The notes below the pieces were generated by a model that was given only the letters and a program-made list of their open reading frames with translations, had not been told where the DNA came from and ran no database searches. Source: a virus. From it: a DNA stretch of 64,000 nucleotides. A program made the position numbers and the translations under genes. Where the stretch lies: positions 150,511 through 214,510 of IMG/VR virus record IMGVR_UViG_3300029911_000002; one strand, written 5' to 3'. Positions within the stretch are counted from its first letter, which is position 1. The number at the start of each line of letters is the position of its first letter. Shown one piece after another: positions 1-64,000 of the stretch.

Positions 1-1
1 T

Positions 2-238
2 GCTGGACATCTTGGATATAAAGTTGGTAAGTTTTGCCATTTAATGCAAAACTTACATGTTTATGATAGGCATTTTGATGCTTTAGAAGAATTATTACAA
101 AGAACTCCATTAGATACACAGTCAAAATTAATATTAAAAGAGAATAAAAACTTTTATGATTATAATATTAATGATTTTGAAATTACTGGAATAGAAGGAA
201 TTGAAAAAATTAAATCTCCTTTGGAATTAGCGATTTAA
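2..238 (+). CDS. thyA: Thymidylate synthase, C-terminal part (cut by window edge)
   Basis: Only the last 78 residues are present; the reading frame is open to the left edge. Thymidylate synthase methylates dUMP to dTMP using methylene-tetrahydrofolate and supplies dTTP for phage replication. The visible part fits the ThyA C-terminus: GHLGYKVGKFCH, then LHVYDRHFDALEELLQR (counterpart of the usual DAHIYxNHxEQ segment), then FYDYNINDFEITG (counterpart of the FxYEDFEIxGY segment) and an ending KSPLELAI. The internal ATG at 44 is not the start. The gene is intact at its 3' end and is followed after 18 nt by the ADP-ribosyltransferase-like pair. T4 encodes the same enzyme (td). Confidence 0.85.
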   Translation, partial: AGHLGYKVGKFCHLMQNLHVYDRHFDALEELLQRTPLDTQSKLILKENKNFYDYNINDFEITGIEGIEKIKSPLELAI

Positions 239-256
239 AAATTATAAATATAAAAT

Positions 257-952
257 ATGATAGAAACATATAATGAATATGTAGAACTAATAAAAGAAGG
301 ACTAATTAGAACTCATAATATAATAACATATGAAGGTAGTTTAGAAAGAGAGTTATATTTAATTGGGATTAAATTTGAAATAAAAATTTACAATAAATTA
401 AAATTTGATCTATCATTATATAAAACTAATATTATTGATAATGATTATCTTGAATATATTGTTAATTATATTGAAAAACAATTAGGATATTATCCTTCAT
501 ATATAACAGTTGAAAATAATATTGGTAAAAATGGGTTTAAATTTGATAAAAAGTATTTATCAAATAAATATAAATCAATTAAGATAAATTTTGAAGCTAA
601 GTACGATGATGGATTTTATAAAAATATTATAAAAGTTCCTAAAATTGCATATCACTTATCACCAGTTGATAATGAAGATAAAATAAATAAAAATGGATTA
701 TGCGTAAAGGCATATAATAGAAAAGGTGAACATCCTGAAAGAATATATTTATTTGCTGATATTAATGAATATGATGATTTATTAAATTCGCTTAAAATTG
801 ATGATAAATTAAAAGGTATAAATAAAAATTATAATTTATATGAGGTTGAAATGAGTGATAAAAATATTATACATACTGATCCTAATTACAGTAACGGTTT
901 TTATACCTATGATAGTTTTAATCCAAAATTTTTAAAAATAATAAAAACATAA
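257..952 (+). CDS. ADP-ribosyltransferase-like protein with capsid-targeting-like leader (copy 1)
   Basis: 231 residues. The N-terminus MIETYNEYVELIKEG resembles the T4 capsid-targeting leader, with a possible I-x-E prohead-protease cleavage site (IKE). A region of about 100 residues of unknown fold follows. From about residue 128 comes a segment typical of ADP-ribosyltransferase or KptA-type folds: KVPKIAYHLSPVDNEDKI, GLCVKAYNRKGEHPERIYLF, then YNLYEVEM and a conserved end GFYTYDSF. I read the His of YHLS, the Tyr of RIYLF and the Glu of YEVEM as a PARP-like H-Y-E set, but this is inference. It is a tandem paralogue of the next gene and is distantly like the gene at 28143-28889. By analogy with T4 Alt, a head-packaged ADP-ribosyltransferase, it may be injected. 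No catalytic activity is proven. Confidence 0.6.
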   Translation: MIETYNEYVELIKEGLIRTHNIITYEGSLERELYLIGIKFEIKIYNKLKFDLSLYKTNIIDNDYLEYIVNYIEKQLGYYPSYITVENNIGKNGFKFDKKYLSNKYKSIKINFEAKYDDGFYKNIIKVPKIAYHLSPVDNEDKINKNGLCVKAYNRKGEHPERIYLFADINEYDDLLNSLKIDDKLKGINKNYNLYEVEMSDKNIIHTDPNYSNGFYTYDSFNPKFLKIIKT

Positions 953-962
953 TATTTAATTA

Positions 963-1664
963 ATGATAGATAATTATAAAGAATATGTAGAATTAATCAA
1001 AGAAGGATTAATCAGAACTCATAATATAATTAATTGTGAAAGTAGTTTAGAAAGAGAATTATATTTAATTGGATTTAAATTTAAAATAAAAATTTATAGT
1101 AAATTAAAATTTGATCTTACATTATTAAATACTAATAATTTTGATTTCGTTGATTTTGAATATATTATTGATTATATTGAAGATCAATTAGGTTATTTTT
1201 CATCATATATAACAGTTGAAAATAATATTGGTAAAAATGGGTTTAAATTTGATAAAAAGTATTTATCAAATAAATATAAATCAATTAAAATTATATTTGA
1301 AGCTAAATATGATGATGGTTTTTATAAAAATGATATAAAGGTTCCTAATGTTGCATATCATTTATCTCCAGTTAATAATGAAGATAAAATAAATAGAATT
1401 GGATTATTAGTAAAAACTCATAATAGAAAAGGTGAATATCCTGAAAGAATATATTTATTTAGAAATATTAATGATTGCGATAAATTATTAAAATCATTAA
1501 AATACGATGATAAGTTAAAAGATATAAATAGAAATTATAATTTATATGAGGTAGAAATGAGTGATAAAAATATTATTCATACTGATCCTAATTATAGTAA
1601 CGGTTTTTATACCTATGATAGTTTTAATCCAAAATTTTTAAAAATAATAAAACATAATATTTAA
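963..1664 (+). CDS. ADP-ribosyltransferase-like protein with capsid-targeting-like leader (copy 2)
   Basis: 233 residues, a clear tandem duplicate of the gene at 257-952. The leader MIDNYKEYVELIKEG, the middle block TVENNIGKNGFKFDKK and the C-terminal HTDPNYSNGFYTYDSF are nearly identical. The putative NAD-binding signature is kept: VPNVAYHLSP, GLLVKTHNRKGEYPERIYLF and NLYEVEM. The DNA is also very similar in the middle and 3' parts, so the duplication is fairly recent or kept uniform by recombination. Only 10 nt separate the two copies, suggesting one transcript that ends at the hairpin at 1667-1695. The likely role is the same as for copy 1: modification of a host target using NAD. Confidence 0.6.
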   Translation: MIDNYKEYVELIKEGLIRTHNIINCESSLERELYLIGFKFKIKIYSKLKFDLTLLNTNNFDFVDFEYIIDYIEDQLGYFSSYITVENNIGKNGFKFDKKYLSNKYKSIKIIFEAKYDDGFYKNDIKVPNVAYHLSPVNNEDKINRIGLLVKTHNRKGEYPERIYLFRNINDCDKLLKSLKYDDKLKDINRNYNLYEVEMSDKNIIHTDPNYSNGFYTYDSFNPKFLKIIKHNI

Positions 1665-1666
1665 AT

Positions 1667-1695
1667 AAAAAGTTCAGATTTTTCTGAACTTTTTT
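1667..1695. terminator. Bidirectional hairpin terminator
   Basis: An 11-bp perfect stem AAAAAGTTCAG/CTGAACTTTTT with a 6-nt loop, A-run on one side and T-run on the other, placed exactly between the convergent genes ending at 1664 (+) and 1694 (-). It can act in both directions. Confidence 0.8.
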
Positions 1696-2089
1696 ATAAA
1701 TTAAATTTTGCTGATGCTCTAATAGAACTCAAATCACCTAGTGCTTTTGGATCATATTTCATATTATTTATATATTCTAACGAATTTTTTGAAAATTCTG
1801 TTTTAAATTTAGCAATAAAAGGTTCAGGATTTTCCATATAATAAATATCATTTGATCCTTTATTTTCAAGTACTGCTTGATAATAATTATGAGTATCATT
1901 TTTATCATTTCCAATTCTAAATTTAATAATATATATAGGATAACCATATCTACTAACTGATATATCAAACCACTCATCATTTAATACATCATTTACATTT
2001 TCATTCCAGTATATAACAGTTGGATGACTTACATAACCTTCAGCTATATTAAAATTTTCATTTATAAAATCTAAATATTTGTTTAACAT
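1694..2089 (-). CDS. Small leader-bearing protein of unknown function
   Basis: 131 residues from the ATG at 2089. The longer frame up to 2137 adds a hydrophobic stretch with no support. I chose 2089 because the protein then begins MLNKYLDFINEN, matching the leader pattern (YLDFINE, an I-x-E site) seen throughout this window. It ends ASAKFNL, the shared C-terminal tail. The middle contains YPIYIIKFRIGND and NYYQAVLEN and shows no family I recognise. It is convergent with the ADP-ribosyltransferase pair and shares their terminator. A packaged small protein is plausible but inferred. Confidence 0.55.
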   Translation of the reverse strand: MLNKYLDFINENFNIAEGYVSHPTVIYWNENVNDVLNDEWFDISVSRYGYPIYIIKFRIGNDKNDTHNYYQAVLENKGSNDIYYMENPEPFIAKFKTEFSKNSLEYINNMKYDPKALGDLSSIRASAKFNL

Positions 2090-2142
2090 AAAAAATTGAT
2101 ATTCTTTTTTTAATATATATAAAAAAATGAAATTCAAATTTA

Positions 2143-2898
2143 ATGGAAAATAATAAAGAAAAAGAAGAATTCAAAATGCCTCAAATTAAATCAGAATCTG
2201 ATTTAAATAAAGTATTTGATGCTATATATGATCAAGGATTTGGATATATAAGTAGAAGAGATGATTATCACCAAAATAAAATTCAAAAAATTGTACAAAA
2301 ATACAATACATTAAAATTAGATATACCTGATAATTTTTATCGTAATCTTTATGATATAAAAAATTATTCAGAAGTTGAAAAAGAAGTGATGAATCATTTT
2401 TCTAAATTTAATCCTGATGATAAAATTAATGAATTTATAAAAAATATTTTTTCATTAAAATATGATGATAGAGGTAAACCTCCTGAAAATAACTGTGAAA
2501 GTATAAATACTGTCATTGATTGGTTCAAATTCAAAAATAAATATAATCTTATTGATAAAGATTTCAAATTCAATAAAAATTATCTAAATGTAGATGTTTA
2601 TAATTTAGATAAAAACTCAATAAAAATAAATTTTAAAGATGATTATGATAATTTTGAAAGTTTTTACGAATTAATATTTAATGAAAAATGTATTGAGATA
2701 AAACATAGAACTGGCGATTGGCAGAATATTGGTAAAATAGAAATAAAATTATTTCTAAATAATACAGCTAGTATTAGAGGAGATTTAACTAAAATTAAAG
2801 ACTATTATTATAAAGATTTAATGAAAAATTTTTATTTTAATAATGCATATATTATATACTATAAAAATAAAATTGAAAAAATAAATCCAAAAGTGTAG
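2143..2898 (+). CDS. Hypothetical protein, 251 aa
   Basis: A soluble, charged protein starting MENNKEKEEFKMPQ. It contains a segment with Trp and basic residues (KHRTGDWQNIGKIEIKLFLNN) near residue 185-210 and no membrane segment. It lacks the leader found on neighbours. The stop codon is TAG inside the terminator palindrome at 2889-2914. It is transcribed away from the gene at 1694-2089, so the 53-nt gap (2090-2142) must hold both promoters. I do not recognise a family. Confidence 0.5.
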   Translation: MENNKEKEEFKMPQIKSESDLNKVFDAIYDQGFGYISRRDDYHQNKIQKIVQKYNTLKLDIPDNFYRNLYDIKNYSEVEKEVMNHFSKFNPDDKINEFIKNIFSLKYDDRGKPPENNCESINTVIDWFKFKNKYNLIDKDFKFNKNYLNVDVYNLDKNSIKINFKDDYDNFESFYELIFNEKCIEIKHRTGDWQNIGKIEIKLFLNNTASIRGDLTKIKDYYYKDLMKNFYFNNAYIIYYKNKIEKINPKV

Positions 2899-2914
2899 AA
2901 ATTTCTACACTTTT
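2889..2914. terminator. Bidirectional hairpin terminator
   Basis: A near-perfect palindrome, AAAAGTGTAGAAA / TTTCTACACTTTT, followed by T-runs on both strands. It lies between convergent genes; the TAG stop of the plus-strand gene is part of the stem. Confidence 0.8.
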
Positions 2915-4032
2915 TTATTTTTATAATAACTTATAATATTATTATCAATATCATTTAATAATTTTTCAAGATTCTTAATAATTTCTTTATGTTTTTCTGC
3001 AGCAGAAATAATATCAAAATTTAAAAATTTTTTATAAATTAATATATCATTTTTATATTCTGAATATAGATTTCTATTACAAATTTTAACTCCTAATTTA
3101 AATATTTTTTCTTCAATTTTGCTTGTTAGATTAATTATGTCTTTACTATTAGATTTAATATAATTATTACTATTATTATAATCTTTTAATAAATTTATTA
3201 CGCAATTAAATGATTTATTTAATAAAGACATACATGTTACATAATTACCATAATATAATATAGCATTATCAAAATCTTCATCATTTAATAATTTTAAACT
3301 ACTATTCAAATCATTTTTCATTTTATCAGCATAATAATCAAGATTTATATTACTAAGATTATGATATCTATTACCAACTTTAGCATGTTCTAATATTTTT
3401 TTATCATTATAGCATATGATATCTATTTTCGTTAATTCATCAATTTTTTTATTAATGTTTTGATAATCTATAACAATATTATTAATTTTAACAATTTTAG
3501 TTAAAGATTTATTCAATTTATTATCTAATAAGTTTTTTTCTTTAATTAACTTCTTCATTCTATTAATTGTATACTCATTATCATTCATATTAATATCTAC
3601 GGTAAGATTATTTAATTCAGATTTGATATATTTTTCACAATTTGGATAATTAGTTTGCATATAAATTTCAATATCAGATTTACTTTTTGATATTAAATAT
3701 ATTGAATCATCTATACTATTAACAATTTGTTTATATTCAATTAATGATTTATACATATTTTTCAATTTGATATAAACATTTATATTCACATCAATCTTAG
3801 TTATTTTATCATAGATTGAATCATTATATTTTATTAATAATTCATCAGGTAATTCATTTATTTTATTTTTTAATTTTTTTATTCTTTTATTTAATATTAC
3901 AATATTTTTTTTTAGAATTATAAAATTCCTTCTTTTTATATATTCAAAATATACTATATTTATTAAAAAATATAATAATGATATTATAAATAAAAAAGAA
4001 ATTAGCAATGATAGCACAATTAAAATTTTCAT
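2905..4032 (-). CDS. Membrane-anchored coiled-coil protein
   Basis: 375 residues. The first about 30 residues (ILIVLSLLISFLFIISLLYF) form one strong transmembrane helix. A basic patch (YIKRRNF) follows, then a long Lys/Asn/Ile-rich helical region with heptad-like spacing (LNKRIKKLKNKINELPDELL and many similar blocks) to the end. This fits an N-terminally anchored protein with a cytoplasmic coiled-coil domain, like EzrA or LemA in layout, but I see no specific family match. Such a protein could act at the host envelope. It diverges from the gene at 4123. Confidence 0.5.
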   Translation of the reverse strand: MKILIVLSLLISFLFIISLLYFLINIVYFEYIKRRNFIILKKNIVILNKRIKKLKNKINELPDELLIKYNDSIYDKITKIDVNINVYIKLKNMYKSLIEYKQIVNSIDDSIYLISKSKSDIEIYMQTNYPNCEKYIKSELNNLTVDINMNDNEYTINRMKKLIKEKNLLDNKLNKSLTKIVKINNIVIDYQNINKKIDELTKIDIICYNDKKILEHAKVGNRYHNLSNINLDYYADKMKNDLNSSLKLLNDEDFDNAILYYGNYVTCMSLLNKSFNCVINLLKDYNNSNNYIKSNSKDIINLTSKIEEKIFKLGVKICNRNLYSEYKNDILIYKKFLNFDIISAAEKHKEIIKNLEKLLNDIDNNIISYYKNKKV

Positions 4033-4095
4033 ATTTTCATATAACGTTATTTTATTAGATGTTCTATTATAAAAATAGTTTTAAGTTTTTTTTTA

Positions 4096-4108
4096 TTTAT
4101 ATATAAAG
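4096..4108 (+). promoter_or_regulatory. AT-type phage promoter motif
   Basis: TTTATATATAAAG, 15 nt before the ATG at 4123. The same 11-mer TTTATATATAA precedes at least six other genes at similar distances (see the findings). It resembles the T4 late promoter core TATAAATA in being a single AT element. Confidence 0.5.
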
Positions 4109-4122
4109 AAAAAACATCTATT

Positions 4123-4482
4123 ATGATAGATACAAGAAATGAAGATTTAGTAAAAAAATATTTTGATTTAGTTCAAGAAGAAATCAAAAGATTAATTTCT
4201 CAAGATAAAGAAATAAAGAAAAGTGATGTGCAAACATTTAATGATGAAATTTTCAATCAATCTGATGAAATTAAAAGTGAGATAAGTAATTACATCGATC
4301 AAGCAACAATGAATGATTTAGATATTAATAAAATTGCTAAAATTCTTTATGATAAATTTAAAGTTCAAACTAAAAATAATGTATTCAATCAAACGGATTC
4401 ACAGAATGTGCCTAATACTTTAATGGGCGAGAATAAACACATAAAAACATTTGAACAATTTAATTATGATAACAAATTTTAA
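4123..4482 (+). CDS. Hypothetical protein with the leader motif at its C-terminus
   Basis: 119 residues, acidic and helical (EEIKRLISQDKEIKKSD). Its last 18 residues include KHIKTFEQFNYDNKF. This contains the IKTFE core that other genes here carry at the N-terminus, so the tag lies at the opposite end of this protein. The 3' end overlaps the next gene by 17 nt. It is the first gene of an overlapping run to 6882 and has an AT-type promoter. Function is unknown; a chaperone, scaffold or packaged protein are all possible. Confidence 0.5.
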   Translation: MIDTRNEDLVKKYFDLVQEEIKRLISQDKEIKKSDVQTFNDEIFNQSDEIKSEISNYIDQATMNDLDINKIAKILYDKFKVQTKNNVFNQTDSQNVPNTLMGENKHIKTFEQFNYDNKF

Positions 4483-5164
4483 AAAATATACATTAAATGA
4501 AACATATGAATTATCTGGAAAGAATTCATTTTTAACTTATTTGCAGATAGTTTCAAATCATGATTATCATTTTATTTCGAATGATACATATAGAAAATTA
4601 TACAAATATCATGTATTTTTTTCAACTGAAACTATAACAGGAATAGAAGATTATGTAGATATTTTTAAATATAAACACTCATTAGCATCAGCATATGAAA
4701 TATTATTACAAATAAAAGATAATAAATTAGCATTCTTTTTTGGTATAAAAGAAAATTCTACATTAAGATATGGATTTTTAGATTTAGATACACAAAGGAG
4801 TTATGTTGTTGGAGAATTTATATTTACTAAAGAATTTTTTGGATCAATATCTAAATATAAATCTATGCAGTTTGTTAATAAAATAATACAGAATACTGAT
4901 GCTAAAAAATTACCAATACTATCAAAGATAAAACAAGATTGTGAACAATTTTACAAAGGTAAGAAGAAAACAAAAGTAGAAATATCAGACAATAAAGTGA
5001 TTATTTATATAACAAGAGATCAATTCACTGATGATGATATAAATATGAATCGTCCATTCAGATCATTAGATAATTGGGCTTCTAAAAAAATGTGGAGAAA
5101 CAAAGTTGAATGTAGCGTTGATGATGAAGGCGATCCAATAAAATTTATATTGATAGTGAAATGA
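4466..5164 (+). CDS. Hypothetical leader-bearing protein
   Basis: 232 residues from the ATG at 4466; an upstream TTG at 4451 in the same frame is less likely. It begins MITNFKKYTLNETYEL, with a possible L-x-E site (LNE). The body has mixed alpha/beta character (FFSTETITGIEDYVDIFKY; LAFFFGIKENSTLRYGFLDL) and the last third is rich in charged residues. It overlaps the preceding gene by 17 nt and the next by 4 nt (ATGA), so translation is probably coupled. No family is recognised. Confidence 0.45.
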   Translation: MITNFKKYTLNETYELSGKNSFLTYLQIVSNHDYHFISNDTYRKLYKYHVFFSTETITGIEDYVDIFKYKHSLASAYEILLQIKDNKLAFFFGIKENSTLRYGFLDLDTQRSYVVGEFIFTKEFFGSISKYKSMQFVNKIIQNTDAKKLPILSKIKQDCEQFYKGKKKTKVEISDNKVIIYITRDQFTDDDINMNRPFRSLDNWASKKMWRNKVECSVDDEGDPIKFILIVK

Positions 5165-5424
5165 AATACTTAAAAAGATTTGAAAATAAGGAAAAAGAAT
5201 ATAATATTGATGATTATATAATTGTTCATAATAATATATATGTAGGAACTAGTAAAATATTTAAAATTGTTGATATTGTAAAAAATGCATATTATCCATA
5301 TAACGTTATTGGAGTAAATGGAGATATTCATTTTTTAGAATATAAGGACATAAAAAGAAAATTATCTAAAAAAGAAATTGAAAAATATGAATTAGATAAT
5401 ATATCAAATAAATTTAACATATGA
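5161..5424 (+). CDS. Small leader-bearing protein, SH3-like
   Basis: 87 residues. It starts MKYLKRFENK (shared leader) and ends NKFNI (shared tail). The middle, DYIIVHNNIYVGTSKIFKIV then YNVIGVNGDIHFLEYKDIKRKL, looks like a short beta-barrel of the SH3 kind: a strand with D-Y-I-I-V, then K-I-x-x-I-V. The protein at 22183-22455 has the same plan (GEYILVNIYF; KILYDDNKTD; FYKIIRYLT), so the two are probable paralogues. Start and stop overlap both neighbours by ATGA. Confidence 0.5.
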   Translation: MKYLKRFENKEKEYNIDDYIIVHNNIYVGTSKIFKIVDIVKNAYYPYNVIGVNGDIHFLEYKDIKRKLSKKEIEKYELDNISNKFNI

Positions 5425-5759
5425 AATATTTAAAAAGATTTGAAAATATTAATAATAATCCTGAAATTGGGGATTATATTATTATAGATAAACTTAATAA
5501 TATACTAGGTCCAAGTTATGATGATATTTTTTATTTTTTGAATAATAATATTGGCAAAGTTGTTGGATTTGGAAATGTATATAACGGAAAAGGTATTAAA
5601 ATCAAATTTTTTAATATACCAAAGAATCTAAATACTCATTTTAATCCTGATCATATAAAGATTTTTCCAATGAATTCTATTTTAGCATTTGGTAAAAACA
5701 AAGAAACTGTGAAAGAAGAAGCTGAAATACAACGTAATATAAAGAAATTTAACTTATGA
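5421..5759 (+). CDS. Small leader-bearing protein, SH3-like
   Basis: 112 residues, starting MKYLKRFENINNN and ending NIKKFNL. The opening IGDYIIIDKLNN and later IGKVVGFGN resemble the beta-strand pattern of the preceding gene, so this is probably another member of that small-barrel family. The first 10 residues are identical to those of the preceding protein although the bodies differ, which points to a conserved leader rather than simple duplication. It overlaps its neighbours at ATGA junctions. Confidence 0.5.
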   Translation: MKYLKRFENINNNPEIGDYIIIDKLNNILGPSYDDIFYFLNNNIGKVVGFGNVYNGKGIKIKFFNIPKNLNTHFNPDHIKIFPMNSILAFGKNKETVKEEAEIQRNIKKFNL

Positions 5760-6103
5760 AATATATTAAAACATTTGAATCAATATCAAAAGGAATCAAT
5801 AATATAACTACTATTGATTGCTCTGGAGATAATTTAACTGAATTACCTGAATTACCAGATAGTTTAATTACTTTATATTGTAATAATAATTTTTTAACTA
5901 AAATTAAAAAATTACCTCCTAATTTGAAACATTTAAAATGTTCTCATAATCATAATTTATCTGAGTTACCTATATTACCAGAAACTATGACTGAATTACG
6001 TTGCTATAACACTAAATTACCTTATAATAATCTAATTGAATATAAAAAATGGTTAGATAAAGAGCATCCTGAAATATCAAAATCTAAACAATTTAATTTA
6101 TGA
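5756..6103 (+). CDS. Leader-bearing leucine-rich-repeat protein
   Basis: 115 residues. It begins MKYIKTFES and ends SKQFNL. Residues about 15-90 are LPX-type leucine-rich repeats: LTELPELPDSLITLYCNNN, LTKIKKLPPNLKHLKCSHN and LSELPILPETMTELRCYN. This is the repeat type of bacterial effectors such as YopM, IpaH and SspH, where it forms a binding surface for host proteins. Here there is no catalytic domain; three to four repeats is short. Together with the head-targeting-like leader it suggests a small protein-binding effector, but the partner is unknown. Confidence 0.6.
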   Translation: MKYIKTFESISKGINNITTIDCSGDNLTELPELPDSLITLYCNNNFLTKIKKLPPNLKHLKCSHNHNLSELPILPETMTELRCYNTKLPYNNLIEYKKWLDKEHPEISKSKQFNL

Positions 6104-6882
6104 AATACTTAAAATATTTTGAAACAAAATTAGAAGTTGAATATCATTGTCTTGAATGTGGATGGATAGGCTGGTTACCTATGACCAAAATAGTTAAATG
6201 TCCAAATTGTGGAAATATTAATGATATATGGAAAGAAGGCGAATCAATACCTGAAAGACATAAAAAAATGAATTATTTATCTGAAAATATTAATATTATT
6301 AAACAACAACCTTTTTATTTAAGTGGAGATATATTATACATATCAGATGATATGGCAAAATTAATGACTCCAACATATGCAAAATTAAATAAACTTTATA
6401 AAAATAAAGGAGTTCGTGATTATATCAATCAAGAACAAATTGATTTTTATAATAATGAAAAAGATGATAAAGGTTATTATAAATCTAGAAATATTAATAC
6501 TAATATAACTGTAAGATATGAAAGGATGTATGCTATGACAATACTTATAAAAAGACTTGGTGGAGTTCTTGAAAATAAATATGGAGAATTTCAATATTTT
6601 ATAGGAGGAACATCAGGAGATCACGATATGCATGGTAAAAACATGGTGAGAGATACAAAAGAATGTAATTATAATCTAATGATAAAATATTATCCTATTA
6701 TTGAACATATAAAAAATTTTTACAAAAGATTAAAATCTAAAGACGAAGGATTTTTTGATATAATTAAAGATTCATTAGATAAAGATATAATGTTAGCTCA
6801 ATACGGGGTACCAAAAGAACTAAAAAAATATTTCAAAAATGCTGAAGATGTGGCAATAAATGTTAATAAATTTAATATATAA
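6100..6882 (+). CDS. Leader-bearing zinc-ribbon protein
   Basis: 260 residues, beginning MKYLKYFET and ending VNKFNI. Residues about 16-40 hold a zinc ribbon: two CxxC pairs in YHCLECGWIGW and VKCPNCGNI. The rest includes a Gly-rich stretch FIGGTSGDHDMHGKNM and a helical C-terminus (SLDKDIMLAQYGVPKELKKYF). The latter part could be enzymatic, but I recognise no family. It is the last gene of the overlapping run; 93 nt of non-coding sequence follow before the structural genes. Confidence 0.5.
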   Translation: MKYLKYFETKLEVEYHCLECGWIGWLPMTKIVKCPNCGNINDIWKEGESIPERHKKMNYLSENINIIKQQPFYLSGDILYISDDMAKLMTPTYAKLNKLYKNKGVRDYINQEQIDFYNNEKDDKGYYKSRNINTNITVRYERMYAMTILIKRLGGVLENKYGEFQYFIGGTSGDHDMHGKNMVRDTKECNYNLMIKYYPIIEHIKNFYKRLKSKDEGFFDIIKDSLDKDIMLAQYGVPKELKKYFKNAEDVAINVNKFNI

Positions 6883-6943
6883 TATTATATATAGTATATA
6901 TCATGATCTTGCATGAATTTTATTTCGAATGAAATAGATTTTT

Positions 6944-6955
6944 TTTATATATAGA
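6944..6955 (+). promoter_or_regulatory. AT-type phage promoter motif
   Basis: TTTATATATAGA, 20 nt before the start of the 1061-residue virion protein at 6976. A small hairpin (ATTTC-GAAT-GAAAT) lies just upstream and may end the preceding transcript. Confidence 0.45.
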
Positions 6956-6975
6956 TAAAAATTAAATTATTAAAC

Positions 6976-9900
6976 ATGATAAATCAACAAAATAGTTTTG
7001 TATCATTAGCTGAACAACTAGCTGTATTAAATAAAAATTCTACGGAAGTTATGACAAAATTAAATGATGTCGTAACTAGTAGAAATTCTGTTATTAACGT
7101 TAACTTAATGAATTCTGATGGTACAACATCATCATATCAATTTCCAACTGTTGGACAATTGAAAAATGAATTAGATATTGCGAATAGAAATATTCAAAAA
7201 TTAGCAGGATTAGCTGATAGTACAGCCTATGTATCTGATGGTACAACAATGAGAAGAATATATGTTGATGATTTAAATAGTGAACCTAGTCCTATTGATA
7301 GTTTAGATACAATTAATAATTTTACTTCTATAAATAATTCTTTTTTTGAATCATTATGTGATCCTATATTAGCTATTGAACTTGATTTAACTGATAAAAT
7401 AGATCAAAAAGTAAAAAAAGTATTATCACGTAGATATATTATTGAATTTCAGAAAGATCAATATGGAAATTTAACATCTGATGGAGCAAATTCTAAATCT
7501 GATTTTGAAAATAATTTCTTAAATAGAAATGATATTTTTATTGATGATTTAACTGCATGGTATACAAACACTAAAAATAACGGAGTTTTTCAGAGAAATG
7601 AACCATATGATGAACAAATATTTGATTTGGATTATGATAGCCTTCAATACTATGGTATATTTGATGTTGTTGGTATTGATAATGATACAATAAATAATAA
7701 AATGTGGTATGTATTAGGTTCAATTACATATTACGATTATACTGGGAATACCAAACAATTATCAGTTGGAGATGAATTGATAATAAATAAAAAAGATTCA
7801 TCAACATTATGGACAATTAACGAAGTTAGTACTGCTAAAAGTAATTATAGAGTTATTTTAGAGAGGGTGGAAGGCTTAGATCCTGTGCCTATACTATCAC
7901 AAGGATTAAAGATTTATAGTCCTGTATTACCAGCGAGAACAATAAAAATATCTATTGGTTATGACGAGTATAATGTTATATTTATTAAACCGATTAATAC
8001 TGATTCAAATGTAATTTCGTCAACATGGTCTTATGGTACATCTTTCTATACCAACAATTTAGTATTGGATACTAATAGTACTGTCTCTATGACAAGATAT
8101 TATAGTGATAATGTATTTGATTATGGCGCTATATTAAAAGATTTGATTGCTAAAAATATACCTAGTCAATTTGGAGTTATTCCAAATGTACCAAATTTAA
8201 CAGCTACTAATTTTAAAGTTTTACAAACAAATACTCATTTAACAAATACTGCGGATTCCGCAAAAATTCAAAGTTTAAATGTACAAAAAGTATCTATAAA
8301 TTCTCAATTAGAACAATTAAATGATGCTATTATTGAACAAAATAAAGAACTTAGTACTAAACAATATAAATCAACATCTGATAAACAAGCTAGTCAAACA
8401 ACATTAAATAATTTAATAAATCAACAATCTTCTTTGACTAAATCTTATACATCAATAGTTAATCAAATAACAGCACAAAATACTGGAGCAATTTCAGATG
8501 TTGAGGCAGAATTTAGTGTAAGAGGATTTTGGAGTGTTCCAGAACCTATTATAATAAATACAGTAGGAGAAAATCAAAAGCAAGAGGTTGTTCAATTTAT
8601 TGTTCAATATAGATATAGTGCAACAGGTGGATCTGCTCCGACTACTGTTGGATTTGATCTAAATTTAACTGAAAATATATATACTAACTATATTTCAACT
8701 GGTGATATTGTAGATCAAACAAAAGCATATCAAAATCCAAGTGTATCAACTCAAAGTGTAACAGAAACTGGATATTTTTCAAATTGGTATCAATTTACAA
8801 CAGATGCTAGAACAAGAACTTATAATTCAGCATTAAATGTATGGACATGGGATATTGAAGATGTTACTGATGCAAATATAAAAAAAGTAAATCAATTGGA
8901 TATTCCATTACATCCTAACGAAACAGTTGATATTAGAATTAAATCAATATCAGAAGTTGGATATCCTGATGCACTTATTACATCTGATTGGAGTAATATT
9001 ATGACTATTGATTTTCCAGATGATCTTGCACAAGTAGGTAATGAAAATGCTACAATTTTACAATCTGCTCAAAATGATCAAATATATAATCAAATAGAAA
9101 GTGATTTTAATTCAAAAGGACTAACTGCACATTTACAACAATCATATTATGTTAACGATTTATATGTTGCTCATACAGATATAAACTTAGGTACATCTTT
9201 TAAAGATAGTTCAGGCAATATGATTATGTTGAGTGATTATCTAACATCATTAACTAATAGAATTTTAGCACTTGAACAAATTGTTTCTAATGCTAAAGGT
9301 GAACTTTCAATTAGTTTATATCAAAATACTAATAGTGTTATTATACAAAATGGCGCATCTATAACACAAAAAATAGTATGTGAAAAATATGCTGAATTGT
9401 CTGGTACAACTACAAGAACGTATTATAATAGTACATATTCAACTAATGATTATTATTTAGAATTTGATAATTTATCTCAATCTTCACAATTAGGCTTACT
9501 TTCATATAGAAAATATGTACCTACTATTTCTGGTGATAATAGATTTTATAATCCAATATATTCAAATGGATCATTAGCAACATATGTAGATTCAAATGAT
9601 AATTTACAAACACAAGTTGATAATCAATTTGTTTGGATTTCTGATACATCAGGAAATAATGCTATATATAATTCAGGAGTAACATATGATGCTAATGGAT
9701 TAGGACAGGTATTATATTCTAAAAATTGGAATATTGGATTAACTGGTACAACAGTACCAAATTCTGGCGGTACATATTCAACACCAATCAATATTTTTAA
9801 TGATATTAACTGGACTGGAGGTACTTGGATAGCAGATAATAATTATGAAACAGATTTTCCTGTTACTATTCATCCATATATTGATAATATTAACGATTAT

Positions 9901-10161
9901 GTTTATGCTGATAAAAGTGGAGTTGAATTAATTAACGCAAATAGTAAATTTATATTACCTATTAAAATATTTTTTAAATTATCTGGTGGAACAAATGATT
10001 CTATAACATTTCCAACTAATTTATCTACATCTCCATATGTAATAAGGAAATTAAGAATATTTATTGAATCTGAAAGCTTAACTAGACCATTTGAATTCGA
10101 AATTATATTTAAAATATTTAGAAATAATACATCATCAAATAGAAGTAGTACAGCATCTTAA
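6976..10161 (+). CDS. Large virion protein (baseplate or tail), 1061 aa
   Basis: Its size is close to T4 gp7, but I cannot assign it. It has an N-terminal helical region with heptads (SLAEQLAVLNKNSTEVMTKLND), then beta-rich domains. A coiled coil lies near residues 430-500 (LNDAIIEQNKELSTKQY; LNNLINQQSSLTKSY). A fibronectin-III-like stretch follows (GFWSVPEPIIINTVG ... VDIRIKSISEVGYP ... WSNIMTIDF), and then another beta-rich segment. Thr/Ser/Asn-rich composition and lack of cysteine (few) fit a structural protein. It is followed after 20 nt by a second very large protein, and the two likely form a complex of the baseplate or tail. Confidence 0.6.
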   Translation: MINQQNSFVSLAEQLAVLNKNSTEVMTKLNDVVTSRNSVINVNLMNSDGTTSSYQFPTVGQLKNELDIANRNIQKLAGLADSTAYVSDGTTMRRIYVDDLNSEPSPIDSLDTINNFTSINNSFFESLCDPILAIELDLTDKIDQKVKKVLSRRYIIEFQKDQYGNLTSDGANSKSDFENNFLNRNDIFIDDLTAWYTNTKNNGVFQRNEPYDEQIFDLDYDSLQYYGIFDVVGIDNDTINNKMWYVLGSITYYDYTGNTKQLSVGDELIINKKDSSTLWTINEVSTAKSNYRVILERVEGLDPVPILSQGLKIYSPVLPARTIKISIGYDEYNVIFIKPINTDSNVISSTWSYGTSFYTNNLVLDTNSTVSMTRYYSDNVFDYGAILKDLIAKNIPSQFGVIPNVPNLTATNFKVLQTNTHLTNTADSAKIQSLNVQKVSINSQLEQLNDAIIEQNKELSTKQYKSTSDKQASQTTLNNLINQQSSLTKSYTSIVNQITAQNTGAISDVEAEFSVRGFWSVPEPIIINTVGENQKQEVVQFIVQYRYSATGGSAPTTVGFDLNLTENIYTNYISTGDIVDQTKAYQNPSVSTQSVTETGYFSNWYQFTTDARTRTYNSALNVWTWDIEDVTDANIKKVNQLDIPLHPNETVDIRIKSISEVGYPDALITSDWSNIMTIDFPDDLAQVGNENATILQSAQNDQIYNQIESDFNSKGLTAHLQQSYYVNDLYVAHTDINLGTSFKDSSGNMIMLSDYLTSLTNRILALEQIVSNAKGELSISLYQNTNSVIIQNGASITQKIVCEKYAELSGTTTRTYYNSTYSTNDYYLEFDNLSQSSQLGLLSYRKYVPTISGDNRFYNPIYSNGSLATYVDSNDNLQTQVDNQFVWISDTSGNNAIYNSGVTYDANGLGQVLYSKNWNIGLTGTTVPNSGGTYSTPINIFNDINWTGGTWIADNNYETDFPVTIHPYIDNINDYVYADKSGVELINANSKFILPIKIFFKLSGGTNDSITFPTNLSTSPYVIRKLRIFIESESLTRPFEFEIIFKIFRNNTSSNRSSTAS

Positions 10162-10181
10162 ATATAAAATATTAAAAAATT

Positions 10182-13100
10182 ATGATAAATAATAGCTTTC
10201 AATTATTAAGAACAAATCCAGCACTAACAACTAATGTTAAATTAGTTGTTAGTTCTGATTATAAGTTCTATTTAGAATCATTTGATACAAATTCTCAATT
10301 ATCTAATCAAAAATATAAACATTTTTCAATATCAAAAAATAATTTATATGAAAATCAAATTGTTAAATTTTATGATGGACTATCATCACAATTGGCATTT
10401 GATGTTAAATATGATTCTGATGATTCTACTGTATTTTCTAAATACGAACAACAATTTGATGATATTTATTGGAGTGGTGCTAAATCAGTTGAAGATACAT
10501 GGTATAATGAAACATATGAATATTTTGCGCCATTATTTATAAGAAAAAATAATATACCAGATGGATTTGTTATATTAAGAGTAGATGATTCCGCTCCTTA
10601 TGATATCCAAGATGATGATTTAGGTGCTGGTAAAATTACAAAAGATAATTTTAATTCTCAAATTGTTAATAATTGGAAATGCGTATCTTTTGTTGATATG
10701 AGATATAATACAGATTTAGGATTATTTTTAAATACAAATATTACAAATAATACATCATATCCAGAAAGATCATTTGATTTGGATTTTAGATCATATGAAT
10801 ATTCTAAATTTTACGGAATAGATTATAATAATGGAGGATATGTTAATATTTCTAATTTTTTACAATCAACATTGCAATATGAACAACCACATTTTAAACT
10901 TGAATCTGATATTATAGAGTCATTTAAAACAAATAATTTAATATATCCTCATATTTTAAATTTTAAATTTTTATTTAATGATGTACCAGCAGATCCTGTT
11001 AATATACATAATTATTCATTAAATAGATATTATGGTTTTTATGCTGATAAATTAGAATTGATTACTAATTTAACTTCATATATAACTCCAGAATTGATAA
11101 GTGGATTTACATTGAAGAATAATATATTTGGCTATATGTCAGGAAGTACTTTCATACCAACTAATGAATCTCCATTTGTAGAAGGTTTCTTTTTAGATAA
11201 AACTTATTGGATACAACTTACGTCATCTGAGACTGATAATGAATTTTATCAAGTAGTACTAGTGTATAATAACGGTGTTAATACATATAGAGTTATTAGT
11301 GATTTTGATATGAGTGGTTCTACTTTTAATGTTTCAAATGATAGAACGTGCTTTATTAATTATACTGATGGCTATATTTATAATTGTCAAACTATTAATA
11401 ATCCATCAGGTATTACTAATTATATATCTGGATATACTTCTAACTTTAATATTGATCCATATTACTCAGGAAATACTATTAAATCAATGTATGGTGATTT
11501 ATATTTAATACTAATTGATGGTATATATCATGTACTAAAATGTAAAAATGATAGCTATTTTATACAAAGTGATTACGCAATAAATTCTTACACAACAGGA
11601 CTAGAATATTGGAAAGGTGGTAAAAATAGTAATTATTATACTACAAAACAAATTTATACATATGGAAATAAACCATTAATCTATCCTGTGTATAGAATAA
11701 AATTTAATGATATTAAAGATTTTGATTTTAATAGAGTAAATACACATTTTGCTGATTTTGACTATGAAAAAGATATTTATACTGCAACTGATGAACAAAA
11801 ATTATATGCTATAGATTATACTGATACTTCAGTATTAAGTCAAAATTATATGACATATCCAAGAGGTGAAGATGGACAATATCAAATAATGAATGTATCT
11901 TCTGAATATATCGCAGATGACGAACTTTATGAAATATCATTTAACGATTTAACAGAAATATGGAGAAAAAATCCATCAGTTGTAAAATGGGGGTTCGCTG
12001 GCTCAAATTCTAATTGCGATTATCCATATAAATTAAATAATTCAATTAGTATAGGAGACGTATTTAATGCAACTGCAGATGTATTTAGCTTGCTACCAAC
12101 AGAAGTAGAAAAAAATTTAGATTACTGCTACAGAATAGGTAATTTTTTCTCAGGTAATACAAATAATATTATTAAATATTTAAATCAAACTACTAACATA
12201 GAAGTAGATTTTATGGAAAATTATAGTAAAAAATTTAATTTAGATTTATATCTAAATTCAAATGTTGATTATTTTGATTATTTTTTTAAAAATAAAACAT
12301 ATTTTACTATAGATGATATTAATTATACAAAACAAACATTAAAATATTCAACTTTTCAAGCAGGCGATATATATACAGCATCTAGTACATTATTTAAAGG
12401 TTTAAATATTAACGCATTAAATGTTACAAGTGTATCAAGAGATATTAATGGATCAATTACAAGTATAGTTGCTGATAATAGTAAAAATTTTAATGATTAT
12501 AAATTTGCAATAATTCTTAATGATGTTTATCAATATTATACTGGTAATACATATGATTCAACATATGAAGGTGGATTATCAGGAAATACGATAATTGATA
12601 TATCATCAAATGCAATACACGCATTTTTAAATGAAGAATTTAAAAATATTTTAGTTGTTGTTAATGTTAAAATACCAATTCAAAAAAATTATATTAGTTT
12701 AAATAATGTCGCCTTTTTTGGTGAAAAATTTGGATTATATAATTCAAAAACATTAGACGGTAATAGTTTAGTCTATCCAGCAAATGTTAAAGAATTCGAT
12801 CCATCATTAATAGTTGCATCAAATATATTTAACGCATTTTATGATATGAATTCATTATCAGAATTTGATTCTGGTATAACATATTATTATATCAATTCAA
12901 TTGGACAATCTGGATATACAGCACCTATGAATACAACTGGAGGTACCATGGCATTAATACCTGATTGGGTTAAAAATGATACTCCATTTATTTTAAATTT
13001 AAATGATCCAGCAGTTTTAACAACTAAACAAAATTCATATATTAAAACTGCAATAAAAGGACCATTAACTAATATTTATGATAAATATCAAGTGTATTAC

Positions 13101-13616
13101 GATACAAATCAAAAAACTAAATATAATGTTTCTGAACCGTTAGCTAGATCTATGTCATTAAATATACAACAAAATATAATGAATACTTCAAACGGCGTAT
13201 CATCAGATAATTCTATTTATAGATATAACGGCTCTTATGAACCAATATTTAATACAATACCAGTATTTAATAATACATTTTTATATGAATCAGGAAATAC
13301 TATAAGTCAATTTGAATCAAACTATAAATTCGATACTTCATTTGAAAACTTCGGTATGATTGAAGAATTAATTTATTCAAAAATTAATCCTGTAATATCT
13401 CCATTAAAATTAAGTAATACTAATACTGATGTATCTGTGTATCCAATAGTTGACGAATTTGGATATCAGTTTTCTTCAAGATTTATATTTAGCTCATCTT
13501 GGGATAACGATTTTTATGTAATAACAAATAATACTCAAAATATGAATAATAATGTCTTTTCAAATTTTTCTAACTATGAATATATAATTGATCCAATAAA
13601 AAATATAAATGATTAA
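10182..13616 (+). CDS. Large virion protein, 1144 aa
   Basis: A very long Tyr/Asn/Phe-rich, mostly beta protein starting MINNSFQLLRTNPALTTNVK. Blocks such as YEYFAPLFIRKNNIPDGFVIL, GFYADKLELITNL and YPVYRIKFNDIKDFDFN recur in style but are not exact repeats. No enzymatic motif is visible. The length, position next to another giant structural gene and composition fit a baseplate or tail-surface protein. Its stop overlaps the next start (TAATG). No family is named with confidence. Confidence 0.55.
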   Translation: MINNSFQLLRTNPALTTNVKLVVSSDYKFYLESFDTNSQLSNQKYKHFSISKNNLYENQIVKFYDGLSSQLAFDVKYDSDDSTVFSKYEQQFDDIYWSGAKSVEDTWYNETYEYFAPLFIRKNNIPDGFVILRVDDSAPYDIQDDDLGAGKITKDNFNSQIVNNWKCVSFVDMRYNTDLGLFLNTNITNNTSYPERSFDLDFRSYEYSKFYGIDYNNGGYVNISNFLQSTLQYEQPHFKLESDIIESFKTNNLIYPHILNFKFLFNDVPADPVNIHNYSLNRYYGFYADKLELITNLTSYITPELISGFTLKNNIFGYMSGSTFIPTNESPFVEGFFLDKTYWIQLTSSETDNEFYQVVLVYNNGVNTYRVISDFDMSGSTFNVSNDRTCFINYTDGYIYNCQTINNPSGITNYISGYTSNFNIDPYYSGNTIKSMYGDLYLILIDGIYHVLKCKNDSYFIQSDYAINSYTTGLEYWKGGKNSNYYTTKQIYTYGNKPLIYPVYRIKFNDIKDFDFNRVNTHFADFDYEKDIYTATDEQKLYAIDYTDTSVLSQNYMTYPRGEDGQYQIMNVSSEYIADDELYEISFNDLTEIWRKNPSVVKWGFAGSNSNCDYPYKLNNSISIGDVFNATADVFSLLPTEVEKNLDYCYRIGNFFSGNTNNIIKYLNQTTNIEVDFMENYSKKFNLDLYLNSNVDYFDYFFKNKTYFTIDDINYTKQTLKYSTFQAGDIYTASSTLFKGLNINALNVTSVSRDINGSITSIVADNSKNFNDYKFAIILNDVYQYYTGNTYDSTYEGGLSGNTIIDISSNAIHAFLNEEFKNILVVVNVKIPIQKNYISLNNVAFFGEKFGLYNSKTLDGNSLVYPANVKEFDPSLIVASNIFNAFYDMNSLSEFDSGITYYYINSIGQSGYTAPMNTTGGTMALIPDWVKNDTPFILNLNDPAVLTTKQNSYIKTAIKGPLTNIYDKYQVYYDTNQKTKYNVSEPLARSMSLNIQQNIMNTSNGVSSDNSIYRYNGSYEPIFNTIPVFNNTFLYESGNTISQFESNYKFDTSFENFGMIEELIYSKINPVISPLKLSNTNTDVSVYPIVDEFGYQFSSRFIFSSSWDNDFYVITNNTQNMNNNVFSNFSNYEYIIDPIKNIND

Positions 13617-13933
13617 TGAAATATATTAAAACTTTTGAAAATGAATTATATAATGAACCAACATATTGGTTATTGCCGACTGATGATAGATTTGAAAAAT
13701 CTTTAAAACAAATAAAATGTCCTAATAATAATATTAAATTTTTTTTAAATAATAATAGAATTAAAAATATTAAATATGTATTCATTTGTTATTCACCATA
13801 TAATAAACAATGGGAATGGAATTCATATAAAGGTAAATTACTTGACGATTATCTTGAAGAAAATAATTATAAATTTGGTGGACATATAAATATGAATGAA
13901 TTAGAATTAATTGCTGATAAATTTAACATATAA
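13616..13933 (+). CDS. Small leader-bearing protein, paralogue 1
   Basis: 105 residues. It starts MKYIKTFENELYNEP and ends IADKFNI. It shares YWLLPTDDRFEKSLKQIKCP, YVFICYSP and a W-x-W segment with the next gene, so the two are tandem paralogues. The core YWLLPTDDRFxxSLKQIKCP is a conserved opening of an unrecognised small domain. It overlaps the end of the large virion gene by TAATG, so it may be expressed with the late structural genes. Confidence 0.5.
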   Translation: MKYIKTFENELYNEPTYWLLPTDDRFEKSLKQIKCPNNNIKFFLNNNRIKNIKYVFICYSPYNKQWEWNSYKGKLLDDYLEENNYKFGGHINMNELELIADKFNI

Positions 13934-13937
13934 CTAT

Positions 13938-14330
13938 ATGAAATATATAAAAATGTTTGAAGAAAATATATATGAAAATATATATGAAAATATATATGAA
14001 AATATATATGAAAATATATATGATAGTAGATGCTATTGGTTATTACCAACTGATGATAGATTTGAAGATTCTTTAAAACAAATAAAATGTCCTGATTTTA
14101 AAATAGAACAATTTTTAGGTAATAAAAATATGAGACAATATAATTATGTATTTGTTGGATATAATCCAACTAAAACTGTAGATGACGATGTTAGTCTTTG
14201 TTGGGGCTGGAACTATAAAGTTAATTGGAATAAAAATACTGAAGATTTTTATGAAAAAAAAGGATATAAATTTATGGGAAATATAAATATACCTGATTTC
14301 GAATTTGATGTAAATAAATTTAATATATAA
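13938..14330 (+). CDS. Small leader-bearing protein, paralogue 2, with ENIY repeats
   Basis: 130 residues from the ATG at 13938, which gives MKYIKMFEE; a longer frame from 13911 is less likely. Directly after the leader are five perfect copies of Glu-Asn-Ile-Tyr, encoded by a 12-nt tandem repeat. Then comes the shared domain YWLLPTDDRFEDSLKQIKCP, YVFVGYNP, CWGWNY, and the end FDVNKFNI. Compared with paralogue 1, the repeat lengthens the linker between leader and domain. That is consistent with the leader being a separable tag. Confidence 0.5.
   Translation: MKYIKMFEENIYENIYENIYENIYENIYDSRCYWLLPTDDRFEDSLKQIKCPDFKIEQFLGNKNMRQYNYVFVGYNPTKTVDDDVSLCWGWNYKVNWNKNTEDFYEKKGYKFMGNINIPDFEFDVNKFNI
13962..14021 (+). 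repeat. 12-nt tandem repeat x5 inside a coding region
   Basis: Five exact copies of GAAAATATATAT, in frame, encoding (ENIY)5. The length (multiple of 3) keeps the frame, so copy-number change by slippage would only alter linker length. Confidence 0.95.
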
Positions 14331-14345
14331 AAAAAATAATAAATA

Positions 14346-15080
14346 GTGAAAAGTAATTTAATATTAAAAAAATTTTCTGTAAACTCTGTGCCAGGTACAA
14401 TGAATCAAACAGAATTAAGAACTTTTTTTGGAGGTAAAATAATATATACCGAAGATGAAATCTATATTAACGACGACGCTATAAAATTTAGTCAAATTGT
14501 TAACAATACTATCAATGGTAATAACGGATACCAATACTATGATATAACTACAATACCCGATGATTGGGAAATTACATTCAATGAAAATTTATCAGATTTA
14601 AAACAAAATAATCAAGTAATTTCACAATATAGTCAAACACAATCAGATAAAAATAATAATACCAGATGGCTAATAAATATTAACGGAGCACAAATATTAA
14701 AAGATTATTTATTCTTTAAAATTAAAGAACAAAGAGTATTTAAAATAATAAGACAAAATGATATATATTCTAATGATATTAATAACGCAATATATGAATA
14801 TATAAATCAGAATATTTTTAATAGATATAAATTAGATTCTATACAATTTTATGTAAACTACTATAGCATTACAGATCAAACTATTTATAATAATATTGTT
14901 CTACAATATAATCCAATATTTAATCCAGATGTATATCAAACAGCAAATTTGACAAATATAAGTATACAAAATTATGATCCTTATAATTTTAATTCTGTGT
15001 CAATATTATATAATCAAAGTAAACCATCTAATCAATATAATTTTAACTATTATTTTGATATTAATTTTGCAAAAATTTAA
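14346..15080 (+). CDS. Probable structural protein, 244 aa
   Basis: The start is a GTG at 14346 (MKSNLILKKFSVNSVPG). The protein is Asn/Tyr/Ile-rich and beta-strand-like, with a sequence such as TIPDDWEITFNENLS and a middle part WLININGAQILKDYLFFKI. It ends NFAKI. Its composition matches the two giant virion proteins upstream and differs from the leader-bearing small proteins. It could be a baseplate or tail component; I do not recognise the family. The downstream gap holds an AT-type promoter. Confidence 0.45.
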   Translation: MKSNLILKKFSVNSVPGTMNQTELRTFFGGKIIYTEDEIYINDDAIKFSQIVNNTINGNNGYQYYDITTIPDDWEITFNENLSDLKQNNQVISQYSQTQSDKNNNTRWLININGAQILKDYLFFKIKEQRVFKIIRQNDIYSNDINNAIYEYINQNIFNRYKLDSIQFYVNYYSITDQTIYNNIVLQYNPIFNPDVYQTANLTNISIQNYDPYNFNSVSILYNQSKPSNQYNFNYYFDINFAKI

Positions 15081-15097
15081 ACTAACTTCTATTTATA

Positions 15098-15107
15098 TTA
15101 TATATAA
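15098..15107 (+). promoter_or_regulatory. AT-type promoter motif before the recombination genes
   Basis: TTATATATAA, 20 nt before the UvsY-like gene at 15128, at the same position relative to the start as in the other genes with this motif. Confidence 0.4.
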
Positions 15108-15127
15108 AATAAACTCATTCTACAACT

Positions 15128-15586
15128 ATGTCAGAAAACATTGAACTAGACTCAAGACAAAAATTTCAAAAAAAAATGATAGAATCTACAAAACAATGGA
15201 TCGCTATTGTTAATAAATTAACTAATAGATTAATTAACGACGATCTAAAAAATATTGCAGATATTCAGGCAGAAGCTATAAGTCAACGACAAATTGTAGT
15301 CGAAGAAATTAAAAATTATAGCGTTAAAATACATAAACTGGTTCAAAAAACAAAAGTTCTAACAAAAGAAAGATTTGAATTCTATGCAACATCATATCAA
15401 GTTAAAACGTCTGGAACAGAAAAATTAAGACTTATCGAAGCAGATTTATCAGAACATCAATGCTTTATAAATGAACTAGATGAACATGTAAATTTTTTAA
15501 GAGATACTTCTAAAAATCTAGAATCTATAAACTATTCAGTTAAATCTAAAATTGAACTGGCTAATATATTAGGAGGTTACAAATAA
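15128..15586 (+). CDS. uvsY: UvsY-like recombination mediator
   Basis: 152 residues, all helical: ERFEFYATSYQVKTSGTEKL, RLIEADLSEHQCFINELDEH, VNFLRDTSKNLESINY. UvsY (137 aa in T4) helps load the UvsX recombinase onto ssDNA coated with gp32. The later half follows the UvsY pattern of a short 'RxxFY' segment, a linker, then a helix with K-x-x-L/I-x-A-D and a C-terminal helix that includes a 'xxAIKS/xxSVKS' step. The strongest support is synteny: in T4 uvsY lies close to uvsW with two tiny genes between them, and here tiny genes separate this gene from uvsW in the same way. Overall identity to T4 UvsY looks low, so the call is moderate. Confidence 0.55.
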   Translation: MSENIELDSRQKFQKKMIESTKQWIAIVNKLTNRLINDDLKNIADIQAEAISQRQIVVEEIKNYSVKIHKLVQKTKVLTKERFEFYATSYQVKTSGTEKLRLIEADLSEHQCFINELDEHVNFLRDTSKNLESINYSVKSKIELANILGGYK

Positions 15587-15819
15587 TGATAACTAATAAT
15601 TATATTAAAAAATTTGAAATAAAATCAGATTTTATAATAGCAGAAGGAATGAATAGCCCAAAAATTACAATAATACATTTCGATGACTCAAAATATATTT
15701 ATAATTCTGACAAACTATCATTTGATTTATTAGATAATACTATTAAAAACCATATAAATATTGTTTGTTTAAAACAAATTAGAAAAAAGAAATTATTTTT
15801 ATTAAATGAAATTAGATGA
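15586..15819 (+). CDS. Small hypothetical protein between uvsY and uvsW
   Basis: 77 residues, MITNNYIKKFEIKSDF..., with two beta-like segments (DFIIAEGMNSPKITIIHFDD) and a basic C-terminus (LKQIRKKKLFLLNEIR). The start NYIKKFE resembles the leader. It overlaps the preceding stop (TAATG) and the next start, so the whole block 15128-17700 is probably one transcript. Function is unknown. Confidence 0.45.
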   Translation: MITNNYIKKFEIKSDFIIAEGMNSPKITIIHFDDSKYIYNSDKLSFDLLDNTIKNHINIVCLKQIRKKKLFLLNEIR

Positions 15820-15988
15820 TTTGGCATATAAATTATTTATAGAAAAATTTGGATTTATTTCAATTCAGGATTTTAAAATTAATATTTTTATGAAAAATAA
15901 AAATAGATATAAATCATATTACGATAAAGCAAATAAAATTCTAAGAAAAGAAAAATTAAAGACATTAAAATCATATGGAACTAAATAA
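15806..15988 (+). CDS. Tiny basic protein, tandem paralogue 1
   Basis: 60 residues, MKLDDLAYKLFIEKFGFIS..., with a strongly basic C-terminal half: KSYYDKANKILRKEKLKTL. It is a duplicate of the next gene. The common plan is L-AYKLxIxxxGF, a basic middle and an identical C-terminal helix. It may bind nucleic acid or a helicase partner, given its place in front of uvsW. It occupies the position of the small uvsY.-1/-2 genes of T4 but is not clearly homologous. Confidence 0.45.
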   Translation: MKLDDLAYKLFIEKFGFISIQDFKINIFMKNKNRYKSYYDKANKILRKEKLKTLKSYGTK

Positions 15989-16148
15989 TTTAGCATATAA
16001 ATTATTAATAAACTACTTAGGATTTACTCCAAAGTATTATTGTAAAAAAGATTTTTTTATTAAAAATAAAAATAATTTTAAATCATATTACGATAAAGCA
16101 AATAAAATTTTAAGAAAAGAAAAATTAAAGGCATTACATGAAATTTAA
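15975..16148 (+). CDS. Tiny basic protein, tandem paralogue 2
   Basis: 57 residues, ATG at 15975: MELNNLAYKLLINYLGFTPK, then KSYYDKANKILRKEKLKAL and HEI. The gene is easily missed because it is short and overlaps the preceding gene by 14 nt and uvsW by 11 nt. The DNA encoding KSYYDKANKILRKEKLK is nearly identical to that in the preceding gene, so this is a recent tandem duplication. Confidence 0.6.
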   Translation: MELNNLAYKLLINYLGFTPKYYCKKDFFIKNKNNFKSYYDKANKILRKEKLKALHEI

Positions 16149-17700
16149 ATTAAATAAAGACAATTCAAAGTTAATTTTAACAGAATCAACCAAAGGAGAA
16201 TATAACCAACTTAAACTATATCTAACCAGAAAAGTTCATAACTACCGTTTTATGAAAAGGTTCAAGCTTGGTGTATGGGATGGAAGTATAAGTTATTTTG
16301 GAAATCCAGGTGGATCAATTGACTTTGGATTATGGCAAGAAATATATAAATGTTGTAAAGAGTATGGTTATAAATTTATAATTGAAAATCAAGAACAATT
16401 TCCACGTAATAAAGATATATTAAGAGAAAATGTACAAGATTTTGTGACTGAATTTTATAAAGATCATAAAACTCCTGATGGTAAACCTTTTATGCCATAT
16501 GAACATCAAGTAGATGCAATATTTCAATTATTAAAACATCAATATGGATTAATTGAAATTGCTACTGCTGGAGGTAAATCATTGGTATTTGGCACATTAC
16601 TATTTTATTATTTAAAAAATATAAATACAAATGCTAAATTTTTATTGATTGTCCCAAGTATAAGTTTAGTTACTCAATTTTATAATGATCTTAATGATTA
16701 TAATTACGGTTTTAATAATGATAATAAAAACCCTATTGATATTAGAATTGATGAAGTTATGAGTGATAAACCAAGAAAATATAGAGATGGTGAAAAAATA
16801 CCAAATATATACATTGGAACTTATCAATCATTAGAAAAATATCCTAAAACATTTTTTGACCAATTTGAAGTTGTAGCATGTGATGAAGCACATACTGCAA
16901 AAGCTATTACCATTCAAACTATTTTAACAAAAACGTTTGGAGTTGCAAAATTACGATTCGGAATGAGTGGATCTTATCCTTCGGATTCTTCAATAGAAAT
17001 ATTAACAATTCAATCTTTAATGGGTCCTAAATTAATAAATATTAGTGCTAGAAAATTAATAGATAAAGGATTAATATCAGATCTTAAAATAAAAGTTATC
17101 ATGTTACATCATGATAATCATAAATTTGCAGAAGGAGTTAATAATATAAAAAAAACTGACGGTCAACGTGCATGGATTTTAGAACGTGAATACGTACATA
17201 ATTCAGCAAAAAGAAAAACATTTATTAAAAATTTAACAGATAAATTTAAATCTAATTCTCTTATATTATTTCATACTATTACTTATGGAACAGAATTATA
17301 TAATTATATCAAAGATAATTGCATTGGTAAAGATGTGTTCTATATTGACGGTACAACATCTACAGAAAAAAGAGAATATATCAAGAAAAAATTAGAAGAT
17401 ACTTCAGGTAATCCTAAAATACTTTTAGCATCTTTCGGAGTATTTTCTGTCGGCGTAAGTGTTAAAGCAATAACAAATATTATCTTTGCGGATTCTTATA
17501 AAGAGCCTAAAATAATAAGGCAAGCAATAGGGAGAGGTCTAAGATTACACAAAGAAAAAACAAAATTAATCGTATTTGATTTGGTAGACATTTTTCATCC
17601 TGACTATAAAACAATATTATGGAAACAATATGAATCTAGAAGAGATGAAGTATATAAAAAACAACAATATCCTTATGATGAATTAAAGGTCAAATTATAA
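16138..17700 (+). CDS. uvsW: UvsW-type DNA/RNA helicase
   Basis: 520 residues. This is an SF2 helicase like T4 UvsW, which unwinds branched DNA and R-loops and drives the switch from origin- to recombination-dependent replication. The N-terminal domain has the UvsW signature NYRFMKRFKLGVWDGSISYF (residues 35-54). Helicase motifs: Q-motif region YEHQVDAI, motif I TAGGKS (143-148), motif II DEAH (249-252), motif III GMSGSYP, and motif VI QAIGRGLRLH. Motif V is SFGVFSVGVSV, as in UvsW. Length and domain order match the T4 protein. Its stop directly abuts the stop of a convergent endonuclease gene with no gap. Confidence 0.93.
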   Translation: MKFKLNKDNSKLILTESTKGEYNQLKLYLTRKVHNYRFMKRFKLGVWDGSISYFGNPGGSIDFGLWQEIYKCCKEYGYKFIIENQEQFPRNKDILRENVQDFVTEFYKDHKTPDGKPFMPYEHQVDAIFQLLKHQYGLIEIATAGGKSLVFGTLLFYYLKNINTNAKFLLIVPSISLVTQFYNDLNDYNYGFNNDNKNPIDIRIDEVMSDKPRKYRDGEKIPNIYIGTYQSLEKYPKTFFDQFEVVACDEAHTAKAITIQTILTKTFGVAKLRFGMSGSYPSDSSIEILTIQSLMGPKLINISARKLIDKGLISDLKIKVIMLHHDNHKFAEGVNNIKKTDGQRAWILEREYVHNSAKRKTFIKNLTDKFKSNSLILFHTITYGTELYNYIKDNCIGKDVFYIDGTTSTEKREYIKKKLEDTSGNPKILLASFGVFSVGVSVKAITNIIFADSYKEPKIIRQAIGRGLRLHKEKTKLIVFDLVDIFHPDYKTILWKQYESRRDEVYKKQQYPYDELKVKL

Positions 17701-18669
17701 TTAATCTTTAATTCTTATAAATTTGCAATTTAAAAAATTTTCAATTTCTTTTTGCCTATCAAGATCTTTTTGTCTTAATTCACCTTTTATAAAATGATGT
17801 TTTTCGTCATACTCATATACTACATTATTTATAGCATCATATCCATCTATCCAATAACCAAGTTCTTCAATATGATATTCTCCCTCATTCATTGCATGTT
17901 GAATATGAATATTTTCATTCTTTGATATTTCATCAAAAATATCACAACCTTTTTTATTATATGATGGAAATACTTGATTTCCATCAAATTTATCATCACT
18001 TAATCTTTTTAATCTTTTTAATCTTTTACTTGTATTACTACATTTTTGACAACCACACAATAATAAATGATGAGATGAAGTTTGTTTAAAATCGCCATGT
18101 ATAGGACAACTAATTACTAGCTTCGTGCTTGAGTCAATATAATTAGAATCTGAATAATTTGGATAAGTATATTTATTGTTGTGTAATATTTTTGCTTCAG
18201 AAACGAATTTTTTATATCTTTTTTCTATTCTTTTTTCTTTATTACATTTTATGCAGCCTCTTCCGTCAATTAAATCTTTCGGTAACATTTTAAATTCTCC
18301 GTGTTTTTCGCATTCTACAATAACACAAGTATGATTATTAACATATACACTCTTTGAAAAATCAAGATTATTTTTATATACTTCATTTAATTGTGCAATA
18401 AATGTTTCCTGACTTTTAGCGAAATACAATTTTGCAGCGCATTTATAACTACATGAAAATATAGATTTTCTCATATAAACATCATATCTAATTTGAGTTT
18501 TTCTATGACAAACATCGCATTCTACATCAATAATAACTTTTGAATTCGGTTTTAAATGACAAACGTTAACTTCAATATATTCATTTAATTTTACTTTATA
18601 TCCTAATTTTTCAAAATGATCTTTGTTGCTTGTACTAATTCTAATATTAACAGTTTTACTTATTATCAT
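17701..18669 (-). CDS. Homing-endonuclease-like protein with zinc-ribbon repeats and a C-terminal nuclease-type domain
   Basis: 322 residues. The N-terminal part (CDVCHRKTQIRYDVYMRKS ... CSYKCAAKL) is a zinc finger also found in the endonuclease at 58161. The middle contains two cysteine-rich repeats of the CEKHGEF/CPIHGDF ... GCxKC type (DUF723-like), common in phage homing endonucleases. The C-terminus (LGYWIDGYDAINNVVYEYDE, KHH, then LDRQKEIENFLNCKFIRI) looks like a PD-(D/E)XK/Vsr-type nuclease core with the acidic residues D-G-Y and E-Y-D-E. It sits directly against the 3' end of uvsW, a common place for free-standing homing endonucleases, so it may cut uvsW-like targets. Confidence 0.7.
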   Translation of the reverse strand: MIISKTVNIRISTSNKDHFEKLGYKVKLNEYIEVNVCHLKPNSKVIIDVECDVCHRKTQIRYDVYMRKSIFSCSYKCAAKLYFAKSQETFIAQLNEVYKNNLDFSKSVYVNNHTCVIVECEKHGEFKMLPKDLIDGRGCIKCNKEKRIEKRYKKFVSEAKILHNNKYTYPNYSDSNYIDSSTKLVISCPIHGDFKQTSSHHLLLCGCQKCSNTSKRLKRLKRLSDDKFDGNQVFPSYNKKGCDIFDEISKNENIHIQHAMNEGEYHIEELGYWIDGYDAINNVVYEYDEKHHFIKGELRQKDLDRQKEIENFLNCKFIRIKD

Positions 18670-18770
18670 TTATTATTTTATTTTATTATCATATATTTAT
18701 ATAAAAATAATTAAGTTTTGTTTATTTTAATTATAATCACTAATATTTAATATATAAATAAAAAATTAAA

Positions 18771-19082
18771 ATGGAAATAAATAAATTTAATGAATTTATT
18801 AATAATGATTTATTAGTTATAGAAAAATTAATTGATGATTTAGAAAATCAAAAAGGTAATTGTTCAGTATTAGAAAAAATATATTCTCATCCATCATATA
18901 TTAAAATTATAGAATATGGTGAAAAATCAATACCTTCATTATTAAATAGAATAGATGAGAGTATGTTTTGGTTTGAAGCATTACGTAGAATAACTGGGGA
19001 CGAGCCTGACAAAGAATCAATTAAATCAATTGATATTATGAATTCTTGGAAAAAATGGGGTATAGAAAATGGATATAAATAA
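18771..19082 (+). CDS. Conserved cassette protein A (HEAT-like), leader-bearing
   Basis: 103 residues. The N-terminus MEINKFNEFINND is leader-like. The rest, EKIYSHPSYIKIIEYGEKSI, PSLLNRIDESMFWFEALRRITGDEP and ending MNSWKKWGIENGY, follows a pattern I remember from bacterial proteins: H-P-x-Y-x-x-I-I-x-x-G, a W-F-x-A-L-x-x-I-T-G-E/D-x-P block and a W-x-x-W-G end. In bacteria such genes often stand beside a partner like the next gene. The overlap with that gene here (14 nt) supports a functional pair. Function is unknown. Confidence 0.55.
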   Translation: MEINKFNEFINNDLLVIEKLIDDLENQKGNCSVLEKIYSHPSYIKIIEYGEKSIPSLLNRIDESMFWFEALRRITGDEPDKESIKSIDIMNSWKKWGIENGYK

Positions 19083-19515
19083 TATTGAAATTTGGCATCC
19101 TAAATTGATAGGTAAAAATTATAAAATTATAAATATAAATTATAATTTAATTGTTTTTAATTGTTTTGCATATAGTTTAGATATATTTGATGAATGGTGT
19201 GGCGCATCAGAAAAATCTTGGCCTTATAATATATTACCGCGTAGTTCAAAATTAAATAATTATATTAAATATTATAATTTATATGGATATAATATATGTG
19301 ATAATGATGAGTATGAATTTGAATATGAAAAAGTAGCACTTTATGTTGATAATTCTAATAATGTAAATCATGCATCTAAACAGTATGAAAATATATGGAG
19401 AAGTAAATTAGGAAAATATGTTATAATTGAGCATGAATTAGAATGGTTAACTGGATTTGATGCTGAAAATTATGGTAATATTGGTGTGATTTTAAAAAGA
19501 AAGAGAAAGGCATAA
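19069..19515 (+). CDS. Conserved cassette protein B (DUF7689-like)
   Basis: 148 residues. Diagnostic segments are NCFAYSLDIFDEWCG (position of the usual N-C-x-A-W/Y-A block), the G-Y block YGYNICDNDEYEFEYEKVALYVD, then NHASKQYENIWRSKLGKYVIIEHELEWL. The order N-C-x-A, E-K-V-A-L-Y, H-A-x-x-Q, W-x-S-K-L-G and I-E-H matches what I recall as the DUF7689 family. The Cys, His and Glu in these motifs could form a papain-like or similar active site, but that is inference. It is translationally coupled to protein A. A toxin-antitoxin-like or defence-related pair are possible readings. Confidence 0.55.
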   Translation: MDINNIEIWHPKLIGKNYKIININYNLIVFNCFAYSLDIFDEWCGASEKSWPYNILPRSSKLNNYIKYYNLYGYNICDNDEYEFEYEKVALYVDNSNNVNHASKQYENIWRSKLGKYVIIEHELEWLTGFDAENYGNIGVILKRKRKA

Positions 19516-19531
19516 AAACTTTTTATATTTT

Positions 19532-19542
19532 TTTATATATAA
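19532..19542 (+). promoter_or_regulatory. AT-type promoter motif before the endolysin
   Basis: Exact TTTATATATAA, 13 nt before the ATG at 19556. Placement before a lysis gene fits a late promoter. Confidence 0.5.
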
Positions 19543-19555
19543 TAAAAAAGAAAAT

Positions 19556-19972
19556 ATGAAACTTGGAAAATATTTTAGTTTATCGGAATTAACTGTAACT
19601 TCAACAGGATTAAATAATTTACCAATGAAGCCAGAGCAAGATAATTTAGTATTATTAGTTAAGAATATACTTGATCCATTAAGGGAATTATATGGTAATC
19701 AAATTCATATAAATAGTGGATATCGTTCTCCGATAGTTAATAGAGAAATTAAAGGGTTCATCAATAGTCAGCATGTATTTGGTCAAGCAGCAGATATTAC
19801 AGGTGGTAGTCCAGAAGAAAATGAAAAACTTTTTAATTTAATAGTTAGCAATTTCAAATTTGATCAGATTATAAATGAAAAAAATTTCGAATGGGTACAT
19901 GTTAGTTACTCAAATGTTAAAAATAGAAATGAAAAATTAAAATTTACTGGTAAAGGTTATATAAAAATATAA
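19556..19972 (+). CDS. M15 family peptidase (endolysin, peptidoglycan D,D-/L,D-peptidase)
   Basis: 138 residues. Peptidase M15_3-type fold: GKYFSLSELTVTSTGLNN, LDPLRELYGNQIHINSGYRS, the zinc motif SQHVFGQAADI (S-x-H-x-x-G-x-A-x-D) and the third ligand in EWVHVSY. It cleaves peptide cross-links of peptidoglycan and is probably the lysis endolysin. No signal peptide or membrane segment is visible, so export needs a holin or spanin that I do not see close by. It has its own AT-type promoter and ends at a strong terminator. Confidence 0.9.
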   Translation: MKLGKYFSLSELTVTSTGLNNLPMKPEQDNLVLLVKNILDPLRELYGNQIHINSGYRSPIVNREIKGFINSQHVFGQAADITGGSPEENEKLFNLIVSNFKFDQIINEKNFEWVHVSYSNVKNRNEKLKFTGKGYIKI

Positions 19973-20001
19973 AAAAAGACTGTCATAATGACAGTCTTTT
20001 T
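19973..20001. terminator. Bidirectional hairpin terminator
   Basis: A 13-bp perfect stem AAAAAGACTGTCA / TGACAGTCTTTTT with a TAA loop between the convergent genes ending at 19972 (+) and 20004 (-). Confidence 0.85.
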
Positions 20002-20003
20002 AA

Positions 20004-20714
20004 TTATATATTGAAATTATTTGACTTTAATATGTAGTCATATTCTATTCTTATATTATCATCTAATATTTCATCAGGAATATTATTAATTAGAAATGAA
20101 TTATTCTTTAAATATTGTTTTTGAAAATTATATGTCATAAAAATATTTATAATATTTTTTGCTGAAATTTTATTTGAAACATCTATATCTTTTGATGGAG
20201 TCCACTTTTTAGTATTTAAATCTAATTTATATCCATTATAATAAAATATCATTTTATCTAAAAATAATATATTACTTAATGATGGTAATTTATTTTTAAA
20301 ATTATCATTTATAAATTTAATTGTATATTTTGCATAATCTGTATCCCAATTTAACCAAAAATTAGTAGATAAAGAATATATAGAATTTATTATTAATAAA
20401 TCTTCATATGATAAATTAGATTTAATTATTTGTTTTTTATTTGTCATTATTTGATTAGATTTTGTGATATCACTTGTGATACTATTAACATAATCAATTA
20501 TATTACCTAAAAGTTTCATTGGATTATTAATTATTGTGTTACTTTCAAGATAATCTATAATCTCACTATATGCTTCATGCCAATAAAATGAATATAATTC
20601 ATTATTATGAAGTATATTTAATGTTCCACGTCTAGGGGAGAAATCAAACCCAAAGGATTTGTTTTTACCTATATCAGATATATTGAATTCATTTAATTTT
20701 TTGATGTATTTCAT
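20004..20714 (-). CDS. Leader-bearing hypothetical protein, 236 aa
   Basis: It begins MKYIKKLNEFNISDIG and ends LKSNNFNI, so it has both the leader-like start and the shared tail. Residues 20-45 (SFGFDFSPRRGTLNILHNNE) are Gly/Arg-rich. The rest is helical, with IINSIYSLSTNFWLNWDTDYAKY in the middle. It follows the gene at 20718-21539 after only 3 nt, in one transcription unit. I do not recognise a family. Confidence 0.45.
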   Translation of the reverse strand: MKYIKKLNEFNISDIGKNKSFGFDFSPRRGTLNILHNNELYSFYWHEAYSEIIDYLESNTIINNPMKLLGNIIDYVNSITSDITKSNQIMTNKKQIIKSNLSYEDLLIINSIYSLSTNFWLNWDTDYAKYTIKFINDNFKNKLPSLSNILFLDKMIFYYNGYKLDLNTKKWTPSKDIDVSNKISAKNIINIFMTYNFQKQYLKNNSFLINNIPDEILDDNIRIEYDYILKSNNFNI

Positions 20715-20717
20715 AAT

Positions 20718-21539
20718 TTACATATTAAAATTTGCTGCATCTTTTTCTAAATTAAAAACATTAGATATTTTACAATAATATATAACTGTAAATTTAATAC
20801 CTACTATTTCTTTATGATCTTTAACTTTTGCTGTCATATATATAGTATCACCTTTTTCTACTATTCTACCAATATTATAAGTCATATATCTATTACCTTC
20901 TTCATCTATTAATTTACAAGTATATTGAGTGCCAAATTCAGTGTTTTGGATTTTAAAATTATAAACATCAGCTTTTATTGTAATTTTACTTCCAATCTCA
21001 CCAACATATTTACTTATACTTTCTTCTTGATTTTTTTTGGTTAATGTTTCAAAGAATAGATTTTTATATTTTTCAATTTCATTCGCCATATCTTCATTTC
21101 CTTGAAATCCTTTAGATAACCAAACAACATATTGAGGATCATCTACGAATACTTCACCTATTGTTTCTCCACGATGTTTTCCAAATTTTAATATTTTATT
21201 TTTTTCTGCTTGAAATAATCCAGCATATGTACCAAATCTATCTATAATAACTGGAATTTGACCAGAAGCTTTAGCAGCTTTTTTAACTGCTGTCGTAAAG
21301 TCAGTACTTAAATTACAAATATAATAGCATGATGCACTTCTTGGATTCCATCTCCAAAAAGTATAATAAACGGAGTATTTTCCAGATACATCTATATAAA
21401 AGCAGCCTACATCTCTAATTGTCAATTTTTTATCTTTTCCTTCTTCTAATATTTTTTCAGCTTCTAAAACATCTTCATCACTTGGTTGTATGAGTTGATT
21501 CATTTTAGCTTCTTTGATATATTGCAAGTATGTTTTCAT
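20718..21539 (-). CDS. Protein with T4-like capsid-targeting leader and exonuclease-X C-terminal-like segment
   Basis: 273 residues. Its first residues, MKTYLQYIKEA, are the closest match here to the T4 internal-protein leader MKTYQEFIAEA, including the I-x-E site. Residues about 120-150, KILKFGKHRGETIGEVFVDD then PQYVVWLSKGF, match the short module at the end of exodeoxyribonuclease X and related proteins (F-G-K-x-x-G-x-T-I-x-E-x-x-x-D-P-x-Y-x-x-W). The C-terminal part (ITIKADVYNFKIQNTEFGTQ; GDTIYMTAKVKDHK) looks like an OB-fold. No exonuclease catalytic domain is visible. It ends AANFNM. A head-packaged, DNA-associated protein is a fair inference. Confidence 0.55.
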   Translation of the reverse strand: MKTYLQYIKEAKMNQLIQPSDEDVLEAEKILEEGKDKKLTIRDVGCFYIDVSGKYSVYYTFWRWNPRSASCYYICNLSTDFTTAVKKAAKASGQIPVIIDRFGTYAGLFQAEKNKILKFGKHRGETIGEVFVDDPQYVVWLSKGFQGNEDMANEIEKYKNLFFETLTKKNQEESISKYVGEIGSKITIKADVYNFKIQNTEFGTQYTCKLIDEEGNRYMTYNIGRIVEKGDTIYMTAKVKDHKEIVGIKFTVIYYCKISNVFNLEKDAANFNM

Positions 21540-21636
21540 ATTATGAATGATTTATTTTTTAATTATATATTAAAAAAAATAAACAAAAAATAATAATTAT
21601 CATATAACTTAATAATAAAAAAAATATAAATATAAT

Positions 21637-22122
21637 ATGATAATAACATTAACGATTGATGATATTTTTAGACGTTGCTTATGGAGTGACTACAAAAGAT
21701 TTGTACTTAAAGATAAAAATGAGCAAGAGATTCAAGAAATTGTAAAAGAAAATAAGCCAATCGTCATTTCAGAAAATGATGCATATGCAATAGGATTACT
21801 AAAAACAATAGAGACAGATAATTTAGTACATAGGTTTATTGTTCATATGAAAGAGATGATAAGTATAAAATCAAATATTTTTGATAAAAATGTTTATTTA
21901 TCTGTTAGAATAGTAGAAAATGAATTAGAAAGTTATAAGAAAAGATTTCCTGATTATTGGGATTCAGATCCAGTGTTTACTGATGCTATAGTAGATTTGA
22001 ATAATTTCATTAATAATGCGTTACAGCAAATTAAAAAATTTGAAGTTTACGAATTTAAAATTAAAGATAAAAAAATTAGATATTATTTATCTAAAGATAT
22101 TAAAAAAATGATTGAAAATTAA
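21637..22122 (+). CDS. Hypothetical protein, 161 aa
   Basis: A soluble helical protein, MIITLTIDDIFRRCLWSDYK..., with IVISENDAYAIGLLKTIETDN and FPDYWDSDPVFTDAIVDLNNFIN segments. No leader, membrane segment or catalytic motif is visible. It diverges from the leader gene at 21539 across a 97-nt AT-rich gap and ends before a bidirectional terminator. I recognise no family. Confidence 0.45.
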   Translation: MIITLTIDDIFRRCLWSDYKRFVLKDKNEQEIQEIVKENKPIVISENDAYAIGLLKTIETDNLVHRFIVHMKEMISIKSNIFDKNVYLSVRIVENELESYKKRFPDYWDSDPVFTDAIVDLNNFINNALQQIKKFEVYEFKIKDKKIRYYLSKDIKKMIEN

Positions 22123-22153
22123 AAATAATTTTGTATCTTTGTAATATAATATT

Positions 22154-22182
22154 AAAAAGAACCTTATATTGAGGTTCTTTTT
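22154..22182. terminator. Bidirectional hairpin terminator
   Basis: An 11-bp stem AAAAAGAACCT / AGGTTCTTTTT with a 7-nt loop between convergent genes. A Bacteroidota-type minus-7 element (TATCTTTG, 22134-22141) lies just upstream on the plus strand, but it leads straight into the hairpin. Confidence 0.8.
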
Positions 22183-22455
22183 TTATAAATTAAATTTAAT
22201 TGCATTTATATTAGATTCAAATTCATCTATTTCATCTGTAGTTAAATATCTAATTATTTTATAAAAAAGAACAGTATCAGTTTTATTATCATCATATAAT
22301 ATTTTATATGATGTTGTAGAGTCAAAGTTATTTTTTATTATTTTTGATTTTTTATCAACTCTATGATGTGGATCAAAATAAATATTAACTAAAATATATT
22401 CACCTTCTTTATAATTTTTATTTTCAATCATTTCAAATTTCTTAATATATTTCAT
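22183..22455 (-). CDS. Small leader-bearing protein, SH3-like
   Basis: 90 residues, starting MKYIKKFEMIENK and ending NAIKFNL. The middle (GEYILVNIYFDPHHR; SYKILYDDNKTDTVLFYKII) resembles the gene at 5161-5424, so it is a probable paralogue on the other strand about 17 kb away. The ATGA overlap with the upstream gene repeats the junction pattern of the 5-6 kb cluster. Confidence 0.5.
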   Translation of the reverse strand: MKYIKKFEMIENKNYKEGEYILVNIYFDPHHRVDKKSKIIKNNFDSTTSYKILYDDNKTDTVLFYKIIRYLTTDEIDEFESNINAIKFNL

Positions 22456-22835
22456 AAATTAAATTTGTTTATATCTGTTTCAAGTTTATTAAGTTTATTA
22501 TAAATATTTTTTATAACAGTTAAATTAGATTTATTATCATTTTTATATATATCTAATGAAAATCTAATATTATTTGATGATTCACTATAATTAAAACTTA
22601 CTTCATATTTATCACCGTTATATTCAAATTTATAATCTGGATAATTTCTGGTAAAATGAATTTCATTATTCGTCCTTTGTTTAGAATTTGATGCGCTATG
22701 CCAAAAATAACATTTCTTATATTTTTCAGCGCAATCTATTGTATATTTAAGTTTTTTTGTCAATTCTGGATCATATAAAAAATCATCTTCTATCTTCTTT
22801 TTAGATTCATTTATAAATTCAATAAAATTTTTCAT
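22452..22835 (-). CDS. Small leader-bearing protein, 127 aa
   Basis: It starts MKNFIEFINESKKK, close to the T4 leader pattern with an I-N-E site, and ends DINKFNL. The middle has aromatic and polar strands (KKCYFWHSASNSKQRTNNE; YKFEYNGDKYEVSFNYSES) suggesting a small beta-rich domain. It overlaps the upstream acetyltransferase-like gene and the downstream gene by ATGA. Family not recognised. Confidence 0.5.
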   Translation of the reverse strand: MKNFIEFINESKKKIEDDFLYDPELTKKLKYTIDCAEKYKKCYFWHSASNSKQRTNNEIHFTRNYPDYKFEYNGDKYEVSFNYSESSNNIRFSLDIYKNDNKSNLTVIKNIYNKLNKLETDINKFNL

Positions 22836-23281
22836 ATTTTTAATTTTTTTATAAGTATAAAAGATTGATTTTTATTATCATCATAATCTTGATATATTTC
22901 AAATCCGCATTTTAAATATAAATTTACTGCTTTATAATTATTTTTATAAACAAGTAAAGTAATAATATTAATTTTAAGTTCATTTTTAACATAATTAAAT
23001 ATCTGTTCTAATAGATATTTAGCATACCCTTTTCCTTGAAAATTTTTAACCGTTTTTAAATCATGAATAGTTACATATTTTTCATTAAACCATTTATCTG
23101 GATGTTCTATTCTAAAACTAGATTCAGATACTAAAATATCATCTAAAAACAACTTAAATTTATAATTCTTTTTATCAATTACAATTTTTTTTTCTGCTGT
23201 TATATACAAAAACAATAAAGTACAATTAAAAAGTATACACTTTCCAATGGTTTCTTTTAGTATTTTTGCTAGAACAGTCAA
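22832..23281 (-). pseudogene. GNAT acetyltransferase, 5' end displaced by an IS607 element
   Basis: The frame holds a GNAT domain: FKLFLDDILVSESSFRI, VTIHDLKTVKNFQGKGYAKY (Q-x-x-G-x-G/A acetyl-CoA loop), LLEQIFNYV and NYKAVNLYLKCGFEIYQDY. GNAT enzymes move an acetyl group from acetyl-CoA to an amine. The first about 25 codons of the open frame run inside the 3' end of tnpB and look like element sequence, so they are not the original start. A separate fragment at 25551-25598, beyond the element, encodes a leader (MKKYIEFITENV) on the same strand. I infer one gene, leader plus GNAT, split by the element. It may still be translated from a new start. Confidence 0.65.
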
Positions 23282-24827
23282 CTGGCTTTATATCGGTTAG
23301 CTGCCAACGGTATATAATTCCCGCCTTTTTGAATAGTTTATAAAGGCTTACCCAGTTTTCACAATCTTTAACAACTGAAACATCAGGAAAAGAATTAATA
23401 AATCTTTCAACCACTGTGTTCAGCATTGTACTTGTAAATTTTGGATAAAAACCATTCTTATCATATTTATAAGCTCCTCTTCTTCCGATTTCAGTTGCTG
23501 CTGCAACAGGGTCGAATACTGAGTAATTTATATTTCCGATAAAACTTGAATAACAAGGATTAACTTTTATTAATATTAATCCATTATTATCACAATGTTT
23601 ATTTATTAAATTTGTTTGGAAGCCTAAGTTCCAACAATTATTTATTTTACGACGAACTTCTTTTGACATTTCATCCTGACTATTTGATTTAAAGTTTAAG
23701 TCTTCCATCACAAAATAACCACACTTGTAGTGAGTTATTATATCAAATATCTTAACGTAAATGTTACCGATTTCATGTTTTCTTTTTCTGGTTAGATAAA
23801 GACTTTCGTCTACGGTAACATCTTTACCTGATTTTTTCATCAACTCACTTAAGTCATAACATTTACTATCAATTACTTTAACTTCATCATTTGATGTTTT
23901 ATCTAAGATTACTAAACCAATATAATCAGGATTTAAATCAACTGCAGCAAATCTATTTTGATTTTTGCCTACAAGTTTTCGTGATGTTTGTTCTTGTTTA
24001 TGTTTAATGTAAATGTTTTTGTCGTACTTACCATTATTCTTTTCTTTGATTTCCTTGATGTAAGTTTTATAATCAAAAGGTTCACCATTAATCATTTCAT
24101 TATCAACTGTAATACAAAGATATTCATGATCTAACTTGACTGAAATAGGTAATATATTTAAGTCTTTAATTAATTGAAGATCCTTCAATTGTTTCTTATA
24201 ATTACCTTTAACTACATAATTGATATAAATTTTATTCTCGCTGTTCATTTTATAAATGATTTGATTATTAGTAAAATCAAATTCAAAAAATCTATTAGAA
24301 TTAGGATCACATTTAGATCCGTAAAGACTCAAAGGAAGGATTCTATTCGAATGATATTCATCTGTTTTAGTAATTATAGTGTTTTTATTTTCCTTTTTAT
24401 CATTATTTAAGTAGGATATTTCTTTTAGTAGTTTTCTTGTACCGAAAGTAATATCCTTTGATAAATTTCTATTTTTATAACTTAAGTTTTTCTGATATTT
24501 AAATAGATTCCTTGTTTCTTTTTTGGTTAATTTTATTTTTGATTGTAATTCTTTTATATCATCTTGTAAATCAAGTATTTCCTGTGATAATTTATCTTTA
24601 TTTGTTTGAATTTGCTTAAATTTTGTCTTAACATCAATTATTAAACAGTTAGACTCGTAAACACTCAAACCATATATTTTAGTTAATTTAGTAATATATT
24701 CTTTATCATTAATTTTATCATAATGTTTATAAAGTTTACGAAAGAAATATGAAAACTGTTTCTGACGATTTAATATTTTAAGTTTACCCTCTTCACTAAC
24801 GTTAAATCCAACTTTTATTGATATCAT
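23226..24827 (-). CDS. tnpB: TnpB RNA-guided nuclease (IS607-associated)
   Basis: 533 residues. TnpB proteins are RuvC-type nucleases guided by an omega RNA made from the 3' end of the element. The RuvC acidic residues are visible in AAVDLNPDYIGLVILD (first Asp), YFVMEDLNFKS (Glu) and YSVFDPVAAATEIGRRG (last Asp). The N-terminal half is helical and basic (KYQKNLSYKNRNLSKD). The usual CxxC...CxxC zinc ribbon between the second and third RuvC motifs is absent; the region reads INKHCDNNGLILIKVNPCYSSF. The guide RNA probably comes from the GC-richer stretch around 23226-23400. The start is close to the tnpA stop after a 36-nt tandem duplication. Confidence 0.85.
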   Translation of the reverse strand: MISIKVGFNVSEEGKLKILNRQKQFSYFFRKLYKHYDKINDKEYITKLTKIYGLSVYESNCLIIDVKTKFKQIQTNKDKLSQEILDLQDDIKELQSKIKLTKKETRNLFKYQKNLSYKNRNLSKDITFGTRKLLKEISYLNNDKKENKNTIITKTDEYHSNRILPLSLYGSKCDPNSNRFFEFDFTNNQIIYKMNSENKIYINYVVKGNYKKQLKDLQLIKDLNILPISVKLDHEYLCITVDNEMINGEPFDYKTYIKEIKEKNNGKYDKNIYIKHKQEQTSRKLVGKNQNRFAAVDLNPDYIGLVILDKTSNDEVKVIDSKCYDLSELMKKSGKDVTVDESLYLTRKRKHEIGNIYVKIFDIITHYKCGYFVMEDLNFKSNSQDEMSKEVRRKINNCWNLGFQTNLINKHCDNNGLILIKVNPCYSSFIGNINYSVFDPVAAATEIGRRGAYKYDKNGFYPKFTSTMLNTVVERFINSFPDVSVVKDCENWVSLYKLFKKAGIIYRWQLTDIKPVDCSSKNTKRNHWKVYTF

Positions 24828-24893
24828 ATATTATCTTGTAGTTCTTTTTTAATTTTATATCATTTATTATCTTGTAGTTCTTTTTTAATTTTA
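24822..24893. repeat. 36-bp tandem duplication at the tnpA/tnpB junction
   Basis: Two adjacent near-identical 36-bp copies (24822-24857, 24858-24893; one or two differences). The right copy encodes the last codons and stop of TnpA; the left holds the start of TnpB. Without the duplication the stop and start would overlap (ATGA), so coupling of the two genes has been altered. Confidence 0.8.
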
Positions 24894-25462
24894 TTTAATT
24901 TTCTTCTATTTGAATATGATTTCATAGAGAAATAATGAATAATAGAAATCAAATCATCTGTTAATTCTTGTTCATAACTTTTGTTTTGTATGTTATCACT
25001 TATGACTATAATTTTAGTACCAAAATATTTAAATACTTCAGTAATAAGGTCGAATCCAAATCTACATAATCTATCTTTATTTTCAACTATAACGCATTCA
25101 ATTTTACCTTCAATAACAAGTTTAATTAATTTATTTAAACCATCTCTTTCAAATGACATACCTGACTTAATATCTTCAAATTGCTGTTCAATTACTATAT
25201 CATTTAATATAGAGAATTCATAAATTCTATTAGATTGTTCTTTTAAATCATTTTTTCTTGGTTGGTTTGAAACTCTGGCATAACTAACATTAATTCTTTT
25301 ATGTTTTATTTTTTTAACTCCAATTAATTTATATACATCTTCGTCATTATAAATATATGAATAATTATTTATTTTATTAATTTTTATTAATCCTTTTTTA
25401 ATATATTTACTTAATGTAACTTGGGTTATACCCAATATTTCTTTTACTTCTTTTGCTTTCAT
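24860..25462 (-). CDS. tnpA: IS607 family serine recombinase (TnpA)
   Basis: 200 residues. An N-terminal MerR-like helix-turn-helix (VKEILGITQVTLSKYIKKGL) precedes a resolvase-type catalytic domain. The catalytic serine is Ser65 in YARVS, followed by E-Q-S-N-R-I, FEDIKSGMSFERDGLNKLI and VENKDRLCRFGF (D-R-L-C-R). DNA-binding domain before the catalytic domain is the IS607 order. It catalyses excision and insertion of the element. Confidence 0.9.
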   Translation of the reverse strand: MKAKEVKEILGITQVTLSKYIKKGLIKINKINNYSYIYNDEDVYKLIGVKKIKHKRINVSYARVSNQPRKNDLKEQSNRIYEFSILNDIVIEQQFEDIKSGMSFERDGLNKLIKLVIEGKIECVIVENKDRLCRFGFDLITEVFKYFGTKIIVISDNIQNKSYEQELTDDLISIIHYFSMKSYSNRRKLNKIKKELQDNK

Positions 25463-25550
25463 AATTATATATATTAAATAAAAAATACCGTTTTTTGCTA
25501 AAATAATATAATTTATATAACGTTATATAATTATAATTAATAGTCTTTTA

Positions 25551-25598
25551 TTATTTTTGTATTACATTTTCAGTTATAAATTCAATATATTTTTTCAT
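25551..25598 (-). pseudogene. Leader fragment of the interrupted GNAT gene
   Basis: ATG at 25598 encodes MKKYIEFITENVIQK and stop. MKKYIEFITE matches the leader family and the T4 MKTYQEFIAE pattern. A 15-residue protein is unlikely to be a full gene. It points the same way as the GNAT fragment on the far side of the IS607 element, so I read it as the original 5' end of that gene. Confidence 0.6.
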
Positions 25599-25603
25599 AT
25601 TTT

Positions 25604-28087
25604 TTATTCCCATCTATTATTATAAATATTTGATGTATACAATTCTTTAGTTGCATTATCAGCTAATATTAAATTATTAGAATCTTGCACTACTCGTTGT
25701 AATAATAAATTAGATTTAGATTCATCAGGAATAACATCATCATATATCCTTATATTTGTCAATTTTATATTAGATGAATTTATTATTATATTTTGATCAA
25801 CATTAAATGTATTTAATGGTACAGTTACTCCTTCATATTCATCAATATATTTTATTGACGCTATATTATATAAACTTGTGTCAGTTAATTTATCAGCAAT
25901 TTCAGTATTTTTAACTGGTCTATATCCATTTGATGTATAATACGATATGTCATTTATATTTGTATTATCTAATATAACACTTTTATAATTAGGTGTAAAC
26001 ATTGTTATTTTATAATTATATCTTCTTTTAAATAAATCTAAACTTATTGTTCTTTGTCTATTATCTAAATTTACAGTTAAACCATACCACATATTTGTTG
26101 TTAATCCTGTTATTGGTAAACTATAATTTATGTTATTTATAGTCAATGTTATATTATTATTTGCGTAAGATAATTTATATCCTTTATTATTAATTGAATC
26201 ATAGTTGTTTATAAATTCAAAATAACTTTTATTACTAACATAATAAGAATTAAATATATTTTCATCAATTGCCTTATTTGGATCAAAACTATTATTAAAA
26301 TTAAACCACACATTAAATGCTCTATTATCACTAAAATTCAAATTTGAATCTTTATATGTATAAGTAACTGCGGTTGTACCAGAAGATAATGATGATAAAT
26401 TATAATAGCTATCTGCTATTTTTATATCTTTTAATGAATTATAGATATCTTTTTTAATTATCTCTAATTTTGGATTAACAATTAATCTATAAACTTCGTG
26501 TGTTATAGGTTTTAATTGTTTATTTGCAATTTTATCTTCTTGTTCTCTTATTTCTCCGCCAAATAAAGAATCTATAGTATTATTATTTGTTAATGATTCA
26601 ATAAGATTTTTTGATGCATTAGAAACATTAGTTTCATTTGCAAGTTTTTCATATTTTTCAAGAACAACATTATAATAAACACCCATATACATAATATCTC
26701 TTTTTACTTGAGCATGTTTAATTCTATACATACGATTTGCTTGACAAAAATATATAATATCTTTTTGGAATGGTCTTTTTTCTATTCCAAATGCATTATG
26801 AAATTCGTCTTTTAATATAATAACTTGAAATGTATCCATCATATCTAACATATATTCATTTATTTGAACTTGATTATCTGGAAAATTATTTTCAGGTACA
26901 ATTATTTTTATTTTTTGTGTATCTACTATATTAAATAATTGATATTCATGTAATATACTATCTATTCCTTTACCGTCAGGATCTGTTAAATGATAATCAA
27001 CTGTCCATCCAAATATTTTACCTACTGTATTTGATAAATATGTATACCAATCTCCTATTTTTTGTCCAGCATAAGGATTAAATATGCCTTGTGATGCTGC
27101 TGTTTGAGTTGAATCTAATCCAGTTGTATTACTTTGTGAACTTAGACTTGGTATAACATTACCTGATATATAACAACTTAATCCTTTTGTCACCCAATCT
27201 TTACTATAATCTAATGGAGTTTTACTATCACCTTTATATGATGTTATACCATTTAAACAAACTGAATTTGTACCACTATCTGTTGAATTTGAAATTGTAG
27301 TTCCAGTATTTACTGCAGGATAAGAAACTGCACAATCCTCTCTAACTCCATATCTATTAGTTTTAAGATAATTATTATTAATATTTTGAAAATCTCCTAA
27401 TAATATAATATCATAAATTTTAGATGTTGTTCCAGTATTTATTTTAGAAACTGAATACTCAACTTGTGCAAATCTAATTGGATTTATTTTTACAGTTGAT
27501 ATATTTTCTGTTGTTAAATTTTCCCAAGGCGTATATGTTCTACCATTATCTTGAGTGAATCTATATTTAATTTGTAAATTATTAGTATTTGATCCATATA
27601 TTTCATAACCAGTTAATTTGAAAACTTTATAAATATCTTTTGGGGTAAATAATATAAATTCATTATCTGGTATATTAACAATTGTATCTGTTTGTTCAAT
27701 ATCATAAGTTCCTTCGATTACAATTGTATTTATTGTAAGTGCTGGTATTGTAGTAGTATCAGCATCAATTCTATAATAAGCTAAATTTAAATATAAGTTA
27801 TTTAATGAGCAATAATCTTGTGTAATTCCTGTAATAGGAGAATACTCACTATAACTTATACCACTTCTTGTATTGCTATAAGAAAAATATTTTTTGAAAT
27901 AATGATCATTAGTTTCTCCTTTTACAATATCTGTAAATTTTGTAATTGATGATATGCTTTTTAATGGAACGATAGAAAAATTTTTAATATCACGAATTTG
28001 AGTAGATATTTCATCTGTATACGTTGGAGTACCTAACCAACTCATTGTAAAAGTACCATCAAATTTAGGAGTGTAAATATATCTCAT
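25604..28087 (-). CDS. Virion protein with concanavalin/LamG-like domain, 827 aa
   Basis: It starts MRYIYTPKFDGTFTMSWLGT. The N-terminal half is beta-rich with many Thr/Asn/Tyr residues; a Gly/Ser-rich segment near residues 250-330 is followed by DWVTKGLSCYISGNVIP. The C-terminal third contains a LamG/ConA-like sandwich: FNVWFNFNNSFDP, YFEFINNYDSINNKGYKLSY, TNMWYGLTVNLDNRQRTISL and later IKLTNIRIYDDVIPDE. Such domains often bind glycans, so a tail or baseplate adhesin is likely. It is transcribed from an AT-type promoter on the minus strand. Confidence 0.6.
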   Translation of the reverse strand: MRYIYTPKFDGTFTMSWLGTPTYTDEISTQIRDIKNFSIVPLKSISSITKFTDIVKGETNDHYFKKYFSYSNTRSGISYSEYSPITGITQDYCSLNNLYLNLAYYRIDADTTTIPALTINTIVIEGTYDIEQTDTIVNIPDNEFILFTPKDIYKVFKLTGYEIYGSNTNNLQIKYRFTQDNGRTYTPWENLTTENISTVKINPIRFAQVEYSVSKINTGTTSKIYDIILLGDFQNINNNYLKTNRYGVREDCAVSYPAVNTGTTISNSTDSGTNSVCLNGITSYKGDSKTPLDYSKDWVTKGLSCYISGNVIPSLSSQSNTTGLDSTQTAASQGIFNPYAGQKIGDWYTYLSNTVGKIFGWTVDYHLTDPDGKGIDSILHEYQLFNIVDTQKIKIIVPENNFPDNQVQINEYMLDMMDTFQVIILKDEFHNAFGIEKRPFQKDIIYFCQANRMYRIKHAQVKRDIMYMGVYYNVVLEKYEKLANETNVSNASKNLIESLTNNNTIDSLFGGEIREQEDKIANKQLKPITHEVYRLIVNPKLEIIKKDIYNSLKDIKIADSYYNLSSLSSGTTAVTYTYKDSNLNFSDNRAFNVWFNFNNSFDPNKAIDENIFNSYYVSNKSYFEFINNYDSINNKGYKLSYANNNITLTINNINYSLPITGLTTNMWYGLTVNLDNRQRTISLDLFKRRYNYKITMFTPNYKSVILDNTNINDISYYTSNGYRPVKNTEIADKLTDTSLYNIASIKYIDEYEGVTVPLNTFNVDQNIIINSSNIKLTNIRIYDDVIPDESKSNLLLQRVVQDSNNLILADNATKELYTSNIYNNRWE

Positions 28088-28109
28088 TTTTAATTATTTT
28101 ATATTTCTC

Positions 28110-28120
28110 TTATATATAAA
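28110..28120 (-). promoter_or_regulatory. AT-type promoter motif for the 827-aa virion protein
   Basis: Exact TTTATATATAA on the minus strand, 22 nt before the ATG at 28087, followed by GAG as in the motif at 28952. Confidence 0.5.
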
Positions 28121-28142
28121 AAATTTAATTATAATATATTTT

Positions 28143-28889
28143 TTAAAAATTAACTCTTTCTTTTACTCTTATTGCATAACTTAATATTGATTCATATGTA
28201 TAATAAGAATTTTTCATTTTAGGGTCTTTATATAATTTAAAATCAGGAATAGAAGAAATATCAACTTCTAATATTACCCATTCGTCGATATTCATATTGA
28301 ATAATTCTGTCTTATCATATTTATTTTTAAAAAATTTTCTTTTTTCTGCACAAAATTCTTTAGCATCTGACAAATTGTCAGTTAAATATACTCTATCTAC
28401 ATCATTAGATATCATATTTTGAGATTTAGGAACTAATCCTATTTTTTTAATTTTTTCGTAATAATATTTTGTTGTTGCATGATATAATATATCAGGTGTT
28501 CCATCAGGTACATCAAATCTTTTTTGAAATGTTATATTAAATATTGTATCTTTTGATATCATTATACTTTTTATTTCTAATCCATTATTATCAATTATAC
28601 TAGGTTTAAAATATCCCATATTATGCATAAAACTAGTCAATTCTTTATTAAATTGTTTTTTATTTACATTTGAAATATCAATTGATAATGAAATATATCC
28701 TTCTAATTTTTTTATTTCATATTTAATATTATATGATTTTATTAAATTATCTAATTTTTCACAAAAAAAGTCATAATCAACAGAATGAATTAATCCCTCC
28801 TTCATAGCTAAATAAAAATGATTGTGAAAATAATCTGCTTCTTCATTAAAATTTCTATATTTTTCAAAATTTTTAAACCTATCTAGCAT
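28143..28889 (-). CDS. ADP-ribosyltransferase-like protein with leader-like N-terminus (third copy)
   Basis: 248 residues. It has the same plan as the genes at 257-1664 but is diverged. A leader-like start (MLDRFKNFEKYRNFNEEA) precedes about 100 residues of unknown fold. Then come GTPDILYHATTKYYYEKIKK, IGLVPKSQNM, DVDRVYLTDNLSDAKEFCAE, EWVILEVDIS and the end MKNSYYTYESI. YHAT-x-x-G-L-V-P and RVYLT are typical of ADP-ribosyltransferase or tRNA 2'-phosphotransferase (KptA) folds. The catalytic set would be His (YHAT), Tyr (VYL) and Glu (LEVD); this is inferred. Probably injected with the DNA, as T4 Alt is. Confidence 0.6.
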   Translation of the reverse strand: MLDRFKNFEKYRNFNEEADYFHNHFYLAMKEGLIHSVDYDFFCEKLDNLIKSYNIKYEIKKLEGYISLSIDISNVNKKQFNKELTSFMHNMGYFKPSIIDNNGLEIKSIMISKDTIFNITFQKRFDVPDGTPDILYHATTKYYYEKIKKIGLVPKSQNMISNDVDRVYLTDNLSDAKEFCAEKRKFFKNKYDKTELFNMNIDEWVILEVDISSIPDFKLYKDPKMKNSYYTYESILSYAIRVKERVNF

Positions 28890-28951
28890 ATTTTTTATTT
28901 ATTATAGTTAATATAATTATATAAGTTTATATAAAATTTTGAATGATAAAT

Positions 28952-28963
28952 TTTATATATAAG
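28952..28963 (+). promoter_or_regulatory. AT-type promoter motif
   Basis: TTTATATATAAG, 16 nt before the ATG at 28979. It overlaps a longer in-frame start at 28943, which supports choosing the later start. Confidence 0.5.
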
Positions 28964-28978
28964 AGAAAACATTTTTTT

Positions 28979-29752
28979 ATGGCTATAATCACCCCTAATG
29001 ATCTTATTAATCCAACAGAAAAAACAATAAAGAACTGGAATTGCTCATTTATTGCAGTTGAAGGTCCAAATATAATTGAAAAATTAAGCTTAGAAGATTT
29101 GGCTATTCCATATGAATCTCAATATAGATCGAGAATAGTTTTAAAAGCTGGTGAATCTAATAAAATGCTTTACGGATTTATTGGTAAGGCTGTTACATTC
29201 TTAATGATAAAAGTAACTTATGATAGTTTATCTGATCCATATTATACATATGAACAAGAAAAATATAATATAAATTATTATTTTGAAAATGATCCTATTC
29301 TTAGACCATTAAATAGATTATTAATAATGACAGGTTCTTCTGATGAAAGAATACCACAAATTTATGTGACAAATCCATTAGATTATGACGTAACATTAGA
29401 TGTATTAGAAGCAACAGTTGATTCTGAATTTGATGAAGATGATGATATACCTGCTGATTATCAAATACATTATGCTATAACAAATATATCAAGTACATAT
29501 TCTGGAAAAACAGATGATGAATATATAAGATGTTCTGGTACAACAGAATCAGGTTCTACATATTCATTATATTTACCGTTAGCAACTGGTACAGGAAATG
29601 TATTAACAATCAAAAATATATTAAACGGAGTTATAACTATTTTAACACAAGATACAGATTTGATTGATGGTTTAAATTCATATGTATTAAATACTCAATA
29701 TGAAGTAGTCGTGCTAATTGATGCAGGTACTGGTATCTGGGATAAAATATAA
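28979..29752 (+). CDS. Virion protein, tandem paralogue 1
   Basis: 257 residues from the ATG at 28979 (MAIITPNDLINPTEK); an upstream in-frame ATG at 28943 would lie on the promoter motif. It shares IKNW, LSxxDIAIPYxSxYxSRIVL, LLxKVTY, the SDPYYTYEQEKYNINYYF segment, PLNRLLIM and the NPLDYDVTLDVLEA block with the next gene. The duplicated domain is therefore about 165 residues, with a variable C-terminal part that resembles a head-binding or fibre connector. Enclosed among tail and fibre genes; probably a structural component. Confidence 0.5.
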   Translation: MAIITPNDLINPTEKTIKNWNCSFIAVEGPNIIEKLSLEDLAIPYESQYRSRIVLKAGESNKMLYGFIGKAVTFLMIKVTYDSLSDPYYTYEQEKYNINYYFENDPILRPLNRLLIMTGSSDERIPQIYVTNPLDYDVTLDVLEATVDSEFDEDDDIPADYQIHYAITNISSTYSGKTDDEYIRCSGTTESGSTYSLYLPLATGTGNVLTIKNILNGVITILTQDTDLIDGLNSYVLNTQYEVVVLIDAGTGIWDKI

Positions 29753-29759
29753 TATAAAT

Positions 29760-30635
29760 ATGGCAAAAATAACAAGTAATAGTCTTTATGGTAAAACAAA
29801 AAGAGAAATAAAAAATTGGGGTAGAGATTTTAGAACATCAGATGGACCTCAAACATCTTCTGTTATGAGTCTCAGTGATATTGCAATACCGTATGATTCA
29901 TGTTATACATCAAGAATAGTATTACCTTCTTATACTGAAGATTTTTTATTAAATTATGGTATAATTGAAGAATCTACTTTTTTATTATTAAAAGTTACAT
30001 ATAATGGTAATTATGATAATGAGAATGAAGATGCGTATGATCCATATTATTATTATGAACCAAGTACATATAATATTAATTACTATTATGATTCTAATTC
30101 AGGTATAACATATCCAATTGGAAGATTATTGCTTTTAAATGGCTCATTTCCAAATAAATTAGGACAAATTTATTTGAATAATCCATTAGATTATGATGTA
30201 GTTTTAGATGTAATGCAAGCTAATATTGAAGCTCCAATAGTTCAACCACCAAGTAGTGCAGTAACGATATCAAATTTGTATTATAGTGACATTATAACAA
30301 ATCAAGTTGAATGTTATTCTTATACTGGATTAACAACAGGATCTACTGAATTTATTATTACTGGAATTACATCTTCAATAATAAGTACAGGTTATACAAT
30401 TACACAATATATAATTCCATATAATACTATTATATCAATAAATTCAGATACATCATTATATTACATTTACATAAACACTACATCAACTTATTATACTATT
30501 AAATTTTTAACTCAATCTGATTATGAACAAGCATATTTTAGAATAATATTCGCGTATTCATCATATACAGATGGTAATTGTAGATATTTAACTACAACAG
30601 AAACATACGATAGTGGTAATAATATAAATTGTTAA
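29760..30635 (+). CDS. Virion protein, tandem paralogue 2
   Basis: 291 residues from the ATG at 29760 (MAKITSNSLYGKTKRE). The N-terminal domain repeats that of paralogue 1: IKNWGRDF, LSDIAIPYDSCYTSRIVLPS, DPYYYYEPSTYNINYYY and NPLDYDVVLDVMQANIEAP. The C-terminal about 120 residues are Thr/Ser/Tyr-rich (TYTITQYIIPYNTIIS-like strands) and differ. This arrangement, shared base and different tip, is usual for tail-associated structural proteins. Confidence 0.5.
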   Translation: MAKITSNSLYGKTKREIKNWGRDFRTSDGPQTSSVMSLSDIAIPYDSCYTSRIVLPSYTEDFLLNYGIIEESTFLLLKVTYNGNYDNENEDAYDPYYYYEPSTYNINYYYDSNSGITYPIGRLLLLNGSFPNKLGQIYLNNPLDYDVVLDVMQANIEAPIVQPPSSAVTISNLYYSDIITNQVECYSYTGLTTGSTEFIITGITSSIISTGYTITQYIIPYNTIISINSDTSLYYIYINTTSTYYTIKFLTQSDYEQAYFRIIFAYSSYTDGNCRYLTTTETYDSGNNINC

Positions 30636-30654
30636 AAATAAAAATTAATTATAA

Positions 30655-31395
30655 ATGACTATTATATATTATAATTCTCCTATAAGTGGAACTACTTGGA
30701 TTGGTAGTGGAACTACTGTACCACATAATGCATATTTGCATTTATATCATGATAGTGTTACAGGTTGGACATTAAATAGTTTAAAACATCTATTCATTAG
30801 TGGAATAACTGGTTGCATTTCAGTGAATATACCATTAGATAATATAACTTTTGAGTTATATGAGAAAGGTACAAATATACAATTATATGAATTAACAAAA
30901 TATGGACAATATTTTATATATATTTCAATTTCAGATTCTGTTGGAAATATAACTACATCATATATTTATAATATTGTTGTAAATGATAGTTCTCCTGAAA
31001 TAATATTTAATTGTAATATTTTTAATTCAGGATTGACAGGAAATACTATTGATTTTTCTGGAGCAACTGGTATAACATCAGGAATTAATATTTATTCTGG
31101 CGTAACATTTAATCTTTTTGAATTTGATAAAAATATAATTAATAAAGTTGATATAATTTATAATTGTATATGCTATGTGATTGATAATATTGATTATTGT
31201 ATCAATAAATATATGATAAATGTTTTAATTATAGGATCAAATTTATTAAATAATAATGAGTATCAAGAAATTTCTATACCAGGTTATTATTGCATAAAAT
31301 TATCTTTAATAAATAGTACAAATTATGAGATTGTTTATTATTTTCTTGTAGATGCTGTTTATGATCCAAATAATTATAATTCTAATATTTATTAA
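30655..31395 (+). CDS. Probable virion protein, Ig-like beta-rich, 246 aa
   Basis: It begins MTIIYYNSPISGTTWIGSGT. There is one likely beta-sandwich (ISVNIPLDNITFELYEKGT ... YFIYISISDSVGNITTSYIY), which resembles an Ig-like bacterial domain with the D-S-x-G-N step, then a further strand-rich part. It lies in the tail gene block, 19 nt after the preceding gene. No enzyme motif. Confidence 0.45.
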   Translation: MTIIYYNSPISGTTWIGSGTTVPHNAYLHLYHDSVTGWTLNSLKHLFISGITGCISVNIPLDNITFELYEKGTNIQLYELTKYGQYFIYISISDSVGNITTSYIYNIVVNDSSPEIIFNCNIFNSGLTGNTIDFSGATGITSGINIYSGVTFNLFEFDKNIINKVDIIYNCICYVIDNIDYCINKYMINVLIIGSNLLNNNEYQEISIPGYYCIKLSLINSTNYEIVYYFLVDAVYDPNNYNSNIY

Positions 31396-31448
31396 TATTA
31401 TTGACCTAATAAAATAAATATATAAATTAGTAAAAATTAAATAAATAA

Positions 31449-32066
31449 ATGAGTAAAGTAACTTTTGATGGATCAGCAAAAATAATAACTATAAATAGTG
31501 GAGTAACAAGTATTGATGTTAAAACTGATTTATATTTAGAATGGAAGCAATGGGTATTAGAAGGAGATAATTCTAAATGGCTAGCTGCATTCAGATCATT
31601 TGGTGGTGATCCAACTACATTAAATCAAAATGCTCCAAGCTACTTTTTTTTAACTAATAATTGGATAGTTAAAATAGAAAATTTAAATGTAGCAATACAA
31701 GATAATTTATATTCAGATGATTATGATATTCCTTATCTAAATATAAATTCTACAATATTATCAAAAAATTCTGATATACCTAGTATTGATAGTTTAACTG
31801 GTATTACAGAAACATTATCAGATATGAATAATACTATCATAGATATTTCATTTGATGTTAAACATATATTAGGATTATCACAGCAAAATTATAGATTAAG
31901 TAATCATGTTTATGATGATGATTTTAGATTGACATCAGTTACAATAAAATTATTTAATACTAAAACTGATTGTAATAATAATGTTAATAGTTTTGCTAAT
32001 TATACAATGAATGCGGCTTATGATGATAATGGATTATTAATTGATTATAAAGTAGTTAAAAATTAA
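31449..32066 (+). CDS. Phage tail-associated structural protein, 205 aa
   Basis: It opens with a pattern I recall from many tailed phages: VTFDGSAKIITINSGVTSID, VKTDLYLEWKQWVLEGDN, SKWLAAFRSFGGDP and a following SYFFLTNNWIVKIEN. In those phages the gene lies in the tail or baseplate module. The C-terminal half is helical (ETLSDMNNTIIDISFDVKHI) and then variable. The neighbouring genes support a structural role. Confidence 0.6.
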   Translation: MSKVTFDGSAKIITINSGVTSIDVKTDLYLEWKQWVLEGDNSKWLAAFRSFGGDPTTLNQNAPSYFFLTNNWIVKIENLNVAIQDNLYSDDYDIPYLNINSTILSKNSDIPSIDSLTGITETLSDMNNTIIDISFDVKHILGLSQQNYRLSNHVYDDDFRLTSVTIKLFNTKTDCNNNVNSFANYTMNAAYDDNGLLIDYKVVKN

Positions 32067-32074
32067 TTCTTATT

Positions 32075-32413
32075 ATGATTAATCACATAACAACAAATTT
32101 AGTAACTAAAGGTTTATTGAATATTTCTAATATTACAAAAGGAATGATACAAATTAAGTATCAAATAATATTTAGAAAAAGAGGAGGATCGAGTGCTAAT
32201 GTTGTTCATTCATATGATAATGATGAAGCATTCTATGATGAACTTAGAAAGCATAAAGAAGAAGAAATTGACTACATAAAAGTGTTTGTTGATTGGAAAG
32301 GAGCAAAATTAAAAGCATTTAAAAAAATTGAAGTTAAATTATTAAAAGAACATATTGAAGCAGAAATATTATTAAAAACAAATAAAAAATTCACAGTAGA
32401 AATAATAAAATAA
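32075..32413 (+). CDS. Hypothetical protein, 112 aa
   Basis: A small soluble protein with a basic first half (GMIQIKYQIIFRKRGGSSAN) and an acidic/Lys-rich helical second half (FYDELRKHKEEEIDYIKVFV, LLKEHIEAEILL). It closes the plus-strand tail operon at a bidirectional terminator. No family recognised. Confidence 0.45.
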   Translation: MINHITTNLVTKGLLNISNITKGMIQIKYQIIFRKRGGSSANVVHSYDNDEAFYDELRKHKEEEIDYIKVFVDWKGAKLKAFKKIEVKLLKEHIEAEILLKTNKKFTVEIIK

Positions 32414-32443
32414 AAAAGATGTAATTTATATTACATCTTTTTT
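32412..32443. terminator. Bidirectional hairpin terminator
   Basis: A 13-bp stem AAAAAAGATGTAA / TTACATCTTTTTT separated by TTTATA, with flanking A and T runs, between the convergent genes ending at 32413 (+) and 32458 (-). Confidence 0.85.
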
Positions 32444-32457
32444 TATAAATATTTAAG

Positions 32458-33018
32458 TTATTTAAATGAATCAAATTTCATTATACTGGAAACTACTTTT
32501 TCTTCTTTTTTAGATTTTTCTGTTTCTTCATCAACATCTTCTTCAACAATTTCTATTTTTTTCTCAAAAGCTGCTTCCAATTTTGAGATTGTGTCATTTT
32601 TCTCGACTACTTTTTCAACTTTTTTTTCAACTTTTTTTTCAACAATTGGTTTATTTTCAAATTTTGTTTCTGATACAGATATTCTTGGTTTATTTGAAGG
32701 TTTTTGAATTTCAGATACCATTTCTTCTATTTTAATAGAAGCTTTACTTTTTATTTCAAAATTATCTTGCCACACTGGAAAATATAAATCTTCTGATATA
32801 ATTTCAAATTTTATTTTTCCATTATCACCTTTTTCATATAGACTCAATTTAGGAATTTCAAATCTACAAATATCATTTTCAATCTTACCTATTAAAAGAA
32901 CATTTTTATTTTCTTTTGTCATTAATATTAATCTTGGCTCAACATCATTTACGTTAATGCCATCACTATTTATTTTAAATTTTAAAATATCATTCTCTTT
33001 ATTGTTAAATAAATCCAT
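32458..33018 (-). CDS. Protein with beta domain and charged Lys/Glu tail, 186 aa
   Basis: Residues 1-95 form a beta-rich domain (ILKFKINSDGINVNDVEPRL, LLIGKIENDICRFEIPKL, GKIKFEIISEDLYFPVWQDN). Residues about 120-180 are a highly charged low-complexity tail with VEKKVEKKVEKVVEK and IVEEDVDEETEKSKKEEK. Such a combination occurs in head or tail assembly factors (scaffold or prohead-core-like) but no family is certain. It is on the minus strand between plus-strand tail genes. Confidence 0.45.
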   Translation of the reverse strand: MDLFNNKENDILKFKINSDGINVNDVEPRLILMTKENKNVLLIGKIENDICRFEIPKLSLYEKGDNGKIKFEIISEDLYFPVWQDNFEIKSKASIKIEEMVSEIQKPSNKPRISVSETKFENKPIVEKKVEKKVEKVVEKNDTISKLEAAFEKKIEIVEEDVDEETEKSKKEEKVVSSIMKFDSFK

Positions 33019-33095
33019 ATTAATTATTTATTTTTTATATTCTATATATTAATAAAAAAATATAGAATTATATATTAAAATTTTGATCTTCTTTT

Positions 33096-33107
33096 TTTAA
33101 TATATAA
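33096..33107 (+). promoter_or_regulatory. AT-type promoter motif (variant)
   Basis: TTTAATATATAA, 16 nt before the ATG of the collagen-like fibre at 33124. It has one inserted A relative to the common 11-mer. Confidence 0.4.
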
Positions 33108-33123
33108 TAAAAAATTAAGTTTA

Positions 33124-34482
33124 ATGTCAACTGGAGTAATACTTCCAAATAATTCGTTAATAGCAGATTTGACCAGTAAATATTGGCTTTATTTTTCAGA
33201 TAATTTTGGAAGTATAAATGCTACACTTATTAATGATTCTAATGGACATCCAATAACAGGATATATATCTGGAAGAACCTCAATTTATTATGATTTTGAT
33301 TATTCTGGTAATACTCAAGAAGGTAGAATACCAAACACTGATGTAGATTTTACTGCTGTTGCCATTGGGCAAAATATCGCTAGATATTCTATAATTAAAG
33401 GTGTAATCACAAGTGGTTTAACAAATATAATTTTAACTTCGGATACAGATTGGAATTATTCTGGTAATACTCAAGGAACAAGTGGCACATCAGGAATAGA
33501 TGGAGAAAATGGTACATCAGGAGCTTCTGGTAGTGAAACTCTTGAACTTACAATTACTGGAGTTCAAGATGGTATAAATAAGAATTTTATATTATCTAGC
33601 GGAGTCAGTTATATCCACATGTTTTATGTTGATGGTCAATTACAAACATATAATAACGATTATTATGTTTCTGGATTAACTTTAACATTTATTAAAATAC
33701 CACCTAAAGAAAGTGATATTTTAAGATTATTCATCACACAGCATGGCGGTGTTTTTGGTACATCAGGAACAGATGGAACATCAGGAACAGATGGAACATC
33801 AGGAGCTTCTGGTAGTGAGTCTCTTGAAATTACAATTACTGGAATTCAAGATGGTATAAATAAGAATTTTATATCATCAAGTGGTATTAGTGAAAATCAT
33901 ATGTTTTATGTTGATGGTCAATTACAAACATATAATAACGATTATTATGTTTCTGGATTAACTTTAACATTTATTAAAAATCCTCCTAAAGAGAGTGATA
34001 TTTTAAGATTGTTTATTACTCAGCATGGCGGTGTTTTTGGTACATCAGGAACAAACGGTACAAGCGGATCATCAGGGTCATCAGGTAGTTCAGGGTCATC
34101 AGGTAGTTCAGGTTCATCAGGTAGTTCTGGAACAAATGGTACATCAGGTATAAATGGAGATATTATAAACGAAATTGATATTTCTGGAATTCAAGATGGA
34201 GTAAATAAAAATTTTATATTATCAAATGAAATTGTAAGTGAAAATCATATGTTTTATGTAGATGGACAATTACAAACATATAATAATGACTATTATATCT
34301 CTGGATTAACTTTAACATTTATTAAAATTCCGCCTAAATATAATTATATTTTAAGATTGTTTGGTAGTATAGGCACAAATTATCATAATGGAATTACTAT
34401 TAATCAAAATATTGTTGTTGATAATTATGGAACAATAAAAACATTAAATATTGTTAATGGTTTGATAATATCAATAACATAA
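33124..34482 (+). CDS. Collagen-like tail fibre protein
   Basis: 452 residues. After an N-terminal domain come Gly-x-x repeats (GTSGTSGIDGENGTSGASGS and two more tracts). The longest, encoded by 34039-34158, is a run of GTS/GSS triplets. A module of about 70 residues occurs three times: ITITGIQDGINKNFI, HMFYVDGQLQTYNNDYYVSG, LTLTFIK, PPKESDILRLF. Trimeric collagen-like shafts joining beta modules are usual in phage fibres. It precedes the 2152-residue fibre and may form part of the same fibre. Confidence 0.7.
   Translation: MSTGVILPNNSLIADLTSKYWLYFSDNFGSINATLINDSNGHPITGYISGRTSIYYDFDYSGNTQEGRIPNTDVDFTAVAIGQNIARYSIIKGVITSGLTNIILTSDTDWNYSGNTQGTSGTSGIDGENGTSGASGSETLELTITGVQDGINKNFILSSGVSYIHMFYVDGQLQTYNNDYYVSGLTLTFIKIPPKESDILRLFITQHGGVFGTSGTDGTSGTDGTSGASGSESLEITITGIQDGINKNFISSSGISENHMFYVDGQLQTYNNDYYVSGLTLTFIKNPPKESDILRLFITQHGGVFGTSGTNGTSGSSGSSGSSGSSGSSGSSGSSGTNGTSGINGDIINEIDISGIQDGVNKNFILSNEIVSENHMFYVDGQLQTYNNDYYISGLTLTFIKIPPKYNYILRLFGSIGTNYHNGITINQNIVVDNYGTIKTLNIVNGLIISIT
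34039..34158 (+). repeat. Collagen-like Gly-x-x coding repeat
   Basis: A low-complexity coding stretch of GGT/TCA/AGT-type codons encoding Gly-Ser-Ser and Gly-Thr-Ser triplets, ending at Gly-Ile-Asn-Gly. Confidence 0.85.
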
Positions 34483-34533
34483 ATTATCAATAACATAAAT
34501 TATCAATAACATAAATTATCAATAACATAATTT
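34470..34533. repeat. 16-nt tandem repeat x4 over the stop codon
   Basis: Four copies of ATCAATAACATAAATT (last copy with a small change). The first contains the final codons and TAA stop of the collagen-like fibre gene; the others lie between it and the promoter of the next fibre. Confidence 0.9.
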
Positions 34534-34542
34534 TATATATAA
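34532..34542 (+). promoter_or_regulatory. AT-type promoter motif for the giant fibre
   Basis: Exact TTTATATATAA, 25 nt before the ATG at 34568. Confidence 0.5.
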
Positions 34543-34567
34543 TATAAATAAAAATAAATTAAAAATA

Positions 34568-37500
34568 ATGAGTACAAGATTAGATGCGAATGATAGATTA
34601 AAAGGATTAAGTTTTAAAAAACCTTGTATCGTTGCGACATTAGAAAATGTAAATTTAACAGGGTCAACTAATGTAATTGATGGAGTATCTTTAAATTTAA
34701 ATGATAGAATATTAGTCATAAATCAGATAGATCAGATAGATAATGGTATTTATATTGTTTCAAATGTTGGTACAGGTTCTGATGGCGTTTTATTACGAGC
34801 AAATGATTTTTCTACAAGTGATGATATATTTGCTGGAATTAACATTTATATTTTATCAGGAGATACATATAATGATAGTTATTTCATATTAAATACCGAA
34901 AATCCTATATTAGATATTACTCCGTTATTTTTCTCTAATAAAAAAATGTTAGATACTCAAAATGTAAGTAATAATCAAGTATTATTATATAATAATAATT
35001 CAATAATTGGTTATACAGGACTAACATATGATGGTAATACATTAGATATAAATGGTAATGTTAATATAACAGGTAATACAACAGTAATTGGAAATATTAT
35101 TTCAAATACAATATCTGTAACAGGAGGAACTTCAACTCAATTTTTAAAAGCTGATGGATCTATTGATTCAACATCATATACTGATTTTAATTTATTTACT
35201 GGTGAAACATTTGATAGAATAAGTGGTGATACATATTTGAATAATTTATTAACAGGTGAAACATTTGATAGATTATCAGGTGATACATTTTTAAATGAAT
35301 TATTAACAGGTGAAACATTTGATAGAATTTCAGGAGATACATTTTTAACTGAATTATTAACTGGTGAAACATTTGATAGAATTTCTGGAGACACAGTATT
35401 AAATGATTTAATTACAGGATTAACTTCAACAGTTAATAATAATTATAATTTATTAACAGGTGAAACATTTAATAGAATAAGTGGAGATACAGTATTAAAT
35501 GATTTAATTGAAGAGTTATCAATAAATGCTCAAAATCAAATGAATAATGAAATTAATAATAGAATTTCAGGAGATACATTATTGAATAATTTACTAACTG
35601 GTGAAACATTTGATAGAATAAGCGGAGACACTTTTTTAAATGAATTATTAACAGGTGAAACATTTGATAGAATAAGCGGAGACACAATATTAAATAATTT
35701 AATTACTGGATTGACATCAACAGTTACGGATAATTATAATTTATTAACAGGTGAAACATTTAATAGAATTTCAGGAGACACATTTTTAAATAATTTAATT
35801 ACAGGATTAACACAGAATATTATAAATAATTATGTACCTTATACTGGATCTACATCAAATATAGACTTAGGATATAATAATTTAACAGCTAGTTCAATTA
35901 TTAAATCTGGTGGTACATCTAATCAATTTTTAAAGGCTGATGGAACTATTGATATAACTACATATTCAAATACTGGTCATAGTCATTATCAATTATTTCA
36001 ACCAAATGGTACAACTCCTTTTGTCTATACAGATAATGGTGGGTCATTTCATATTGATGGAAATATTATTCAATCAGGATCAACATATGAAACTCATACA
36101 GAACAAATATACACTACTAAAGATTATATTTATTTGAGAAGTGGAGCAACTTCTGGATTACCTGATGGACAATATGCAGGATTTACAGCTAAATTATATG
36201 ACGGATCTAATGATGGTCAATTAGTCTTTGATAATAAAGGCTTTGCAAGAGTTGGAGACGTAGGTAGTTTATTGAAATTAGCAGCTATTCAAGAAACACC
36301 TACAGATACACAATTTACTTACTATGATGCTGCAACTTATTCATTAAAAACACGTGCTTTTTTAAGTGGTGATATTACAACGGCTTTAGGATTTACTCCT
36401 TATAACGCAACTAACCCATCTAATTATATAACAATTGGATCAGTTCCTGTTGTAGCTACAACAACTCCTTTAATAAATGGAATTGCTGCAATTGGAGCAA
36501 GTGGTAAATGGGCTGATGGAGCACATGTTCATCCAGTTGATACTTCAAGACAAGTTGCATTAAGCGGAACTGGATTTGTAAAAAGCACATCAGGAACTAT
36601 TAGTTATGACACTTCTACTTATATTCCAGTCACAGGAAATACAAATACAATAAACTTAGGTGTTAATAATTTAACAGTAGATACAAATACTCTGTTTGTT
36701 GATTCTGTTCATCACTATTTAGGTATTACTACAAATAATCCTAATGCGTCAGTTGATATTGGAGGTTTTGGTACACCTTCTGATTATGGAGGAGGAACTG
36801 GTACGGCTAAAGTTTTAATTGCTGATAACGCGACAGGGTCATCTGGTGTTCAAATGTATAATTCTAATTCAGGAACAGCCTCTGATTTTAGATTTGCCAT
36901 TTTTAATAATAATAAAAATGAATATATGGCATTTTCAACGCCAGCCGATACTAATACTAATACTTTATTTGGATTTGCAAGAAGTACATCTAATTATTTA
37001 TTTAATAATTTAAATGGAGTAGGTGGCACTCTTAGAAATTTAACTATTGGTACGGTTGGAAGTTCTGACCTTATATTTGGAACTAACAATGTAGAAAATT
37101 TAAGAATAAAATCTGGAGGTAATGTCGGGATTGGAACTACTACTCCAGGAACGTTATTAGAAATAAGTAACTCTGCAAATATATCTATTAATTCAATTTT
37201 AAGGATTAGAGACATTAATACTGGTGGTTCATATTTTGATATCGGTTCTGCTAATGGTAGTAGTGGATTATTCATTAATCAAGGCTCTACTAAGATAATG
37301 CAAATTAGAAGTAGTGGAAATGTAGGATTTGGAACTTCATCAACCCCTAACGCAAGATTTAATATTTATAAAAGTGGAATAATTGATTATTTCAATATTA
37401 CAAGTTCAGTTGATGGTGATGTGATGGTTATCTTAAATAATGGCAACGTCGGGATTGGAGCTACCACTCCAGACCAAAAATTATCAGTTTGGGGTGGTTC

Positions 37501-40500
37501 ACAAAATATTATTGATCCAACAACTTTAGGTTCTGAAAGCTTAACTAATGGTACGTTATCTGGTGGAACTTCTTGGACTGCAACAAATGATTGTACTTTA
37601 GTATCTAATAACGCAACTTGGACTTTTTCTGGTGGAACTGCTTCAACTCTTACACAAACGAATGCTAATTTAACAGTTGCAGGAGTAGGATATAGATGGT
37701 ATAAATTTGTTTATACAGTATCAGCTATTTCTGGAACTCCATCTGCATCAATAACAACATCTTTTGGCGGATCAACAACTTCTCTTACTATAACAGCTGG
37801 AGCACAAACTACTTATTTTAAAGCAGCTACTACACCTACTGATTTTGTTATTACTTCTACTTTGGTATCAGGACAGACATTCACATTGGGTACGTTTTCG
37901 TTAAAAGAAGTTCAAGGTGGAAATTTAATAACTGGTGGATTGTTAACTGGTGGAGGTACAACTGGTATTAAAGTTTTAGCAAATGGAAATGTTGGAATTG
38001 GAACAACTACTCCTGGACAATTACTTGAAGTAAATAATGGGCACATAAATGTTTTAAATACCAATTATGGACTTCTATTAGCTTCTAATCAAGCTCTAAC
38101 TAGGAATGGAGCAAAACTTGTACTTGCTAACTCAAGTGCATTTACTTCTATGGGGTTGAGTACCGTAGGAGTTGAAAGAATTTCTATTGATAGTTCAGGG
38201 AACGTAGGTATTGGAGTAACTCCAACGTCTATGCTTACTCAAAAATCTACAACCGCATTAGAATCTGCTACGTTAGGAACTGAATTAACAGCTTCTGGAG
38301 ATACTTGGGGATTAGCAACAACTAAAAGCATAACTGCTTTTGCAAATTATGGATCTACTGTTGCTGGAACAGTTGAAGTAACTTCAAATGCTCATGGATT
38401 TCCAGCTGGAACAACAACTAATGTTGTAATATCAGGAACTACTAATTATAATGGTACATACACAATAACATATATTGATGTTAATAACTTTTATATTACG
38501 GCAACTTGGGTATCGAACGATGCAACTGGAACTGCAACTCAAACTGGTTGGTCTGGAACTTATGCTGGTGGATACACACACTCAACTGGAAATACAACAG
38601 CATTAACTGATTCTACATTGGTTCCAGTGGTTGGTAATTTATACCAAATAACTTATACAGTAACAAATAGGACGACAGGAACATTTACGATTACATTCGG
38701 CGGAGTTACATCTTATACTTATTCAGCAACAGGCTCATATGGTCCTAAAGCTGCAACAGTAGGAACATTAACTATTGCTCCAACGACTGATTTTAATGGC
38801 ACAATAATACTTTCAATTAAATTAATTGCATCATATTCTCCTATTTATGTTATTCAAGATAGTTCTTCTGCTAATACATTAGAAATTCGTAGTTCTTTAA
38901 ATACTTCAGTAAATTTATTCATAGGTAAAAACTCTGGAAGATATAATACAACAGGTATTAATAATACTTCACTTGGATCTGGAGCGTTACCGATAAATTC
39001 AACTGGATTTAATAATGTTGCAATTGGTGGTAGTGCTATGCAAGCGAATACAGCTGGATTTTCTAATATCTCTATAGGTTTTAATTCCCTTTTAAGCAAT
39101 ACTGTCGGTTATGCCAATACATCAATTGGTAATGCAACTCTACAAAATAATTCTATTGGTTATTATAACACAGCAGTTGGTATAAGTGTTCTTGTCACTA
39201 ACACAGCTGGGTATTATAATACAGGCATTGGAGCAAGCGCGCTTAGTTCAAATTCTACTGGATATTATAACACTGCGATAGGAATTAATTCTATTAATTT
39301 AAATACTACTGGTTTTTATAATACTGCATTAGGTGGTAATTCTCTTAGTTCAAATTCAGTTGGATCATACAATACTGCTGTTGGCTATTCATCGATAAGT
39401 AATATTGTATCTTCATATAATACTGCTATTGGTTATATATCTGGTCGTTATATAACTGGAGGGGTAACAACTAATATCAATTCTTATAATTCTGTCTATA
39501 TTGGAGCAAATACAATGGCATCTGCTGATGGCAATTCAAATGAAATAGTAATTGGATATAACGCAACTGGTAATGGAAGTAACTCAGTAACATTAGGTAA
39601 TACATTAATTACTAAAACTATTTTACAGGGTAATACTGGTATTGGCGGATATACAACTCCTTTACATTTCTTAGATAATACTCAAACTCAGAATCAACGC
39701 ACTGTTTATGGATTAAACGTGGTGATGAATGCTACTAATCTTCAACAAGATATAGTATCTACAGGTAATGATGAACCACTTTTAAATCAATACTATGCCT
39801 GGAAATTTACCGCAAGTGCTGCAAACACAATGGGTTCGTTATCAGTTAGATTGAAGAAAATAGGTACTGTTACAAATACAACAGATTATATTAGACTTAA
39901 ATTATATTCAGATACAGGTACAGCCCCAAATGCTTTATTATACACTTCTGATCAGGTTAAAATGGGCACATTAACGACTTCTTATGTTGAATACTTGTTT
40001 GGTGGAGACTATACGATGGTTAATGGTACTTCATATTGGTTAGTAGTTGAAAGAAGTGCATCGGTAACAGGAGGAGGTTCAATTACAGTTGATAGAAATT
40101 CTAATTCTTTAAGTACGACAAATGTTGTAACTCCTGCGAGTGGAGATTGGACAATAAATACAGGTTTAGGAAGATATATTATTTATGGACAGACTCCAAG
40201 GGGTATTTATGTAACCTCTACAAATTATGTTGGAGTTTATGGAAGCTCTACAAATAGTTATGGAGTTCAAGGAATCTCTACAAATAGTGGTGGAGTTTAT
40301 GGAATCTCTACAAATAGTTATGGAGTTTACGGAAACTCTACAAATAGTACTGGAGTTAATGGAAACTCTACAAATAGTTATGGAGTTCAAGGAATCTCTA
40401 CAAATAGTGCTGGAGTTAATGGAAACTCTACAAATAATTATGGAGTTTATGGACAATCAAGTAGTTCTTATGGATTAGGCGGTATATCAACAACTGGAGT

Positions 40501-41026
40501 TGGATTTATTGGTATATCAACAAATTCATCTGGTGGAGCAATGTATATAGGTGATGGGGTAGATAAATTAACCCAAAACAATACTGGTTCTGTACTTATA
40601 ATGTCAAGACGTGTTGATGGTAACTCCACATATGCAGTAAGTGGTAATTTATTAAATATAACTGATAACCCAACCAACTGTACATCAGTTTCAGGAGCAT
40701 TAATTTCAGGTACAATAGTATCTACTGAAAGATTTAGAATTGATCCTCGTGTAGTTGATGGAGCGAGTGCAGTAGGAGCATTTACAGATACATCAAGTGC
40801 TTTAGCAAATGCAACAGCTAAGTTATTTTCATTCAGAAATAATGGGGTTGAAAAAGCGTATGTTGGAGCAACTGGTAGTTTAGTAGTTCAGGGAGTAATA
40901 ATGCCACAACAAGCAACTACTGCAGCAGCACCAGCATATGTTAAAGGTGGAATGTATTTCGATACTACCTTGAATAAGATGAGAATTGGTGGTGCAACAG
41001 GTTGGGAGACGATTACGAGCGTATAA
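34568..41026 (+). CDS. Giant tail fibre protein, 2152 aa
   Basis: The N-terminal 110 residues match a common fibre connector: GLSFKKPCIVATLENVNLTG, IDGVSLNLNDRILVINQID, NGIYIVSNVG, RANDF. Next (about 210-410) come eight or so 18-residue units of the LTGETFDRISGDTFLNEL type. Middle domains contain NVGIGTTTPG blocks typical of Bacteroidota fibre-like proteins. A YadA-head-like beta roll of about 23-residue repeats follows (NTAIGINS, NTSLGSGAL, TGFNNVAIGGSAM). Then there is a possible carbohydrate-binding sandwich (about 1740-1860), nine 10-residue repeats (GVYGSSTNSY type) and a C-terminal tip ending MRIGGATGWETITSV. It is the likely receptor-binding fibre. The Ser/Thr/Asn-rich repeats are candidate glycosylation sites. 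Confidence 0.85.
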   Translation: MSTRLDANDRLKGLSFKKPCIVATLENVNLTGSTNVIDGVSLNLNDRILVINQIDQIDNGIYIVSNVGTGSDGVLLRANDFSTSDDIFAGINIYILSGDTYNDSYFILNTENPILDITPLFFSNKKMLDTQNVSNNQVLLYNNNSIIGYTGLTYDGNTLDINGNVNITGNTTVIGNIISNTISVTGGTSTQFLKADGSIDSTSYTDFNLFTGETFDRISGDTYLNNLLTGETFDRLSGDTFLNELLTGETFDRISGDTFLTELLTGETFDRISGDTVLNDLITGLTSTVNNNYNLLTGETFNRISGDTVLNDLIEELSINAQNQMNNEINNRISGDTLLNNLLTGETFDRISGDTFLNELLTGETFDRISGDTILNNLITGLTSTVTDNYNLLTGETFNRISGDTFLNNLITGLTQNIINNYVPYTGSTSNIDLGYNNLTASSIIKSGGTSNQFLKADGTIDITTYSNTGHSHYQLFQPNGTTPFVYTDNGGSFHIDGNIIQSGSTYETHTEQIYTTKDYIYLRSGATSGLPDGQYAGFTAKLYDGSNDGQLVFDNKGFARVGDVGSLLKLAAIQETPTDTQFTYYDAATYSLKTRAFLSGDITTALGFTPYNATNPSNYITIGSVPVVATTTPLINGIAAIGASGKWADGAHVHPVDTSRQVALSGTGFVKSTSGTISYDTSTYIPVTGNTNTINLGVNNLTVDTNTLFVDSVHHYLGITTNNPNASVDIGGFGTPSDYGGGTGTAKVLIADNATGSSGVQMYNSNSGTASDFRFAIFNNNKNEYMAFSTPADTNTNTLFGFARSTSNYLFNNLNGVGGTLRNLTIGTVGSSDLIFGTNNVENLRIKSGGNVGIGTTTPGTLLEISNSANISINSILRIRDINTGGSYFDIGSANGSSGLFINQGSTKIMQIRSSGNVGFGTSSTPNARFNIYKSGIIDYFNITSSVDGDVMVILNNGNVGIGATTPDQKLSVWGGSQNIIDPTTLGSESLTNGTLSGGTSWTATNDCTLVSNNATWTFSGGTASTLTQTNANLTVAGVGYRWYKFVYTVSAISGTPSASITTSFGGSTTSLTITAGAQTTYFKAATTPTDFVITSTLVSGQTFTLGTFSLKEVQGGNLITGGLLTGGGTTGIKVLANGNVGIGTTTPGQLLEVNNGHINVLNTNYGLLLASNQALTRNGAKLVLANSSAFTSMGLSTVGVERISIDSSGNVGIGVTPTSMLTQKSTTALESATLGTELTASGDTWGLATTKSITAFANYGSTVAGTVEVTSNAHGFPAGTTTNVVISGTTNYNGTYTITYIDVNNFYITATWVSNDATGTATQTGWSGTYAGGYTHSTGNTTALTDSTLVPVVGNLYQITYTVTNRTTGTFTITFGGVTSYTYSATGSYGPKAATVGTLTIAPTTDFNGTIILSIKLIASYSPIYVIQDSSSANTLEIRSSLNTSVNLFIGKNSGRYNTTGINNTSLGSGALPINSTGFNNVAIGGSAMQANTAGFSNISIGFNSLLSNTVGYANTSIGNATLQNNSIGYYNTAVGISVLVTNTAGYYNTGIGASALSSNSTGYYNTAIGINSINLNTTGFYNTALGGNSLSSNSVGSYNTAVGYSSISNIVSSYNTAIGYISGRYITGGVTTNINSYNSVYIGANTMASADGNSNEIVIGYNATGNGSNSVTLGNTLITKTILQGNTGIGGYTTPLHFLDNTQTQNQRTVYGLNVVMNATNLQQDIVSTGNDEPLLNQYYAWKFTASAANTMGSLSVRLKKIGTVTNTTDYIRLKLYSDTGTAPNALLYTSDQVKMGTLTTSYVEYLFGGDYTMVNGTSYWLVVERSASVTGGGSITVDRNSNSLSTTNVVTPASGDWTINTGLGRYIIYGQTPRGIYVTSTNYVGVYGSSTNSYGVQGISTNSGGVYGISTNSYGVYGNSTNSTGVNGNSTNSYGVQGISTNSAGVNGNSTNNYGVYGQSSSSYGLGGISTTGVGFIGISTNSSGGAMYIGDGVDKLTQNNTGSVLIMSRRVDGNSTYAVSGNLLNITDNPTNCTSVSGALISGTIVSTERFRIDPRVVDGASAVGAFTDTSSALANATAKLFSFRNNGVEKAYVGATGSLVVQGVIMPQQATTAAAPAYVKGGMYFDTTLNKMRIGGATGWETITSV
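35191..35810 (+). repeat. 54-nt coding repeats (LTGETFDRISGDT units)
   Basis: Imperfect repeats, each encoding about 18 residues (LTGETFDRISGDTFLNEL), sometimes separated by ITGLTSTV-type spacers. Probably a repetitive trimeric shaft. Confidence 0.85.
40202..40471 (+). repeat. 30-nt coding repeats (GVYGSSTNSY units)
   Basis: Nine consecutive 30-nt units, strongly conserved at CTCTACAAATAGT and varying at two codons per unit. They encode 10-residue Gly/Ser/Thr/Asn-rich repeats. The frame is maintained, so copy number can change. Confidence 0.9.
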
Positions 41027-41042
41027 AAAACAATAATATATT

Positions 41043-41543
41043 ATGTGGATAACAATGATTTCAGTTTTTGTACTTTACAATTTATTCATTCTTTTAAAAT
41101 ATGGATGGTTAAATTCGATATCAGCAAGCTACTACAGTTTACCTGATGAATATATAAAAATAAAATGGAATAATAATGTAGTATTAACTTTACCTATTAA
41201 ATATAATTCATTATTTCTTTTATTTTGCTTAGGATATGCAATACCAACCTTATTCTTAGTAACCGATGGATTTATGTTTTTTGCTTGTGGGTTAATTTGT
41301 TTTGTAGGCATAGCGTCAGCATTCAGACTTGATAGTTTTACAGCAAATATGCATCAATATAGTGCGTTAGGAGCAGTAGTATTAAGTCAACTATCATTAA
41401 TATTTTTCTATCATTTATATTATTTAGTTATTATTACCGCAGTAAGTGCAGTAATATTATACTTACTTAATAAAAAATTACCTCAATGGATGTATATACT
41501 AGAATGGATTGCGTTTTGGACGGTTGCAATAGCTTTATTATAA
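41043..41543 (+). CDS. Integral membrane protein, about 5 helices
   Basis: 166 residues, very hydrophobic. Segments ISVFVLYNLFILLKYG, YNSLFLLFCLGYAIPTLFLV, FMFFACGLICFVGIASAF, LGAVVLSQLSLIFFYHLYYL and VIITAVSAVILYLL are likely transmembrane helices. It lies 16 nt after the giant fibre. A holin is unlikely given the number of helices; it resembles a cellular inner-membrane protein and may be host-derived. Function is not recognised. Confidence 0.6.
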   Translation: MWITMISVFVLYNLFILLKYGWLNSISASYYSLPDEYIKIKWNNNVVLTLPIKYNSLFLLFCLGYAIPTLFLVTDGFMFFACGLICFVGIASAFRLDSFTANMHQYSALGAVVLSQLSLIFFYHLYYLVIITAVSAVILYLLNKKLPQWMYILEWIAFWTVAIALL

Positions 41544-41550
41544 ATAATTT

Positions 41551-43332
41551 TTAATCTAATGATATATTATTAATAGATTTATATTTATTGATTAATGTTT
41601 CACGATTACTAAATCCTCTACTACGTGGACTAATAATAACAATTGGTGAACTTTGAGCAGCTTTATAAACTGAAATTTTCATTTTATTAACTGCAAAATT
41701 GACTTGCTCATCCCATTGTTTAATGTCATATTTATATACTTCATCCATTTTAGGAAAATAATCAATATTCAAAGATTTATTTTTATAATCTAAAATTAAA
41801 TCATCTCTTGTTTTTCTATCACGTATTAATGAAGCACATATACCACTTTGTACCCAATAATCAATTGGATCTTCATTTGCATCAGGTAATTCTGCAGCGG
41901 GTTTAAATTTACCATTATATAAATCATATGGTACTATTTCATCATTATATAATTCTTTATTAATATATTCAGATAATTCATATAATTCAACTTTAGTTAA
42001 ATCTCCAATAATAGCATGAACGCCAATACTTCCAATGTCATGAAAGGAAGACCAAGAAAGCACTATTTCTGTTTGATTGCCTGTTGAAACGATACCACTT
42101 TTAAATCTATGAGTATCTTCTAAACCTAATACAGTTCTTAATACTGCATGTATTGAAGCTTTACCCGTATCACTTAGTTTAGGCGCATTTTTCATATGTA
42201 CATCATCTACATTTAATATTTCATCAACTGTTGATTGAATAGGTTGCCAATATGTAATCATTCCTAATTTTTCATCTAATTGATTTACATAACTTTTAGA
42301 TTTAGTATTCAATGAAGATGGATTTGAAATGAATATAGTGTGTTCTTTGCCCATAGCACGATAAACCAATGCTGCTACAATAGACGAATCAAGTCCGCCA
42401 GATACATGAACCTGAGCATTTTCAATACCTGATAATTTAAAAAATTCTTTCTGCTCAAATATAATAGCTTCAGTTATTTCTTTATATTTACTATCATTAC
42501 TGCCTAATATTGGTTCACAATCTTTTAATCTGAATGTTTCAGTTTTTTCTTCAAATTTAGGAAGTTCTTTAACTAATCTTCCATAACTATTATATACAAG
42601 AGAAGCACCATCATAAATTATAATATTTTTAACTATATCACCGCAACCAACTGAATTTACTGAAATAACTGGAACCATATTATTTTTGGCAATTTTAGAA
42701 AATAAATTTTTTCTAATTTTTTGCTTTCCATAATAAAAATAAGATTGATTAGGTATAATCAAAATTTCAGCACCCATATCAACCATTTCTCGTGAAATAT
42801 CTCTACTATGATTCATAAACCAAGCATCTTCACAAATTGGTGTACCTATAATGGTTTTACCAATACTTGGTAAATTAACTTCGAACACTTTAGTTTCAGT
42901 TCCTTCTGTAAAATATTTTCTATCTTCATGATGGTCTGTATCAGCTAATAATTGTTTATCATATGTACGAATTCCATTATCATCAATTACAGCTACTGAA
43001 TTTTTTAAAATTGGAAATCCATTTCTATTTATACCATGAGATGATACAAATCCAATTACAATTATTCCACACAATCCTAATTCTTTTCTATATTCTTCAA
43101 TTTTTTTCAACCTTGAAATTTGGTCACGAATAAAATCCTCTCTATCCCAAAGAGAACCACAGCAATATCCACTAATAGCTGTTTCTGGAAACACTGATAT
43201 ATCTACATTATCATCATAACTAGCATGATTTTTATCCAACTTTAAACAATTTAAAATTTTTCTGGTATTACCGATTAAATCTCCTGTAACTGTATTAATT
43301 TGGTGTACTGAAATATTTGCATTTTCAATCAT
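41551..43332 (-). CDS. nadE: Glutamine-dependent NAD+ synthetase
   Basis: 593 residues from the ATG at 43332 (MIENANISVHQINTVTGDL); an upstream in-frame start lies on the promoter. The N-terminal nitrilase domain has the Glu-Lys-Cys triad in VFPETAISGY, YDKQLLAD and GTPICEDAW and makes ammonia from glutamine. The C-terminal synthetase domain has the ATP-pyrophosphatase loop VSGGLDSSIVAALVYRAMG, then IVSTGNQTEIVLS and LPDANEDPIDYW. It amidates nicotinic acid adenine dinucleotide to NAD+. Length fits the family. It has a Bacteroidota-type promoter. In a phage with several ADP-ribosyltransferase-like genes it may refill NAD, or counter NAD-depleting host defences. Confidence 0.92.
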   Translation of the reverse strand: MIENANISVHQINTVTGDLIGNTRKILNCLKLDKNHASYDDNVDISVFPETAISGYCCGSLWDREDFIRDQISRLKKIEEYRKELGLCGIIVIGFVSSHGINRNGFPILKNSVAVIDDNGIRTYDKQLLADTDHHEDRKYFTEGTETKVFEVNLPSIGKTIIGTPICEDAWFMNHSRDISREMVDMGAEILIIPNQSYFYYGKQKIRKNLFSKIAKNNMVPVISVNSVGCGDIVKNIIIYDGASLVYNSYGRLVKELPKFEEKTETFRLKDCEPILGSNDSKYKEITEAIIFEQKEFFKLSGIENAQVHVSGGLDSSIVAALVYRAMGKEHTIFISNPSSLNTKSKSYVNQLDEKLGMITYWQPIQSTVDEILNVDDVHMKNAPKLSDTGKASIHAVLRTVLGLEDTHRFKSGIVSTGNQTEIVLSWSSFHDIGSIGVHAIIGDLTKVELYELSEYINKELYNDEIVPYDLYNGKFKPAAELPDANEDPIDYWVQSGICASLIRDRKTRDDLILDYKNKSLNIDYFPKMDEVYKYDIKQWDEQVNFAVNKMKISVYKAAQSSPIVIISPRSRGFSNRETLINKYKSINNISLD

Positions 43333-43359
43333 AATATATAAATGTTTTAAATTTGAGTA

Positions 43360-43391
43360 CAAAGATACATATAACAATTGATATAAACAAA
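43360..43391 (-). promoter_or_regulatory. Bacteroidota-type promoter of nadE
   Basis: On the minus strand, TTTG (43388-43391), a 20-nt spacer, then TATCTTTG (43360-43367). This is the TTTG-N19-21-TAnnTTTG pattern of the Bacteroidota primary sigma factor, about 28 nt before the nadE ATG. It points to use of the host polymerase without phage factors, so the gene is probably early. Confidence 0.7.
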
Positions 43392-43421
43392 AAAACTCAT
43401 AAAAATATTTATGAGTTTTTT
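43389..43421. terminator. Hairpin terminator
   Basis: A 13-bp stem AAAAACTCATAAA / TTTATGAGTTTTT with a short loop. On the minus strand it follows the small gene at 43473-43652 and precedes the nadE promoter. A second, weaker hairpin lies at 43428-43470. Confidence 0.75.
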
Positions 43422-43472
43422 AAAATTAAAAAATTTGGTCATCTTATCAATAAAACGATCAAAATTTTTTAA

Positions 43473-43652
43473 TTATTGAATTGAAGCTTGTTCTTTTGGT
43501 GCATTAGCAATGTTTTGTGCGTTTACTTGATCATTAGCTTCCTTAGTAACTTTTAATAAAAGAGTATTTACTACTTTATAAGGCATTTCAGATAATGCAC
43601 CCAATATTAAATTTACTTCTTCTACTGTGAATTCAAATTTCAAATTTTCCAT
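43473..43652 (-). CDS. Small conserved phage protein, 59 aa
   Basis: MENLKFEFTVEEVNLILGAL, then SEMPYKVVNTLLLKVTKEAN and a short polar tail ending ASIQ. The core F-T-V-E-E-V-N-x-I-L-x-x-L-x-x-x-P-Y is one I recall from small proteins of T4-like and cyanophage genomes; its role is unknown. It is short but has a clean start, no Shine-Dalgarno and its own downstream hairpins. Codon use fits the phage. Confidence 0.65.
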   Translation of the reverse strand: MENLKFEFTVEEVNLILGALSEMPYKVVNTLLLKVTKEANDQVNAQNIANAPKEQASIQ

Positions 43653-43775
43653 AACTATATTTTTTTGTTTATATCTATAACAAAATAAATAAAAAGTTTA
43701 AACTTATTATAAAAAATATAATAAAAAATTACATAAAAAATAAATAATTTATAATATGAGAATATAATGTAAATC

Positions 43776-43804
43776 TAACTACCAATTTCACGACGGGCGG
43801 TTCA
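43776..43804 (-). other. GC-rich island, possibly the 5' part of a decayed tRNA-Leu
   Basis: Within a very AT-rich gap, the minus strand reads GAACCGCCCGTCGTGAAATT and continues GGTAGTTAG. The stretch GTGAAATTGGTAG looks like the D-arm of tRNA-Leu (usual GTGGAATTGGTAGAC), preceded by GCCCGTC as an acceptor strand. No matching 3' half (GACGGGC after a T-arm) is visible, so it is a fragment or a chance match. It lies just before a GIY-YIG endonuclease gene. Confidence 0.25.
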
Positions 43805-43807
43805 TTT

Positions 43808-43821
43808 TTTATATATATTAA
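43808..43821 (+). promoter_or_regulatory. AT-type promoter motif (variant)
   Basis: TTTATATATATTAA, 10 nt before the ATG at 43832. Confidence 0.35.
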
Positions 43822-43831
43822 TAAAAAAATT

Positions 43832-44755
43832 ATGATAATATATAAAACTACAAATCTCATTAATAATAAATTTTATATTGGGCAAGATTTTAATGATAAT
43901 CCTAAATATTATGGTTCTGGTAAATTAATTACATTTGCAATAAAAAAATATGGTAAAGAAAATTTTAAAAAAGAGATAATAGAATATTGTACTGATGAAA
44001 AACATATGGATGAAAGAGAAATATTTTGGATAAAAGAACTTAATGCAACAAATAAAAAAATAGCTTATAATATTTGTGAAGGAGGAAAAACATATAGAAC
44101 AATGAAAGGTGAAAATCATCCATTTTTTGGTAAACATCATACAGAAGAAACTAGAGCTATAATTAAAGAAAAAAGAAAACTTCAAAAAATGTCTAATTTT
44201 GAAAAAGAAAGACTTAGAAAATTATGGAAAACTAATGCTAATCCAGGCAAAAATAAATCAAATGAAACAATAGAAAAAATAAAAAATGCAGCAAAAGAAT
44301 TAGATAGATATGGGGAAAAATCTACTTTTTACGGTAAAACTCATTCAGAAGAAACTAAAAAACATTGGAGTGAAATAAGAAAAGGTAAAAATGTAGGTAT
44401 TAATAATCCTGCTGCAACTAGATATTATATTGAAACACCAGATAAAAAAGAATTAATATTTAATAGTAGAAAAGAAGTAATTGAATATATTGGATGTAGC
44501 ATGGGATTTTTTACATTAAAAAAATATAAAGGATATAAACTTATAAGAAAAGAAATAATAAATAAAAAAGAAATAATAATAAATAAAGAAGATGATGAAT
44601 ATTATATTTATACTATTGAATCTCCTAATGGAGAAATATTAATATTTAATAAAAAAAGTGAAATAATAAAAAAATTAGATTGCAGTTTATATTTCTTTAT
44701 ATGTAAACATTTTTTGGGATATAAACTTATAAAAAGAGAAAAAAATAATTTATAA
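43832..44755 (+). CDS. GIY-YIG homing endonuclease with NUMOD3 motifs
   Basis: 307 residues. The catalytic GIY-YIG core is IIYKTTNLINNKFYIGQDF (residues 2-20), with YYGSGKLI, a KEIIEYC strand and DEREIFWIKELN, the last including the Glu ligand. DNA-binding NUMOD3 modules follow (GENHPFFGKHHTEETRAIIK; STFYGKTHSEETKKHW). The C-terminus has two copies of a further motif (ETPDKKELIFNSRKEVIEYI and SPNGEILIFNKKSEIIKKL). Its stop overlaps the glycosyltransferase start (TAATG). Likely a mobile, free-standing endonuclease. Confidence 0.85.
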   Translation: MIIYKTTNLINNKFYIGQDFNDNPKYYGSGKLITFAIKKYGKENFKKEIIEYCTDEKHMDEREIFWIKELNATNKKIAYNICEGGKTYRTMKGENHPFFGKHHTEETRAIIKEKRKLQKMSNFEKERLRKLWKTNANPGKNKSNETIEKIKNAAKELDRYGEKSTFYGKTHSEETKKHWSEIRKGKNVGINNPAATRYYIETPDKKELIFNSRKEVIEYIGCSMGFFTLKKYKGYKLIRKEIINKKEIIINKEDDEYYIYTIESPNGEILIFNKKSEIIKKLDCSLYFFICKHFLGYKLIKREKNNL

Positions 44756-47226
44756 TGAGAATATTGTTAATTTTACCTCATGTTAGTACTGGAGGAATGC
44801 CTTCTGTATCTTTAAAAAGAGTTGAATATTTAATAAAAAATAATGAAGTATATCTTATAGAATATAGACAAATTTCTTGGAGTTTTGTTGTACAACGAAA
44901 TAAAATAATAGAATTATTAGGAGATAGATTTATATCATTAGGTAATACATGGGATAAAGATGAAAGTGTTAGAGACAAATTTCAAGAAATAATTGAAAAT
45001 ATTAATCCTGATATCATTCATATGGAAGAAATTCCTGAACTGTTCAATGATGGAATGAGGGAAGAACATTCAGATTGGTTATATAGGAATGATAGACCAT
45101 ATAAAATTATTGAAACTACTCACACATCAACATTTGATGTAAATAAGAAAGTATATTTTCCTGATAAATTTTTATTCGTATCTAAATTTTCACAATTACA
45201 ATATGAAAAATTTAATATTCCTTCATCTGTGGTTGAATATCCAATGAATAAATTAAAAAAAAATCAAGGATATGCTATTAAAAAATTAAATTTTGATCCT
45301 GAATATTTTCATGTTTTGAATGTTGGATTATTCACATCAGGTAAAAATCAAGGTTATGTATTTGAAATAGCAAGAAGATTAGAAAAATATAAAATACAAT
45401 TTCATTTTGTAGGTAATCAAGCTGATAATTTTTCAGATTATTGGAAACCTTTATTAGAAAATAAACCAAATAATTGTATTATTCACGGTGAAAGAGATGA
45501 TATTGATTTATTTTATCAGGCATCAAATTTACTTATACATTCATCTATAAATGAATTAAATCCGTTAGCAGTAAAAGAAGCAACATCTTATGATTTACCG
45601 ATATATTTAAATAATCTTAGTACATATTTAGATACTTATGATTCTTATAAAAATATAAAATATCTTACAAGAGATGTTGATAAAGATGCTAAAAGAATAT
45701 TAGATAATTTTAATATAAAACTTATAGATGATAATGATACATTTGAAGATATATTAATAAATGAATATAAAGAAGTACTTAATATAGATAAAATAAAACA
45801 AAATTCAATTGATGCTCAATATGAATATAATATTGATTTTATTGAAGGTGCAAAAGTTGAAATTCTTGGTACAAAAAAATCAGAATTTTATGTTGAGATA
45901 TTAGATAAAAATACCAAAGAAGTCATATATAAAAATTTAATAAATAATAATAATTGGTGTAAAACAAATAATGAATGTTATAAAGAATATAAAATTAACA
46001 TTTATCATAATAATAAATTAGTAATTAATCATAATTTTGATTTAACAAATAGAAATGTATTAATAACATTAGAAAGTAAATCTATTGGTGATACATTAGC
46101 GTGGTTTCCATATATAGAAGAATTTAGAAAAATTCATAACTGTAAAGTTTATTGTTCTACATTTTGGAATAATTGGTTTATAAATCAATATCCTGAAATT
46201 ACATTTTTAAAGCCTGGTCAATCAAATATTAACGATTTATATGCTAAATATAAAATAGGATGGTATTTACCATTTGATAGAAATAAAAATCCAATTGATT
46301 ATAAAACTATTCCTTTGCAAAAAACAGCATGTGATATTCTTGGATTAGAATATAAAGAAATTGTACCAAAAATTGAAATTCCTGAAGGAGTTAGACCAAT
46401 TAAAGAAAAATATGTTTGTATTGGACAATTTTCTACTGCGAATGCAAAACACTGGCATTACCCTTGTAAAGATAGCAACAAAGGCTGGCAAATTTTAGTT
46501 GATTGGCTTAATGTTCAAGGTTATAAAGTTATGGTAATAAGTAAGCAGTCAACTACTCTTAAAAATATAATAAATAAAACTGGTGATTTTCCTATTGAGC
46601 AAAGAATAAATGAATTAAAATGGTGTGAATTTTATATTGGAGTTGGTTCTGGATTAAGTTGGTTAGCTTGGGCTGTTGGTAAAAAAGTAGTAATGATGTC
46701 TGGATTTTCTAATCCTTTCTGTGAATTTAAATCTAATAATATAAATGTTCATAATTTTAATGTTTGTAATGGTTGTTTTAATACTCATCAATTTGATCCA
46801 GGAGATTGGAATTGGTGTCCTATACATAAAAATACAGATAATCAATTTGAATGTTCAACTAATATTACGCCAAAAATGATAACTGATAAAATTATTAAAT
46901 GTAAACTCATTGAAAATCCTAATAATTTCAATTTTACTAAATATAATTTAAAATATAATTTAAATAAAAATGATATTTTCTTTAAATATGATAAAAATGA
47001 AAATAAATTTACAATAATTTATAAAGGTGATGATGTTGAACCTTTAAATATTGATATTAGAGATTATAATTCAGATATGATATATTATACATTATCTGAC
47101 ACATCATTAAGTAAAAATAATATAATTTGGAGTATACCAGAGAAAAAAATGTTTGAAGAAACAAATAAGTTACTTATAGTATTTTACGAAAAAAATAAAA
47201 TATTAGAATTGCAATATGATATTTAA
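44755..47226 (+). CDS. Two-domain glycosyltransferase: GT4 fused to autotransporter-type heptosyltransferase (BAHT/TibC-like)
   Basis: 823 residues. Residues 1-340 are a GT4-like domain: ILLILPHVSTGGMPSVSLKR, LNVGLFTSGKNQGYVFEIAR and HSSINELNPLAVKEA. Residues about 430-720 match bacterial autotransporter heptosyltransferases: SIGDTLAWFPYIEEFR, KIGWYLPFDRN, CIGQFSTANAKHWHYP, YIGVGSGLSWLAWAVG, then a cysteine cluster CNGC, DWNWCPIHKN and FECSTNITP. In TibC-type enzymes four such cysteines bind iron. Those enzymes O-glycosylate Ser in beta-helical repeats. The C-terminal about 100 residues are beta-rich. Neighbouring fibres with Ser/Thr repeats are plausible substrates; the donor sugar is unknown. 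Confidence 0.85.
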   Translation: MRILLILPHVSTGGMPSVSLKRVEYLIKNNEVYLIEYRQISWSFVVQRNKIIELLGDRFISLGNTWDKDESVRDKFQEIIENINPDIIHMEEIPELFNDGMREEHSDWLYRNDRPYKIIETTHTSTFDVNKKVYFPDKFLFVSKFSQLQYEKFNIPSSVVEYPMNKLKKNQGYAIKKLNFDPEYFHVLNVGLFTSGKNQGYVFEIARRLEKYKIQFHFVGNQADNFSDYWKPLLENKPNNCIIHGERDDIDLFYQASNLLIHSSINELNPLAVKEATSYDLPIYLNNLSTYLDTYDSYKNIKYLTRDVDKDAKRILDNFNIKLIDDNDTFEDILINEYKEVLNIDKIKQNSIDAQYEYNIDFIEGAKVEILGTKKSEFYVEILDKNTKEVIYKNLINNNNWCKTNNECYKEYKINIYHNNKLVINHNFDLTNRNVLITLESKSIGDTLAWFPYIEEFRKIHNCKVYCSTFWNNWFINQYPEITFLKPGQSNINDLYAKYKIGWYLPFDRNKNPIDYKTIPLQKTACDILGLEYKEIVPKIEIPEGVRPIKEKYVCIGQFSTANAKHWHYPCKDSNKGWQILVDWLNVQGYKVMVISKQSTTLKNIINKTGDFPIEQRINELKWCEFYIGVGSGLSWLAWAVGKKVVMMSGFSNPFCEFKSNNINVHNFNVCNGCFNTHQFDPGDWNWCPIHKNTDNQFECSTNITPKMITDKIIKCKLIENPNNFNFTKYNLKYNLNKNDIFFKYDKNENKFTIIYKGDDVEPLNIDIRDYNSDMIYYTLSDTSLSKNNIIWSIPEKKMFEETNKLLIVFYEKNKILELQYDI

Positions 47227-47229
47227 AAA

Positions 47230-47240
47230 TTTATATATAA
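47230..47240 (+). promoter_or_regulatory. AT-type promoter motif
   Basis: Exact TTTATATATAA, 21 nt before the ATG of the IPT/TIG protein at 47262. Confidence 0.5.
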
Positions 47241-47261
47241 CGAAAAGAAAAATCGTTACAT

Positions 47262-49292
47262 ATGAGCTATATAAAAATTCAAAAAATACTTAAAGAAGAA
47301 GTTGAAACACCTGAAGAAGGTTATATTTATTTTGGTTATGATGATTCAACAGTTGGTAGTGGAGTAACTAGTGGAGTAACTGGTGGATTTTGGATGAAAG
47401 ATGATACTGGTAGCGGAGCAACATATTTATTTGCAGGTTATTCAAATGCGCCAAATATTATATCTTTTAATCCAACATCATCAGCATTTAATGGTGATAC
47501 TATAACAATATATGGTATAAATTTCTTTGGTGCTGTAGTGGCGTCATTTAGTGGAATTACAGGAATAACAACAGTAGTGAATTCAAATCAATTGACCGTA
47601 ATAATACCTAATTTACCTAATTATGATAATGAAGTTGATGTTGTAATAACTTCTTCATTAGGAACAGGAACTTCCGTAAAATATAAAGTATATCAGCAAA
47701 TAAATAAGCCTGTAATTACTAGTTATCCATCAATTGCTAATATAAATTCTACAATAACTATTAATGGATTATATTTTATCGCTGGACAAACTTCTGTATA
47801 TTTTAATCCAGCATCTACTATTTCAACAACAACGGTAATTAATTCAACTACGTTAACAGCAGTAGTTCCAATAATTCCAACTGGATCAACACAATTTTAT
47901 ATTCAAACAACTTTTGGACAAAGTTTACTTTCAAATATTAATATTAATGGCGGAACAATTCCAATAGTTACTAATTTTTACCCAACATATGCAAATTTAG
48001 GAGATACTATTAATATATTTGGCGAAAATTTTATAGATATTAATAATTTATTAGTACGTTTTGGACCTAATCAATCATCAAATATTAGCATAATAAATTC
48101 AGGACAGTTAACAGTTACAATATCAGGAGATACTCCAATTGGAGATACATTAATTAGCGTTAATGATATGACATTTTCAGGATTTACAGTTTGTGGCTCT
48201 ACTTCTACATTAATTCCAACAGTATCAAGTATATCGACATCAGTATATCCAGGGAATACTGTAATTATGACAGGGACAAATTTAGATTCACCATTAACAG
48301 TTACTTTTAGTAGCGTTATATGTAATACTTTACCTATAGATTCAGGTAGTTGCTATATTTATATAGGAACTAATGTAATTCCAGGTATAAATACAGTAAT
48401 TGTTATAAATAAATATGGATCATCATTACCTTATTCTTATACAGTATTAAATCCTGGTAGTTTGACTATAACAAGTTTTAGTATTAATCATATGCAAAGA
48501 GGAAATAATTCAATTGGATTATATGGTAGTGGGTTTATTAATAGTCCATCAATGAGTGTTTATATTGGAAATGTATTATCAAGATTTTCTTATAATAATC
48601 AATCAGGATTAACTGTTCAAATATTAAATGCTTCATCAACAAGTGATTTAATTCCGACTGGACCAGTTGATATTAGAGTAGAAAGTATAAATTCAAGTTA
48701 TACATTAAATGGATTTACAGTTGATCCTAATACAGGTTTAAATCCACCAATAATTTCAAAAATAAGTCCTATATATGGTCAATATGATGATATTATTGAT
48801 ATCTATGGTACATATTTATCAGGAGGTACCATTAGTTTTGGAACTTCGTATCCAGGAACTTATGCAGAAACAACTACAATAGATGATACTCATTTAAGTG
48901 TTTATGTACCATCTGGATTTACAATAGATTCTAATGAAATTATAAATATTTATGCTACAACAATAGCTGGATCTTGTACATATTCTCCTTTTGAAATTTA
49001 TGTAGAAGCATCATCATCTCCAATAATAAATAAATTAGATAGTCCTGTAAATGTATCAGGAGGAACATTAATTACTATTCTTGGAAGTAATTTTGTTAAA
49101 TATTATACTGATGTTTATGTAAGTATAATTACAGGAAGTACAGTTCAATATTTAGTATTAGATTCTCAAAAATTTATATCTAGTACTGAAATACAAGGAA
49201 TTATACCTAATACTACATATATTGGACTTTCTATGATTAAAGTAGTAACCTCCGCTGGTGTTGATCAAGAAACAAATTTAAATTTTATATAA
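47262..49292 (+). CDS. IPT/TIG-repeat virion protein
   Basis: 676 residues. After an N-terminal 65-residue segment (MSYIKIQKILKEEVETPEEG; GFWMKDDTGSG) come seven IPT/TIG-type immunoglobulin-like domains. Each starts with a P-x-I-x-x-x-x-P-x-x-x-x-x-G-D-x-I-x-I-x-G-x-x-F pattern (PNIISFNPTSSAFNGDTITI; PVITSYPSIANINSTITING; PIVTNFYPTYANLGDTINIF; PIISKISPIYGQYDDIIDIY; PIINKLDSPVNVSGGTLITI). These are surface adhesion modules in phage tails and bacterial proteins. The gene is flanked by glycosyltransferases, so it is also a candidate glycosylation target. Confidence 0.8.
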   Translation: MSYIKIQKILKEEVETPEEGYIYFGYDDSTVGSGVTSGVTGGFWMKDDTGSGATYLFAGYSNAPNIISFNPTSSAFNGDTITIYGINFFGAVVASFSGITGITTVVNSNQLTVIIPNLPNYDNEVDVVITSSLGTGTSVKYKVYQQINKPVITSYPSIANINSTITINGLYFIAGQTSVYFNPASTISTTTVINSTTLTAVVPIIPTGSTQFYIQTTFGQSLLSNININGGTIPIVTNFYPTYANLGDTINIFGENFIDINNLLVRFGPNQSSNISIINSGQLTVTISGDTPIGDTLISVNDMTFSGFTVCGSTSTLIPTVSSISTSVYPGNTVIMTGTNLDSPLTVTFSSVICNTLPIDSGSCYIYIGTNVIPGINTVIVINKYGSSLPYSYTVLNPGSLTITSFSINHMQRGNNSIGLYGSGFINSPSMSVYIGNVLSRFSYNNQSGLTVQILNASSTSDLIPTGPVDIRVESINSSYTLNGFTVDPNTGLNPPIISKISPIYGQYDDIIDIYGTYLSGGTISFGTSYPGTYAETTTIDDTHLSVYVPSGFTIDSNEIINIYATTIAGSCTYSPFEIYVEASSSPIINKLDSPVNVSGGTLITILGSNFVKYYTDVYVSIITGSTVQYLVLDSQKFISSTEIQGIIPNTTYIGLSMIKVVTSAGVDQETNLNFI

Positions 49293-49298
49293 ATTATT

Positions 49299-49328
49299 AA
49301 AATGACTGATTAATCAGTCATTTTTTTT
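49299..49328 (+). terminator. Hairpin terminator
   Basis: AAAATGACTGAT / ATCAGTCATTTT, a 13-bp perfect palindrome followed by TTTTTTTT, directly after the IPT/TIG gene. Confidence 0.8.
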
Positions 49329-49384
49329 ATAAAATATAAACCTATTTATATATTTTGCCTACAATAAAAAAAACAAATAAATCA

Positions 49385-50296
49385 ATGAAAATATTAGTAG
49401 CAACTTTTGATCACAATTATTATTTATGGCAAGTTCTTGTACAAATAAATAATTTTATGAAATATGGATATGATGAAGACACTATTTATGTAGTATCATC
49501 TTCAAATCCTAGTCCAATTTTAAAATCATTAATGAATAATGAAAAAATTAAATCTAAATTTTTTATTTATAAAGATGAAAGAGTAAATCCAATATATCCA
49601 TCTTCATTAAGACCTCATATATTAGAAAAATTCTTTAATGAACATCCTGAATATAATGATGAAACTTTATTTTATTGTGATCCAGATATGGTTTTCACAA
49701 AAAAATTAGATTTCACTGAAATGATAAATGATAAAAAATGGCATTTAAGTGATACAAAATCGTATATTGATACAGTGTATATTAAAAGTAAAAGTGAACA
49801 ATTATTTAATGAGATGTGTGAAATATCTAAAGTAAAACCAGAAGATATTGTAGCAATTGATGAAAATGCAGGAGGAGCACAATATTTAATGAAAGGAATA
49901 AATTCTGATTATTGGAAAAAGGTGTATGATGATAGTGAAAATTTATATTCTCATATGAAAAAAACAGAAAGTATATATAATCCTGAACATCCTATTCAAT
50001 CATGGACATCTGATATGTGGGCAGTTCTATGGAATGCAGTTTATTATAATCATGAAGTTGAGATTAATAAAGAATTGGATTTTTGTTGGGCTACTGATTC
50101 AATAAATAGATGGAATGAAACTTATATTTTTCATAATGCAGGTATTGCTGGAAAAAGTGATACACATTTTAGTAAAATAGAATATCAAGTTTCTCCATTT
50201 AATAAAGAACTCAACGGTGATGATGATAATTGTACATATAATTATGTAAAAGAAATAAAAGAGACAGAAGAAAATTTCAAAGATATAATCTGGTAA
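49385..50296 (+). CDS. GT-A type glycosyltransferase
   Basis: 303 residues from the ATG at 49385 (MKILVATFDHNYYLWQVLVQ); a TTG at 49355 is less likely. It has a Rossmann-like start, and then ETLFYCDPDMVFTKKLDF, where D-P-D is a metal-binding D-x-D motif of GT-A folds. Later blocks are ENAGGAQYLMKGINSDYWKK, HPIQSWTSDMWAVLWNA and FHNAGIAG. It resembles phage and bacterial nucleotide-diphospho-sugar transferases of unknown specificity. It is downstream of a strong terminator and upstream of a GT6-like gene. Confidence 0.7.
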   Translation: MKILVATFDHNYYLWQVLVQINNFMKYGYDEDTIYVVSSSNPSPILKSLMNNEKIKSKFFIYKDERVNPIYPSSLRPHILEKFFNEHPEYNDETLFYCDPDMVFTKKLDFTEMINDKKWHLSDTKSYIDTVYIKSKSEQLFNEMCEISKVKPEDIVAIDENAGGAQYLMKGINSDYWKKVYDDSENLYSHMKKTESIYNPEHPIQSWTSDMWAVLWNAVYYNHEVEINKELDFCWATDSINRWNETYIFHNAGIAGKSDTHFSKIEYQVSPFNKELNGDDDNCTYNYVKEIKETEENFKDIIW

Positions 50297-50311
50297 AAAA
50301 TAAAAAATTAA

Positions 50312-51067
50312 ATGAATATAGGAATAGTTGTATTAGCTACAAATGCTTATTTTGTGTTAGGAATAAGATTTATTAAAAGATTTATGAAATTTTACAAAGG
50401 TGATAAAAATATCACATTCTATTTTTTCTCGGATAATGATCCAAAAAATTATATACCTGATAATATTGATGTTGAATATTTTCATGTGACTAATAGTAAT
50501 TGGGTAGATGGAACAAACTTAAAATTTACATCTATATTATCAATTAAAGATAAATTAAAAAGTGATTATCTATTTTATTTTGATGCTGATACTAATGTAA
50601 ATAAAGATTTTATTGAAGATTGGTTTATTGGAGATTTAGTTGGAGGCCAGCATTATGCAGATCAAGATTGGATGAAAAATGAAAAAGGATTTGATAGAAA
50701 TCCGTTATCAAAAGCATATGTACCATTTGATACTAAATTACATCAAATGTATTTTTATGGTGCTTTTTTTGGTGGTACATCTGAAAATATGATTGAATTT
50801 TGTAAAACTATGAGATATTATCAATTGGAAGATAAAAAAATACCATATGAACCTGGGGTAAACGATGAAAGTTACATTAATTGCTACTTACACTTTAATC
50901 CACCAACAAAAGTAGTTTTATGTAAAGACTTTGCTTTTGCTATTAGTGATAAAGGTGGAATAGGAGAAACTAGATATCCAGATCTAAATGTAGATGAACT
51001 TAAAAAAGAATTATTAATATATAAGAATGAATTTATTAATATTCAAAATAATAAACTAATAAACTAA
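50312..51067 (+). CDS. Family 6-like glycosyltransferase (GT6)
   Basis: 251 residues. Start MNIGIVVLATNAYFVLGIRF, then FIKRFMKFYKGDKNITFYFF, KLKSDYLFYFDADTNVNKDF and VGGQHYADQD. Later PFDTKLHQMYFYGAFFGGTS, IPYEPGVNDESYINCYLHF and KVVLCKDFAF follow. This order (DADTN in place of D-x-D/N-x-N, then the acceptor-binding YxGAFFGG and the H-D/N-E-S block) is typical of GT6 enzymes, the ABO/alpha-galactosyltransferase family, which also has members in Bacteroides and phages. It transfers a Gal/GalNAc-like sugar. Its 3' end is duplicated downstream of the following endonuclease. Confidence 0.75.
   Translation: MNIGIVVLATNAYFVLGIRFIKRFMKFYKGDKNITFYFFSDNDPKNYIPDNIDVEYFHVTNSNWVDGTNLKFTSILSIKDKLKSDYLFYFDADTNVNKDFIEDWFIGDLVGGQHYADQDWMKNEKGFDRNPLSKAYVPFDTKLHQMYFYGAFFGGTSENMIEFCKTMRYYQLEDKKIPYEPGVNDESYINCYLHFNPPTKVVLCKDFAFAISDKGGIGETRYPDLNVDELKKELLIYKNEFINIQNNKLIN
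51008..51060. repeat. 53-bp direct repeat, left copy (flanks a homing endonuclease)
   Basis: The last codons of the GT6-like gene, identical to 51862-51914. Three copies of TAAACTAA follow in the left copy. Confidence 0.95.
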
Positions 51068-51084
51068 TAAACTAATATATAATT

Positions 51085-51816
51085 ATGAACATAGGAATAT
51101 ATAAAATTATTAGTCCATCAGGAAAAATATATATCGGACAAAGTTGGGATTTAAAAAAAAGATTTAATAAATATAAAAATCTAAATTGTGAAAAACAAAG
51201 AAAATTATTTAATTCATTAGTTAAATATGGTTTTGAAAACCATATTGTAGAAATAATATGTGAATTTAATGATGATATTACACAAGATATATTAGATCAA
51301 AAAGAAATATATTATATTAATGAATATAAAAATAACGGATTTGATATGTTAAATTTGGCATCAGGTGGTAGTAGAGGAAAGCATAGTGAAGAATCAAAAG
51401 AAAAAATGAGAAATAGAAAAGGGGTATTGCATCCTTCTTATGGTAAAAAAAGAACTAAAGAATTTTGTGAAAAAATAAAAGGAGAAGGTAATGCGAATTT
51501 TGGTAATAAAGGAGAAAAAAATCCGAATTTTGGAAAAAAACAAACAATTGAAAGAATATTAAAAACTAGTGGAGAAAATAATTATTGGTATGGTAAAACA
51601 GGAAGTACTTCTCCGTTTTTTGGTATAAAACAAACCATTGAACAAATAGAAAAAAAATCCGGTAAAAATCACAAAAAATCAAAAAAAGTTATTGATACAT
51701 TAACTAATAAAATTTATGATACCATAGGACAAGCAGCAAAGGATTTAAATTTAACATATTCTACTTTGGTGACTAATATAAGATTAAATAAATCTAGATT
51801 GAAATATTATAAATAA
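51085..51816 (+). CDS. GIY-YIG homing endonuclease with NUMOD3/NUMOD1 motifs
   Basis: 243 residues. GIY-YIG core MNIGIYKIISPSGKIYIGQS with R in DLKKRFNKY and Glu in LDQKEIYYINEY. Several NUMOD3 repeats follow (GKHSEESKEKMRNRKG; HPSYGKKRTKEF; NPNFGKKQTIERI; SPFFGIKQTIEQI). A C-terminal NUMOD1-like helix-turn-helix comes last (VIDTLTNKIYDTIGQAAKDL). It is bracketed by a 53-bp direct repeat made from the end of the GT6-like gene, suggesting how it arrived. Confidence 0.85.
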   Translation: MNIGIYKIISPSGKIYIGQSWDLKKRFNKYKNLNCEKQRKLFNSLVKYGFENHIVEIICEFNDDITQDILDQKEIYYINEYKNNGFDMLNLASGGSRGKHSEESKEKMRNRKGVLHPSYGKKRTKEFCEKIKGEGNANFGNKGEKNPNFGKKQTIERILKTSGENNYWYGKTGSTSPFFGIKQTIEQIEKKSGKNHKKSKKVIDTLTNKIYDTIGQAAKDLNLTYSTLVTNIRLNKSRLKYYK

Positions 51817-51861
51817 TTATTTAATTAATATACAAATTTAGATATTCAAAATATTAAAAAT

Positions 51862-51914
51862 GAATTATTAATATATAAGAATGAATTTATTAATATTCAA
51901 AATAATAAACTAAT
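51862..51914. repeat. 53-bp direct repeat, right copy
   Basis: Identical to 51008-51060. It is preceded by a remnant resembling the end of a GT gene (coding IKNELLIYKNEF) and followed by the decayed gene. Confidence 0.95.
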
Positions 51915-51923
51915 ATATAATTT

Positions 51924-52569
51924 ATGATAACAGTATATTCTATTCATTATAATAAATTAGATCATCTATATTTACAATATTTTCAATTAATGAAATATTG
52001 TAAAAAAAATAAATTATGTTATTGTAAATAATGGAATTGATGATGATTTTAGAAAAACAATAAGAGATTTTTGTGATATATTAAATATTAAAGAAATAGT
52101 TATACAAAATAACGATAAGATTAATATGACAGCAATGCATCATAAAACTGCTCTTCAATATTGTTATGATAATTATATATCAAAAGATTTAAGTGATATT
52201 AGGGTTGTTATGAATTCTTATATTATACATTTTTGATTATTTTTCTTTTTCTGATATGATAGGTGATTTTCAACTTTGTGGATTAAAGATGGAGGTGATT
52301 GGAATGGAAATGTATATTGTGGTTATATTAATGCAGTAACTACTTTTGAATTAAATTATTTTACAGTAGATACAGATTGGGGAGTCGAAGTTATAAAAAA
52401 ATAAGGAAAACATAAATTTTAGTTCAAAAAAATATAATTTACAAACAGATTGGAATTATTTTAATTATAATAGAAAAGAATTACTTAAATTAGTCAGTGT
52501 TGATGAATTATTTATATAATAGAATTATATCCTAATTTTAAAATAGATTATTACTCTCAACTTCCTTGA
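51924..52569 (+). pseudogene. Decayed glycosyltransferase-like gene
   Basis: This stretch has no intact gene. An ATG at 51924 gives MITVYSIHYNKLDHLYLQYF and stops after about 36 codons. Changing frame continues as VIVNNGIDDDFRKTIRDFCD, then NMTAMHHKTALQYCYDNYIS. After further frame changes come ELNYFTVDTDWGVEV, a segment with YNLQTDWNYFNYNRKELL, and finally ELYPNFKIDYYSQLP at 52569. Several small indels must have occurred. The pieces look like an N-terminal GT-A fold (H-Y-N-x-L, VNNG-x-DD) and its C-terminal part. It lies just after the endonuclease and its flanking repeat. Confidence 0.7.
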
Positions 52570-52573
52570 AAAT

Positions 52574-52605
52574 AAAAAATGTAGATATTAATATCTACAT
52601 TTTTT
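52574..52605. terminator. Hairpin terminator
   Basis: A perfect palindrome AAAAAATGTAGATATT / AATATCTACATTTTTT at the 3' end of the minus-strand metallopeptidase gene (stop at 52604) and after the plus-strand pseudogene. Confidence 0.85.
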
Positions 52606-53536
52606 ATTTTATTAAATTTTCATTCTTTAATTCTTCCAAGATTAAACTATATAATTTAGATAATTTATTTTTAATAGTTTTTGATGCACTTTTAAATCTT
52701 TTATCATATATTTCTAATATCTCATCTAAATTCTCAATTTTAATGTTTTTATCTATTCTACTATAATACCAACTCATATAATATTTATCATTAAATAAAT
52801 TTATAATATTCAATAAAAATTTTTTAAATTTTCCACTTTTTTTTGATATTATTAATAAATTTTTTTTATCATTTAAAACATTAAAAAATACAACCAGCAT
52901 ATCAGAATTATATTTTTTTAATATTTTAAAATTATAATTATATAATACATCAGACATTTTATATATGTAAGTATCTTTGTGAAATGAATTAAAATATTTA
53001 TTAAATTCTATATTAGTTATAACTCTACCAATTTTTTTAAAATTTTCCATAATTTCATAATATGCTTCACTAATGAAAGAATCAACTTCTTCTAAATCAG
53101 AATAATAAACCAAATCTATAAAATCTTCAATATCTGGGTTTTTAATAAAAGTTCTACTCATTTTATAACTTTTTAATTCACGAGTTTTATCTATATATTT
53201 TTCTTTACCTATCATATAAAATTTTAAAGCATGATTTAATTCGTGATGTATAACTTTAGTTTCTATATCATTCTTATTTATATTCAATATAATATCAAAT
53301 CCTTTTTCAGTTAATGTTGAAGATGATGCATCAAATGAAGAATCATTGTTTGATATAAATATCAGTATTGAATTAATGTGCATAATTCTAACATCAAATA
53401 ACTTACCATCAAATTTATAATATAATTTTTTATCATTTATAATCAATTTATAAATTTGATCACTTAAATCTTTAATATCCAACTCAATTCCAACTTTCTC
53501 TACTATTAAATTAAATATTTTATTTTTTATTATCAT
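52604..53536 (-). CDS. HExxH metallopeptidase-like protein (paralogue A)
   Basis: 310 residues. The zinc motif is H-E-L-N-H in TKVIHHELNHALKFYMIG (about residues 95-112). A conserved acidic block further on (YYSDLEEVDSFISEAYYEIM) matches the place of LSxDxExNARxxxxYxFL in the paralogues and may supply the third ligand. The C-terminal about 140 residues (FNSFHKDTYIYKMSDVL; FFNVLNDKKNLLIISKKSGK; SASKTIKNKLSKLYSLILEE) are shared with the chimera at 54978-56192. Its start, MIIKNKIFNLIVEKVG, is only weakly leader-like. Likely role: cleavage of a host protein; substrate unknown. Confidence 0.65.
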   Translation of the reverse strand: MIIKNKIFNLIVEKVGIELDIKDLSDQIYKLIINDKKLYYKFDGKLFDVRIMHINSILIFISNNDSSFDASSSTLTEKGFDIILNINKNDIETKVIHHELNHALKFYMIGKEKYIDKTRELKSYKMSRTFIKNPDIEDFIDLVYYSDLEEVDSFISEAYYEIMENFKKIGRVITNIEFNKYFNSFHKDTYIYKMSDVLYNYNFKILKKYNSDMLVVFFNVLNDKKNLLIISKKSGKFKKFLLNIINLFNDKYYMSWYYSRIDKNIKIENLDEILEIYDKRFKSASKTIKNKLSKLYSLILEELKNENLIK

Positions 53537-53576
53537 TATTTTATTTATAATTCAATTTATTTTTTAATTATATAAT

Positions 53577-54521
53577 TTATTCTAATAATCTATTTTTATA
53601 ACTCTCATCAATTTCAAAATTATCACACCATTTTTTATTATCTTTAACATCGGATATAACTTCTTTGATAATCAAATTTATTTTTTTTATGTGTTTTTTA
53701 TTTTTATTCTTAAATAAATTTTTCCAATTGTTTAAATATGCTTCAACATTATCTATATCAACAATTTTTATAAATTTATAACCATTAAGTTTGTTTACAC
53801 CACTATTTATTAATTCCTGATTCAATCTATTAATTTCCGATATTAATGTATTTTCTCCAATATTCATTTTTAATTTTATCAAAAATAGTTCTGCATTAAA
53901 TTCATCTAAATAACTGTAACATTTATAAGTTTCACTATTTAAAAATTTATTCATTAAAAAATCACTATCTTTTGAATTAAAATCTATTAAAAATTGATAA
54001 AGTTGTGCAATCCTTGCGTTATATTCAGTATCTAAAGATAAATAAATCAGAGTTTTAAAACTATTCCACTCATTATCAAAATTAATATAGTTTATAGATT
54101 TACGAACTGAAATATAGTTCGGATCAACGTTAATATTTAAATTTAATTTTACATCATTTTGTTTTATTCTAAAATATTCTAAAATGTGAGTCAATTCGTG
54201 AGTTATTATTTCCTTTATTTTTACGTCGTTGAATTTATTTTGATCTATTTCAATTCTAATTATAACATTATATAATATATCATCTTTAAATATAATATGA
54301 GATGAATCAAATAATCCATAATTTCTATTAGATAATTTATAATCAATTAACATATTTTTTAAAATAAAATCATTCTGAGCATCTAAATCTAATATTATTT
54401 CATCTGAAATATTATCTTCTATATTTTTTTTAATTTCTATAAATATTATATCTGTATATTGTTTTATAATATTTGATATTCCTCTATTTTCTAATATATA
54501 TTCATCGTAATTATTTATCAT
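53577..54521 (-). CDS. Leader-bearing HExxH metallopeptidase-like protein (paralogue B)
   Basis: 314 residues. The leader is MINNYDEYILENRGISNIIK, with an I-L-E site and the same G-I-S-N-I-I-K step as paralogue D at 61177. The zinc motif is HELTH in KEIITHELTHILEYFRIKQ, about residues 105-123. The second conserved block is TLIYLSLDTEYNARIAQLYQ. The C-terminal part holds FNAELFLIKLKMNIGENTLI, matching DSFNAEKFYNYMLEK in paralogue D. Gluzincin-like fold inferred. Leader plus protease domain suggests an injected protease. Confidence 0.7.
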   Translation of the reverse strand: MINNYDEYILENRGISNIIKQYTDIIFIEIKKNIEDNISDEIILDLDAQNDFILKNMLIDYKLSNRNYGLFDSSHIIFKDDILYNVIIRIEIDQNKFNDVKIKEIITHELTHILEYFRIKQNDVKLNLNINVDPNYISVRKSINYINFDNEWNSFKTLIYLSLDTEYNARIAQLYQFLIDFNSKDSDFLMNKFLNSETYKCYSYLDEFNAELFLIKLKMNIGENTLISEINRLNQELINSGVNKLNGYKFIKIVDIDNVEAYLNNWKNLFKNKNKKHIKKINLIIKEVISDVKDNKKWCDNFEIDESYKNRLLE

Positions 54522-54533
54522 ATATTTAATTTT

Positions 54534-54920
54534 TTATTTATATAATAACTGTATTAAATTCTCTGTTAAAAACGTTATCATTTTTTTACCTGGTAAAATT
54601 TCTACATCAGGAATAGCTGTAATTATACTAAATTTATCATTACCTTCAATTTTAAGCTCATTAATATATTTCTGAATGTTCTCATCCTTTTCATAATAAT
54701 TCTTCATTCCTTCTATTAATAAAGTTAAATTAACACCCATTTTATTATTATATTTAATACATTGTAACTTATTCTCATCTTTTTCAATAAGAATATACCA
54801 CAATTTACTTTTTGAAACTTTTATGTTTTCTAAAAAATTGTATGCATTTTTTGCTTTAGTGTTTTTTGGCATTTTAACCACTTTACCGATAAATTCTAGT
54901 TTTTTATCTTTATCTTCCAT
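54534..54920 (-). CDS. Hypothetical protein, 128 aa
   Basis: A small soluble protein, MEDKDKKLEFIGKVVKMPKN..., with YILIEKDENKLQCIKYNNKM and a C-terminal part PDVEILPGKKMITFLTEN. It lies between metallopeptidase B and the chimera on the same strand and has a TTAATATATAAAAG-type AT element upstream. No leader and no family recognised. It could be an inhibitor or chaperone of the neighbouring proteases, but this rests on position only. Confidence 0.4.
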   Translation of the reverse strand: MEDKDKKLEFIGKVVKMPKNTKAKNAYNFLENIKVSKSKLWYILIEKDENKLQCIKYNNKMGVNLTLLIEGMKNYYEKDENIQKYINELKIEGNDKFSIITAIPDVEILPGKKMITFLTENLIQLLYK

Positions 54921-54977
54921 TTTTAATTTAAATTTTTATACTTTTATATATTAATATTAAAAGATTCAATTTTATAA

Positions 54978-56192
54978 TTAATTTTTTATTAAATTTTCAT
55001 GTTTTAATTCATCTAATATTAAACTATATAATTTAGATAACTTATTTTTAATAGTTTTTGATGCATTCTTAAATCTTTTATCATAAATTTCTAATATATT
55101 ATCCAAATTTTCTATTTTAATACTCTTATCTATTTTTTTATAATAATAATCATTAAAATAACGGTTAGTTAACACATCATAAATATCTAATAAAAATTTT
55201 TTAAATTTTCCACTTTTTTGATGTATTTTCAATAAATTCTTTTTATCATTTAAAACATTAAAAAATATAACCAAATTATTAGAATTTAATCTACTAAAAT
55301 TTTTTAAATTAAATTTATCTAACATTATAGAAGCATCATATATGTAACATTGTTTATAATATTTTTTAAATAATTTATTAAATTCATTCTCAGTTATATT
55401 ATTATTATCTAAATAATTTCTGATTTCTTTTTCACCTTTAGATTCTGAACAGTTTGGACAATCACTACCATTTAAATGAAATCTACTAATCTGTTCAAAC
55501 ATACCATGTATTGGACATATTATTTTTACAGTATTCATAACACCATTATATTTAACTAAACTATAATCATATTTATTATTATGATTTAATTTTGATAATT
55601 CTATAAATTTAGAAGTAGATAATGTATTTATGCCGCATTTTGGACATCCGTGACCATTGTTATGAGCATATGCAATTTTTTCGAATTCTCCGTGAATTGG
55701 ACATATTATTTTAATTATAGAATGTTTATCTTTATAATTATTAACTAAACTATAATCATATTTATAATCATATATTTTATTAAAATCATCAATTATTTCA
55801 GATATATTTTTATTTTTTCCACTACATTTTGAACATCCTATTCCAAGTAAATGATTATTCGCCCTTATGATAAATTCTCCGTGAATCGGACATATTATTT
55901 TAATCTTATTTCTACTATTTATATAATTCGTTAAACTATAGTCATATTTATTATGTACAATATTAGCTTTTTCAATAAATTCTATTTTAGAATATATATA
56001 ATGACCAGAACATTTCGTACATTCATGCCCATTTAAATGAGATTGAGCATTTTGAGTAAATTTTCCGTGTATTGAACAAATTATTTCGACATCATTTTTA
56101 CAACCAGTATAAATAGTATTTGAATAATCATATCTATTATTATGTATCTCATTTGATTTTTCTATAAATTCATTTGTAGTTAATTTTCTCAT
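54978..56192 (-). CDS. Chimera: DUF723-type homing-endonuclease repeats fused to a metallopeptidase C-terminus
   Basis: 404 residues. Residues 1 to about 242 are four repeats of the homing-endonuclease type: F-I-E-x-x-x-x-I-H-N-N-x-Y-D-Y-S, then I-I-C-x-I-H-G-x-F and H-x-x-G-x-x-C-x-x-C-S. A start of the usual nuclease domain (SESKGEKEIRNYLDNNNI) breaks off at about 260. From there to the end the sequence is the C-terminal domain of metallopeptidase paralogue A (NEFNKLFKKYYKQCYIYDAS; VIFFNVLNDKKNLLKI; SKTIKNKLSKLYSLILDE), with no HExxH. So an endonuclease gene has replaced the front of a metallopeptidase gene. The nuclease catalytic part is missing, so it is probably inactive as an endonuclease. 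Confidence 0.8.
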   Translation of the reverse strand: MRKLTTNEFIEKSNEIHNNRYDYSNTIYTGCKNDVEIICSIHGKFTQNAQSHLNGHECTKCSGHYIYSKIEFIEKANIVHNKYDYSLTNYINSRNKIKIICPIHGEFIIRANNHLLGIGCSKCSGKNKNISEIIDDFNKIYDYKYDYSLVNNYKDKHSIIKIICPIHGEFEKIAYAHNNGHGCPKCGINTLSTSKFIELSKLNHNNKYDYSLVKYNGVMNTVKIICPIHGMFEQISRFHLNGSDCPNCSESKGEKEIRNYLDNNNITENEFNKLFKKYYKQCYIYDASIMLDKFNLKNFSRLNSNNLVIFFNVLNDKKNLLKIHQKSGKFKKFLLDIYDVLTNRYFNDYYYKKIDKSIKIENLDNILEIYDKRFKNASKTIKNKLSKLYSLILDELKHENLIKN

Positions 56193-56194
56193 TA

Positions 56195-56359
56195 TTATAA
56201 TTTTATTTTTGATACATCTTCTCCTAATTTATTAAAATATTCTAATAATAAATTATCTACATAATTAGATCTATTAGATGTTTTATCATCTAATAATATA
56301 AGTATGTCAGGACTTAATGTTATTGTTATTTTCCTCTTTTTTTCTTCAACTTTTTTCAT
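56195..56359 (-). CDS. Ribbon-helix-helix DNA-binding protein, 54 aa
   Basis: From the ATG at 56359: MKKVEEKKRKITITLSPDIL, then ILLDDKTSNRSNYVDNLLLE and YFNKLGEDVSKIKL. The short beta strand K-I-T-I-T-L-S, the helix beginning P-D-I-L and the N-R-S-N-Y-V turn are typical of the Arc/CopG fold. Probably a small transcription regulator binding its own control region. A second such gene diverges from it at 56465. An AT element (TTTATATATAGA) lies 16-27 nt upstream. Confidence 0.7.
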   Translation of the reverse strand: MKKVEEKKRKITITLSPDILILLDDKTSNRSNYVDNLLLEYFNKLGEDVSKIKL

Positions 56360-56464
56360 AACTTTTATTTTTATTCTATATATAAATAATTTCAAGTCAT
56401 AACACAAGAATATATCTTATTTATAAAATAACAAACAAATAATATAAAAACATATATAAATTAT

Positions 56465-56617
56465 ATGAAGAAAAAAATGTTAGATAGTGAAAAAAAAATT
56501 ACAGTGAGTTTTTCACTAAATCCATATATTTATGAATTATTAGATAAATATATTAAAAAATCTAAATCAAAATTCATTGAAACTTTATTAAAAAATAAAT
56601 TAAAAAATAATATATGA
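56465..56617 (+). CDS. Ribbon-helix-helix-like protein, 50 aa, in front of DNA polymerase
   Basis: MKKKMLDSEKKITVSFSLNP, then YIYELLDKYIKKSKSKFIET and LLKNKLKNNI. It has the same layout as the divergent gene at 56195-56359: basic start, K-I-T-V-S-F-S strand, N-P-x-x-x-x-L-L helix, S-K-S-K-F-I-E turn. Its stop overlaps the DNA polymerase start (ATGA), so the two are likely cotranslated. It may control polymerase expression. Confidence 0.65.
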   Translation: MKKKMLDSEKKITVSFSLNPYIYELLDKYIKKSKSKFIETLLKNKLKNNI

Positions 56618-58098
56618 TTGTAGATACTGAATATAAAAATAATAACCTAATTATCTCATATATAGATAGTTCTGGTCAGATCAAACTAAAATATAAAAAT
56701 TGGAGTCGCCCAACAAAATTTATAAAAACTACTGATGATGATAAAGAAAAAAGTGGTAGATTTGTCACATGGTCAGGAGAAAATGTTAAAGAGATTTATA
56801 CAAAATACCCAAATCGGTATTCCATTTATGATTTCATAGATAGTTTTGATAAAGAAGAACGAGATGAAATATATTCATATGCAGAACCAGATATATTCTT
56901 CGTTGATATTGAGAACGAGATTCTTAATACTGGTAAACCACAACCACAACTTGCTGAGGGTGAGATACAAACAATATCAATAGTAAATAAAGATAAAGTG
57001 TTGGTAATTGGAACTCAGTTTTTAGATGCTGCACAAATTGAATCAATTGGTAATGATATCAATACTCATTTTCAAAAATTTGGAACAAATTATAAATTTA
57101 AATATGTTCAGTACAAAACTGAATATGATATGCTTCATAGTTTTTTTAACAAATTAGTTCCTAAAATGCCAGTAATAACTGGTTGGAATTTCATTAATTA
57201 TGACTGGACATATTTAGTTGCAAGAGCAAGAAGAATTGGACTTGAACCTGAGGTTGCCTCATTCACAAAAAAACTTAATAAACCATTTAATCCTCCTAAT
57301 GCTATTAATCCAAGTTACGCAGAAATGCCAGCGCATAGGGTTATAGTTGATTATATGGAATTATTTAAAAAATGGGATCAATCAGTTAAAGTAAAGGAAA
57401 GTTTATCTTTAGATTTCGCTTCTGAAAAATTACTAGGAAAAGAAATTAAGAAAATTAATTACGATGGAGATTTAAAAAAATTGCATAAAGAGGACTATAA
57501 GAAATTTGTATTCTATAATGCTGTAGATAGTTGCTTAGTTCAACAGATACATAAAAAAATGAAATATGTAGACATACTTTATGGCATGGCTGTATTGGGT
57601 AAAATTAAGATTAAAGATGCAATTTCAACTCTTGCATTAACAGAAGGAATTTTAAGAGAAAAATTAAGAGATCAAAAAAATATTGTTCTTGTTAGAAATG
57701 AAGATAGTGAATACGGAGATACTGAAACTGAATCTATAAAAGGAGGATGGGTTAAAGAACCTGTAAGAGGTATGGCAGAATGGACATGCTGTTTTGACTT
57801 TAGTTCCTTGTATCCTACTACTATGAGAGAATTTAACATATCTGCAGATTCATATAAAGGTCAAAAAGTAAAAGGTAAAGATTATTCCATATTTAATGGA
57901 CATCAATTAACAATTGAGCCTGATGATATCATAACTTTAAATGGATCAGTATTTAAGAATGAGGAAGGAGTTGTTAGTAGTGTAATGAGAGAAGTATATT
58001 CTGATAGAAAAAAGTGGAAAAACGTGATGATGGAAAAACATGAAGAACTTGATAAATTACAAAATGAGCTTAAAAAATTAGAGGGAACTCCTTTATGA
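56614..58098 (+). CDS. 43: Family B DNA polymerase, N-terminal half (gp43-type; split gene)
   Basis: 494 residues. Exonuclease motifs: FFVDIENEI (Exo I), VITGWNFINYDWTYLVARAR (Exo II) and, further on, FYNAVDSCLVQQIHKKM (Exo III, Y-N-A-x-D). Polymerase motif A is CCFDFSSLYPTTMREFNISA, starting near residue 393. The chain then ends ELKKLEGTPL with a stop. T4 gp43 is about 900 residues. Motif B (K-x-x-x-N-S-x-Y-G) and motif C (Y-G-D-T-D-S) are missing and are not found elsewhere in the window. A homing endonuclease gene starts 62 nt later. I infer a split polymerase whose C-terminal half lies outside this window. If there is none, the gene would be broken. Confidence 0.9.
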   Translation: MIVDTEYKNNNLIISYIDSSGQIKLKYKNWSRPTKFIKTTDDDKEKSGRFVTWSGENVKEIYTKYPNRYSIYDFIDSFDKEERDEIYSYAEPDIFFVDIENEILNTGKPQPQLAEGEIQTISIVNKDKVLVIGTQFLDAAQIESIGNDINTHFQKFGTNYKFKYVQYKTEYDMLHSFFNKLVPKMPVITGWNFINYDWTYLVARARRIGLEPEVASFTKKLNKPFNPPNAINPSYAEMPAHRVIVDYMELFKKWDQSVKVKESLSLDFASEKLLGKEIKKINYDGDLKKLHKEDYKKFVFYNAVDSCLVQQIHKKMKYVDILYGMAVLGKIKIKDAISTLALTEGILREKLRDQKNIVLVRNEDSEYGDTETESIKGGWVKEPVRGMAEWTCCFDFSSLYPTTMREFNISADSYKGQKVKGKDYSIFNGHQLTIEPDDIITLNGSVFKNEEGVVSSVMREVYSDRKKWKNVMMEKHEELDKLQNELKKLEGTPL

Positions 58099-58136
58099 AA
58101 TAATAAATAAAAATATAATTTTTTTATATTTTTATT

Positions 58137-58147
58137 TTTATATATAA
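58137..58147 (+). promoter_or_regulatory. AT-type promoter motif before the endonuclease
   Basis: Exact TTTATATATAA, 13 nt before the ATG at 58161. The endonuclease therefore has its own promoter rather than being read with the polymerase. Confidence 0.45.
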
Positions 58148-58160
58148 AATAAAAAATGTT

Positions 58161-59762
58161 ATGATTTTGACAAAGTATGTCGATGTAAAAATATCTAATA
58201 ATCAAATTAAATATTATAAAGAAAAAGGGTATGAAGTAAAAGGAGGAAATGAAATTATTTCTATACTTGCAATAGATTTACCTACAAGAAGTGTATCAAA
58301 AATTAAAGCAAAATGTGATGTTTGTGGCGAAGAAACTATTATTTCATATAGTAGATATAATTATAACACAAAAAATTCAACAACATATTATGCTTGTAGT
58401 AGAAAATGTTCTGAACAAAAATCAAAAAATACAAATTTAGAAAAATATGGAGTAGAAAATGTTTCAAATTCTCAAATTATTAAAGATAAAAAAGTAGAAA
58501 CTTGTTTAAAAAATTTTGGTGTCGAATATCCTCAGCAATCTAAAGAAATTAACAAAAAAGGACATGTAAGTAAATTAGAAAAATATGGAGATGCTAACTA
58601 TACAAATCCATATAAAATGAAATCAACGAATTTAGAAAGATATGGAGTAGAATATGCTAGTCAAAATGCAGAAATATCTATTAAAATGAGAGAAAATCAA
58701 TTTATTAGTTTTAAGAAAAATTTTGATAAAGGATTATATAAATCTGAAATTATTAGAGATAGAAAAGATATATTTGTTGGATATTTATCAAATGGTCAAT
58801 ATGAATTTAAATGTGATTTACATAAAGATCATCATTTTAATATTGATTATAAATTATTGTGGAATAGGATAAATAATAAAACAATATTATGTACAGAATG
58901 CAATCCAATTTCAAAAAATGTTAGTGGGTTAGAGTTACAATTATTAGGTTTTATTAAAGAAAATTATAATGATGAGATAATTTTGAATGATAGAAAAATT
59001 TTAAATCCTTTAGAATTAGATATTTATTTACCTAATTTGAAATTAGCATTTGAATTTAATGGTTTATGGTGGCACAATGAATTAAATAAAGATAAAGATT
59101 ATCATTTAAATAAAACTGAAGAATGTGAAAAACAAGGCATTCAATTGATTCATATTTATGAAGATGACTGGATTTATAATAATGAAATTATAAAATCTAT
59201 AATATTAAGTAAATTAAATATTTTTGAAAACGTAATTGATTCAAAAGATTGTGAAATAAGAGAAGTTTTAGATATAAATTTAATTAAAAGTTATTTAGAA
59301 AAAAATGATATACATGGATATATTAAATCTAATATAAAAATTGGTTTATATTTAGGTAATGAATTAATTAGTTTAATGACATTTAATATTAAGAATAATA
59401 ATTATGAGATGATAAGTTTTAGTAATAAAATAAATACTAATATTATTGATAGTGAAATTACGTTATTAAATTATTTTATAAATAAATATAGTGCGAAAGA
59501 AATAGTATGTTATTTTGATAGAAGTTTTAGTCAAATTAATTTATATAAAAAAATAGGATTTGATTTTGTCGATAAAGTTAAGCCAGATTATCAATATATT
59601 ATTGATAATATTAGGCATAATAAATGTAATTTTCGTAAAAATAAATTAGTAACAGAAGGATTTGATATAAATAAAACAGAGCATGAAATTATGTTAGAAC
59701 GGAAGGTATATCGCATATATGATTCTGGATTTTTAAAATTTATATATACTTTAAAAAAATAA
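58161..59762 (+). CDS. Homing endonuclease with Vsr-like (EDxHD-type) nuclease domain
   Basis: 533 residues. The N-terminal zinc finger (KCDVCGEETIISYSRYNYN ... CSRKCSE) is like that of the endonuclease at 17701. Three or four short DNA-binding repeats follow (NLEKYGVENVSNSQIIKDKK; CLKNFGVEYPQQSKEI; NLERYGVEYASQNAEI). The nuclease core is at about residues 255-345: LELQLLGFIKENYNDEIILN, NPLELDIYLPNLKLAFEFNG, LWWHNELNKDKDYHLNKTEE and IQLIHIYEDDWIYN. It resembles I-Bth0305I and other Vsr-like phage homing enzymes. It sits in a split polymerase gene, the usual place for such an element. Confidence 0.85.
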   Translation: MILTKYVDVKISNNQIKYYKEKGYEVKGGNEIISILAIDLPTRSVSKIKAKCDVCGEETIISYSRYNYNTKNSTTYYACSRKCSEQKSKNTNLEKYGVENVSNSQIIKDKKVETCLKNFGVEYPQQSKEINKKGHVSKLEKYGDANYTNPYKMKSTNLERYGVEYASQNAEISIKMRENQFISFKKNFDKGLYKSEIIRDRKDIFVGYLSNGQYEFKCDLHKDHHFNIDYKLLWNRINNKTILCTECNPISKNVSGLELQLLGFIKENYNDEIILNDRKILNPLELDIYLPNLKLAFEFNGLWWHNELNKDKDYHLNKTEECEKQGIQLIHIYEDDWIYNNEIIKSIILSKLNIFENVIDSKDCEIREVLDINLIKSYLEKNDIHGYIKSNIKIGLYLGNELISLMTFNIKNNNYEMISFSNKINTNIIDSEITLLNYFINKYSAKEIVCYFDRSFSQINLYKKIGFDFVDKVKPDYQYIIDNIRHNKCNFRKNKLVTEGFDINKTEHEIMLERKVYRIYDSGFLKFIYTLKK

Positions 59763-59763
59763 T

Positions 59764-60090
59764 ATGAAGCATTTAAAATTATTTGAAAATAATACTGGAA
59801 CAATAATTTATCTTTGTACTATATCAGATTGTGGTATAAATGATATGTATTCATTTGATGATAAATTAAGCAGAAATAATTTTACTATAAATCATATTTG
59901 CAATGAATATAAAGACAATGATATAGATTATGAAATTGAAGATATTTTTGATATTGATACATTAATTGAGAATTTTAATGTATGTGATTTAGATAAAAAA
60001 ATTTATTTAGATACTGCTAAGGTTTTAAATGATGTAAAATTAGATCCAGAAATACAAATAAAATATGATATTAAAAAATTTAATTTATAA
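59764..60090 (+). CDS. Small leader-bearing protein, 108 aa
   Basis: It begins MKHLKLFENNTG, where L-F-E fits the L-x-E cleavage rule, and ends YDIKKFNL. The middle is acidic (YDIEDIFDIDTLIENFNV-like) with a short cysteine-containing strand near the start (IIYLCTISDCG). It follows the endonuclease gene after 1 nt. No family recognised. Confidence 0.5.
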   Translation: MKHLKLFENNTGTIIYLCTISDCGINDMYSFDDKLSRNNFTINHICNEYKDNDIDYEIEDIFDIDTLIENFNVCDLDKKIYLDTAKVLNDVKLDPEIQIKYDIKKFNL

Positions 60091-60111
60091 ACTTTTTAAT
60101 ATTTAATTACT

Positions 60112-60199
60112 ATATTATTAAAATGCAGTGGTAGCATATGTTAATGCGTTTAGCTTCCAGTTAAAGGATTCTGTTCAAATCAGACCACTTGCTCAAATT
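60112..60199. repeat. 88-bp direct repeat, left copy (tRNA-like)
   Basis: Identical over 88 bp to 62025-62112. The two copies bracket the metallopeptidase genes C and D and each contains the tRNA-like sequence. Confidence 0.95.
60125..60193 (+). tRNA. tRNA-Gly(UCC)-like, copy 1
   Basis: 69 nt. The acceptor pairs as GCA/TGC plus GTGG/CCAC with one bulged T near the 3' strand. Then U8-A9, a perfect 4-bp D-stem GCAT/ATGC with a 6-nt loop lacking GG, and a 5-bp anticodon stem TTTAG/TTAAA with loop CTTCCAG (anticodon TCC at 60156-60158). A TCTG/CAGA T-stem with canonical loop TTCAAAT and a T discriminator (as in tRNA-Gly) follow. CCA is not encoded. Anticodon UCC reads GGA, a very common Gly codon in these genes. 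The bulge and short D-loop make it atypical, so it may be decayed. Confidence 0.5.
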
Positions 60200-60205
60200 T
60201 ATATT

Positions 60206-61180
60206 ATGGATTATTTAAACAATTACAACACATATTTATTAGAAAGAAAATCGATATCTGATTCTTGTGAAATTTTACAGGAGACTATATCAAAAGATTT
60301 GCATAATATATTAATTAATTTTAATAATATTAATTTAAGTAATGAGTTTACTTATGAATTATCTGAAAATGACTTAAAATTAGATAATATTAAAGTAATA
60401 TTTAATTTATATAAATATAAAGAAAATGTTTGCAACTCTGTTGCTAGATTTAATAACTCTAAAATGAGTAATGATATTTTATCTAATATTGAAATAGTTT
60501 TAGATATTTATATTTCTGATAAAGATGAGATATATTTTAATGATTATATAGATTCTGTCATTTTACATGAATGTTTACACATTTTTCAATATTACAATAT
60601 TTCTAAAAATAATAAATTTAGGTCATCTTCTTGGTCTATCGGAGTTATTTTGAGTCAATTTAGAAACAATTTTAAATCAGATTATATTAATAATATAATT
60701 GAATTATTATATAAAACTTTAAGTCATGAAATCGATGCTCAAATACATCAATATTATTATTTTAGTAAGATTGGTAAAAAATACAATAAAATATTTGATA
60801 ATATTAAAGATATTGAAAAATTTAATATAAAAAAGCTTAGTAATATAGAAGAAATTGAATTAAATTTATTAAAAGATAAAATATATCAGAGTATTTATTA
60901 TTATTCAAAAAATAAGAAATATATTAAGAAATTAAATAAATCTATATGGAAAGAAACTAATAATGATAAATTTTTAATTGATCTTAAAGAATTATTTGAT
61001 ATTAGGTTAAAATATATAAAAAGTAAAATATCAAGTGTTGATAATAGGATTAATGAGGGTAATTTAGAGTTCTCATCGATACCATCTGCAATATTTCATA
61101 AAGATTTTAATAGAATGTATTTATATGATCCTATATTTTTTAAAAATTTATTAAATGAAAATTTTAATATACCAATATGA
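60206..61180 (+). CDS. Leader-bearing HExxH metallopeptidase-like protein (paralogue C)
   Basis: 324 residues from the ATG at 60206 (MDYLNNYNTYLLERKSISDS). A longer frame from a GTG at 60128 would start inside the tRNA-like repeat and is rejected. The start N-Y-N-T-Y-L-L-E-R parallels N-Y-D-E-Y-I-L-E-N of paralogue B. The zinc motif is HECLH in SVILHECLHIFQYYNISKNN. The second block is YKTLSHEIDAQIHQYYYFSK. A later block (NRINEGNLEFSSIPSAIFHK) is specific to this copy. The ATGA overlap with paralogue D suggests joint expression. Confidence 0.65.
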   Translation: MDYLNNYNTYLLERKSISDSCEILQETISKDLHNILINFNNINLSNEFTYELSENDLKLDNIKVIFNLYKYKENVCNSVARFNNSKMSNDILSNIEIVLDIYISDKDEIYFNDYIDSVILHECLHIFQYYNISKNNKFRSSSWSIGVILSQFRNNFKSDYINNIIELLYKTLSHEIDAQIHQYYYFSKIGKKYNKIFDNIKDIEKFNIKKLSNIEEIELNLLKDKIYQSIYYYSKNKKYIKKLNKSIWKETNNDKFLIDLKELFDIRLKYIKSKISSVDNRINEGNLEFSSIPSAIFHKDFNRMYLYDPIFFKNLLNENFNIPI

Positions 61181-62034
61181 AAAAGTATTTAAATTTTATC
61201 AATGAAGGTAATGGTATTTCTAACATTATTAAAACATATTCTGATATTATTTATACTAATTTTTTAGACTATGAAGATAAGATTATTTTTTTAGATTTAA
61301 AAGATATTTTATTTCCTTTATATAATATTAAATTGACTATTAATTTTGAAAAAAGATTAGATTGTTATGCTAAATTTGATCCTATAAATTATACTTTTTC
61401 AAATAATATATTAAAAAATATAAATTTATACTTTTTTGTTCCTATTGGAACTGATGATTACATCATAAAAAGTAAAATATCTCATGAATTGACTCATGTT
61501 TTAGAATTTTATAATTTGGTTAAGAATCAAAGAGATTTACCTACTCATGTTAATTTACAAAAAATTATAACAAATTTTAACAAAATCGAGACACCTTTAA
61601 ATGATTTTACATATTTTATTTATTTATCTTTGGATAATGAATTAAACGCTAGAGTTTCAGAAGCGTATCATTTTTTAATGAAATTTAATAGCATAGATAA
61701 AAATATTTTATTAGAAAAAATTAAAGAATGTGAATCATGGAAAAAATATGAAGAATTGGATAGTTTTAATGCTGAAAAATTTTATAATTATATGTTAGAA
61801 AAAATATCAGAGCCAGCGTTAATAGTTTTAATTAATCATTTAAATGAACAAATTATTAAAAATAATTACAATTTAGATTTTATAGATTCAAATTTACCAT
61901 TAATAGATTATTTTAAAAAATGGGAAAATATATTTAAAAATAAATGTATTAAAAATAAAAAAAAGTTATTATCTATAATTAATGAAGTTATTAAGGATCA
62001 AGGAAATATGAATGAAAAATATAGATATTATTAA
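61177..62034 (+). CDS. Leader-bearing HExxH metallopeptidase-like protein (paralogue D)
   Basis: 285 residues. The leader MKKYLNFINEGNGISNIIKT has an I-N-E site. The zinc motif is HELTH in KSKISHELTHVLEFYNLVKN (about residues 106-112). The second block is YLSLDNELNARVSEAYHFLM, giving a possible Glu third ligand. It is closest to paralogue B, including GISNIIK at the start and ELDSFNAEKFYNYML near the C-terminus. The gene's end overlaps the right-hand 88-bp repeat. A zinc protease delivered into the host is the simplest reading; no substrate can be named. Confidence 0.7.
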   Translation: MKKYLNFINEGNGISNIIKTYSDIIYTNFLDYEDKIIFLDLKDILFPLYNIKLTINFEKRLDCYAKFDPINYTFSNNILKNINLYFFVPIGTDDYIIKSKISHELTHVLEFYNLVKNQRDLPTHVNLQKIITNFNKIETPLNDFTYFIYLSLDNELNARVSEAYHFLMKFNSIDKNILLEKIKECESWKKYEELDSFNAEKFYNYMLEKISEPALIVLINHLNEQIIKNNYNLDFIDSNLPLIDYFKKWENIFKNKCIKNKKKLLSIINEVIKDQGNMNEKYRYY

Positions 62035-62112
62035 AATGCAGTGGTAGCATATGTTAATGCGTTTAGCTTCCAGTTAAAGGATTCTGTTCAAATCAGACCA
62101 CTTGCTCAAATT
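62025..62112. repeat. 88-bp direct repeat, right copy (tRNA-like)
   Basis: Identical to 60112-60199. Its left end overlaps the last codons of metallopeptidase D. Confidence 0.95.
62038..62106 (+). tRNA. tRNA-Gly(UCC)-like, copy 2
   Basis: The same 69 nt as copy 1, so the same structure and anticodon. It is followed directly by a hairpin terminator, which would end a transcript carrying the metallopeptidases and the tRNA. Confidence 0.5.
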
Positions 62113-62138
62113 AAAAAGTCTCTTTATGGGACTTTTTT
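62113..62138 (+). terminator. Hairpin terminator after the tRNA-like sequence
   Basis: AAAAAGTCTC / GGGACTTTTTT with a TTTAT loop and a T-run, 6 nt after the tRNA-like copy 2. Confidence 0.75.
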
Positions 62139-62183
62139 TATATAAATATTTTTAAAATAGTAGGTAATTCAATTTTTTTTTAT

Positions 62184-62191
62184 TATCTTTG
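62184..62191 (+). promoter_or_regulatory. Bacteroidota-type minus-7 element
   Basis: TATCTTTG, 13 nt before the ATG at 62205. A clear TTTG at the minus-33 position is not seen, so the match is partial. Confidence 0.4.
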
Positions 62192-62204
62192 AAAAAAATA
62201 TAAT

Positions 62205-62687
62205 ATGGTAATTCCAATTTATTTAAATCCAGAATTTAAAGTAAGAGATATAATTGTATCATTAACTGAAATAACTTTAAGTTATTGTAAATTTAGTTGT
62301 TATCATGAATTCACAATAATTGATTATGATTCAATAACGGGATACACCATAAGAGATAATGAGGCTGAAATAGAATTAACTATATCATCAAGTGCATTAA
62401 AAACTTTCACAATAAAAACAGATATAAAAACATCAAAGAATAGATATATTAATATTGAAAATAAGAAAAAATTTATTAATTTTATTGATGAAAATTGTCC
62501 GAATAAAAGAATTGAATGGGATTCTTATGATAAATATGATGCATGTAAATTAAAAAATTGTTACAATAATTATTGTGAAGTAGAAGAAAATTGTATTCGT
62601 TATATTAGTAATGATATAATTAATAAAAATTCTAATATTGTTAAATATATAAGAAGCAAAAAATTAAAAAAATTAAATGTCGATTAA
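62205..62687 (+). CDS. Hypothetical cysteine-containing protein, 160 aa
   Basis: MVIPIYLNPEFKVRDIIVSL..., beta-rich first half (YHEFTIIDYDSITGYTIRD), then a segment with four cysteines (DENCPNK ... DACKLKNCYNNYCEVEENC) that could bind zinc, and a basic helical end. It lacks the leader and has a host-type promoter element, so it may be an early gene. It overlaps the next gene by 11 nt. Confidence 0.5.
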   Translation: MVIPIYLNPEFKVRDIIVSLTEITLSYCKFSCYHEFTIIDYDSITGYTIRDNEAEIELTISSSALKTFTIKTDIKTSKNRYINIENKKKFINFIDENCPNKRIEWDSYDKYDACKLKNCYNNYCEVEENCIRYISNDIINKNSNIVKYIRSKKLKKLNVD

Positions 62688-62913
62688 TAATGAACTTTAT
62701 CAAAAATTATTAGATGCATCTAATCTGATACATAATAAAAAACTTTCAGGATCAGGAGATTTTATAATTATTAATTTTAAAACGGCAGAAATATTAAAAA
62801 AATACGAAAACAAAAGAAAGAAAAAGGAAGAAAGAAAGAAAAAGGAAGAAAGAATTAAAAAATTAAAAAATCTTGAAAAAATATCTAATTCAAAAAACAT
62901 TAAAAAAAATTAA
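62677..62913 (+). CDS. Small basic protein, 78 aa
   Basis: MSINNELYQKLLDASNLIHN, then a short hydrophobic strand (GDFIIINFKTAEI) and a strongly charged helix built from duplicated KKEERKK units (two identical DNA copies near 62814-62850). The helix probably forms a coiled coil or binds nucleic acid. No family recognised. Confidence 0.45.
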   Translation: MSINNELYQKLLDASNLIHNKKLSGSGDFIIINFKTAEILKKYENKRKKKEERKKKEERIKKLKNLEKISNSKNIKKN

Positions 62914-62951
62914 ATAAATAAAAAATGTAATGAACTACATATTATTTTTAT

Positions 62952-62959
62952 TATCTTTG
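62952..62959 (+). promoter_or_regulatory. Bacteroidota-type minus-7 element
   Basis: TATCTTTG, 29 nt before the ATG at 62989. The minus-33 TTTG is not obvious. Confidence 0.4.
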
Positions 62960-62988
62960 TACATTATTAATTAAACAAACAAATGTAA

Positions 62989-63321
62989 ATGGAAATGAAA
63001 TCAGACTATAGTTTTAATTTAGAAAATTCTTGGATAAATGATAATAATATTGATAATTATAAATCTTTCAACAAATTAATGGAAACATTTGATTTGATTG
63101 GAGTTTTTTCTGACAAAATGGTCGAAAAAGTATTTAGTTTATCAAATAGAATGATTGATATTAAAAATTATGTACTTGATAATAAAATGAGTCAAGAAGA
63201 TGCAGATATAAAATTTAAAGAATTGATTAGCGAATTTACTATATTTTTAAATATGTATTCTATTTTCTCAAATAAATTTAAAAGTAATTGTTTGATATTA
63301 TTCATAAGCATAGGTTTATAA
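62989..63321 (+). CDS. Hypothetical protein, 110 aa
   Basis: Helical, MEMKSDYSFNLENSWINDNN..., with DLIGVFSDKMVEKVFSLSNR, a charged stretch MSQEDADIKFKELISEF, and a hydrophobic end LILFISIGL that may touch the membrane. It is the first of a small group of genes with a host-type promoter element; the next two encode membrane proteins. Function unknown. Confidence 0.45.
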   Translation: MEMKSDYSFNLENSWINDNNIDNYKSFNKLMETFDLIGVFSDKMVEKVFSLSNRMIDIKNYVLDNKMSQEDADIKFKELISEFTIFLNMYSIFSNKFKSNCLILFISIGL

Positions 63322-63354
63322 ACTTTTTAGTATTTACATTTAAAAAATAAAATT

Positions 63355-63459
63355 ATGAAAGCAATAAATAATTTTTTTAGTAAATATTATTTGTTAATTA
63401 TTTTTATTATATTAGTTTTATCATGGTTAATTCTATATTATTTCAGTTTAAAAAAATAA
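63355..63459 (+). CDS. Tiny single-helix membrane protein, 34 aa
   Basis: MKAINNFFSKYYLLIIFIIL, then VLSWLILYYFSLKK. One transmembrane helix follows a short basic N-terminus. Its first 10 codons and 15-20 nt of upstream DNA are almost the same as those of the next gene, so it is a partial tandem copy. Confidence 0.55.
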   Translation: MKAINNFFSKYYLLIIFIILVLSWLILYYFSLKK

Positions 63460-63463
63460 AATT

Positions 63464-63874
63464 ATGAAAGCAATAACTAAATTTTTTAGTAAATGTTCTT
63501 TATGGATTATTTTTGGTATATCATTCGTGATATATTTTATTATTATTTATTCGATGGTTTATTTTATTACTATAGATAAAGATATTTCAGTTAATATTAT
63601 GCTTAAATTGGCGCTTTATATATCTTTTTTATTTTCTTCATTAATAATAATTACTACTAATTCTACAAGGAAAAATAAAATTTTTTGGAATGATAGTACA
63701 GAACTTGAAACTTTGATAAATAATTCTGATACAATTACCATATTAGAAGATTTATATAATATAAATATTCAATATTTAATTAAAATATCACAGGGTGGCA
63801 TTCATTCTCAAGAAATAAATAGATTGATATCAATGATAGATATAAAAATTAAAACAATTAAGAAATTAAAATAA
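63464..63874 (+). CDS. Membrane protein with two helices, 136 aa
   Basis: MKAITKFFSKCSLWIIFGIS, with transmembrane helices about residues 12-34 (WIIFGISFVIYFIIIYSMVY) and 46-63 (LKLALYISFLFSSLIIITT). A cytoplasmic helical tail follows (DSTELETLINNSDTITILED). The N-terminus duplicates that of the 34-residue protein before it. Its stop overlaps the next start (TAATG). Function unknown; two helices and a soluble tail would also fit a superinfection-exclusion or holin-like protein, without direct evidence. Confidence 0.5.
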   Translation: MKAITKFFSKCSLWIIFGISFVIYFIIIYSMVYFITIDKDISVNIMLKLALYISFLFSSLIIITTNSTRKNKIFWNDSTELETLINNSDTITILEDLYNINIQYLIKISQGGIHSQEINRLISMIDIKIKTIKKLK

Positions 63875-64000
63875 TGAAAAATACATCAGTTAAAAATTAT
63901 TTAAAATCTATAAATTCATTAGGTGAAAATATAATAAAAGATATAAAATTATCTACGTATACTGATGATTTAGCTTGTTATTCAGTAAAATATTTTGATA
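63874..64000 (+). CDS. Hypothetical protein, N-terminal part (cut by window edge)
   Basis: The ATG at 63874 overlaps the preceding stop and the frame stays open to the window edge: MKNTSVKNYLKSINSLGENI, then IKDIKLSTYTDDLACYSVKY. Too short to identify. Confidence 0.4.
   Translation, partial: MKNTSVKNYLKSINSLGENIIKDIKLSTYTDDLACYSVKYFD

What the first reader, a model, noticed from the sequence alone, without database searches (positions are those of the whole stretch)
257..62034. A dispersed set of about 20 unrelated proteins with a T4-like capsid-targeting leader: a possible injected effector arsenal
Seen: short N-terminal leaders recur on otherwise unrelated proteins. Examples are MKTYLQYIKEA (21539-), MKKYLNFINEG (61177), MKNFIEFINES (22835-), MKKYIEFITEN (25598-), MKYIKTFE/MKYLKRFE (5161, 5421, 5756, 6100, 13616, 13938, 22455-), MINNYDEYILEN (54521-), MIETYNEYVELIKEG (257, 963), MLNKYLDFINEN (2089-), MITNFKKYTLNE (4466) and MKHLKLFEN (59764). 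Known: the T4 internal proteins carry MKTYQEFIAE, which directs them into the prohead and is removed by gp21 protease after a [L/I]-x-E site. Many leaders here contain such a site, although the TFE/RFE forms do not fit it strictly. The attached domains (ADP-ribosyltransferase-like, HExxH protease, GNAT, LRR, zinc ribbon) are those expected of effectors. Inference: this is a modular cargo set packaged in the head and injected with DNA.
Basis: partly seen in the sequence, partly recalled or inferred. Interest (0 to 1): 0.93.

Follow-up and report, generated by a model that had tools for sequence, protein, structure and literature searches.

The report
Phage cargo proteins tagged twice
A giant phage carries dozens of otherwise unrelated proteins that share a short start signal, resembling the one phage T4 uses to load proteins into its head, and most of them also share a previously unreported end signal; this points to a large, swappable protein cargo, although loading into the virus particle has not been shown.

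Summary
The recurring leaders are real, and the set is larger and better organised than reported. The window is part of a 214,510-base fragment of a T4-related huge phage. Two leader classes exist. Class A, [YF]xx[FYL][ILM]xE (8 in the window), matches the T4 capsid-targeting sequence at the residues shown in T4 to matter (4, 7, 8, 10). The 214-kb record holds about 65 such double-tagged proteins, many in head-to-tail arrays; pooled with relatives they form about 61 body groups (SH3-like, ankyrin, LRR and others). Head modules of the same lineage encode a Gp23-type capsid protein and an S77 prohead protease fused to a scaffold of tandem YSEYIAEN repeats, the same pattern as class A. Best reading: leaders mimic the scaffold repeat and load cargo into the prohead. 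Class A is probably cleaved; class B mostly lacks the cleavage residue and relies on leader plus C-tag. Not shown: presence in virions, cleavage, injection, effector activity, and what the C-tag does.

The parts
257..952 (+). ADP-ribosyltransferase-like protein, class A leader MIETYNEYVELIKEG (I-K-E), no C-tag
   Evidence: orthologue in LR756501 (161902-163488) has leader MSIISKYSDFLNET; paralogue at 28143 hits KptA/ART family PF01885 weakly, E 0.0096
963..1664 (+). paralogue of the above (81% identity), class A leader MIDNYKEYVELIKEG
1694..2089 (-). class A leader MLNKYLDFINEN plus C-tag AKFNL: links both signals
4466..5164 (+). leader MITNFKKYTLNE (L-N-E), no C-tag; LR756501 orthologue starts MRSYYEYIKENE
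5161..5424 (+). dual-tagged, GDY/SH3-like family: MKYLKRFEN ... NKFNI; first of a 4-gene array overlapping by ATGA
5421..5759 (+). dual-tagged, GDY/SH3-like family: MKYLKRFEN ... KKFNL
5756..6103 (+). dual-tagged LRR protein: MKYIKTFES ... KQFNL; LR756501 LRR-matching protein has leader MIKKFGLFES
   Evidence: PF12799 E 1.3e-6
6100..6882 (+). dual-tagged zinc-ribbon-like protein: MKYLKYFET ... NKFNI
13616..13933 (+). dual-tagged: MKYIKTFEN ... DKFNI ('WLLPTDDRF' family)
13938..14330 (+). dual-tagged paralogue: MKYIKMFEE ... NKFNI
20004..20714 (-). dual-tagged: MKYIKKLNEFN ... NNFNI
20718..21539 (-). class A leader MKTYLQYIKEA plus C-tag ANFNM; ExoX-like C-terminal domain
   Evidence: PF20600 E 6e-8
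22183..22455 (-). dual-tagged: MKYIKKFEM ... IKFNL
22452..22835 (-). class A leader MKNFIEFINES plus C-tag NKFNL
25554..25598 (-). orphan class A leader MKKYIEFITENVIQK followed by two stops; transposon-like genes (23226-25462) lie between it and a leaderless GNAT ORF (22832-23281)
   Evidence: GNAT:
28143..28889 (-). ART/KptA-like paralogue with a diverged N-terminus, MLDRFKNFEKY, no C-tag
53577..54521 (-). HExxH protein, class A leader MINNYDEYILEN, no C-tag
59764..60090 (+). dual-tagged: MKHLKLFEN (L-F-E fits the cleavage motif) ... KKFNL
60206..61180 (+). HExxH protein, class A leader MDYLNNYNTYLLE (start downstream of the listed GTG)
61177..62034 (+). HExxH protein, class A leader MKKYLNFINEG, no C-tag

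Best explanation
These proteins are cargo of the phage head. The N-terminal leader is a short amphipathic helix that copies the 14-residue repeat (xIxYSEYIAENLDx) of the scaffold fused to the prohead protease, so the protein is drawn into the scaffold core of the prohead as T4 internal proteins and Alt are. Class A leaders keep the [ILM]-x-E site and are probably cut after the Glu during maturation, when the scaffold itself is cut at its many [IL]-A-E sites. In this lineage class B leaders are a derived form, MKYIKTFE. Most have lost the P3 Ile/Leu, so they probably target without being cut. A second signal, a free C-terminal helix ending [AST]-[ND]-K-[FY]-N-[IL]-COOH, was added to nearly all of them and to some class A proteins. 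Genes with this format sit in overlapping arrays and can swap their middle parts. The cargo would then enter the host with the DNA. Shown from sequence: leaders, C-tag, arrays, body diversity, shared motif with the scaffold repeats, and a protease plus MCP in the lineage. Inferred: packaging, cleavage, injection, body swapping, and the role of the C-tag (I favour a second packaging or retention contact).
For: Leader statistics against controls. T4 genetics: targeting residues 4 and 7, processing residues 8 and 10 (PMC9026906); class A keeps all four positions. The S77 protease-scaffold fusions of LR756501, LR745206 and the tagged lineage carry about 10-14 YSEYIAE-type repeats. Contig 3300020048_000452 holds both the MCP/protease module and a tag-leader junction. 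MCP N-termini have MNE/INE/LYE-N near residue 44, a candidate cleavage site. Leaders cluster around protease and MCP genes in PAU and MA9V-2. Orthologues keep a leader across large divergence while the C-tag is absent in LR756501. 207 of 233 leader-selected proteins end in [FY]N[ILMV]. Leader and tag 74-82% identical pairwise against 24-29% for bodies, in two unrelated folds. Models: first 10 residues mean pLDDT 44 and 56 against more than 90 for the bodies. Promoter-like motif shared with structural genes: 8/13 tagged against 1/24 in the 0-33 kb region, p=2.5e-4. Three class A proteins in the window also carry the C-tag.
Against: No proteomic evidence. This record itself has no S77 or MCP hit; they come from sister contigs, and the record is a fragment. 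Class B mostly fails the processing motif. Some leader proteins are enzymes with conceivable cytoplasmic roles: PPK2-HAD, nucleotidyltransferases, and a putative histidine kinase in LR756501 with only a loose leader match. No [LIM]xE site is enriched before the C-tag. The Asn codon of the tag is AAC in about half of cases against 8% background, so some constraint there acts on the nucleotide sequence. The promoter-like motif is AT-rich and was chosen after looking at the sequences.
Confidence: 0.66

Rival explanations
1. Only class A is head cargo. The class B double-tagged proteins are a separate cytoplasmic family: leader and C-tag address them to another phage or host structure (replication site, membrane, chaperone or protease), and the likeness to a CTS is historical.
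For: Class B P3 is not Leu/Ile in most proteins. The C-tag is absent from relatives that have class A leaders. The tagged record and most tagged contigs lack head genes.
Against: Class A and class B leaders occur with the same C-tag. Intermediates exist: MKYLKxYKIFES in LR745206, MKHLKTFKIYE and MKHIKEYTIFE in this record. Dual-tagged genes lie inside head modules next to portal and protease (L282, L287, L289). The T4 CTS with Asp10 still targets without processing (PMC9026906).
Confidence: 0.2
2. The conserved ends are DNA or RNA features of a gene cassette: start, overlap and coupling signals that also serve as homology for recombination. The peptide ends are by-products.
For: ATGA overlaps at 36 of 65 tags, ATA always used for Ile in this record, AAC enriched at the Asn codon, and the junction is conserved as DNA.
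Against: At position -3 only Phe (182) and Tyr (27) are common, with TTC at roughly background level; non-overlapping tags persist, 13 with no same-strand gene start near; leader codons vary synonymously; two folds show the ends as low-confidence add-ons.
Confidence: 0.08
3. The leader is an address for a phage nucleus or other intracellular compartment.
For: Many proteins with one N-terminal signal in a giant phage.
Against: The proteins that would need import most have no leader: DNA polymerase (window 56614), UvsW-like helicase (16138), gp32, DNA helicase. The lineage is T4-type; a nucleus shell protein was not tested for.
Confidence: 0.04

Closest known systems
T4 internal proteins IPI-III and Alt with their capsid targeting sequence (MKTYQEFIAE), cut by gp21
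   Same: N-terminal signal of about 10 residues on unrelated proteins; class A keeps the residues at positions 4, 7, 8 and 10; S77 protease and Gp23-type MCP in the lineage; an ART-like protein among the carriers; T4 Alt has propeptides at both ends (PMC9026906)
   Different: About 75 carriers in a fragment against 4 in T4; class B lacks the usual processing residue; a C-terminal KFN[IL] tag with no cleavage site before it; protease fused to a scaffold of tandem CTS-like repeats
phiKZ/SPN3US inner-body and ejection proteins
   Same: Giant phage, many head cargo proteins, protease-cut leaders; a TFE site is known to be cut in 201phi2-1 (PMC5694885)
   Different: Propeptides there are mostly long (over 100 residues); no C-terminal tag reported; other phage lineage
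Polyvalent proteins injected by phages (Iyer, Aravind and colleagues; PMC7824862)
   Same: ART and GNAT domains carried by phages and thought to be injected
   Different: Those are large multidomain proteins; here single small domains each carry a tag

Membership tests
T4-type CTS cargo (class A leaders) | Aromatic residues at CTS positions 4 and 7 (targeting) | tested here: met
   [YF]xx[FYL] in the leaders, enriched over controls; rule from PMC9026906
T4-type CTS cargo (class A leaders) | [LI]-x-E processing site | tested here: met
   the pattern also allowed Met at P3
T4-type CTS cargo (class B leaders) | [LI]-x-E processing site | tested here: not met
   P3 is Lys 72, Thr 65, Leu 16, Ile 9 of 233
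T4-type CTS cargo | S77 prohead protease and Gp23 MCP in the same phage | tested here: met
   met for the lineage: contig 3300020048_000452; not found in this record itself, a fragment
T4-type CTS cargo | Expressed late with head genes | tested here: inconclusive
   shared TATATAWA motif upstream; no expression data
T4-type CTS cargo | Present in virions, leader removed, ejected into host | not testable with these tools
   needs virion proteomics
phiKZ-like inner-body proteins | Long propeptides | tested here: not met
   leaders are 8-15 residues; feature from PMC5694885
Dual-terminal propeptide as in T4 Alt | Protease site before the C-terminal piece | tested here: not met
   [LIM]xE before the C-tag 29% against 25-37% in control windows

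The most novel reading that the evidence does not exclude
A new two-signal cargo format: an N-terminal mimic of the scaffold repeat plus a free C-terminal [AST]-[ND]-K-[FY]-N-[IL] tag together load an expandable, recombining array of dozens of proteins into the head of a huge phage. The tandem scaffold repeat would be the receptor, or the model, for capsid targeting sequences in general.
Probability: 0.4. Interest if true: 0.9.

Novelty: new variant of a known kind. Interest (0 to 1): 0.77.

Why it matters
T4 loads four known cargo proteins by a CTS. Here one 214-kb fragment holds about 75 candidates, most with a second, apparently unreported tag. This gives a sequence rule for listing the candidate injected proteins of uncultured huge phages. 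The likeness of the leader to the scaffold repeat gives a testable answer to how a CTS is recognised.

Tried and rejected
S77 and Gp23 Pfam searches of this record and of the tagged contigs found nothing above the cut-off (the control genomes did not ring); the head modules were instead found through the MCP of relatives. A C-terminal propeptide like that of T4 Alt: no enriched site. A purely DNA-level explanation: rejected as the sole cause. Nucleus import: the replication proteins checked lack the leader. PDB sequence searches with the ART-like and HExxH alignments: only chance hits. Foldseek of the GDY family: SH3/Tudor/chromo-like barrels, nothing below E 0.001. Relatives of the ART pair in IMG/VR: only near-identical copies. 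PHROGs scans of most structural genes: no hits. Literature searches found no report of a C-terminal cargo tag or of such leader arrays; the library is open-access only. The orphan leader and the GNAT body were not joined across the transposon.
Full report
Setting. The window is bases 150,511-214,510 of a 214,510-base virus record. Its conserved proteins are closest to the huge metagenomic phages LR756501 (735 kb), LR745206 and LR756500, and more distantly to Sphingomonas phage PAU, Tenacibaculum phages, Chryseobacterium phage MA9V-2 and the Prevotella Lak phages. Bacteroidota-type TAnnTTTG motifs occur upstream of some genes, so a Bacteroidota host is an inference.

The observation. All listed leaders were found; MKKYIEFITEN at 25598- is a 15-codon orphan. 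Two classes exist. Class A, [YF]xx[FYL][ILM]xE within residues 2-18, is found in 11 of 301 ORFs of the record (8 in the window), against 1-4 at control positions and a shuffle mean of 1.5; LR756501 has 32 of 518 against 0-1; LR745206 has 16 against 2 at one control position. Class B, MK[YH][IL]Kx[FY]E, is found 47 times in this record and never in LR756501 or PAU.

66 of 396 ORFs of the record end in F-N-[LIMV]; one looks like a chance case from another family, and all but one of the rest carry a recognisable leader at their own or a nearby downstream start. LR756501 has 3 such ends in 704 ORFs and PAU 1 in 303. Picking proteins by the class B leader alone in all loci fetched, 207 of 233 end in [FY]N[ILMV]. 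The junction of tag and next leader is found in at least 112 stretches of IMG/VR contigs, up to 330 kb long. Many of the genes lie head to tail, overlapping by ATGA; 36 of 65 tags do so. Across 61 body groups the C-tag reads L-x3-[AST]-[ND]-K-[FY]-N-[LI].

Peptide or DNA. Position -3 is Phe (182) or Tyr (27), and the Phe synonym TTC (25 of 181) is near background; leader codons vary synonymously; the tag persists where no gene overlaps, 13 of these with no same-strand start near. This points to the peptide. The tag Asn codon is AAC in about half of cases against 8% elsewhere, so the nucleotide sequence at the overlap is also constrained, perhaps for translation start of the next gene.

Bodies. 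229 double-tagged proteins fall into 61 groups: a GDY/SH3-like family (79), ankyrin repeats (28), a WLLPTDDRF family (21), LRR (16), and many small groups. In the two largest families the ends are 74-82% identical pairwise while the bodies are 24-29% identical. AlphaFold models place the first ten residues outside the fold (mean pLDDT 44 and 56, bodies above 90); confidence also falls at the C-terminus.

Link to the head. PMC9026906 reports that in the T4 CTS residues 4 and 7 govern targeting and 8 and 10 processing, and that Asp at 10 blocks processing but not targeting. Class A keeps all four positions. LR756501, LR745206 and the tagged lineage encode an S77 protease fused to a scaffold with about 10-14 repeats of the type YSEYIAENLDx; LR756500 has a degenerate form. 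This repeat has the same Y-x-x-[FY]-[IL]-x-E pattern as class A. MCP N-termini of the clade carry MNE, INE or LYE followed by Asn near residue 44, a candidate cut site. Contig 3300020048_000452 holds both this head module and a tag-leader junction. Double-tagged genes with KYNL ends lie inside head modules beside portal and protease. PAU has about 20 leaders of the form MKT[LI]xxLYE, many around its protease and MCP genes; MA9V-2 has MKTFTYFINEA directly upstream of its protease.

Evolution of class B. Orthologues keep a leader of either kind: ART 257 with MSIISKYSDFLNET, LRR 5756 with MIKKFGLFES, the protein at 4466 with MRSYYEYIKENE, PPK2-HAD with MISNYDNFMNES in LR756501. LR745206 has MKYLKxYKIFES, a cleavable leader that looks intermediate. 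In the tagged lineage P3 is mostly Lys or Thr. So class B looks like a CTS that has largely lost its processing residue. TFE is cut in phage 201phi2-1 (PMC5694885), so cutting is not excluded. No site is enriched before the C-tag.

Expression. TATATA[TA]A is found upstream of 8 of 13 array-first tagged genes and 16 of 30 other first genes in the window, but 1 of 24 in the 0-33 kb region (p = 2.5e-4). The motif was chosen after looking, so this is suggestive of late expression only. DNA polymerase, UvsW-like helicase, gp32 and DNA helicase lack leaders; PPK2-HAD and nucleotidyltransferase proteins have them.

Verdict. Leaders as head-targeting signals: likely. Double tag: real and, as far as the papers searched show, unreported. 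Packaging, cleavage, injection and effector action: not shown.

Noticed in passing
LR756501 (W01), about 480 kb read, e.g. L146, L150, L152: A different short motif, [LI]DPYGEE[EDNIV]W, occurs in about 40 of 704 unrelated proteins (DNA-pattern scan: 49 of 52 sites in frame of a called ORF, free synonymous variation), often at the very C-terminus; enriched on leader proteins (12 of 39 against 33 of 665, p about 1e-6). Absent from this record and from the 400 kb of LR745206 read.
   Followed up: partly
L007:4641-14283 (record 118,641-128,283): Phage-encoded type I CRISPR-Cas: Cas3 and Cas7 best match the I-F variant models, Cas6 present, array of 33-37 repeats (36-nt repeat, 29-30-nt spacers). 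No spacer matched the loci held; no Cas1/Cas2 noticed.
   Followed up: partly
window 22832-25598: IS607-like recombinase and TnpB lie between an orphan class A leader and a leaderless GNAT ORF, as if a transposon had split a leader-bearing gene.
   Followed up: partly
record 7,700-9,700 and 128,349-132,250: Tandem arrays of small proteins with a GDK(L/V)(L/V)C motif and KLxKL-like ends, another repeated family without the leader.
   Followed up: no
L003:11100-15100 (record 49.1-53.1 kb): ORF-poor stretch with many copies of AAAATATTTGGTAAAACAAAAAACTTTTTGTAA and other repeats; possibly small RNA genes or regulatory sites.
   Followed up: no
L282, L287, L289, L299; LR756501 73,913-76,336: S77 prohead protease fused to a scaffold of tandem 14-residue YSEYIAENLDx repeats.
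   Followed up: yes
window 56614-59762: Family B DNA polymerase ORF of 494 aa followed by an endonuclease-like ORF; the LR756501 counterpart is also short (504 aa), suggesting a split polymerase gene.
   Followed up: no

Follow-up and report, generated by a model that had tools for sequence, protein, structure and literature searches.

A phage-encoded BAHT-GT4 fusion enzyme and its predicted action on serine-rich collagen-like fibres

TibC and Aah belong to the bacterial autotransporter heptosyltransferases (BAHTs), enzymes with which bacteria put sugars on adhesins, and canonically target the strand-loop-strand (SLS) repeat that is modelled by TIGR04415. In TibC, Asp110 is the catalytic base, Lys230, Arg286 and Trp305 are donor residues, and assembly of the dodecamer needs a beta-hairpin thumb with a hydrophobic tip. 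TibC acts on protein and contains an iron finger and a beta-barrel (eLife 2014, PMC4358343). Other systems also join sugars to virion proteins or collagens: mimivirus encodes the collagen hydroxylase/glycosyltransferases L230 and R699, with hydroxylysine being glycosylated (PMC9546862, PMC8968730), and mycobacteriophage glycosyltransferases modify capsid and tail-tube proteins of the virion, according to secondary accounts (Freeman et al. 2023, as cited in PMC12619734 and PMC10877033). Bacillus BclA is a glycosylated collagen without hydroxyproline (PMC8968730), and vent-worm cuticle collagen is said to carry Thr-linked sugar at triple-helix-stabilising positions (Mann 1996, as cited in PMC6953826).

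The locus compared here lies in a window of 64,000 nucleotides (positions 150,511 to 214,510 of the 214.5-kb IMG/VR record IMGVR_UViG_3300029911_000002), and its features are collected in Table 1.

Table 1. Features of the BAHT locus, in window coordinates or, for domains, residues (aa) of the 823-aa ORF.
Feature	Position	Strand	Remarks
Collagen-like protein, 452 aa	33124..34482	+	Pfam Collagen 2e-9
Gly-X-Y stretches of the collagen-like protein	33475-33537, 33748-33819, 34030-34164		
Tail fibre, 2152 aa	34568..41026	+	phrog_4636 tail spike 3e-20; alternative acceptor
BAHT/GT4 fusion ORF	44755..47226	+	823 aa, ATG start; ORF list, family and structure matches
GT4 domain	aa 1-341		
Low-confidence linker	aa 342-354		
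TibC-like N-terminal beta-barrel	aa 357-427		
BAHT GT-B catalytic domain	aa 434-715		
Iron-finger segment	46765..46854	+	Cys671/674/688/700
Additional C-terminal beta-rich domain	aa 727-822		
IPT/TIG repeat protein, 676 aa	47262..49292	+	PF01833 86 bits; alternative acceptor
phrog_4417 protein	49355..50296	+	kept in 5/5 clade relatives; putative GT-A, motif-based only
GT6-like glycosyltransferase	50312..51067	+	PF03414 60 bits; phrog_3317 glycosyltransferase

By homology, the fusion ORF belongs to the clade-B BAHTs and is a GT-B O-glycosyltransferase with an iron finger. Residues 354-713 match TIGR04414 (hepto_Aah_TibC), a curated equivalog model with a cutoff of 200 bits, at 305.1 bits (6.6e-91), and phmmer matched residues 360-713 to TibC (4RAP/4RB4) at ~5e-59; Pfam TibC_1st stayed below threshold (14 vs 27 bits). 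Upstream of this region, PF00534 (GT4-type) matches residues 175-299 (41.3 bits, cutoff 26.4), and PF13692 also scores above its cutoff (28.7 vs 27 bits). The AlphaFold (AF2) model of the whole ORF has a pLDDT of 89.5, and its top Foldseek match in the PDB is TibC (TM 0.84, TibC-normalised). The preliminary description of a phage-encoded BAHT fused to a GT4 domain is thus borne out. Relatives in IMG/VR with the identical 823-aa architecture share 66-100% identity. A PHROGs scan of the ORF returned no family match, and a Pfam scan found no GT25/PLOD-type (mimivirus-like) domain.

The BAHT signature and four-cysteine iron site read from the sequence at the outset are present and intact: SGLSWLAWAVG (632), CNGC (671), WCPIHKN (687) and FEC (698), with Cys at all four iron-finger positions in 66/66 aligned phage BAHTs. 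TibC D110, K230, R286 and W305 correspond to D446, K565, R617 and W636 of the ORF, and are kept in 66, 62, 61 and 66 of the 66 phage enzymes, respectively. The Pro300 selectivity position of TibC is Gly in the phage enzyme, so both the stereochemistry and the identity of the donor are putative. The dodecamer interface anticipated earlier fared less well: the thumb segment, where the alignment is gapped, is 23 aa in the ORF versus 32 in TibC, and a hairpin nine residues shorter makes a TibC-type dodecamer doubtful.

The BAHTs split into two branches. Clade A comprises TibC and Selenomonadales enzymes paired with strand-loop-strand autotransporters, while clade B holds all 66 phage enzymes and some bacterial ones, paired with collagen-like Gly-[Thr/Ser]-Ser repeats. 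TIGR04415 was detected in 8/10 clade-A genomes but in 0/9 whole genomes of clade-B bacteria and in 0/13 phage records (this phage and 12 related ones). The proposed action on SLS-like Ser therefore finds no support here, and we rejected an SLS/AIDA-type acceptor, which was missing from the 13 phage records and from clade B (19 bacterial genomes searched).

At least 558 IMG/VR matches to the phage BAHT family were found. A tail sheath gene lies downstream in 50 of 67 non-redundant viral loci (as the next or next-but-one gene in 49) and a tail tube gene in 48 of 67; Pfam annotation of one representative locus confirms the tail-module position. This placement of the relatives' BAHT supports, as a general idea, the earlier proposal of fibre glycosylation by the phage itself. 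The usual order in environmental phages is an S/T-rich collagen-like giant, GT4, GT, BAHT, tail sheath and tail tube. GT4 is adjacent to the BAHT, or fused with it, across phages; where separate, its gene lies just upstream. The second GT of sheath-type phages (~315 aa) was not found in this record. In sheath-type relatives the C-terminus of the GT4 ORF is GT25-like (PF01755, 19.5-24.9 bits vs cutoff 24), with Foldseek matches to COLGALT1, mimivirus R699 and other GT-A enzymes (model pLDDT 64); since the Pfam scores are borderline and the model mediocre, we treat this assignment as a lead rather than a claim.

In this phage, the sole Ser-type collagen array of the record is in the 452-aa collagen-like protein, whose Y position is 61% Ser. 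This short array counts 23 triplets in runs of eight or more, and its gene lies ~10 kb from the BAHT, with an NAD-synthase-like gene and a homing endonuclease, both unrelated, in between. The preliminary description had overlooked this protein. The neighbours that it did name (the 2152-aa fibre, the IPT/TIG protein and the GT6-like ORF) are real by ORF list and family matches. Of its accessory enzymes, the GT6-like one stands, whereas the GT-A is a motif-based guess, a family scan of the phrog_4417 ORF having given no glycosyltransferase family match. A PDB sequence search with that ORF yielded only TALE-repeat artefacts over 30 residues, which were discarded; in Enterococcus phages, a phrog_4417 homologue adjoins the major tail protein gene. 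Nine degenerate GVYGxSTNSx copies span ~100 residues of the 2152-aa fibre, which also contains coiled-coil-like ISGDT..LLTGETFDR and YadA-like NTAIG repeats. The reported GVYGSSTNSY repeats thus exist in degenerate form, though the exact motif occurs only once. We set it aside as a shared acceptor for want of any clade-wide counterpart; Gly-X-Ser co-occurs with the enzyme instead, and the substrate first proposed is probably wrong.

The association with collagen was tested in both directions. Collagen-like runs (at least 10 Gly-X-Y triplets) were present in 27 of 35 BAHT-positive loci having 5 kb or more of upstream sequence versus 6 of 36 BAHT-negative loci found via the same tail-tube family (p=3e-7, although the phage loci are mutually related and such p-values overstate independence). 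For Ser-type arrays alone (Y-Ser at least 0.45), the counts were 25/35 and 1/36. When a G-T-S-G-T-S-G DNA pattern was the sole criterion, 13 of 25 viral records carried a BAHT, compared with 1 of 20 chosen by a G-P-X collagen pattern and 0 of 12 tube-matched records; the lone positive of the proline-type set, L232, contains a Ser-type array as well. A BAHT is missing from about half of the Ser-type records, several of them fragments; in one (L204) its position is taken by a 2OG-oxygenase-like ORF and another large ORF that probably encodes a glycosyltransferase. Conversely, no Ser-type array was found in the BAHT-bearing LR756504 (636 kb) or on a BAHT-bearing 93.7-kb fragment (G004/L007), and the flank of L042 holds a proline/Gln-type collagen. 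Among cultured phages, both partners turned up only in Microcystis phage Mel-JY01, with the BAHT ORF at 4750-8430 and a (G-T/S-S)n protein encoded where the record begins. Among bacteria, a Gly-X-Ser array occurred near the BAHT in 10/17 clade-B loci and 0/17 clade-A loci (p=3e-4). In Methylobacter and Methylomicrobium, the BAHT is 41-110 bp from a gene for a signal-peptide protein with (G-T-S)n, amid apparently chromosomal genes; these secreted partners are unrelated to the phage collagen-like proteins.

Together, these patterns suggest, with a probability of roughly 0.6, that a phage-encoded enzyme O-glycosylates Ser in the collagen-like fibres of the virion, probably with heptose; the predicted acceptor here is the 452-aa protein. 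The clade-B BAHT fused to GT4 would modify the Y-position Ser of Gly-[Thr/Ser]-Ser repeats in the host cytoplasm, as the fibres are being made. Its BAHT domain would attach the first sugar, and extension or variation of this sugar could come from the fused GT4, the phrog_4417 protein and the GT6 enzyme; the two-sugar chain suggested earlier would be in keeping with the GT4 fusion and the enzymes encoded nearby. The product would be sugar-coated fibres of nearly proline-free collagen-like repeats, in which the sugar may act as a stabiliser replacing hydroxyproline or proline, shield the fibre or tune adsorption. More tentatively, and at somewhat less than even odds, clade-B BAHTs in general may be collagen Ser-O-heptosyltransferases, with a cytoplasmic Y-Ser sugar stabilising nearly proline-free (Gly-Thr/Ser-Ser)n in place of hydroxyproline in hundreds of environmental phages and some methylotrophs.

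The BAHT domain probably uses ADP-heptose. A GmhA-like ORF lies 117 kb from the BAHT gene (202.4 bits, just under the cutoff of 209.45), GmhA exceeds its cutoff in LR756504, and the HldE C-terminal domain does so in two relatives. A full ADP-heptose pathway in this phage was considered and dropped, as HldE was not found in the record and the GmhA-like gene stands alone.

Alternatively, a virion protein may be glycosylated but the acceptor may be the TIG protein or the 2152-aa fibre. The TIG gene directly follows the BAHT in 5/5 clade relatives, the fibre is Ser/Thr-rich and sited between the collagen-like gene and the BAHT, the collagen array of this phage is short, and the G004/L007 fragment pairs a BAHT with no Ser-type collagen. 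Nonetheless, the common partner across clade B is a Gly-X-Ser repeat, even on non-homologous host proteins, rather than a TIG or YadA-like one, and we consider these other acceptors unlikely.

Phage glycosyltransferases are usually assumed to act on host surface glycans, and the cassette could likewise modify lipopolysaccharide (LPS), for instance to mask receptors or exclude superinfection. The glycosyltransferases of pelagimyophage host-recognition islands have been interpreted as surface-glycan modifiers (PMC7029224), families GT9 and GT25 have LPS enzymes among their members, and GmhA/HldE also supply LPS heptose. However, the closest characterised enzyme, TibC, is protein-acting and shares the iron finger and beta-barrel (PMC4358343), while fibre-to-sheath placement and correlation with the collagen Y residue are unexpected for an LPS enzyme, which leaves this role distinctly unlikely.

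Genomic hitch-hiking, with BAHT and collagen as common cargo of variable fibre islands and no enzyme-substrate relation, is a slightly poorer account still: fibre islands do accumulate many genes and one tail-sheath clade holds most positive phage loci, but comparable phage records have proline-type collagens without a BAHT, and bacterial chromosomes show the pairing again, away from phage islands. A canonical role, dodecameric Ser heptosylation of SLS passengers including host autotransporters, is very improbable despite the equivalog-level match and intact catalytic residues, given the missing SLS repeat, the shortened thumb hairpin of this clade and the separate branching of the phage enzymes from TibC.

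Glycosylation of collagen-like fibres by the BAHT, if confirmed, would constitute a previously undescribed protein-glycosylation system for phage fibres and give a function to a widespread phage gene family without an assigned role. It would likewise explain how such fibres could be both long and stable with almost no proline, change the default assumption of an LPS target for phage glycosyltransferases of fibre islands and offer a one-enzyme tool to sugar-coat collagen-mimetic materials. TibC-like phage entries in UniProt (A0A6J5SVC1, 'Glycosyltransferase Aah/TibC [uncultured Caudovirales phage]', and A0A7S9XE01 of Virus NIOZ-UU157) mean that the presence of such enzymes in phages is already on database record; in the openly licensed PMC literature we found no description of a phage BAHT, its function or acceptor, or a collagen-heptosyltransferase link.

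Compared with TibC and Aah, the phage enzyme shares the TIGR04414 family, the beta-barrel and GT-B architecture, the catalytic Asp/Lys/Arg/Trp and the four-Cys iron finger, but differs in its separate clade, GT4 fusion, additional C-terminal domain, tail-module context, truncated thumb hairpin, Pro300-to-Gly change and lack of a detected SLS substrate. As in mimivirus, a virus encodes both collagen-like proteins and sugar-adding enzymes (the latter by prediction here), although in mimivirus the acceptor is hydroxylysine, the enzymes are unrelated and the host is a eukaryote, whereas here an enzyme of BAHT fold would modify Ser in a prokaryote. The mycobacteriophage acceptors, as reported second-hand, are capsid and tail-tube C-termini, while those predicted here are fibre Gly-X-Ser repeats served by another enzyme family. 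BclA and vent-worm collagens, so far as the cited accounts describe them, likewise bear sugars on residues of collagen triplets, but use Thr and/or Pro-containing triplets, whereas in the phage repeats Ser occupies Y and Pro makes up ~1%.

The 823-aa product of the ORF under study agrees in both sequence and predicted structure with the preliminary description of a heptosyltransferase fused to a GT4 domain. Residues 354–713 match the autotransporter strand-loop-strand O-heptosyltransferase model TIGR04414 (305 bits against a cutoff of 200), GT4 models match residues 175–299, and a PDB sequence search matched the TIGR04414 stretch to TibC (~5e-59). The AlphaFold model (pLDDT 89.5) contains a GT4 domain, a low-confidence linker (342–354), the TibC beta-barrel, a GT-B catalytic domain and an extra C-terminal beta domain; Foldseek ranked TibC first (TM 0.84 on TibC). 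Mutagenesis of TibC found Asp110, Lys230, Arg286, Trp305 and four iron-binding Cys to be essential (PMC4358343). The window enzyme keeps the equivalent Asp, Lys, Arg and Trp and all four Cys, as the earlier proposal of a four-cysteine iron site held, and the Asp, Trp and four Cys are invariant across 66 non-redundant phage bacterial autotransporter heptosyltransferases (BAHTs). Since these residues are kept, retention of BAHT chemistry is well supported by sequence. The TibC dodecamer depends on a thumb segment bearing Phe265/Val266 (PMC4358343), which spans 32 residues in TibC, 34 in the sheath-type phage clade and only 23 in the window clade (relatives with the GT4–BAHT fusion), so the dodecamer interface supposed earlier is not well supported.

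Heptose is favoured as the donor sugar because BAHT phages carry GmhA-like and HldE C-terminal genes. At 77.8 kb in its record, the window phage has an ORF for a GmhA-like sedoheptulose-7-phosphate isomerase, which scores 202.4 bits, under the cutoff of 209.45, with GmhA-like motifs visible; the GmhA-like ORF of the BAHT-bearing record LR756504 exceeds the cutoff, as does the HldE C-terminal domain in two BAHT-bearing relatives. HldE was not found in the window record (214.5 kb). Pro300 confines TibC to D,D-heptose (PMC4358343); this position is Gly in 63/66 phage BAHTs. The presence of BAHTs in phages is not new, since UniProt already names one phage protein Aah/TibC. A profile scan of IMG/VR gave at least 558 confirmed relatives. 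Among 50,697 records of named phages, only 4 contain one: Microcystis phage Mel-JY01 and a further three from uncultured huge phages.

The genes most often found beside BAHT in 67 non-redundant viral loci are those of the contractile tail sheath (50) and tail tube (48), both downstream, as Pfam confirmed on one representative locus. Upstream lie a second GT (~315 aa) and then a larger ORF whose opening GT4 domain is a homologue of the N-terminal half of the window enzyme. The window clade joins GT4 to BAHT in one gene and LR756501 joins the second GT to BAHT, with all three as separate genes in other loci; this fusion and adjacency suggests a single pathway. The C-terminal ~245 aa of the GT4 ORF (~885 aa) are GT25-like at a borderline Pfam score (e.g., 8252–8992 in viral locus L052), with structure matches to human collagen galactosyltransferase COLGALT1, mimivirus R699 and other GT-A enzymes.

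Upstream of the GT4–GT–BAHT cassette is a large S/T-rich protein built of Gly-X-Y triplets (S+T 35–49% in many loci), termed collagen-like for this pattern and its Pfam match, with no triple helix implied. At least 10 unbroken triplets occurred in 27/35 BAHT-bearing versus 6/36 BAHT-negative loci, counting six-frame ORFs in loci that retain 5 kb or more of upstream sequence, sampling the negative set via the same tail-tube family and treating related loci as independent. Pooled X/Y composition in BAHT-bearing loci was 46% Ser, 22% Thr and 1.4% Pro, and Y was 45–100% Ser in 27 of the 29 arrays examined. Known bacterial collagens have Thr at Y (31.6%) and Pro at X (19%),(PMC8968730) so these Ser-type arrays are compositionally distinct. 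In BAHT-negative loci Y is mainly Thr, Gln or Lys, with the single exception of L204, where the stretch between collagen and sheath holds a 2OG-oxygenase-like ORF and a further large one that, judged by its start, is probably a glycosyltransferase.

The BAHT link is with Ser-type repeats, not collagen in general. Records picked solely by DNA encoding G-T-S-G-T-S-G contained BAHT in 13/25 cases, those picked by G-P-X-G-P-X-G-P-X-G in 1/20 (that record has a Ser-type array too) and tube-matched controls in 0/12. LR756504 carries BAHT but has no Ser-type array, and in roughly half the records with such an array no BAHT is seen, an absence that counts weakly because IMG/VR contigs are fragments.

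Ser-type collagen content is very large in the 735-kb phage LR756501.1, with 1439 overlapping (Gly-[S/T]-[S/T])4 pattern matches on one strand. Four sheath-type phage loci (L042, L079, L094 and L204) carry collagen-like genes alongside 2OG-Fe(II) oxygenase (PF13640; in L204 by sequence resemblance only), DUF6445 and GT2 proteins, which suggests a collagen hydroxylation branch in some of these phages. In record L018 (PP395634.1, 1–2298), deposited minus-strand hypothetical genes cover an open plus-strand (G-T/S-S)n frame; since antisense frames of such repeats stay open, repeat collagens may be miscalled elsewhere too.

Features of the window, which is bases 150511–214510 of the 214,510-base parent record
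Feature	Position	Strand	Remarks
Collagen-like protein, 452 aa	33124-34482		Pfam Collagen 2e-9; Y 61% Ser in 23 triplets
Glutamine-dependent NAD synthase-like phage protein	41551-43377	-	CN_hydrolase and NAD_synthase domains; homologues also upstream of BAHT in viral loci L006 and L011
GIY-YIG/NUMOD homing endonuclease	43832-44755		Shares one base with the BAHT start codon
GT4–BAHT fusion enzyme	44755-47226	+	
GIY-YIG/NUMOD homing endonuclease	51085-51816		Other flank of glycosylation cassette

Within the 214.5-kb record a Ser-type array occurs only in the collagen-like protein, whose gene precedes that of the 2152-aa fibre and lies ~10 kb from the enzyme gene; such arrays occur in 5/6 window-clade records, the exception being a 93.7-kb fragment. 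The reading we favour, at a probability of about 0.6, is that the enzyme O-glycosylates Ser of collagen-like fibres in the virion, the sugar probably being heptose. Alternatively, and as the main rival, TIG or other fibre proteins may be the acceptors. Behind the enzyme come the TIG protein reported beside it (so placed in 5/5 relatives too), a phrog_4417 protein (likewise 5/5) and a GT6-like enzyme (3/5). Because a phrog_4417 homologue adjoins the major tail protein gene in Enterococcus phages, this context suggests virion proteins as targets.

The pairing with Ser-type repeats recurs independently in bacteria. A tree of 107 BAHT domains (deep support modest) splits into clade A, which holds TibC and the enzymes of Selenomonadales and Acetobacter, and clade B, which holds every phage BAHT together with those of Methylococcaceae and of scattered MAG lineages. 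The strand-loop-strand repeat, the canonical BAHT target, is present in 8/10 clade-A genomes and was found in 0/9 clade-B genomes, while a nearby Gly-X-Ser array occurs at 10/17 clade-B bacterial loci versus 0/17 in clade A (p = 3e-4, related loci taken as independent). In Methylobacter luteus, Methylobacter sp. and Methylomicrobium, the array lies within a signal-peptide protein 41–110 bp from BAHT; methylotroph neighbours, where read, are Mfd-, MiaB- and glycolate-oxidase-like by sequence and look chromosomal, not phage-like. Since the array-bearing partners have the repeat in common and differ in the remainder, the repeat itself is pointed to as the putative acceptor.

Across 33.6–210.3 kb of the parent record, 58 ORFs terminate in KFN[L/I/M]-stop, including window ORFs at about 5.1–6.1, 13.6–13.9, 22.2–22.5 and 59.8 kb, and roughly three quarters start MK[Y/H][I/V/L]K.[F/Y]E. 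Many small, otherwise dissimilar proteins thus have two tags in common, KFN at the C-terminus and one at the N-terminus that recalls the capsid-targeting peptides of T4.

Glycosylated collagens are known from other systems. Glycosylated Thr can replace hydroxyproline in the triple helix of vent-worm collagen (Mann 1996, cited in PMC6953826). Mimivirus, like the phage as we read it, glycosylates its own collagen (PMC9546862, PMC8968730), but does so with enzymes unrelated to phage BAHT.
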